A stretch of DNA of 23,686 bases from a virus (IMGVR_UViG_3300009469_000001:1-23686); one strand, 5' to 3'; positions 1 to 23,686 are shown, counted from the first letter of the stretch. Program-made: numbers and translations. Notes: generated from the sequence alone by a model not told the origin.

Positions 1-1425
1 ACTGGAATATTTGCATACGATGATGATGAAAACATAACACTAAGTATTGATGCTGCAACCGGAGATATTACTATTGGTGGAACCCCAGGAGATGATCTAT
101 TAACTGGAGAAGATGTTAGTGATGGTGGCTCTACTGTAATATCAGGAAACAGAATTACTACTGGATCTGTTACTGGTAGGGTCATTAGAAGTAATTCATT
201 AATGTCTCCAAATTCAGGCACCGGAATATATTTAGATGGCGATGGAAATGTAAGATTTGGTAATGCAAACGCAACATTAACCTTTAATAATTCTGGTCTT
301 TCAATTAGTGGGGCTGGTGTTACTATAGGTGGAACTAACCCAGATAATTTTATTACTGGGTCAGAGGTAGACGCAAATATTACCCAAATTGATGGCGGCA
401 AGATTACTACTGGAATTATAGATTCAAACTCCCCTGTATTTATTGGAACAGCAGATGGATCTGCTTTTGCAACACAGGGTATGGCTATCAACTTAAATAA
501 TGGCACAATTACAACAGAGCAATTTAGAATAAATACTTCTGGGGATGCATTTTTTAGTGGAGCATTATCTGCTGCAACTGGAACATTTTCAGGAACCTTG
601 TCTGCTGGTGTATCTATAGACTCTCCAATTATTACTGGGGGTAGGTTTACAAGCAGAAGCATCAATGGTCAATCCATTTCTATAGGTGAATCTGTTCCTG
701 GATGGATTTATAACGCTATAGCGTTTTTAAATAATGGCGCAGTAGTATGGCGGCAGGCTCTAACTACAGGAGGAGATATACTTCTTAGCAGAATAGATGG
801 AACTAGTAGCAATTATTTTAGTGTAAATGGAAGAATTGAATGTACAGGAGCCAATGCACGTTTTGAAGGAAGTGGGGCAGGGCTTTTTGGTACCGCAAAT
901 AACTTAATTGCAAAAAACATCGCTGACTATACAATTAATCAAAATCTTGGAACTAACTCAGCCGTGGGGTTTGGCAATGTTAATATAAATAGTATGACGG
1001 CTGGACAAGGATCACACTTTGTTCATTGGAATAACACAGGAACTCCAGGTTCCCAGTATAGGCTTTCTAGAACAACTTCAACTAGCCTTGCATCATCAAT
1101 AAATATAAAAAGTTATATAGAAAAAATAAATGTTGACGAAGACCTATTAGACTATGAGTTTTATCCAGTAAAGTTTAAATACAATGTAGATGTAGATGAA
1201 TTTGGAGAAGATGCGGAATATAGGGTTGGAATTATAGCAGAAGATATGGATAAAATTCCAACAATTAAAACATTAGTTCAATACAATGAAAATAATGAAC
1301 CAGTAGGATTTGACTATCAAAAATTATCCCTATTTTTAGTTCCAATTATGAAAAAACAAAAAGATAAGATAAAAAATCTTGAAGATAGAATACAAAGATT
1401 AGAAGAGGCAATATTCAATGGCTAA
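1..1425 (+). CDS. Tail fibre / receptor-binding protein with C-terminal S74 chaperone (5' partial)
   Basis: The frame is open from base 1, so the N-terminus lies outside the window; 474 codons are visible. The body is rich in Gly, Thr, Ser and Asn with a recurring [KR]ITTG motif, as in beta-rich phage fibres that bind the host surface. The last ~110 residues look like an intramolecular chaperone of the peptidase S74 family: a Ser-x4-Lys pair (codons 365 and 370, bases 1093-1095 and 1108-1110), then GIIAEDM, DYQKLS and a terminal coiled coil. In endosialidase-type fibres this domain drives trimerisation and then cuts itself off at that serine. The role as fibre is inferred from composition and the S74 domain. 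It overlaps the next gene by 8 nt. Confidence 0.82.
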   Translation, partial: TGIFAYDDDENITLSIDAATGDITIGGTPGDDLLTGEDVSDGGSTVISGNRITTGSVTGRVIRSNSLMSPNSGTGIYLDGDGNVRFGNANATLTFNNSGLSISGAGVTIGGTNPDNFITGSEVDANITQIDGGKITTGIIDSNSPVFIGTADGSAFATQGMAINLNNGTITTEQFRINTSGDAFFSGALSAATGTFSGTLSAGVSIDSPIITGGRFTSRSINGQSISIGESVPGWIYNAIAFLNNGAVVWRQALTTGGDILLSRIDGTSSNYFSVNGRIECTGANARFEGSGAGLFGTANNLIAKNIADYTINQNLGTNSAVGFGNVNINSMTAGQGSHFVHWNNTGTPGSQYRLSRTTSTSLASSINIKSYIEKINVDEDLLDYEFYPVKFKYNVDVDEFGEDAEYRVGIIAEDMDKIPTIKTLVQYNENNEPVGFDYQKLSLFLVPIMKKQKDKIKNLEDRIQRLEEAIFNG

Positions 1426-1738
1426 TGTAAACTATATAATTCACTCAGAACTTAATATTCCCAGAGTAGTTATGGAACTAGAACCAGAAGATGGTGGGCC
1501 TCCGGTACTTATTGATATTGACGATATTAAAAAATTCTATGAAATTCTCTCAAGACCCACCCTTGAAGAATATCTTCAGGTAATAGAGAACAAAATGATT
1601 GAATATGTTTCCGGTATAGTGTATGATAATTCAAGCCGGGATGCCCTATCTAGGCTTAATGTTCTAACGAATATTAGAGATAATCTACGGGTATACTTAT
1701 ACCCGCCCGAACAACAACAAGGAGAATTAAATGGCTAA
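1418..1738 (+). CDS. Small protein next to the tail fibre, unknown function
   Basis: This encodes 106 residues and starts inside the end of the fibre gene, so the two are probably translationally coupled. It is acidic, with an early segment rich in Glu, Asp, Pro and Ile (PRVVMELEPEDGGPPVLIDI) followed by predicted helices. No signal peptide, membrane segment or catalytic motif is visible. Position between the fibre and a lectin-like protein suggests a virion accessory, fibre-assembly or baseplate role, but the sequence itself does not show this. The 3' end carries the GGAG ribosome site of the next gene. Confidence 0.75.
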   Translation: MANVNYIIHSELNIPRVVMELEPEDGGPPVLIDIDDIKKFYEILSRPTLEEYLQVIENKMIEYVSGIVYDNSSRDALSRLNVLTNIRDNLRVYLYPPEQQQGELNG

Positions 1739-1895
1739 CACACTTGAACTGATTATTCAAGAACTTCAGCAGCGTATTGGTCAGATGACCAGCGACTATG
1801 AAACAAAACTAGCAGTAATGAAGGCTCAGGCTACCGAACAAATTCAGGCTAGAGACAAGAAGATTATTGAACTAGAGGCTAAGGTAGATGACTAA
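1731..1895 (+). CDS. Short coiled-coil protein
   Basis: This 54-residue gene starts with ATG at 1731, behind AAGGAG, overlapping the upstream stop by 8 nt; its own stop overlaps the next gene's ATG by 8 nt. It is almost entirely helical, with spaced Leu, Ile, Met and Val among many Gln, Glu and Lys (for example TLELIIQELQQRIGQMTSDY), which fits one continuous coiled coil. It fills a gap that would otherwise be the only uncoded stretch of this tail operon. The function is unknown; an oligomerisation or fibre-attachment factor is one guess. Confidence 0.72.
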   Translation: MANTLELIIQELQQRIGQMTSDYETKLAVMKAQATEQIQARDKKIIELEAKVDD

Positions 1896-2355
1896 TATAC
1901 CTCCAATTAGCGACGGTCAGCCAGTAACATATGAGTTTTTAAATCTCATGGTTGCCGCAGTTAATAAACTTGCCAAGTCTGAAACAGAAGGCGGCGGTCA
2001 GCAAGATATTGAGGTTACATCTGGTACTGGATATACCTTAGGTAGGGCTACCGATGTTTCTATTGTTATTGGTCAGTTCAACTTAAAGTTTGGAAGCATT
2101 GCAAACGCCAAGCAATCTACTGCTACATCTGCTGTTAAATTTAGTGGTCAGTTCAAATCACCACCATTAGTATTTGTTTCAGCAGTAGACCCGTCCTCCG
2201 ATTCAGCGGCAGACATATCTTACATTAGTCTTACTGTTACGCAAGTTTCAGGAACTCAATTTACCTGTAAGGGAAGAAGGATGGTTGCAGGAAAAGATGC
2301 AGCAAATAAAGATAACCTAAAGGTAAACTTCATTGCAATTGGACCTGCATCCTAA
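1888..2355 (+). CDS. Virion-type protein with H-type-lectin-like C-terminus
   Basis: The product has 155 residues. After a short helical head and a Gly-rich linker (around residues 35-50), the last ~80 residues carry a beta-rich pattern: a PLVFVSAVD strand after FKSPP, alternating hydrophobic strands, and a closing FIAIG. This resembles the H-type lectin fold, in which the C-terminal strand often reads W-I-A-x-G. Such domains bind sugars and would suit a receptor-binding subunit. The assignment rests on pattern recall, not on an alignment. Position directly after the fibre gene supports an adsorption role. Confidence 0.62.
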   Translation: MTNIPPISDGQPVTYEFLNLMVAAVNKLAKSETEGGGQQDIEVTSGTGYTLGRATDVSIVIGQFNLKFGSIANAKQSTATSAVKFSGQFKSPPLVFVSAVDPSSDSAADISYISLTVTQVSGTQFTCKGRRMVAGKDAANKDNLKVNFIAIGPAS

Positions 2356-2361
2356 AATTAA

Positions 2362-2817
2362 TTGGGATCATATAAATTAATACCATCAAATCATAAAAAA
2401 TCCATTAACAATATGTATTATGAGCATATTTTGGTTATGGAAGAATTTTTAGGCCGCGCCCTGTTTGACTGGGAATCGGTACATCATATTAATCAAATTA
2501 AAGATGACAATAGAATAGAAAATCTTTTTGTATGCCATCGCCGTGAACATGACAAAGCGCATGGTATGAAAACTGTATCTATGTATAAACTAAATCCATC
2601 ATGGATAAAGAAGGAATGCAAGAACTGTGGAAAAGATTTTTATGGATCACCATCTGTTATAAAAAATAGAGTAAAATGTAGTTCCACTTGCCGACCAATA
2701 AAGGTTGACAAGGTTTGTGGCTGGTGTGATACGATTTACACCGTCCCTATAAGACAAGAGCGTATGTGGGATTTTTGCTCAAGAGCGTGCCGGAGAAAGG
2801 CGAGTAATGACAAATGA
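2362..2817 (+). CDS. HNH homing-type endonuclease with zinc knuckles
   Basis: This encodes 151 residues from a TTG start. The N-terminal GSYKLI...YYEHILVMEEFLG matches the usual lead-in of HNH_3-type nucleases, so I prefer the TTG over the internal ATG at 2413. The HNH core is SVHHINQIKDDNRIENL (around residues 39-55), which holds the catalytic His and metal ligands. Two Cys4 zinc modules follow: CKNC...CSSTC and CGWC...CSRAC. No Shine-Dalgarno sequence is evident. It lies between a tail gene and a phosphoesterase, and its AT-rich, Lys/Asn-rich codon use differs from the neighbours. This is typical of a selfish free-standing homing endonuclease. It overlaps the next gene by 11 nt. Confidence 0.85.
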   Translation: MGSYKLIPSNHKKSINNMYYEHILVMEEFLGRALFDWESVHHINQIKDDNRIENLFVCHRREHDKAHGMKTVSMYKLNPSWIKKECKNCGKDFYGSPSVIKNRVKCSSTCRPIKVDKVCGWCDTIYTVPIRQERMWDFCSRACRRKASNDK

Positions 2818-3601
2818 TATTAGATGGCTAATAGCGTCAGACACACAAATACCATACCAAGATAACAAAGCAATCTCTCTTCTTATGAAGGTTATTAAAT
2901 CATGGAAGCCCCAGGTCATTGACCTGCTAGGCGACATTGATGATCAGAATTGCTACTCAAGGTACTCTGATGGCAAGCCCGATGAGTTTTTGCAGGCATA
3001 TAAGGCTGCAGAAGATAAAGAAGAAATTCTTAAGTATGTATTTAAAGAATCTTCCGCAACTAAGAAATTCTATGCCGATATTCGTAAGGCTGCTCCAAAG
3101 GCAGAACTATTTACTGCTCTAGGCAACCACGACATTAGAGTGTTTGATTACTTTAATAAGAAGGACCCAGACCTACTTGATAGGATCTCGCCTAATTCAC
3201 TTTGGGGTCTGGATGATCTTGGATATGAGTACATATACTATGACGACCTTCCTAAGCATAGGTTTGGGGACATTCATGTTCATCATGGCATTGCTCTATC
3301 ACAAAATGCTGGTGAGTCAGCAAAGAAGGATGTTGAAGCCTACGGCGTGTCTATGATGCGTGGGCACTCCCATAGAATGGGTACTTTTTATAAGACCTAT
3401 GAACTCAGAGGAGAGACCCTGAGGGGCTATGAGATAGGCCATCTGTGCGATGAAAAATCCATGGGTATGAAGTACACCACGGTTCACAATTGGCAGAAGG
3501 GATTTGCCATTGGTCATATCGTCAATGGGCACCCGCACATCCAGTTGATAGAAATTAAAGATAATACCTGCGTAGTGGATGGAAAGGTATTTAAAGCATA
3601 A
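2807..3601 (+). CDS. Calcineurin-like metallophosphoesterase
   Basis: The product has 264 residues and the standard metallophosphoesterase motifs: D12-x-Q14 in place of the usual D-x-H, GDIDD (42-46), GNHD (106-109), HVHHG (157-161) and GHSHR (186-190). These bind a two-metal centre that hydrolyses phosphomono- or diesters. The substrate cannot be told from sequence; phage members may act on nucleotides, nucleic-acid ends or RNA. It is probably cytoplasmic, as no signal peptide is seen. Gln at motif I changes one metal ligand, yet the rest of the site is intact, so it should be active. It is coupled to a zinc-ribbon gene by a TAATG overlap. Confidence 0.88.
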   Translation: MTNDIRWLIASDTQIPYQDNKAISLLMKVIKSWKPQVIDLLGDIDDQNCYSRYSDGKPDEFLQAYKAAEDKEEILKYVFKESSATKKFYADIRKAAPKAELFTALGNHDIRVFDYFNKKDPDLLDRISPNSLWGLDDLGYEYIYYDDLPKHRFGDIHVHHGIALSQNAGESAKKDVEAYGVSMMRGHSHRMGTFYKTYELRGETLRGYEIGHLCDEKSMGMKYTTVHNWQKGFAIGHIVNGHPHIQLIEIKDNTCVVDGKVFKA

Positions 3602-3792
3602 TGCTATGTAAGAAATGTGACGGCAAGGTAATGGTTGACCGGACGTTAGGCTCAGAAATACATATTGAGTTATACTGTCTACGTTGTGGTAAAAGATGGT
3701 CATTGCGTTACCCAGAAAAGTATGGAGGCTTTGGAAAATGGATAATGAAGAAAGAGACTCTATATCTGGCGGGAAGAGATATGGGGTATTAA
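3601..3792 (+). CDS. Small zinc-ribbon protein
   Basis: This encodes 63 residues, with its ATG overlapping the upstream stop (TAATG). Two CxxC pairs, CKKC near residue 3 and CLRC near residue 26, form a likely single zinc ribbon; a Trp/Arg-rich stretch (KRWSLRYPEKY) follows. Small zinc ribbons like this often bind nucleic acid or polymerase, but no partner is evident. The last 55 nt are also read in another frame by the next gene, so the C-terminal ~18 residues of this protein may be poorly constrained. Confidence 0.7.
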   Translation: MLCKKCDGKVMVDRTLGSEIHIELYCLRCGKRWSLRYPEKYGGFGKWIMKKETLYLAGRDMGY

Positions 3793-4271
3793 AAACTCCT
3801 AAGCGCCGTCGAAAAATATTTATCAATGGTGAACTGCATCATATTATGCATATAAATGTGCCAGCAGATGTTGCCACTACATGGAACTATATTCAAGACA
3901 AAATGGTTAGATATCCATACAAGACTATGAAGAAACATGCTCAGAAGGCGTACCTAATTAATGAAGTTGCTAAGATGGTTAGCCGTCACCCAGAAAGAAT
4001 TAGAATCGCCATAACTGAGGGAAGCATCAAAAGGCCACAACAGTCTGGACCTAATGGTAAATTTTATTTCAATGAAAACGATATATTAGATATACAAGAT
4101 TATTTTGCTAATGTTCATTATGGTCGCCCAAGAAAAGATGGTGCTGTAACTCCTTTGCATAGAACCGTGACAAAAGAGGAGGTAGATGCTAGACTAGGGC
4201 GCAGGGATGTTCTATATGTGCAAAATGATGATGGAGATTTTATTCCTGTGTGGAGGACGGTTGAGTTTTAA
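3738..4271 (+). CDS. MerR-like helix-turn-helix DNA-binding protein
   Basis: I place the start at ATG 3738 because GGAGG lies 9 nt upstream; an earlier GTG-type start at 3696 would lengthen the overlap with the preceding gene. The product has 177 residues. After a basic stretch (TPKRRRK), YLINEVAKMVSRHPERIRIA resembles the MerR helix-turn-helix, and FYFNENDILDIQDYF resembles the wing and helix after it. A C-terminal region with GRPRKDG and a second charged helix follows. It is probably a phage regulator or DNA organiser; the target is unknown. It overlaps the upstream zinc-ribbon gene by 55 nt. Confidence 0.72.
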   Translation: MDNEERDSISGGKRYGVLKTPKRRRKIFINGELHHIMHINVPADVATTWNYIQDKMVRYPYKTMKKHAQKAYLINEVAKMVSRHPERIRIAITEGSIKRPQQSGPNGKFYFNENDILDIQDYFANVHYGRPRKDGAVTPLHRTVTKEEVDARLGRRDVLYVQNDDGDFIPVWRTVEF

Positions 4272-4594
4272 TGCCTAAAAAGAAAACTGAAGAAGATTTA
4301 CTTGTAGAGTTTATTGGGGAGACTATATCTCCAGAGAGTGCTATACTCGCTTGCTCAATAAATTTAATGCGTGCCGGAGATATAGCAAAGCAAATGCAGG
4401 ATACTGAGTCTTTATTGAAAGTATCAAAGGCATGGTACGAACTAGCAAGATATCTAGGTGGAGATTTAAGAGAAGAAGAAAGATCTAACCCTATAGGATT
4501 TACAACATTGGAGGTGGATATAGATGAGCCAGGAGATGGTCCCGACGAGAGTGAAGGTGGGATTGAAGTTCGTTCGAAACCTAGGAAACTATGA
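4271..4594 (+). CDS. Acidic hypothetical protein
   Basis: This encodes 107 residues and begins at a TAATG overlap. The first ~75 residues form amphipathic helices (SPESAILACSINLMRAGDIA and SLLKVSKAWYELARYLGG), a pattern resembling small helical-bundle proteins. The tail is strongly acidic (EVDIDEPGDGPDESEGG). I do not recognise a family. Its last 71 nt also encode the start of the next protein in another frame. Confidence 0.7.
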   Translation: MPKKKTEEDLLVEFIGETISPESAILACSINLMRAGDIAKQMQDTESLLKVSKAWYELARYLGGDLREEERSNPIGFTTLEVDIDEPGDGPDESEGGIEVRSKPRKL

Positions 4595-4742
4595 AAGCCT
4601 TCATTTAGAAGTAGGTGTAGACGATTATGTAAGATCAGGAGAGTCGGTTTCTGATGCGATGGATAGGGTGTATTCATTTGTAGAAGAGCAACTTGTAGAG
4701 CGTATGCAGGAAGTTGAGGCAGATCTTCGTGACAAGTCCTAA
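4524..4742 (+). CDS. Small conserved-looking phage protein with NLGNYES motif
   Basis: The product has 72 residues. GGAGG lies 9 nt before ATG 4524, which supports the start despite the 71-nt overlap with the upstream gene. Two beta strands (VKVGLKFVRNLGNYESLHLE) are followed by a helix with acidic and hydrophobic residues (ESVSDAMDRVYSFVEEQLVE). A strand-strand-helix protein with the NLGNYES phrase recurs in phages as an uncharacterised small protein, by my recall. No function can be given. It sits just upstream of the helicase pair, which hints at replication but proves nothing. Confidence 0.7.
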   Translation: MSQEMVPTRVKVGLKFVRNLGNYESLHLEVGVDDYVRSGESVSDAMDRVYSFVEEQLVERMQEVEADLRDKS

Positions 4743-5067
4743 TAAAGATAAAGATGCATTTGCATTACTCAGTAAATATTCATCTCTGTATAAGCAAAAG
4801 TATGGAAACTCTCCAGTAGTAAATAAGTATAAGGAAAAGTGGGCCGTGATATCTCTAATAGAAGATTTCGGCGCTGATTCTGTTCGTGAGTCTTTGAAGT
4901 ACTACTTCAAGTTAAATAGAGAAGGTCATTCTCTCAGTTGGTTTTTCAATAATTTTTCCAACATTCATTCTTCTAGACTATCGTCAGAGAGGGATGCTAT
5001 GATTAGGCGGGAACAAAGAGAAAAGACGTTAAAGATTAGAGCGGAGTTTATGAATGGCGTATCTTGA
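4729..5067 (+). CDS. Putative helicase loader or replication accessory protein
   Basis: I choose GTG 4729, which has TGAGG about 9 nt upstream, giving 112 residues; TTG at 4714 would add five. The protein is helical and basic: a helix-rich region (FALLSKYSSLYKQKYGNSPV), a middle with SLIEDFGADSVRESLKYYFK, and a Lys/Arg/Glu-rich tail. The middle resembles the small helical domains of phage replication-initiation and helicase-loading proteins, which often precede the DnaB-type helicase gene as this one does (14-nt overlap). The function is inferred mostly from position. Confidence 0.6.
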   Translation: MTSPNKDKDAFALLSKYSSLYKQKYGNSPVVNKYKEKWAVISLIEDFGADSVRESLKYYFKLNREGHSLSWFFNNFSNIHSSRLSSERDAMIRREQREKTLKIRAEFMNGVS

Positions 5068-6280
5068 AGAAGTAGAAGTAATCTCTTCTGTATGTAAGAA
5101 CAAAGATATCCATGTAATGTTTGATAATAATGCTGACGAACTTATTACAGACTGTGCAGATATCTGGGGATTCATAAAGGATTACTATGATCAGACACGG
5201 CAGGTTCCAGATGCCGATCTTATTACTACTCGCTTTAAAGACTTTGATTCCGTAAACTCTGGCCCTACTGTTTACCATATCGACAAATTACGTCAGGCGT
5301 ACTTAGATGAAAGCATCAGGGCCACGCTGCGTCGTGCCGCACAACTAATTAACAATAATGAATCTGCGATGGCATTAAAGGAACTATCTAAGGACGTTAC
5401 TAAAATGTCCCGCATTGGTGCCAAAGTAAGAGATATTGATGTAACAGATATTGAAAATGCCCTGAACTATTTTGAACAGACTAGGCTATCCGCTGAGAAT
5501 GGAAATATTGGAATTAAGACGGATATCACATCGTTTGATGTTTGCCTGCCTATGGGTATCTCTAAGGGGCAGTTGGGCATCTTGCTTGCATACCCTGCCA
5601 TTGGAAAGTCATGGCTCGCTTTGTATTTTGCTGTGCAAGCATGGAGGCATGGATACAAGCCTATGCTTATCAGTCTAGAGATGACTGAGTACGAGGTTCG
5701 TAATAGAATTTTCACTATCATTGGTGACGGATTTTTCAGCCATAGGTCGCTAAGTGCTGGTAGGGTTGAAGATGATGAGTTTAAGTTGTGGGCTGCTAAG
5801 AATTTAGAGGGTAGGCCTCCGTTCAAAATTATCTCAAATGATACTGGATCAGAGATGACCCCTAATCTTATTAACTCAAAGATAGATCAGTATAAGCCAG
5901 ATATCGTAATAGTTGATTACCTTCAGTTGATGACAGATAATTCTGGGACCTCTCAGAATGAAACCGTTAAGATTAAGAACCTGTCCAGAGAATTAAAACT
6001 TCTTGCCATTGCACAGCAAATTCCTGTTATTGCAATTGCTTCTGCGACACCTGATGACTCTACTGATCTAGAGTCAGTACCACAACTAGGTCAGGTTGCA
6101 TGGTCAAGACAGATCGCTTACGACGCCGATTTTGTGGTGGGGATGGGAAGAAAGGCGAACTCAGACATTATTGAATGTGCCTTTAGAAAGAATAGACATG
6201 GGTTTATGGGCGATTTCTATCTGGAGGTAGATTTCGATAGAGGAAAATTTAAAGAGATAATAGATAGTAGTAATTTATAA
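5054..6280 (+). CDS. DnaB-like replicative DNA helicase
   Basis: This encodes 408 residues. An N-terminal helical region (about 1-125) precedes a RecA-fold ATPase. The Walker A is AYPAIGKS (179-186), with Ala where DnaB usually has the first Gly, and the Walker B is DIVIVDYLQLM (283-293). An ISLEMTEYEVRNR segment (206-218) matches DnaB motif H1a, with its catalytic Glu, and FRKNRHG near residue 377 suits the arginine-finger and DNA-binding end. It would unwind DNA 5'-3' at the phage fork as a hexamer. Its partners are the primase (7031), SSB (8032) and polymerase (8750). The start overlaps the loader-like gene by 14 nt. Confidence 0.93.
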   Translation: MAYLEEVEVISSVCKNKDIHVMFDNNADELITDCADIWGFIKDYYDQTRQVPDADLITTRFKDFDSVNSGPTVYHIDKLRQAYLDESIRATLRRAAQLINNNESAMALKELSKDVTKMSRIGAKVRDIDVTDIENALNYFEQTRLSAENGNIGIKTDITSFDVCLPMGISKGQLGILLAYPAIGKSWLALYFAVQAWRHGYKPMLISLEMTEYEVRNRIFTIIGDGFFSHRSLSAGRVEDDEFKLWAAKNLEGRPPFKIISNDTGSEMTPNLINSKIDQYKPDIVIVDYLQLMTDNSGTSQNETVKIKNLSRELKLLAIAQQIPVIAIASATPDDSTDLESVPQLGQVAWSRQIAYDADFVVGMGRKANSDIIECAFRKNRHGFMGDFYLEVDFDRGKFKEIIDSSNL

Positions 6281-6290
6281 TGGCGTATGA

Positions 6291-6302
6291 TATAATTGTC
6301 AT
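6291..6302 (+). promoter_or_regulatory. Extended -10 promoter giving a leaderless endonuclease mRNA
   Basis: TATAAT at 6291-6296 is preceded by TGA, forming a TGN extended -10, so a -35 is less needed; the -35 region is poor (TAGTAA). The ATG at 6303 lies 6 nt past the box, just where transcription would start, so the mRNA should have no leader. No ribosome site precedes the ATG, which fits leaderless translation. Confidence 0.62.
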
Positions 6303-6767
6303 ATGCCAAATAAACAATGCCCAAAATGTAAAAATATCTTAAGTGAAGATAAATTTAATAAATCTAATAGAAGAGATGGGCTTCAAACTTATTGCAGATC
6401 TTGTCATAATTCTATGCAAAGAGAAAAATATAATAATGACCCAATGGCTAAAGTAAAAAGACAATTAAGAGCCGGAAGAAGAAAGTCTTTAAAGCCAGAG
6501 GCACAAAGAAGATCAGAATTAAAAAGACTTTATGGTATAACTCTGGAGCAGTACGTTGAAATGTTTGTTAAGCAAAATGAAGTTTGTGCTGTATGTAAGA
6601 ATTCTTGTATAACTAAAAAAAGTCTATCAGTTGATCATGATCATGAAACTGGAAAGGTCAGAGGGTTGCTTTGTAATAGATGTAATAGGGCTCTGGGGAT
6701 GTTTATGGATGATGAAAATATTCTTTTGTCAGCAGCGGCCTATGTAAAAAAATACAAAATCAATTGA
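6303..6767 (+). CDS. Recombination endonuclease VII
   Basis: The product has 154 residues. Four cysteines near the N-terminus (CPKC and CRSC) form a zinc module, and CAVC with CNRC forms the second pair around the catalytic HNH-like core SVDHDHETGKVRGLLCNRCN (about residues 110-130), a hallmark of endonuclease VII. The T4 enzyme resolves branched DNA such as Holliday junctions; many phage copies are instead mobile nucleases. The Lys/Asn-rich, AT-rich coding and its own promoter suggest later acquisition between the helicase gene and the next gene. Whether it serves the phage or is selfish cannot be told. Confidence 0.9.
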   Translation: MPNKQCPKCKNILSEDKFNKSNRRDGLQTYCRSCHNSMQREKYNNDPMAKVKRQLRAGRRKSLKPEAQRRSELKRLYGITLEQYVEMFVKQNEVCAVCKNSCITKKSLSVDHDHETGKVRGLLCNRCNRALGMFMDDENILLSAAAYVKKYKIN

Positions 6768-6779
6768 GGGTAAACGCGA

Positions 6780-6791
6780 TATAATTTATCT
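6780..6791 (+). promoter_or_regulatory. -10 promoter giving a leaderless downstream mRNA
   Basis: TATAAT at 6780-6785 is followed by 6 nt and then ATG 6792, the same spacing as at 6291. Bases after the box also agree with that site (ATAATT, then ATC or GTC). It predicts a leaderless transcript for the 100-residue gene and probably the primase. No -35 or TGN is clear. Confidence 0.55.
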
Positions 6792-7094
6792 ATGAGTTTT
6801 GTTGGACATAAAAGAATAAAGGATTTTCATATCGATGGCATCATTGAAGATGATGCAGATATACCACAAATTAGAGAAAGATATGAGTCCATCCTTGTAG
6901 ATATGATGAGGACGCAAGGATATGTCCCGCACCTTGACGTAGAGCCTGCTTTTAGTTTAGAATATGAGGAAGATCGATATAGATTTCTCCTTACTATATA
7001 TGGAGTTTTCGTCGGAAGGAAAAAGGCTAAATGCTACCTAGCAGTCAGCGCAAACAATTTAATACCGATGGATTTTACGAAGAGAGACAAATAG
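6792..7094 (+). CDS. Hypothetical protein before primase
   Basis: This encodes 100 residues, read from an apparently leaderless mRNA. The visible pattern is a helix (PQIRERYESILVDMMRTQGY) followed by strands (AFSLEYEEDRYRFLLTIYGV) and a basic turn (GRKKAKC). I do not recognise the family. The last 64 nt are also used by the primase gene in another frame, so the two genes are coupled and one of the overlapping ends is likely flexible. It is probably a replication-module accessory by position only. Confidence 0.7.
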   Translation: MSFVGHKRIKDFHIDGIIEDDADIPQIRERYESILVDMMRTQGYVPHLDVEPAFSLEYEEDRYRFLLTIYGVFVGRKKAKCYLAVSANNLIPMDFTKRDK

Positions 7095-7981
7095 AGTCTG
7101 TACTTAACTCATGTAATATAAAAATCGGCGGAGAGATAGACACACACTTTCTTTTATTCTGTCCATTTCACTATAATGTCCACACTCCAGCATGTGAGAT
7201 AGATAAGTCAAGCGGCATGTTCCTATGCTTTTCATGTGGTGAGTCAGGGAACTTTGTTGACATGGTTATGAGAGTTACTAATAGAACCTACTTTGAGGCG
7301 GCTCGCCTAATCAACTCTCATCAAAACCCCGTAGATATCGAAAAGCAAATAGATGACACAATTGAAAATTCTAGAGAGTACCCAGAGTTTGATACAAAAC
7401 TAATAAATCAACTTCATGAAAACCTAATGTCATCGAATAGGGCTAAGGAATATTTTTACGGAAGAAACATCGTTGACTCATCATTCGAATACTTTATGCT
7501 GGGATATTCTGAAAAGCAGGACATGGTTACCGTCCCCGTATTTGATGAATCAAATAAGTGTCTGGGCTTTGTTGCTAGATCAGTTGAGGGCAAGGCATTT
7601 AAAAATAGCATCGGCCTCCCAAAAAGTAAGGTTTTATTTAATCTCAATAATGTTAAGAGAAACAAACTCATTGTGGTAGAGTCCTCATTTGATGTAATTA
7701 GACTACATCAGGTTGGGTTTAGCGCGGTGGCGACCTTAGGTGCCACGGTTAGCAGAAGGCAATTGGCACTTTTACAACAGTATGCCAGCAGCATAATTAT
7801 CTGCCCAGACTCAGACGACGCTGGTCAGAAAATGACTAAAAAAATTCTTGATAATCTAAAGGATAAAAGTATAGACTTGGTTTCATTGAAGAATGCCAAA
7901 GATGTAGGAGATTTGTCAGATCAAGATTTGATAGACACATTTACTAAATACTCTGGAAATACTTTAATATTAGCGGTATAA
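7031..7981 (+). CDS. DNA primase (CHC2 zinc finger plus Toprim)
   Basis: The product has 316 residues, about half the length of bacterial DnaG, and lacks a long C-terminal helicase-binding domain. The zinc finger is C44-x2-H47...C66-x2-C69. The Toprim domain has VVES with Glu217 and PDSDDAG with Asp260 and Asp262, the metal-binding residues that make RNA primers. The linker carries a YFYGRNI pattern seen in DnaG-type enzymes. It would prime both strands for the polymerase at 8750. The stop codon (7979-7981) overlaps a TATAAT box that starts the SSB transcript. Confidence 0.92.
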   Translation: MLPSSQRKQFNTDGFYEERQIESVLNSCNIKIGGEIDTHFLLFCPFHYNVHTPACEIDKSSGMFLCFSCGESGNFVDMVMRVTNRTYFEAARLINSHQNPVDIEKQIDDTIENSREYPEFDTKLINQLHENLMSSNRAKEYFYGRNIVDSSFEYFMLGYSEKQDMVTVPVFDESNKCLGFVARSVEGKAFKNSIGLPKSKVLFNLNNVKRNKLIVVESSFDVIRLHQVGFSAVATLGATVSRRQLALLQQYASSIIICPDSDDAGQKMTKKILDNLKDKSIDLVSLKNAKDVGDLSDQDLIDTFTKYSGNTLILAV

Positions 7982-7982
7982 T
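7954..7982 (+). promoter_or_regulatory. Promoter of the SSB gene
   Basis: TATAAT at 7977-7982 is a perfect -10 box that overlaps the primase stop codon. TGGAAA at 7954-7959 is a weak -35, 17 nt upstream. The start of transcription would be near 7989, giving a leader of about 43 nt with AGGAG before ATG 8032. The GGTATAATGTA sequence is repeated at 22735-22745. Confidence 0.55.
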
Positions 7983-8014
7983 GTATTTATCGGCCCACCT
8001 ATAGGGTCAAATAC
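7983..8014 (+). repeat. Inverted repeat in the SSB leader
   Basis: GTATTT (7983-7988) pairs with AAATAC (8009-8014), and GGCCC (7992-7996) pairs with GGGTC (8004-8008) with one G-U. The arms frame a 7-nt loop and a 3-nt bulge. It begins right after the primase stop. It may end or protect the primase mRNA, or regulate SSB; SSB mRNA leaders are a common autoregulation site in phages. Confidence 0.5.
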
Positions 8015-8031
8015 TTATTAGGAGAAATATA

Positions 8032-8685
8032 ATGTCAGTTATTACAGGTTTGAAAAATATTAAAAGTAAGATGGAGCGCCCTCAGGTAGAGGAAGGCTCA
8101 CGCGCTCGCTGGCTGAAGTTAGAGGACGGTCAGAGCGTAAAGATTCGTTTTGTAAATGAACTAGATCCCGACTCCCCACATTATGACAAGGGGCGTGGGC
8201 TCGCTATCGTAGTAGCAGAGCATACAAATCCAAAAGACTATCGCCGCAAGGGGCTTTGCAGCCTAGATGATGAGGGCCGCTGCTTTGGCTGTGAAATGCA
8301 TCGTAAGGACCCAAAGGCTGGCTGGAAGGCCCGTCTACGTTTCTACACCAACGTCCTTGTTGATGATGGCACAGAGCAGTATGTAGCAGTATGGTCACAA
8401 GGCGTTGGTCAGAAGTCTCCAGCCACCAATATTCTTATTGAGTACGCGGGTGACACTCAATCAATTAGCAATCTCCAATGGCGTTTGAAGCGTTCAGGTA
8501 CTGGAACTCAGACAAGTTACACGCTTATCCCGCTAGCACCCGATACGGAAAAGTTTGATTGGTCAGGAATAGAGCCCTTTGAACTAGAAAAGGTTGCTGT
8601 CCGTCAGGTAGCATACCCAGACCAGGAATCATTCTACATGGGCATGGACGTTGATACATCATCAAGTACATCAGTAGACTGGTAA
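8032..8685 (+). CDS. gp32-like single-stranded DNA-binding protein
   Basis: This encodes 217 residues. An OB-type core region with a zinc site is visible: H64-x11-C76-x7-C84-x2-C87, near the His-Cys-Cys-Cys pattern of T4 gp32. The ssDNA contact region would be around residues 27-120, rich in Arg, Lys and aromatic residues. The tail is acidic and ends DVDTSSSTSVDW, as SSB tails do when they contact partner proteins. AGGAG precedes the start. Codon use is more GC-rich than in its neighbours, which may reflect strong expression. It is not a bacterial-type SSB. Confidence 0.82.
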   Translation: MSVITGLKNIKSKMERPQVEEGSRARWLKLEDGQSVKIRFVNELDPDSPHYDKGRGLAIVVAEHTNPKDYRRKGLCSLDDEGRCFGCEMHRKDPKAGWKARLRFYTNVLVDDGTEQYVAVWSQGVGQKSPATNILIEYAGDTQSISNLQWRLKRSGTGTQTSYTLIPLAPDTEKFDWSGIEPFELEKVAVRQVAYPDQESFYMGMDVDTSSSTSVDW

Positions 8686-8689
8686 AGTC

Positions 8690-8719
8690 TTGATTGTTGG
8701 GTGGGCACTAGGATATACT
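8690..8719 (+). promoter_or_regulatory. Promoter of the polymerase gene
   Basis: TTGATT (8690-8695) and TATACT (8714-8719) are separated by 18 nt. The predicted start near 8726 leaves a short leader to ATG 8750, which has GGAGAG upstream. The -10 box forms the loop of the inverted repeat described at 8705. Confidence 0.55.
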
Positions 8720-8728
8720 TCCTAGTGC
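8705..8728 (+). repeat. Perfect 9-bp inverted repeat around the -10 box
   Basis: GCACTAGGA (8705-8713) and TCCTAGTGC (8720-8728) are exact reverse complements with a 6-nt loop that is the TATACT box. It lies 20 nt after the SSB stop codon. It could be a terminator-like hairpin for SSB mRNA or an operator for the polymerase promoter. No run of T follows, so it is not a classical terminator. Confidence 0.65.
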
Positions 8729-8749
8729 TTACTCATTTATTGGAGAGAA

Positions 8750-11700
8750 ATGTTTCATAATCATCATTCACATTCTTATTACAGCCTTCTAGACGGATAC
8801 TCCTCACCAGAAGAACTTATGAAGAGAGCATCTGAAATTGGAATGCAGGCGCTTTCTATTACGGACCATGGCACATTGAGCGGCCATAGAGACCTAGTGA
8901 GGGCGGCTAGTGAAAATAACGTTAAGCCAATTCTTGGACTAGAGGCATACTTTACTACAGACAGAACAGATAAAAGATCTAAGAAGGATAGAACCCCTGA
9001 TGATCAAATTTATAACCATCTTATCATTTTGGCTAAGAATGATATTGGCCTAGAAAATCTTAATAGACTGTCTGAGGATGCATGGAATGAGGGATTCTTT
9101 GTTAAGCCTAGAACAGATTTTGAGATGCTAGAGCAAAACAAGGAGGGCCTAGTAGTTCTGTCTGGATGTATGAATGGAATTATCGCAAAAGCATTGGAGA
9201 ATAATAATGAATCGCTTGCTAGACAATATACTGGATGGTTTAGAGATGTTTTTGGAGAAGATTTCTACATGGAGATTCAACCACACAATCCTGCTTCTCT
9301 CAATCATGCCCTTATGGATCTTGCTGATAGTCAAGGGGTGCGGTCAGTAGTAACTCTAGACTGCCATTATGCTTCACCAGAAGATCGCATAGCAGAAGAA
9401 ATCATGCTTATCTTGGGAACGCATCCCAAAATAGATAAGAATATTGAGTTTGGTAAAAGCCGTAAGATCAAAGACCTAATGGAAAGGCTTGACTATCTCT
9501 ATGGAGATAGGCAAATGTCCTTTAAGAATCTAGATATATGGCTGATGAACTATAATGATGTTAAGAAAAGAATGATTAGTCAAGGAATTGACAGAGAAGA
9601 TATTTATGAGAATTCTGTAGAGATTTCTGAAAAGATTTCTAATTATGATATTAAGTCAGGAGTAGATCTTCTTCCTGTAAATCGCAAAGACCCTCATGAA
9701 GAACTAAGGCAACTCGTGATGGATGGCCTTAGAAAGAGAGATCTAGTAGAGCCCGAGTATCTTGATAGAGTAAAGGAAGAACTGAGTATCATTAAAGAGA
9801 AAAACTTTTCTTCATACTTTCTTGTAGTATCAAATATGATTTCTTGGGCAAAGAGTCAGAATATTCTAGTTGGACCAGGCAGAGGATCTGCCGCTGGAAG
9901 CCTAGTTTGTTATGCACTAGAGATTACAGATGTAGACCCTATCAAGCATGGACTGCTCTTTTTTAGATTCATTAATCCAGAAAGAAATGACTTCCCCGAT
10001 ATTGACACAGACTACGAGGATCGTAGAAGAGGCGAAGTAAAGGAATATCTTATTAATGAATATCGTCATGTAGCATCTATTGCAACCTTTAATACTTTTA
10101 GGGATAAGGGTGTTGTTAGGGACGTTGCAAGGGCCTTTAACATCCCCCTGTCGGAAGTAAATAAAGCACTTAAGGGGATTGAGACCTGGGAGGAATTTAT
10201 AAGAACTCCTGGGGCTAAGGAGTTTAGAGATAAGTATCCAGAGGTTGTAGAGTATGCTGATCGGTTGCGCGGAAGGATTCGTGGAACTGGACTTCATGCT
10301 GCCGGAATTGTAACTTCTAAGACAGAGATATCTAAGTATGCTCCAATAGAAACAAGAAAAGATACTCAAAGTGATTCAAGAATCCCTGTTGTAGCAGTAG
10401 ACATGGATCAGGCTGCAGAGATAGGTTTGATTAAGATCGACGCACTTGGCCTGAAGACTTTGACAGTTATTCAGGATACTATCAAGAATGTTCGTGATCG
10501 ACATGGAGTGGATATTAAACTGTCTGAAATTCCATTCGATGACAAGGAAATTTATGCAGACCTATCTGCTGGATTCACCAAGGGAGTTTTCCAGGCTGAG
10601 GCTGTTCCGTATACCAATCTTCTTATAAAGATGGGGGTAAGCAGTTTAGATGAACTTGCTGCATCTAATGCCCTCGTTCGTCCTGGTGCCATGAATACAA
10701 TTGGAGCGGACTATATTAAAAGAAAGAAGGGGCGACAGTCAGTAAAATATGTACACCCAATTATGAAAGAATTTACAGAAGATACATATGGGTGTATCCT
10801 TTACCAGGAACAAGTTATGCAGGCCTGCGTTCAACTTGGCGGAATGACAATGGCAGAGGCAGATAAAGTTAGAAAGATTATTGGAAAGAAGAAGGATGCA
10901 AAAGAATTCGACCAGTTCAAGGATAAATTTATTTCTGGCGCTTCACGGCACATTTCAAAGGAAGCCGCAGAGAATCTATGGCATCAGTTTGAGGCTCACG
11001 CAGGCTATTCGTTTAATAAGAGTCATGCTGTTGCATATTCTACGCTTTCTTACTGGACGGCATGGTTAAAGAAATATTATCCACTAGAGTTTATGTTCTC
11101 CCTAATGAAGAATGAGGGCGATAGGGATAAGAGAACAGACTATCTTATCGAAGCCAAAAGAATAAATATTAAAATACGGCTACCCCACATTAATGAATCT
11201 GGAGAAGATTTTACTCTAGAGGGTGGGGCAATTAGATTTGGCCTTGGGAACATTAAGTTCATTTCTGAGGGAATTGCAAAGAAGATAATCGCAGCAAGGC
11301 CATTCAATACCTACAAAGACTTCATTGAGTTTACCTCTAAGAAGGGTTCTGGGGTAAATAGTAGAGCCGTGGACGCCTTGAATAAAATAGGTGGAGCAGC
11401 GTTCCCAGACAATCCTCGTAGTGGAAATGAAAGGGAATACTTGTATGAGTATCTAAACATTCCTGAGTTTGTTACTAATATTCCTAGATGGGTAGAGTCA
11501 TACTTTAAGCCAATAGAAGATTATGAAGAAGAGGGCGCTTTCATTATCATGGGGATGGTTAAATCAATTAAGCGCGGAGATGGATGGAGCCGAATTGAGA
11601 TTGTTGATAAGACTGGGAGTGTTGGTGTATTTCATAACCAAGACACCCAGGTTGAGCCAGGGAGGATGTATATCTTCTTAGTTTCAGATAATAGAGTTGC

Positions 11701-12007
11701 CTCATTTATCCAGCCGGACTCCCTTGACTCAGCACAGACACCTTTTGTACAATTTCTAAAGGCGAAGACTATGGTCTTAGGTCCAGAAGAATATTATGTT
11801 GTGGACGTAGAGCCTAGGAGGACAAAGAAGGGTGATAGAATGGCACACGCAGTTTTGTCTAATGAAGACAAAGAACTAACTTCAGTCATCATCTTTCCAT
11901 CAGTTTACGCAGAATCTTTAGCACATATGAAGCCTGGTACAAGTTGCAAGCCAGTATTTGGTGAGACTAACACAGGCGCTACTACATTAAAGGGATTTAT
12001 CAGATGA
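8750..12007 (+). CDS. dnaE: DNA polymerase III alpha subunit
   Basis: The product has 1085 residues, near the bacterial length (about 1160 in E. coli). The PHP domain at the N-terminus has HNHHSHS (3-9) and TDHGTLSGH (38-46), so its metal site looks intact. The polymerase core carries GPGRGSAAGS (375-384), the catalytic aspartates in PDIDTD (416-421), and the third in IKIDALGL (Asp564). The HhH region and an OB-fold (around FIIMGMVKSI) follow. It would replicate the phage genome independently of the host replicase. An intact PHP site may allow proofreading or pyrophosphate removal; no separate exonuclease subunit is in the window. Confidence 0.96.
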   Translation: MFHNHHSHSYYSLLDGYSSPEELMKRASEIGMQALSITDHGTLSGHRDLVRAASENNVKPILGLEAYFTTDRTDKRSKKDRTPDDQIYNHLIILAKNDIGLENLNRLSEDAWNEGFFVKPRTDFEMLEQNKEGLVVLSGCMNGIIAKALENNNESLARQYTGWFRDVFGEDFYMEIQPHNPASLNHALMDLADSQGVRSVVTLDCHYASPEDRIAEEIMLILGTHPKIDKNIEFGKSRKIKDLMERLDYLYGDRQMSFKNLDIWLMNYNDVKKRMISQGIDREDIYENSVEISEKISNYDIKSGVDLLPVNRKDPHEELRQLVMDGLRKRDLVEPEYLDRVKEELSIIKEKNFSSYFLVVSNMISWAKSQNILVGPGRGSAAGSLVCYALEITDVDPIKHGLLFFRFINPERNDFPDIDTDYEDRRRGEVKEYLINEYRHVASIATFNTFRDKGVVRDVARAFNIPLSEVNKALKGIETWEEFIRTPGAKEFRDKYPEVVEYADRLRGRIRGTGLHAAGIVTSKTEISKYAPIETRKDTQSDSRIPVVAVDMDQAAEIGLIKIDALGLKTLTVIQDTIKNVRDRHGVDIKLSEIPFDDKEIYADLSAGFTKGVFQAEAVPYTNLLIKMGVSSLDELAASNALVRPGAMNTIGADYIKRKKGRQSVKYVHPIMKEFTEDTYGCILYQEQVMQACVQLGGMTMAEADKVRKIIGKKKDAKEFDQFKDKFISGASRHISKEAAENLWHQFEAHAGYSFNKSHAVAYSTLSYWTAWLKKYYPLEFMFSLMKNEGDRDKRTDYLIEAKRINIKIRLPHINESGEDFTLEGGAIRFGLGNIKFISEGIAKKIIAARPFNTYKDFIEFTSKKGSGVNSRAVDALNKIGGAAFPDNPRSGNEREYLYEYLNIPEFVTNIPRWVESYFKPIEDYEEEGAFIIMGMVKSIKRGDGWSRIEIVDKTGSVGVFHNQDTQVEPGRMYIFLVSDNRVASFIQPDSLDSAQTPFVQFLKAKTMVLGPEEYYVVDVEPRRTKKGDRMAHAVLSNEDKELTSVIIFPSVYAESLAHMKPGTSCKPVFGETNTGATTLKGFIR

Positions 12008-12342
12008 ATTTAGATACTCTAGCAGATAGATTGCACAATACTGCACAGGAAAAAGGATTTTGGGAACCAGTATCAAGAATGCAGGAGCAAGACTTCTTTA
12101 TATTTTATTCAAAGCAAATAGCCATGATCCATTCTGAGGCCACAGAAATTTTAGAGGCATTGAGAAAAGACAAGGGCGATGAGGCAGTTGTAGAAGAGAT
12201 TGCAGACCTTATTATTAGAGCCCTTGATTTGTATAAAGGAATTAAAGTCTACTCTGGAGATTTGCCTTCTTTGGATTCTACACTTATGAAGAAGTCTTTA
12301 ACAAATCAGGAAAGGCCACGGCTCCACGGCGTTCGTGGATGA
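12004..12342 (+). CDS. MazG-like nucleotide pyrophosphohydrolase
   Basis: This encodes 112 residues and overlaps dnaE by ATGA. The helix HSEATEILEALR with ExxE (about residues 38-49) and EEIADLIIRALD with ExxxD (about 64-75) match the metal-binding helices of MazG-type all-alpha NTP pyrophosphatases. Such enzymes cleave NTPs or (p)ppGpp-related nucleotides, and in phages may adjust dNTP pools or damp host stress signalling. The gene sits between polymerase and RecA, which suits nucleotide metabolism. The substrate is not shown by sequence. Confidence 0.82.
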   Translation: MNLDTLADRLHNTAQEKGFWEPVSRMQEQDFFIFYSKQIAMIHSEATEILEALRKDKGDEAVVEEIADLIIRALDLYKGIKVYSGDLPSLDSTLMKKSLTNQERPRLHGVRG

Positions 12343-12346
12343 TATA

Positions 12347-12577
12347 ATGAATGCTTACTTTCTTCACGGCTCAGAGGGTGAAAAGTTAATGGTAATCCGT
12401 GGGCACGATGAAGAGTTAATGAAGAAAATAATTGATAACTTACATAGATCAAGAGATGAAGATATCAAAAGACTAGCGGAAGTATTGGAGAATCATTTTA
12501 ATGAGCGACATGATGATGGAGGAAGTCCTATCGAAATTAGATCCAAAAATAAGAAAGATGGTAGGAAGCGCAGATAA
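12347..12577 (+). CDS. Charged hypothetical protein before RecA
   Basis: The protein has 76 residues from ATG 12347; GTG 12335, which overlaps the MazG stop, would add four. It is helical and highly charged, with HDEELMKKIIDNLHRSRDED and a basic tail KNKKDGRKRR. The final 77 nt are shared with recA in a different frame. I recognise no family. The TATAAT at 12343-12348 has TGA before it and might start a transcript, but no start codon sits at the right distance. Confidence 0.55.
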   Translation: MNAYFLHGSEGEKLMVIRGHDEELMKKIIDNLHRSRDEDIKRLAEVLENHFNERHDDGGSPIEIRSKNKKDGRKRR

Positions 12578-13508
12578 TGTAGAAATACATAAACAAAAGA
12601 CTCCTAGCCTATCTTTAAATGTTGCTCTTAAGGGAGGTTTGGCTTATGGTAGACAAGTTCTTATATGGGGCAATAAGAGTGCTGGAAAATCCTCATTCTG
12701 CCTGCAACTTATTGCAGATGCACAAAAACAGGGGAAGACATGCGCGTGGATCGATGCCGAACAGTCATATTCTCCTGAGTGGGCTGAAAAACTTGGAGTC
12801 GATTCCAAAAAACTTATTTACTCATCAGCAAAAACAATTAACGACATGGTTGACATTGGCACGCAACTTATCCAATCGGGAGTGGACCTACTTGTTGTAG
12901 ATTCCATCTCTGCTCTACTTCCAGCCATATACTTTGAAAAAGACGGCTCAGAACTGAAACAACTGCAGGATACAAAACAAATCGGCGCAGAGGCAAAGGA
13001 TATGACTCATGCTGTCAAGATGCTCAACTATGTTAATGACAAGACATTGCTTATCCTTATCTCTCAGCAGAGAAACCAGTTTGGATCTATGCACGCTAGC
13101 CATATTCCAACTGGAGGAATGGCAGTAAAGTTTTTTTCTAGCACCATTATTAAACTATGGTCAAGTGAGGCAGAGGCCTCATCAATTAAAGATAAGATTG
13201 CTGTGGGTGATAAACTTATTGAACAAAAGGTCGGTCGTCCGGTTAACTGGACGATTGACTACAATAAGACTGGACCTCAATTCATTACTGGATCGTATGA
13301 TTTCTACTTCCAAGGTCTGCATGTAGGAGTTGATCAGGTTGCTGATCTAGTTGATACTGCAGAAATGCTTGGAATTATTGAGCGCGGCGGTGCCTGGTAT
13401 ACTGTATTAGGAGAAAGAATTCAAGGTCGTGCAAACGTTATTGCCAGAGCCAGAGAAGACCTTGATATGCAAGAAGAACTTACAAGATTGGTATATGAAA
13501 AAATATGA
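12501..13508 (+). CDS. RecA-like recombinase
   Basis: The product has 335 residues. The Walker A is GNKSAGKS (57-64), the catalytic Glu is in IDAEQSY (84-90), and the Walker B is LLVVDSIS (130-137). SQQRNQ corresponds to the loop-adjacent region that senses nucleotide, and THxPTGG-like SHIPTGGMAVKF lies in the expected DNA-binding loop region. It would form filaments on ssDNA and promote strand exchange, working with the SSB and the resolvases downstream. It is shorter at the C-terminus than bacterial RecA. GGAG lies about 10 nt upstream of the ATG. Confidence 0.93.
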   Translation: MSDMMMEEVLSKLDPKIRKMVGSADNVEIHKQKTPSLSLNVALKGGLAYGRQVLIWGNKSAGKSSFCLQLIADAQKQGKTCAWIDAEQSYSPEWAEKLGVDSKKLIYSSAKTINDMVDIGTQLIQSGVDLLVVDSISALLPAIYFEKDGSELKQLQDTKQIGAEAKDMTHAVKMLNYVNDKTLLILISQQRNQFGSMHASHIPTGGMAVKFFSSTIIKLWSSEAEASSIKDKIAVGDKLIEQKVGRPVNWTIDYNKTGPQFITGSYDFYFQGLHVGVDQVADLVDTAEMLGIIERGGAWYTVLGERIQGRANVIARAREDLDMQEELTRLVYEKI

Positions 13509-13696
13509 TTGACCCAAGAGCATTTCTTTCTAACGATGAGTCTAAGTCCTCTGGTAAATATAGAGACATTCAGGGATCGTTCTCTTGCCCAGAACAGGGC
13601 TGCTATGAGGTTGCTAATGAAGGACAATACGATGAAGAAAATCGTAAGGTTTTTTGGACCTGCCCGAACGGTCATGATGGAAGCGCAAGGCTTTGA
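13505..13696 (+). CDS. Small zinc-finger protein
   Basis: This encodes 63 residues with an ATGA overlap to recA. CPEQGC (28-33) and CPNGH (53-57) supply a possible Cys3His zinc site separated by a beta-hairpin. No known family is recognised. Zinc ribbons this size often bind DNA or a polymerase; position after RecA makes a recombination accessory plausible. Translation is coupled to the next gene by a TTGA overlap. Confidence 0.72.
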   Translation: MIDPRAFLSNDESKSSGKYRDIQGSFSCPEQGCYEVANEGQYDEENRKVFWTCPNGHDGSARL

Positions 13697-14001
13697 GCGA
13701 AAAGGCAGAACTGCGTCGCATAGGGGCTAAGTCTCATAAAAATAGTGGTCGTGGACAATATCAGAAAGCAGACGGAAACATCGAAAGATTCGTTGTAGAT
13801 ATAAAAGAATATGGCAAGTCTATATCATTAAGCCAGGATATGTGGGCCAAGATTGTTACTGATTGTCTAAGAACAGATAACAAAAAGAACCCTTTGCTTA
13901 TGGCTGTGCTTGGTAGCGGTGGAAGAAAAACCAGGCTAGCCGTAATTGAGTGGGAAGTATTAGAAGAATTATTGGAGGAACTAGATGGAAGATACAATTG
14001 A
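13693..14001 (+). CDS. Putative Holliday-junction-resolvase-like nuclease
   Basis: The product has 102 residues from TTG 13693, which overlaps the upstream TGA. GAKSHKNSGRGQYQKADGN (11-29), FVVDIKEYGKS (33-43) and SQDMWAKIV resemble archaeal-type PD-(D/E)xK resolvases: a basic N-terminal region, then Asp36-x-Lys38 as part of the metal site. These enzymes cut four-way junctions symmetrically as dimers. The call rests on pattern and neighbours (RecA upstream, Cas4-like and RuvC-like nucleases downstream), not on an alignment. Confidence 0.62.
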   Translation: MSEKAELRRIGAKSHKNSGRGQYQKADGNIERFVVDIKEYGKSISLSQDMWAKIVTDCLRTDNKKNPLLMAVLGSGGRKTRLAVIEWEVLEELLEELDGRYN

Positions 14002-14317
14002 TTTAATTAATCAGGTGTCGGAGTTCGCTGACATTCATGATTTTGTCAGAGATGAGGGGCTTGATGATGCGATGGCGGCTATCGTAAAAATTATTTCTAA
14101 GCCAGATATCCCTCCAGTTCAGGCACTCACACTAATAGCAAAACTACAAGCCTTGTCTGCTAAGTTTGGAATCCTTGCAGCATGGTATACAACAGCAGCA
14201 AAAGGTCCAACAGGATCTCCAAATAATATCAAGAAGAATATCTACTACTCTACAAAAGAAGCCCTAGATAAACTTGTTGACAGTCTCAAGTACATAGTAA
14301 GGTATAATCTTGGGTGA
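13985..14317 (+). CDS. Helical hypothetical protein
   Basis: This encodes 110 residues. GGAGG stands before ATG 13985. The sequence is helix-rich (IKKNIYYSTKEALDKLVDSL; ALTLIAKLQALSAKFGILAA) with a short Gly/Pro/Asn linker. It carries no catalytic or zinc motif. It lies between two nucleases, so a recombination accessory is possible but unsupported. The 3' end contains a TATAAT at 14303-14308. Confidence 0.68.
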   Translation: MEDTIDLINQVSEFADIHDFVRDEGLDDAMAAIVKIISKPDIPPVQALTLIAKLQALSAKFGILAAWYTTAAKGPTGSPNNIKKNIYYSTKEALDKLVDSLKYIVRYNLG

Positions 14318-14318
14318 C

Positions 14319-15095
14319 ATGACTAAAAACTTATTATCGTCTTTACTAAACAAGCCTAAAGACCCTAAACTAAATTCTAAAAAGTTTATTAAAATGCTGA
14401 ATTCAGCATACGAAGATACTAATACTAATAAAGAATATAAGAGAAAGAAGACATTCTCTCCAAGTACTATTGGGTATGGTCATGGAACCTGCTCTAGATA
14501 CTGGTGGCTTGCATTTAATGGTGCGGAGTTTACTGAGAATATTCGTGCCGCTAACATTGCATCCATGAGATCTGGCACCGCCGCCCATGAAAGAATAGAA
14601 AAATTAGTTGAGGCAACAGGTCTTCTTAAAGAGCGGGAAAGAGAGATTAAAAGTGATAGCCCTCCCATCAGAGGTTTTGCCGACCTAGTTTTAGATATCG
14701 ATGGTGAAGAAATTATTGGAGAGATTAAAACTATTAAAGACCAATACTTCATTCAAAGAAAATCTGAAGGACAACCATCTCCCAGCCACTTCCTACAACT
14801 ATTGGTCTACATGAAGGTTGAGGGTGCCTCAGAAGGCTTTATTCTATATGAGAACAAGAATGATAATGAACTTCTATCTATTCCAATAGAAATGAATGCT
14901 AAAAATGAAGAGTATATCAATTACGTTTTTGAGTGGATGGACAAAGTTTATAATGCATACAAGGAAAATACTCCACCTAAAAGAGGTTATACAAAGTCTA
15001 CATGGACATGTAAATCATGCCCTGTAGCAGAGGCTTGCCTGGAAAGAGAAGAGGGCGTAAAAAAGATAGAGAATCTTAAGGTCGGTCTTGAATGA
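14319..15095 (+). CDS. Cas4/RecB-like PD-(D/E)xK exonuclease with Fe-S cysteines
   Basis: I use ATG 14319, just after the upstream stop; TTG 14310 would add three residues. The product has 258 residues. Cys58 and a C-terminal CKSC...C (Cys231, 234, 240) are four ligands for an iron-sulphur cluster. The nuclease motifs are His90, GFADLV with Asp122, GEIK with Glu135 and Lys137, and QLLVYM with Gln160. This set fits Cas4/AddB-type nucleases that resect DNA ends. No CRISPR array or cas1/cas2 is present, so a recombination role with RecA is more likely than adaptation. Confidence 0.86.
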   Translation: MTKNLLSSLLNKPKDPKLNSKKFIKMLNSAYEDTNTNKEYKRKKTFSPSTIGYGHGTCSRYWWLAFNGAEFTENIRAANIASMRSGTAAHERIEKLVEATGLLKEREREIKSDSPPIRGFADLVLDIDGEEIIGEIKTIKDQYFIQRKSEGQPSPSHFLQLLVYMKVEGASEGFILYENKNDNELLSIPIEMNAKNEEYINYVFEWMDKVYNAYKENTPPKRGYTKSTWTCKSCPVAEACLEREEGVKKIENLKVGLE

Positions 15096-15388
15096 AAAAC
15101 TGCGCCCATTGCGGTGAGCCCTTTGAGTCAAATAAAAAGAACCAAAAATATTGCGCTCCTTCATGCTGCAGACTTGCTACAAATAAAAAGATTATGGAAC
15201 GGTACTACGAAAATAAAAAAAGAAAAAGCGGAGTAAAAAGATACTGTGATTGTGGTCAACTTCTAAGTAGATATAATGATAGTGATATTTGTTTTATTTG
15301 CTTAAAAAAGAAAAAAGAGAATGATAATAGCGCGGTTATAGAGGTAATTAATAATGTCATTAAAAAAATTAATAAAACAAAACGCTAA
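15092..15388 (+). CDS. Zinc-knuckle protein resembling an endonuclease accessory module
   Basis: This encodes 98 residues and overlaps the nuclease gene by ATGA. CAHC...CAPSCC (4-26) and CDC...CFIC (52-70) make two zinc modules, the first like the CxxC...CSxxC knuckles at the end of the HNH nuclease at 2362. It is Lys-rich and AT-rich, unlike the preceding genes. It lacks the HNH core. It may be a DNA-binding remnant or a standalone accessory; function unknown. Confidence 0.68.
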   Translation: MKNCAHCGEPFESNKKNQKYCAPSCCRLATNKKIMERYYENKKRKSGVKRYCDCGQLLSRYNDSDICFICLKKKKENDNSAVIEVINNVIKKINKTKR

Positions 15389-15920
15389 AGTGGTTATGGG
15401 GGTAGACTCATCTACCAATTCATTTGCGTTCTGCCTGTTCGATAAGGAGCCAATTAAATGGGGAAAGATAACTTTCAATGGGAACAATATCTACGACAAA
15501 GTTGTAGATTGCAGAGACAAAATGAAATTTATAAAAGAAGAAGTGCATCCAGATTATATTTGTATAGAGTCTGCAATCATGGTAAAATCTCAGGCAGTAG
15601 CGATAAATATGGCTATGATTGTAGGAAGTCTGATATCTGAATTAGCATTAGACTCACGTTCAATAATTACTGTACCACCAGCAACATGGCAAAACTATAT
15701 AGGAAATAAAAATTTAACAAAAGAAGAAAAGGCCCTAATAAAAAAACAAAATCCAGATAAATCTGAAGCCTGGTATCGTAATACCGCCAGAAACATAAGA
15801 AAGCAACGGACAATAGATTTTTTTAATGACAAGTATGGAATGAGTTTAGATGATAATGATGTTGCAGACGCTTGTGGAATTGCCTACTATTCCTATGAGA
15901 AATTGACAAGTCATGGCTAA
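15354..15920 (+). CDS. RuvC-like Holliday junction resolvase
   Basis: The product has 188 residues; the start overlaps the zinc-knuckle gene by 35 nt. The RNase-H-fold acidic residues are visible: Asp18 in VVMGVDSSTN, Glu72 in ICIESA, and Asp169/Asp172 in DDNDVADACG. These match the DEDD-like set of RuvC. An inserted Lys-rich segment (residues 118-150) lies before the last motif. It would cleave recombination junctions or branched DNA before packaging. It is the third candidate junction nuclease in the window. Confidence 0.88.
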   Translation: MSLKKLIKQNAKVVMGVDSSTNSFAFCLFDKEPIKWGKITFNGNNIYDKVVDCRDKMKFIKEEVHPDYICIESAIMVKSQAVAINMAMIVGSLISELALDSRSIITVPPATWQNYIGNKNLTKEEKALIKKQNPDKSEAWYRNTARNIRKQRTIDFFNDKYGMSLDDNDVADACGIAYYSYEKLTSHG

Positions 15921-16074
15921 ACTATATGAAAGTAAAGCGTACCTGACTAAAAGATATTCCATAGAAAAGAAAAGCCTGGAAGAAATTGCAAAAGAGTGTA
16001 ATGTTAGCCATCAAACAATATATAGGTACTTAATGAAATTTGGACTGATAAGAAACCCGAGGAAACTATCATGA
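15913..16074 (+). CDS. Small helix-turn-helix protein
   Basis: This 53-residue gene runs from ATG 15913 to TGA 16072-16074, overlapping its upstream neighbour by 8 nt and the next gene by 4. SLEEIAKECNVSHQTIYRYL (21-40) is a clear helix-turn-helix of the type found in resolvases and at the end of HNH homing nucleases. The rest is basic (RNPRKLS). It may be a small regulator, or a DNA-binding module left over from a mobile nuclease. Confidence 0.75.
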   Translation: MAKLYESKAYLTKRYSIEKKSLEEIAKECNVSHQTIYRYLMKFGLIRNPRKLS

Positions 16075-16406
16075 AAGAAACTAACCTGTCTGATATGTAC
16101 GCAGAGGCAAAAAGTATTGAAGAGAGATCATTCTTTCCAAAAAATAATACAGAGATAGCAATTGTAGATGAGTGCCAGAGAATGGCGATGATGTTAGTAG
16201 AAAAGAATCGTGCCTACGGAAACTCTGCCCTTGATCCAGTAAGAATCATGTCATCATCAGACGCAACAGAGCAATTAAAAGTTAGAATAGACGATAAATT
16301 ATCTAGATTTATGAGAGGTAAGAATTATCACGGAGACAATGATCTTGACGATCTGATAGGTTATCTGGTATTATTGAGTATTGTACAAAAGGAGACATGG
16401 AAGTAA
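16071..16406 (+). CDS. DUF1599/Nmad1-like nucleotide-metabolism protein
   Basis: The product has 111 residues. The central stretch AMMLVEKNRAYGNSALDPVR, then RIDDKLSRFMRG and DLDDLIGYLVLL, follows the pattern of the DUF1599 (nucleotide modification associated domain 1) family: KNxxYGN, RxDDKLSR and D..DLIGY. That family is linked by genomic context to phage nucleotide metabolism and DNA-base modification. The exact reaction is unknown. The gene overlaps the HTH gene by ATGA. Confidence 0.68.
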   Translation: MKETNLSDMYAEAKSIEERSFFPKNNTEIAIVDECQRMAMMLVEKNRAYGNSALDPVRIMSSSDATEQLKVRIDDKLSRFMRGKNYHGDNDLDDLIGYLVLLSIVQKETWK

Positions 16407-16582
16407 TGCCGTTATATACCTTTACATGCATGGATTGCGATAAGACGCATGAAATGATATTAAAGATTGAGGAAAGGAATAATGCTATTTGTCCAGACTG
16501 CGGAATGCGGCTGGTCAGGAACCTTGATTCCCCAGGTATGGTATGGGCACCCACCCGTGGCGGTAGTGGTTTCGCCACTTAA
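16406..16582 (+). CDS. FmdB-like zinc-ribbon protein
   Basis: I start this at ATG 16406 (58 residues) because FmdB proteins begin MPxYxYxC, because it overlaps the upstream stop by TAATG, and because GGAG lies about 11 nt upstream. CMDC (8-11) and CPDC form one zinc ribbon. A Pro/Gly-rich tail, APTRGGSG, follows. FmdB-like proteins are small putative regulators with no known enzymatic role. Confidence 0.78.
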   Translation: MPLYTFTCMDCDKTHEMILKIEERNNAICPDCGMRLVRNLDSPGMVWAPTRGGSGFAT

Positions 16583-16594
16583 TAAAGGAGAACT

Positions 16595-16897
16595 ATGTCT
16601 AGACGACAATCAAGAGACTCTGAGGAACTTCCGACTTACAAAGTAAATCCAGATATATCCGTTTTCTACGAACTTAAATTTGGCAAGGATATAATAAAAC
16701 CAGGAGACTCCTTGAAGTTTAAGGATGTAAGAGGATCTTTTAGATTTATCCGCCTTGCTCATAATGTTAAGAAGGATGTTACTTGGATAGACTGCTACTC
16801 TCCAACTACTGGAGAATATAGATCTTTCTATGTAGAAAAACTTAAGGGCGTCGTCCATGCTAAGAAAAGTATTAGAAAGAAGATGAATGTCAACTGA
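16595..16897 (+). CDS. Conserved-looking hypothetical protein
   Basis: This encodes 100 residues behind AAAGGAG. It is beta-rich and basic: a first strand pair (SVFYELKFGKDIIKPGDSLK), then FRFIRLAHN, WIDCYSPTTGEYRSFYV and a basic tail (AKKSIRKK). The layout suggests a small SH3- or Tudor-like barrel that could bind DNA or a protein. I recognise no named family. It overlaps the small terminase gene by 11 nt. Confidence 0.7.
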   Translation: MSRRQSRDSEELPTYKVNPDISVFYELKFGKDIIKPGDSLKFKDVRGSFRFIRLAHNVKKDVTWIDCYSPTTGEYRSFYVEKLKGVVHAKKSIRKKMNVN

Positions 16898-17405
16898 TGT
16901 AGTCCTGGCTGAACGCTGGGAAAAAATTAATAAGGTTGTCGATGTGTTCCTTAAGGGAACCACGAACCCCTCTGCAATTGCTAAGGCTACTGGGTTTAAA
17001 AGAGCAGAAGTCCAGGAGTTCCTTGATGAGTGGCGCTCTGTCATTCAAAGCGATAGACAGATTCAAATGCGTGCAAGAGAGGCTTTGTCTGGGGCCGACC
17101 GACATTACTCAATGCTGATTGAGGAGGGCTGGGATGTTATTAATCAGGCTGGTACAGTTGGAGATTTGGGTAAGAAAACTGCTGGGATTAAGATTGTAGC
17201 GGACATTCAACAGAAGCAAATAGATATGCTACAAAAGGCTGGGCTAATTGAGGATAGTGAAATCGCTCAACAAATAATTGAAACGGAGCGTAAGCAGGAA
17301 GTCCTAGTTAAAATCTTAAAAGAAGTTGTGGCAGATTGCGACCATTGTAAGAGAGAAGTATTTAGGCGTCTAGAAGAAGTTACAGGTAAGGCGGAGGGCT
17401 TCTGA
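16887..17405 (+). CDS. Putative terminase small subunit
   Basis: The product has 172 residues. NPSAIAKATGFKRAEVQEFL (about 27-46) is a helix-turn-helix typical of small terminases, which bind the packaging site. A long helical middle (DLGKKTAGIKIVADIQQKQI) would form the oligomerisation core, and a late CDHC pair may bind zinc. It lies directly upstream of the large subunit with a 1-nt overlap, the normal order. The call depends on this context as much as on the motif. Confidence 0.78.
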   Translation: MSTDVVLAERWEKINKVVDVFLKGTTNPSAIAKATGFKRAEVQEFLDEWRSVIQSDRQIQMRAREALSGADRHYSMLIEEGWDVINQAGTVGDLGKKTAGIKIVADIQQKQIDMLQKAGLIEDSEIAQQIIETERKQEVLVKILKEVVADCDHCKREVFRRLEEVTGKAEGF

Positions 17406-19180
17406 TGTTTGATGATTTCATATCTGCCCTGGAAGAAGACGAGTTTGAAGAACACCCAGTAAATATTGAAGAGTTTGTTACAAATGAAGACTACCTACAT
17501 CTTCCACCTCTTTCAGAATATCAATATCAGGCTATCAAGGCTATGACACAAATCTATAAAAAAGACACACTCATAAAACTTTATGGTGAAGAAGAAGGCA
17601 CAAAGAGATTCAAGCAAACCTGTAATGAGGTTATACTGCAACTGGGAAAGGGTAGCGGTAAGGATTATCTATCTACAATTTCAGTAACGTATCTTGTTTA
17701 CCTATTGCTGTGCTTGAAAGACCCTGCAAAATATTTTGGAAAACCCCCAGGAGATTCAATTGACATTATCAATATTGCTATTAACTCCGAACAGGCAAAG
17801 AACGTATTCTTTAAAGGTTTTCGCAAAAGAATTGAAGATTCTCCATGGTTTGTCGGTAAATATGCTATTACAGCGCAAAGCGTATCGTTCGATAAATCCA
17901 TTACATGCCACTCTGGTCACTCAGAACGGGAATCATGGGAAGGGTATAACGTTATCTGTGTAATTCTGGATGAGATCTCTGGCTTTAGCACAGTATCGAC
18001 AAGCGGTAACGAGCAGGCCAAGACAGGTCAGGCGATCTATGATATGTATAGGGCCTCAGTAGATTCACGCTTCCCAGACGTTGGGAAGGTTGTCCTTCTT
18101 TCATTCCCTAGATACCGTGACGACTTTATTCAGCAGAGGTACAACGCTGTCATTGCTGATAAAGATGTAGAGATAAAGTCTCACAAATTTAAATTAGATG
18201 ATGAACTGGAAAATGTTGCAGAAAATGAGTTCACAGTTGAGTGGGAAGAAGATCATATTAACGCCTACAAATATCCAAAAGTATTTGCCCTTCGTAGGCC
18301 AACGTGGGAGGTCAATCCAACGAGATCAATAAATGATTTTAAGATTGCATTCTACAACAATCCGGTAGATGCCCTTGGTAGATTTGCCTGTATGCCTCCA
18401 GATGCAGTAGATGCTTTCTTCAAATCTAAGGAAAAAATTCTCACATGCTTTAATCAGCCTATGAACGGTGTGGACGATGACGGCAGGTTTAGAGATTGGT
18501 TTAGACCCCAGGAAAGCAAAGAGTATTATATCCACGTTGACTTGGCACAAAAGCACGACCATTGTGCTGTAGCAATGGCTCATGTTGATAGATGGGTTCA
18601 TCTAAAAAGTTTTATGAATCATAGTGTGGTCAGCCCTATCGTTGTCGTGGATTGTGTGAGATGGTGGACCCCGACCTCCGACAAATCTGTTGATTTCTCA
18701 GAAGTTAAACAGTTTATTGTGGACCTAAGATCACGGGGATTTAACATTAAAAAGGTTACATTCGATAGGTGGAATTCACACGATATCATGTCAGAACTTA
18801 GAATGATTGGCATAGAAACAGAGACTCTTTCTGTAGCAAAGAAGCATTATGATGACATGGCTATGCTGGTCGGAGAAGAAAGAATTGTTGGACCCAGCAT
18901 TAAACTTCTTACAGATGAGTTACTTCAACTTAGAATTATCCGTGACAAAGTGGACCATCCAAGAAAAGGTAGTAAAGATCTCTCAGACGCGGTTTGTGGT
19001 GCCATTTATAATTCTATTGCCTATACCAGAAGAGAAGATGAAGAAATAGAAATTGAAGTACACACATTTAAACAATTAATTAGAGATCGTGAAAAAGAAG
19101 AGGCAGATAGAAATATTATTAAACCGCCAATTCCACCAGAAAGTTTTGATGATTATGTTAATTCTATAGGGATGGTATAA
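17405..19180 (+). CDS. Terminase large subunit
   Basis: The product has 591 residues. The ATPase motor has Walker A GKGSGKD (81-87) and Walker B VICVILDE (183-190). The nuclease domain has acidic residues in YIHVDLA (Asp379), VTFDRWN (Asp454) and KDLSDAV (Asp528), the two-metal centre that cuts concatemers. The Walker A ends GKD rather than the common GKS/GKT. It packages phage DNA into proheads with the small subunit. It follows the replication block, while tail genes lie at the window start, so the map is best read as circular. Confidence 0.94.
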   Translation: MFDDFISALEEDEFEEHPVNIEEFVTNEDYLHLPPLSEYQYQAIKAMTQIYKKDTLIKLYGEEEGTKRFKQTCNEVILQLGKGSGKDYLSTISVTYLVYLLLCLKDPAKYFGKPPGDSIDIINIAINSEQAKNVFFKGFRKRIEDSPWFVGKYAITAQSVSFDKSITCHSGHSERESWEGYNVICVILDEISGFSTVSTSGNEQAKTGQAIYDMYRASVDSRFPDVGKVVLLSFPRYRDDFIQQRYNAVIADKDVEIKSHKFKLDDELENVAENEFTVEWEEDHINAYKYPKVFALRRPTWEVNPTRSINDFKIAFYNNPVDALGRFACMPPDAVDAFFKSKEKILTCFNQPMNGVDDDGRFRDWFRPQESKEYYIHVDLAQKHDHCAVAMAHVDRWVHLKSFMNHSVVSPIVVVDCVRWWTPTSDKSVDFSEVKQFIVDLRSRGFNIKKVTFDRWNSHDIMSELRMIGIETETLSVAKKHYDDMAMLVGEERIVGPSIKLLTDELLQLRIIRDKVDHPRKGSKDLSDAVCGAIYNSIAYTRREDEEIEIEVHTFKQLIRDREKEEADRNIIKPPIPPESFDDYVNSIGMV

Positions 19181-19182
19181 CT

Positions 19183-19548
19183 ATGGATATGAACGAAGAA
19201 CTTATCAAGATGATGCTAGAAAGAGGATATATAGAGCAAGTTGGATATAATCCTGTAGGAGATCCACTATACAAAATAACGGAATTATTTTACACAGAGC
19301 AGGCCGATCTAGTAGAATGGATGCGTCAGCAAGACTCTGATACCCTAAGCAGTCTATGGTTTAAAGGATATATAGATTTAAAAATGTCTGAGGAAGGCCT
19401 GGGGTTTGTCTATCTTACAGATAGGTCAGATAGTTGGGTAGAAGCAGAAGATCTTACTGAGGATGAAAAGTCAATGATGTATCTTATTTACAGCACAGGT
19501 TCTTACTTTGGAGGTAACCCAGATTATGGATACGAGGAACGTAATTGA
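19183..19548 (+). CDS. Acidic hypothetical protein after terminase
   Basis: This encodes 121 residues starting 3 nt after the terminase stop. It is acidic, with a leading helix (NEELIKMMLERGYIEQVGYN), a winged-helix-like run around LFYTEQADLVEWM, and a Gly/Tyr-rich end. Neither a zinc site nor a catalytic motif is visible. It may be a small DNA- or protein-binding factor. The next gene overlaps by 23 nt, which implies coupling. Confidence 0.7.
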   Translation: MDMNEELIKMMLERGYIEQVGYNPVGDPLYKITELFYTEQADLVEWMRQQDSDTLSSLWFKGYIDLKMSEEGLGFVYLTDRSDSWVEAEDLTEDEKSMMYLIYSTGSYFGGNPDYGYEERN

Positions 19549-20053
19549 TTATTACAAGGAATGGGAGAACGATCAAATCAGGGCGGATCTAGATACTAAA
19601 CGTCTTCCATTCATTGTAGGCTTTGAAAATATTACTGGTGATTTTAATAAGGCTTCTGGAATTAGAAATAGTAATGCATTCCTGGCTAAAGAATCCTGGA
19701 TTATTGGGAATAAAAGGTGGGATCGCCGTGGAGCGGTGGGGACACAGAACTACATCCACTTGAAGTATGCCCCCTCACTAGATCATATATATCTTAATGA
19801 GCCACACATTAGAGACATGCGATGGGTGGCGGTAGACAACGTTCCTGGAGCCATTCCTATTACTCAGTATGAGTGGAAGCCAAACACCTTTATGATCTTT
19901 GGAGAAGAGGCTAGGGGTGTAAGCCCGATGGGGCTGGGCATGGCAGATGACGTTGTTATGATTCCTCAACTTGGTAGTGTTAGAAGTCTAAATGTTAGTG
20001 TTGCGAGCGGCATCGTAATGTATGACTATGCGACAAAACTTGGAATGCTATAA
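19526..20053 (+). CDS. SpoU/TrmH-family RNA methyltransferase (SPOUT fold)
   Basis: I choose ATG 19526, about 11 nt after GGAGG, giving 175 residues. The three SPOUT motifs are present: motif 1 in NKASGIRNSNAF with Arg47, motif 2 FGEEARGVS (125-133), and motif 3 IPQLGSVRSLNVSVASGI (146-163). These form the knot that binds S-adenosylmethionine, and this family methylates 2'-O-ribose in tRNA or rRNA. A long insertion around residues 62-120 is unlike minimal TrmL. A tRNA gene is encoded about 600 nt downstream. The target is not known; rRNA, tRNA or a phage RNA are all possible. Confidence 0.9.
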   Translation: MDTRNVIDYYKEWENDQIRADLDTKRLPFIVGFENITGDFNKASGIRNSNAFLAKESWIIGNKRWDRRGAVGTQNYIHLKYAPSLDHIYLNEPHIRDMRWVAVDNVPGAIPITQYEWKPNTFMIFGEEARGVSPMGLGMADDVVMIPQLGSVRSLNVSVASGIVMYDYATKLGML

Positions 20054-20059
20054 TTAATC
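20049..20059 (+). promoter_or_regulatory. Extended -10 promoter for the zinc-finger gene
   Basis: TATAAT at 20049-20054 is preceded by TGC (extended -10) and followed 5 nt later by ATG 20060. The box overlaps the methyltransferase stop. Like 6291 and 6780, it predicts a leaderless mRNA, here by one nt closer. No ribosome site is present. Confidence 0.5.
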
Positions 20060-20194
20060 ATGAAAGTATGCTCATTTTGCGGTGAAAAGGCTGAGTGGTC
20101 TGGTTCTAGGAAAGACACAATGCTTTATGTATGCAAGCCCCACTTTGAGGCATATTACATAAATTTTTCAGATTGGAAGAGACTAGATGGCTGA
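20060..20194 (+). CDS. Very small zinc-finger protein
   Basis: This 44-residue gene starts at ATG 20060 and ends at TGA 20192-20194. CSFC (4-7) and CKPH (25-28) give a Cys3His zinc site. The rest is Trp/Tyr-rich. It overlaps the next gene by 8 nt and lies downstream of the methyltransferase. Function unknown. Confidence 0.68.
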   Translation: MKVCSFCGEKAEWSGSRKDTMLYVCKPHFEAYYINFSDWKRLDG

Positions 20195-20561
20195 ATCATA
20201 TGTACCAACAGACTCAATGGCTTCTAATGCCCGTCGCGGACTTGCATTGCGAGATGAATTTAATCGCGGAGGAACGGCAGTAGGAATCGCACGCGGTAGA
20301 GATATTGCCAATAAAAAGAATCTTAGCGAGTCTACCGTATTGAGAATGCACTCCTTTTTTAGCCGCCACGCCGTTGATAAAAAGGGCAAGGGCTGGAAGC
20401 AAGGTGAAGAAGGCTATCCATCAAATGGTTTAATTGCGTGGTTGCTTTGGGGCGGTGACTCTGGAAGATCTTGGGCAGAGTCTAAGAGAAATGCAATCAT
20501 GAGAAGGAGAGAGCAGTCCAGCAAAATGTGGAAAGGTACTGCTTTCGATATAACCGAATAG
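20187..20561 (+). CDS. Conserved small phage protein of unknown function
   Basis: The product has 124 residues. MASNARRGLALRDEF, GTAVGIARGRDIANKKNLS, HSFFSRHAVDKKGKGW and GLIAWLLWGGDSGRSW follow a pattern I recall from many phages and large viruses as an uncharacterised protein or domain, sometimes joined to prohead proteases. It is soluble and basic. The gene may belong to the morphogenesis block after the terminase. No catalytic residues are assignable. Confidence 0.75.
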   Translation: MAESYVPTDSMASNARRGLALRDEFNRGGTAVGIARGRDIANKKNLSESTVLRMHSFFSRHAVDKKGKGWKQGEEGYPSNGLIAWLLWGGDSGRSWAESKRNAIMRRREQSSKMWKGTAFDITE

Positions 20562-20668
20562 ACCCCGATGTGCCAGCAATGCCGAGTTACGCGGTTGATT
20601 CCAGTATGAAGTTAGTCAAACGTGCAGAACTTAGGATGGTTATGTTACTCGCTGGCACATCGGTCTTT
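20561..20668 (+). ncRNA. Candidate structured RNA closed by a 13-bp stem
   Basis: CCGATGTGCCAGC (20565-20577) is an exact reverse complement of GCTGGCACATCGG (20651-20663), closing a 73-nt interior. Inside, GAGT (20584-20587) can pair with ACTC (20647-20650) and AAGTT (20609-20613) with AACTT (20628-20632). A second helix, TTGA (20594-20597) with TCAA (20616-20619), would interlock with the latter as a pseudoknot. TCTTTTC follows the closing stem. It lies between the upstream stop and the tRNA. It could be an independent RNA, a tRNA-precursor structure or a terminator with a long loop. I know no matching class. Confidence 0.5.
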
Positions 20669-20739
20669 TCCCGATTGGTGTAATGGCAGCACAAATGATT
20701 TTGGTTCATTTAGTCGTAGTTCAAATCTATGATCGGGAG
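20669..20739 (+). tRNA. tRNA-Gln (anticodon UUG)
   Basis: All arms fold: acceptor TCCCGAT (20669-20675) with ATCGGGA (20732-20738), D-stem GTG/CAC, anticodon stem AATGA/TCATT around TTTTGGT, and T-stem CGTAG/CTATG (one G-U) around TTCAAAT. The anticodon TTG at 20701-20703 reads CAA, and CAG by wobble. The discriminator is G; CCA is not encoded. U1 opens the acceptor instead of the usual G. The next gene starts one base after the discriminator's neighbour. Confidence 0.93.
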
Positions 20740-20740
20740 C

Positions 20741-20920
20741 ATGGAAATACATTCAGATGACGAATGTCAAAAATATTGGCGGGAGGTATTTGCCTCCCAG
20801 ATAGAAAGAACAATAAACTCTTATCATATACAAGAAAAAGATGAAGACGTAGATAGAATTAGATGGTTTCTTGAAGGATTAAGATATGCCTCTATGATTA
20901 TTAGATGGGACGATGAGTGA
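20741..20920 (+). CDS. Small charged hypothetical protein
   Basis: The likely start is ATG 20741, just outside the tRNA, giving 59 residues; ATG 20729 lies within the tRNA. The product is helical and charged, with EVFASQIERTINSYHIQEKD and RIRWFLEGLRYASMIIRWD. No signal or metal site is seen. I recognise no family. It may be expressed from the same transcript as the tRNA. Confidence 0.62.
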   Translation: MEIHSDDECQKYWREVFASQIERTINSYHIQEKDEDVDRIRWFLEGLRYASMIIRWDDE

Positions 20921-20946
20921 GACTGCTCACAAATCCCCTTTAAAAT

Positions 20947-20975
20947 TTGACCCCTTATCAGTACCCTGATAAGAT
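20947..20975 (+). promoter_or_regulatory. Promoter of the 52-residue gene
   Basis: TTGACC (20947-20952) and TAAGAT (20970-20975) have an ideal 17-nt spacer. A start near 20982 gives a short leader with a strong AAGGAGG ahead of ATG 21003. The -10 box overlaps the right arm of the inverted repeat at 20954. Confidence 0.6.
20954..20973 (+). repeat. Perfect 8-bp inverted repeat inside the promoter
   Basis: CTTATCAG (20954-20961) and CTGATAAG (20966-20973) are exact reverse complements around a 4-nt loop. It lies 33 nt after the preceding stop codon and fills most of the spacer. It could be an operator or a terminator-like hairpin for the upstream mRNA. Confidence 0.62.
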
Positions 20976-21002
20976 AAATATATCAACCCACAAGGAGGAA
21001 TT

Positions 21003-21161
21003 ATGAAGGCTTTAGGTCATTATTTTTCTGAGATTTTTAGAGGTGCCACAAGCAAAGCCTCTGGAATCCAGTCAGATTGGGACAGGGCTAGAAGAGATGC
21101 TTCTAGATTTGGACCATCACACGTTGCAGAGATTGACGCCATTTTTTCACGACAGGCATAA
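21003..21161 (+). CDS. Highly expressed 52-residue protein
   Basis: It has a consensus AAGGAGG ribosome site and its own promoter, so strong expression is likely. The 52 residues are helical and amphipathic (HYFSEIFRGATSKASGIQSD; DRARRDASRFGPSHV) and end EIDAIFSRQA. I recall similar small proteins with an EIDAIF ending in actinobacteriophages; no function is known. No membrane segment or signal is evident. It stops 4 nt before the next promoter's -35. Confidence 0.72.
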   Translation: MKALGHYFSEIFRGATSKASGIQSDWDRARRDASRFGPSHVAEIDAIFSRQA

Positions 21162-21164
21162 TCA

Positions 21165-21193
21165 TTGACACCCGCCCACGACTACTGTATTAT
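21165..21193 (+). promoter_or_regulatory. Strong promoter of the lipoprotein gene
   Basis: A perfect -35, TTGACA (21165-21170), is followed by 17 nt and TATTAT (21188-21193), one base from consensus. This is the best sigma-70-type promoter in the window. The start near 21200 gives a ~32-nt leader with AAAGG before ATG 21232. Confidence 0.72.
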
Positions 21194-21206
21194 TAGTGTC
21201 GTGGGC
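21174..21206 (+). repeat. Inverted repeat with the -10 box in its loop
   Basis: GCCCACGAC (21174-21182) and GTCGTGGGC (21198-21206) pair perfectly; ACT (21184-21186) and AGT (21195-21197) extend the stem past one bulged T. The loop holds the TATTAT box. It begins 12 nt after the upstream stop. The GC-rich stem would make a stable RNA hairpin in upstream read-through mRNA. Confidence 0.66.
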
Positions 21207-21231
21207 AAGTCATTTATAGAAAAGGATTAAT

Positions 21232-21630
21232 ATGAAAAATATTATTATTGCTGCTGCTATTTCTGCAGTTGCTCTAGTTGGATGCACATCTGAGGTGTCC
21301 CCGGCCCCGACAGTAACCATTACTGAGCAGGCCCCCGCTCCACTCCCAGCGCCAAGTGTTGATGATGGGGTGACAACTAACTCTCAAAAGTTTGTAGGTT
21401 TTGTAAGACAAAATGGTGGTGTCTATGGAAGTATTGCTAATGAATCAGACCTTCTTGGTTTGGGAGATACTATTTGTAAGGGTTTCGCAGGAGGTCTTTC
21501 AGAAGATGAGATTACTCAGGTACTATCCCAGGCTTTAATTAATAGCAATATGGGCAATGATGATGGCGCTAAGTTTGGCGCAGCACTCATTGTAGGCGCA
21601 AGAACCTATCTCTGTGTAGTAACTTACTAA
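21232..21630 (+). CDS. Exported lipoprotein resembling DUF732
   Basis: The product has 132 residues. A short signal peptide ends in the lipobox L-V-G-C18, so Cys18 would be lipidated and anchor the protein on the outer side of the membrane. A Pro/Thr-rich linker (residues 22-45) leads to a helical domain with KFVGFVRQNGGVY, LLGLGDTICKGFAGG and a paired Cys82 and Cys128, like the actinobacterial DUF732 pattern. Phage lipoproteins at the cell surface often block superinfection, which is a possible but unproven role here. It has its own strong promoter. Confidence 0.82.
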   Translation: MKNIIIAAAISAVALVGCTSEVSPAPTVTITEQAPAPLPAPSVDDGVTTNSQKFVGFVRQNGGVYGSIANESDLLGLGDTICKGFAGGLSEDEITQVLSQALINSNMGNDDGAKFGAALIVGARTYLCVVTY

Positions 21631-21746
21631 TGCCTTACTTTACATTTTATTGCTTGGTTAAGTCCGGTAACGAATACGTTATGAAACCTCATATAAATAT
21701 TTACAACAACATGATAGAAATTATTGATTGGGAAAAAAATGTATGA
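21630..21746 (+). CDS. Tiny hypothetical protein
   Basis: This 38-residue gene starts at a TAATG overlap with the lipoprotein and ends TGA at 21744-21746, overlapping the nuclease start by 8 nt. The sequence is hydrophobic and aromatic at the start (PYFTFYCLV) and mixed afterwards. It carries no catalytic residues. Coupling on both sides supports its being translated; no function is suggested. Confidence 0.52.
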   Translation: MPYFTFYCLVKSGNEYVMKPHINIYNNMIEIIDWEKNV

Positions 21747-22062
21747 ATATAAAGCGTATGTTGAAAGAGTCGTTGACGGAGATACTGTAGATCTAACTAT
21801 TGACTTAGGCTTTCATACATATGTAGTGAAAAGGGTTAGGCTATCTAACATTAATGCACCAGAAAGATTTACAGAAGAAGGTAAAATAGCAAAAGCATTT
21901 GTAGAAAATGCTCTGGCGGTGGGCATGGAAGTGGTAATACAAACACAACTAGATTCAAAAGATAAATATGGGAGAGTTCTTGGTGAGATATTTATTGACA
22001 AGCAATTCTCTTTGAATGAAATGCTACTAATGAACGGTCTCGCAACCCCCTATAATGGTTGA
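21739..22062 (+). CDS. Thermonuclease-like (SNase) protein
   Basis: I use ATG 21739 (107 residues). VVDGDTVDL (11-19), RVRL with Arg34, NINAPER (37-43) with Glu42, and KYGR with Arg79 match the Ca2+-dependent staphylococcal nuclease fold; Asn39 replaces a metal-binding Asp seen in S. aureus. The catalytic Arg, Glu and Arg are kept, so activity is plausible. No signal peptide is present, so it should act in the cytoplasm, on DNA or RNA. Its place between a lipoprotein and a lytic enzyme is unusual. Confidence 0.85.
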   Translation: MYEYKAYVERVVDGDTVDLTIDLGFHTYVVKRVRLSNINAPERFTEEGKIAKAFVENALAVGMEVVIQTQLDSKDKYGRVLGEIFIDKQFSLNEMLLMNGLATPYNG

Positions 22063-22087
22063 CTTATATTATTATCTACTGTAGAGT
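22059..22087 (+). promoter_or_regulatory. Promoter of the muralytic gene
   Basis: TTGACT (22059-22064) overlaps the nuclease stop codon; TAGAGT (22082-22087) is 17 nt further on. The -35 is strong and the -10 moderate. A start near 22094 precedes AAGGAGG and ATG 22118. Confidence 0.52.
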
Positions 22088-22091
22088 AGAT
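22074..22091 (+). repeat. Perfect 7-bp inverted repeat over the -10 box
   Basis: ATCTACT (22074-22080) and AGTAGAT (22085-22091) are exact reverse complements with a 4-nt loop, covering the whole -10 region. It starts 12 nt after the nuclease stop. The layout repeats that at 20954 and 21174 with different bases. Confidence 0.6.
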
Positions 22092-22117
22092 TAATGTTGC
22101 CGCCCAAGGAGGTCAAT

Positions 22118-22741
22118 ATGACGACAAAAAACCAATTTGGAATGGCAATAGATTGGATTGCCGTAGTAGTTCTAGCAATCACATTTATTGCAGCACCAAG
22201 TCTGGCGTATGCTAAGTCTGCGCCCTTGGCGGAAAGTGCAAATGGAAACTTTGCCACCGCTGATGCATTCGAAAGAAGTGCAAGCAAAAAGAAAGTTTGG
22301 GTTTTGCCATCCAAATGTGATAACAAGCAGGCAAAGATTCTGTTTGACGCAGGTTTTAATAGACCTGGGATGTTAAGAGGAGCGTGGGCTATTACCTGGC
22401 GCGAATCTAAGCATCAGTCACTTGACGAATCTAGCAGATGGTATTCAGGTGCTCTGGGTACTTGGCAAATTCAGACCAGCGCATGGTCTGGAAGATCCTG
22501 GTGGTCACGGAGTAACATGCTAGATAAAGAAATAGAATCAAAAATTGTGCGTAAATACTTTCTTAAAGATGGTATGCATAATTGGGGCTATGGATATTCT
22601 TTTAAGAATGATTCATGGTACGAGGATGCAGGGATGTACTACTCTCTATGGGGATCTAGTACAACATATGCATGGGTAATTGCTCCATTCAATACCGGAT
22701 GGTCTTTATTCCCTGGCAAATGCACCCCTAAAAAGGTATAA
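22118..22741 (+). CDS. Exported lytic-transglycosylase/lysozyme-like protein
   Basis: A consensus AAGGAGG places the start at ATG 22118, giving 207 residues. Residues 13-32 form a signal peptide ending SLAYA, so the protein should leave the cytoplasm through Sec. The mature part has WAITWRESKH (90-99) with a candidate catalytic Glu96, then GALGTWQIQTSAW (111-123), like lysozyme-like transglycosylases. Two cysteines (67 and 202) may form a disulphide. It may be a secreted endolysin that escapes the need for a holin, or a wall-remodelling enzyme. Substrate unproven. Confidence 0.78.
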   Translation: MTTKNQFGMAIDWIAVVVLAITFIAAPSLAYAKSAPLAESANGNFATADAFERSASKKKVWVLPSKCDNKQAKILFDAGFNRPGMLRGAWAITWRESKHQSLDESSRWYSGALGTWQIQTSAWSGRSWWSRSNMLDKEIESKIVRKYFLKDGMHNWGYGYSFKNDSWYEDAGMYYSLWGSSTTYAWVIAPFNTGWSLFPGKCTPKKV

Positions 22742-22742
22742 T
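22737..22742 (+). promoter_or_regulatory. -10 box before the glycosyltransferase gene
   Basis: TATAAT at 22737-22742 overlaps the upstream stop, as at 7977-7982, and shares GGTATAATGTA with it. No good -35 is seen (TGGCAA at 22714-22719). A start near 22749 would put the 22753 hairpin in the leader. Confidence 0.45.
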
Positions 22743-22752
22743 GTAGTACATA

Positions 22753-22805
22753 GGTATGGCGGGGGGAACAACACAATAAAATGTGCGGCAACACCCCCGC
22801 CTACC
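22753..22805 (+). repeat. GC-rich inverted repeat in the glycosyltransferase leader
   Basis: GGTATGGCGGGGG (22753-22765) pairs with CCCCCGCCTACC (22794-22805), 12 bp with one bulged T. The 28-nt loop is AT-rich. It is far more GC-rich than its surroundings. It starts 11 nt after the upstream stop and may end upstream mRNA or regulate the next gene; TTGGAGAA follows it, before ATG 22824. Confidence 0.62.
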
Positions 22806-22823
22806 ATAACTATTGGAGAATGA

Positions 22824-23686
22824 ATGAGAATAGGTTTTCTTTCTACAGACTGGGGCGATCACTTTCAGGCGCAGCCAGGTGGTTGTACTAACGTCAGAAT
22901 GCTTGGTCCAGGTATGCAATTAACCACCATAGGTCATGAAGTTATGGTTGGAGAGATTGGCTGGAAGGACGGAGAAGGCTTTGTGGCAGTTCAGCCAGTA
23001 GAAAGAGTTAAGGTTCGTGATCGTAGCGTTATCACAAAATATTCTAAGGCTTTTGAAAAACTTGATGTTGTTGTACTTAAACTATTTATGCATAAGGATG
23101 CGCCAAGATATATAGAAGAAGCCAAGAGGCTAGGTCAGACAGTCATTATTGACACGGATGACCACTTTGAGCAACTTCCAGAAGATAATCTAGCATTCAT
23201 AACAACTGACCCACAGACTCATCCAGAAAATAATAGAGAGCATCTTATAGCGACCTATCCTTTAGCAGATGGAATCATTGCTAGCACCAAGTTCCTTGAG
23301 GATAGAATGCGTAGGTATAATAAAAATGTATACAGAGTCTCTAATTCTTTAGACCCATCCAACTTTATGTACAGAATAGATACTGCTGGAACCAAGCCAA
23401 CCATTGGATGGGTTGGGATTATGATGTGGCGAGTTAATGACCTAAAGGATGTTGCTGCACCAATTAAGACTGTTATAGAAACTCACGGACTTAAATTTCA
23501 TCATAGTGGAATAATGTTAGATAAGCCATTATGGGCGGCAGAAACCATTGGAATAGATCCTAAGAAAATGAGTGGCTATTGTGGAGCGAGGCCGCAGTAT
23601 TACGGTAACATATTTATGCCCATAGATGTAGGTATCGTTCCTCTGACGAAGAATCAATTTAACGAGGCCAAGAGCAACCTAAAGGG
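22824..23686 (+). CDS. Glycosyltransferase, GT-B type (3' partial)
   Basis: The gene starts at ATG 22824 behind TTGGAGAA and runs off the window; 287 codons are visible. The N-terminal IGFLSTDWGDHF and GGCTNVRML match the start of GT-B enzymes. VIIDTDDHFEQLP (107-119), DGIIASTKFLED (149-160), NSLDP (174-178), TIGWVGIMMW (193-202) and the C-terminal FNEAKSNLK follow the donor-binding half of GT4-like glycosyltransferases. It would transfer a sugar, perhaps to phage DNA, virion proteins or host surface polymers; the acceptor is unknown. Confidence 0.82.
   Translation, partial: MRIGFLSTDWGDHFQAQPGGCTNVRMLGPGMQLTTIGHEVMVGEIGWKDGEGFVAVQPVERVKVRDRSVITKYSKAFEKLDVVVLKLFMHKDAPRYIEEAKRLGQTVIIDTDDHFEQLPEDNLAFITTDPQTHPENNREHLIATYPLADGIIASTKFLEDRMRRYNKNVYRVSNSLDPSNFMYRIDTAGTKPTIGWVGIMMWRVNDLKDVAAPIKTVIETHGLKFHHSGIMLDKPLWAAETIGIDPKKMSGYCGARPQYYGNIFMPIDVGIVPLTKNQFNEAKSNLK

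What the first reader, a model, noticed from the sequence alone, without database searches (positions are those of the whole stretch)
7977..22805. Inverted repeats after stop codons in nearly every intergenic gap
The rare true gaps at 7983, 8705, 20565, 20954, 21174, 22074 and 22753 each hold an inverted repeat beginning roughly 2-35 nt after the upstream stop. Arms of 7-13 bp differ in sequence from gap to gap, so a single repressor site is unlikely. A structural (RNA) role such as ending or protecting the upstream mRNA fits better, though none but 20651 is followed by a T-run. In an actinobacterial host, terminators without a U-tract have been argued for.
Basis: partly seen in the sequence, partly recalled or inferred. 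Interest (0 to 1): 0.68.

Follow-up and report, generated by a model that had tools for sequence, protein, structure and literature searches.

The report
Phage gap hairpins, several different kinds
The inverted repeats in the gaps of this freshwater-type phage are not one thing: some are RNA hairpins that carry a promoter in their loop or sit at the start of a messenger, one or two are probably coincidences over promoters, and the longest is the end-stem of a previously uncatalogued small phage RNA sitting beside tRNA genes.

Summary
All seven inverted repeats exist, but only three (8705, 20565, 21174) clearly exceed chance on sequence alone, and the common 'terminator' reading fits one or two of them. 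Six of the seven gaps hold a sigma-70-like promoter. Across gap hairpins of relatives, non-Watson-Crick cells are G·U, not A·C (36:5; coding control 195:193), so the stems act as RNA, not DNA operators. 8705: covarying hairpin after ssb with the dnaE -10 in its loop (terminator-like hairpin fused to a promoter). 21174: same layout, conserved but not covarying. 7983 and 22753: leader hairpins a few bases after a -10. 20954: not conserved, a coincidence over an extended -10. 22074: leaderless promoter with a weak palindrome. 20565: the 13-bp terminal stem of a 99-nt RNA, 5 nt before tRNA-Gln. About 40 relatives in IMG/VR share the core CTTRGGATGGTNNNGTTAC plus GTGC, have a covarying 11-14 bp end-stem, mostly abut tRNAs and occur in two circularly permuted orders. 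No Rfam match, no member in the cultured phages tested; function unknown, and the most novel part.

The parts
7977..7982 (+). -10 (TATAAT) of the ssb promoter, over the stop codon of the primase gene; -35-like TGGAAA at 7954
   Evidence: -10 present in the relatives aligned, with TTGACA at about 17 nt in several
7992..8008 (+). ssb leader hairpin: 5-bp stem, 7-nt loop ACCTATA (family loop about [AC][CT]NTA[TC][AC])
   Evidence: 18 relatives, 100% of cells paired, 15 cells changed on both sides; alignment
8690..8719 (+). dnaE promoter TTGATT-18-TATACT
   Evidence: TTGA invariant and TATACT/TATAAT kept in nearly all of 17 sequences
8698..8735 (+). 16-pair hairpin after ssb whose 6-nt loop is the -10; predicted start of transcription falls in the right arm
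   Evidence: 12-pair core 96.5% paired, 7 pairs with compensatory changes
20565..20663 (+). structured RNA of 99 nt: terminal stem 20565-20577 with 20651-20663 (13 bp), core CTTAGGATGGTTATGTTAC from 20630
   Evidence: no Rfam match
20669..20740 (+). tRNA-Gln (anticodon ttg), 5 nt after the structured RNA
20947..20975 (+). promoter TTGACC-17-TAAGAT with an extended -10 (TGATAAGAT); the inverted repeat 20954-20961/20966-20973 is a coincidence over it
   Evidence: right arm invariant, left arm not; 73.6% paired, no compensatory change
21165..21206 (+). promoter TTGACA-17-TATTAT with -10 in the loop of a 12-bp hairpin (21174-21186 / 21195-21206)
   Evidence: conserved in 7 sequences, one pair varies C-G / U.G / U-A, otherwise invariant
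22059..22094 (+). leaderless promoter TTGACT-17-TAGAGT, ATG 6 nt after the -10; short palindrome 22074-22080/22085-22091 over the -10
   Evidence: TTGACT and TARAGT kept in many relatives, palindrome weak
22737..22742 (+). -10 (TATAAT) of the glycosyltransferase gene promoter (CTGGCA-18-TATAAT)
22753..22805 (+). leader hairpin GGTATGGCGGGGG...CCCCCGCCTACC with conserved loop sequence GCGGCAAC
   Evidence: main stem 94% paired, 2 pairs with compensatory changes, loop GCGGCAAC invariant

Best explanation
The repeats are four kinds of element. (1) At 8705, probably also 21174, a hairpin forms in transcripts that read through from the upstream gene (ssb at 8705) and acts as their 3' end (terminator or exonuclease block), while the -10 of the downstream promoter sits in its loop, so one 40-bp sequence ends one transcript and starts the next. 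New transcripts start inside the right arm and therefore lack the hairpin. (2) At 7983 and 22753 a hairpin lies a few nt after the predicted start in the leader of ssb and of the glycosyltransferase gene; conserved loops suggest translational control by a bound protein, for ssb possibly its own product. (3) At 20954, and largely at 22074, the repeat is a by-product of a promoter. (4) At 20565 the repeat is the closing stem of a separate small structured RNA that is made beside tRNA genes and probably trimmed out by tRNA processing. Shown by comparison: stems of types 1 (8705), 2 and 4, conserved promoter sequences, tRNA adjacency, non-conservation at 20954. Inferred: every function.
For: RNA-level pairing: G.U 36 vs A.C 5 in gap hairpins, 195 vs 193 in coding control; excluding the sites after ssb still 14 vs 3. 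Covariation: 8705 7 of 12 pairs, 7983, 22753, 20565 5 of 13 pairs in its own order and 9 of 12 in the permuted order with 100% of cells paired. Promoters at six gaps, kept with the hairpin at ssb-dnaE. In other clades ssb is followed by a hairpin without a -10 in its loop: ttcg or similar loops in L050, L070, L073 and a GC-rich stem in Streptomyces phage BillNye. Small RNA: tRNA 3-5 nt downstream in 13 of 16 type-N members, 0-2 nt upstream in 15 of 24 type-P members; six of the others have a -10 ending 5-7 nt before the stem.
Against: No transcript data. 8705 has only a weak U-rich tail (TTTATT) and 21174 shows no compensatory changes, so a DNA operator is not excluded at 21174. -10/-35 matches of this quality also occur by chance (51 found vs 45.9 expected in the whole scan). 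Protein binding to leader loops is untested. The inner stems of the small RNA and the GGAT/ATCC pairing that supports the permutation show little covariation.
Confidence: 0.72

Rival explanations
1. All seven repeats are U-tract-less transcription terminators or mRNA 3' protectors.
For: They follow stop codons; the class is described for actinophage phiC31 and mycobacteria (references in PMC5335608); a hairpin after ssb is kept in distant clades without a -10 in its loop.
Against: 7983 and 22753 lie just after a -10, so they would cut the next gene's own transcript; 20954 is not conserved; 20565 is the stem of a separate tRNA-linked RNA; mycobacterial RNA polymerase was reported to need a U-tract in vitro (cited in PMC5335608).
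Confidence: 0.12
2. The repeats are DNA operators for one or more repressors at the promoters.
For: They overlap or adjoin -10 elements at 8705, 20954, 21174 and 22074; 21174 is nearly invariant in both arms in 7 sequences.
Against: G.U far exceeds A.C on the + strand, which a DNA palindrome does not predict; arms at 8705 change pair by pair between relatives; arms differ from gap to gap.
Confidence: 0.1
3. Most repeats are chance palindromes in AT-rich promoter DNA.
For: Longest arms at 7983, 20954, 22074 and 22753 are at or near chance level; 20954 is not conserved.
Against: 8705, 20565 and 21174 exceed chance; covariation at 7983, 8705, 20565 and 22753.
Confidence: 0.06

Closest known systems
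[quoted passage not shown]
   Same: Intercistronic hairpins without a clear U-run in an actinophage-type genome (8705).
   Different: Here the next promoter's -10 sits in the loop; no termination data. The paper itself was not available here.
I-shaped terminators of mycobacteria (PMC5335608)
   Same: Stem after a stop codon without a U-tract.
   Different: Overlap with a conserved promoter; host of this phage not known.
PeSL cassettes (early promoter plus stem-loop) of T4-type phages (from memory: Arbiol et al. 2010, not held here)
   Same: Promoter and stem-loop combined in one intergenic element.
   Different: The -10 is inside the loop here, different phage family; not compared by sequence.
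T4 gene 32 mRNA leader autoregulation (from memory)
   Same: A structured leader of a single-stranded-DNA-binding protein mRNA.
   Different: A 5-bp/7-nt hairpin here, no pseudoknot tested, no binding data.
T4 species 1 and species 2 RNAs (rnaC, rnaD) in the T4 tRNA cluster
   Same: Small stable RNAs of about 120-140 nt within a phage tRNA cluster.
   Different: Neither carries the core CTTRGGATGGTNNNGTTAC nor the long closing stem.
Hammerhead and twister ribozymes (circularly permuted natural RNAs; PMC10085705)
   Same: Conserved core occurring in circularly permuted orders with different closing stems.
   Different: No match to any Rfam family; no cleavage evidence.

Membership tests
Intrinsic terminator (canonical) | GC-rich hairpin immediately followed by a run of U | tested here: not met
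   8705 has only TTTATT and most relatives no T-run; 21174 is not listed among the terminator-like sites. 20565 is followed by TCTTTT but that is a tRNA leader.
U-tract-less actinobacterial terminator | conserved hairpin after a stop codon | tested here: met
   8705: hairpin with 7 compensated pairs in relatives.
U-tract-less actinobacterial terminator | RNA 3' ends or termination at the hairpin | not testable with these tools
   No transcript data.
Sigma-70-type promoter | -35 and -10 hexamers at 16-18 nt, conserved in relatives | tested here: met
   Six gaps; kept in relatives at 7983, 8705, 20954, 21174.
DNA operator palindrome | G.U and A.C departures equally frequent on a given strand | tested here: not met
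   36:5 against 195:193 in coding control; 14:3 without the ssb sites. Not decisive for 21174 alone.
Rfam families (all 4227) | covariance-model match to the RNA at 20565 | tested here: not met
   Only chance-level mir-2513 at E 3.2 in the window piece; on seven permuted relatives' contigs only tRNAs, antisense tRNA-like and chance-level hits.
T4 species 1/2 RNAs | shared core sequence | tested here: not met
   Core absent from rnaC and rnaD; model R1 finds nothing below E 1 in T4.
Self-cleaving ribozyme | in vitro self-cleavage | not testable with these tools
   Not tested; circular permutation is only suggestive.

The most novel reading that the evidence does not exclude
The repeat at 20565 marks a new class of small phage RNA: 75-145 nt, closed by an 11-14 bp stem, with an invariant core CTTRGGATGGTNNNGTTAC and GTGC, mostly encoded 0-6 nt from tRNA genes in uncultivated actinophage-like contigs, and existing in two circularly permuted orders. 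It could be a ribozyme, a tRNA mimic or decoy against tRNA-targeting host defences, or a regulatory RNA.
Probability: 0.6. Interest if true: 0.75.

Novelty: new variant of a known kind. Interest (0 to 1): 0.58.

Why it matters
Two points are testable and useful. First, a promoter whose -10 lies in the loop of a covarying RNA hairpin would let one short sequence end one phage transcript and start the next, and gives concrete sites for examining the disputed idea of terminators without a U-tract. Second, an RNA gene with a strongly covarying closing stem, an invariant core and permuted forms, mostly abutting tRNA genes, adds an uncatalogued RNA to phage tRNA clusters, where T4's two small stable RNAs have (from memory) lacked an assigned function for decades.

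Tried and rejected
One explanation for all repeats: rejected after the site-by-site comparison. Conserved structure at 20954: rejected. Operators in general: rejected by G.U/A.C asymmetry, left open at 21174. General enrichment of -10 in hairpin loops across all gaps: 12 of 44 gaps with both a strong hairpin and a promoter, most of them the same ssb-dnaE site, so not claimed as a genome-wide rule. Cultured relatives of the small RNA: none by blastn or by model R1 in BillNye, Sham, Enygma and T4; the short-core search gave only marginal hits, the listed ones under annotated coding genes or in unannotated records, Grayson checked. Bacterial genomes: two hits to the core pattern, not examined further. 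Rfam: no match. A first, badly placed alignment of the 21174 site was discarded and redone. Literature: PeSL papers proper not found and the phiC31 paper not held; no paper describing the RNA found, within an open-access library only.

Full report
What the window is. 23.7 kb of a virus record, 39% G+C, genes almost all on the + strand. Gene order dnaB-HNH-primase-ssb-dnaE-recA-cas4-ruvC-terminase-tRNA resembles Streptomyces phages of the Stanwilliamsviridae, whose DnaE is up to about 56% identical; there is no DNA-level match to any cultured phage. Related IMG/VR contigs were fetched with the SSB and glycosyltransferase proteins.

Observation. All seven repeats are there. Against dinucleotide shuffles and coding windows, 20565, 8705 and 21174 are clearly more than chance; 20954, 22753 and 22074 are borderline; 7983 is at chance level on sequence alone. 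Six of the seven gaps carry a -35/-10 pair. That scan finds about as many sites in the whole region as expected by chance, so the promoters rest mainly on their conservation in relatives.

RNA or DNA. A DNA palindrome that departs from symmetry should show G.U and A.C equally often on one strand; an RNA hairpin tolerates only G.U. In non-redundant gap hairpins of this phage group, scored without preference, G.U:A.C is 36:5; in coding windows of the same contigs it is 195:193. Sites after ssb contribute 22:2 and all others 14:3. The strong gap hairpins therefore act as + strand RNA (or single strand).

8705, between ssb and dnaE. Seventeen sequences keep a 12-pair stem (96.5% of cells paired, 7 pairs with changes on both sides, 30 such cells against 9 in shuffles), a -10 (TATACT or TATAAT in nearly all) in the loop and TTGA at the -35. 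The start predicted from the -10 falls in the right arm, so only read-through RNA can form the hairpin. More distant relatives and Streptomyces phage BillNye have a hairpin after ssb without that -10. Best reading: a terminator-like or 3'-protecting hairpin of ssb mRNA with the dnaE promoter fused into it. The tail is weak in U. Terminators without poly-U are described for actinophage phiC31 and mycobacteria, while a U-tract requirement is reported in vitro (both cited in PMC5335608).

21174. Same layout, TTGACA-17-TATTAT with the -10 in the loop of a 12-bp hairpin, kept in 7 sequences; one pair runs C-G, U.G, U-A, the rest never vary. Conservation alone does not separate RNA from an operator here.

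7983 and 22753. Both lie a few bases after a -10. The ssb leader hairpin has a 5-bp stem that is 100% paired in 18 sequences with 15 cells changed on both sides and a 7-nt loop in which TA is constant. Streptomyces phages Sham and Enygma have a hairpin of similar size in the ssb leader with a different loop (read by eye). The 22753 hairpin keeps GCGGCAAC in its loop and has two compensated pairs in its main stem. Control of translation through a bound protein is the natural reading; it is untested.

20954 and 22074. At 20954 the right arm is the extended -10 and never changes, while the left arm changes freely: 73.6% of cells paired and no compensation. At 22074 the ATG follows the -10 by 6 nt, a leaderless promoter; the palindrome is short and varies.

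20565. The 13-bp arms close a 99-nt RNA (20565-20663) that ends 5 nt before tRNA-Gln. Related contigs share the core CTTRGGATGGTNNNGTTAC and an upstream or downstream GTGC. The closing stem is 13 bp in type N and 11-14 bp in type P. It pairs in every cell in both aligned sets, with 5 of 13 and 9 of 12 pairs showing changes on both sides. Type N lies 3-5 nt before a tRNA in 13 of 16 members; type P lies 0-2 nt after a tRNA (one overlaps it by a base) in 15 of 24, and L127, L250 and L254 have a tRNA-like 3' end there that ARAGORN did not call. The other six have a -10 ending 5-7 nt before the stem. Both arrangements put the 5' end at the start of the stem. Most of the contigs belong to the same broad phage lineage (terminase 60-71% identical in the more distant ones; a few short contigs show no shared gene). 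Permutation is argued from the shared core and GTGC in opposite order, from a model of type P that scores most other type-P members and L091 below E 0.01, and from GGAT/ATCC pairing on the expected side; the last does not covary and is inferred. No Rfam family matches, T4 rnaC/rnaD lack the core, no cultured phage match was convincing and bacterial genomes gave two unexamined hits.

Verdict. The new and most interesting piece is the tRNA-linked structured RNA; the second is the hairpin with a promoter in its loop. Functions are inferred throughout.

Noticed in passing
6780-6792: Leaderless promoter (TATAAT 6 nt before ATG) upstream of the small gene before the primase; TATAAT followed by a start codon 5-7 nt later is kept in most of about 35 relatives although the gap has no inverted repeat.
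   Followed up: partly
6281-6303: HNH gene preceded by a palindrome GGCGTATGA-TATAAT-TGTCATATGCC running into its start codon; L025 has a similar sequence, other relatives do not.
   Followed up: partly
20050-20060: GCTATAAT just before a 42-codon ORF (about 20060-20189) with CxxC motifs, another likely leaderless start.
   Followed up: no
L091:4490-4590: A close relative of the window (terminase 87%) carries the permuted form of the tRNA-linked RNA, while other close relatives carry the window's form.
   Followed up: partly
L114:26665-26728: Streptomyces phage Enygma has a 19-pair hairpin with an extended -10 (TGATATACT) in its loop, followed by T6, before the large terminase gene.
   Followed up: no
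L101-L105, L107, L108, just upstream of the glycosyltransferase gene: In these relatives the leader hairpin is absent and an apparent tRNA (anticodon cat read by eye) lies directly upstream of the gene.
   Followed up: no
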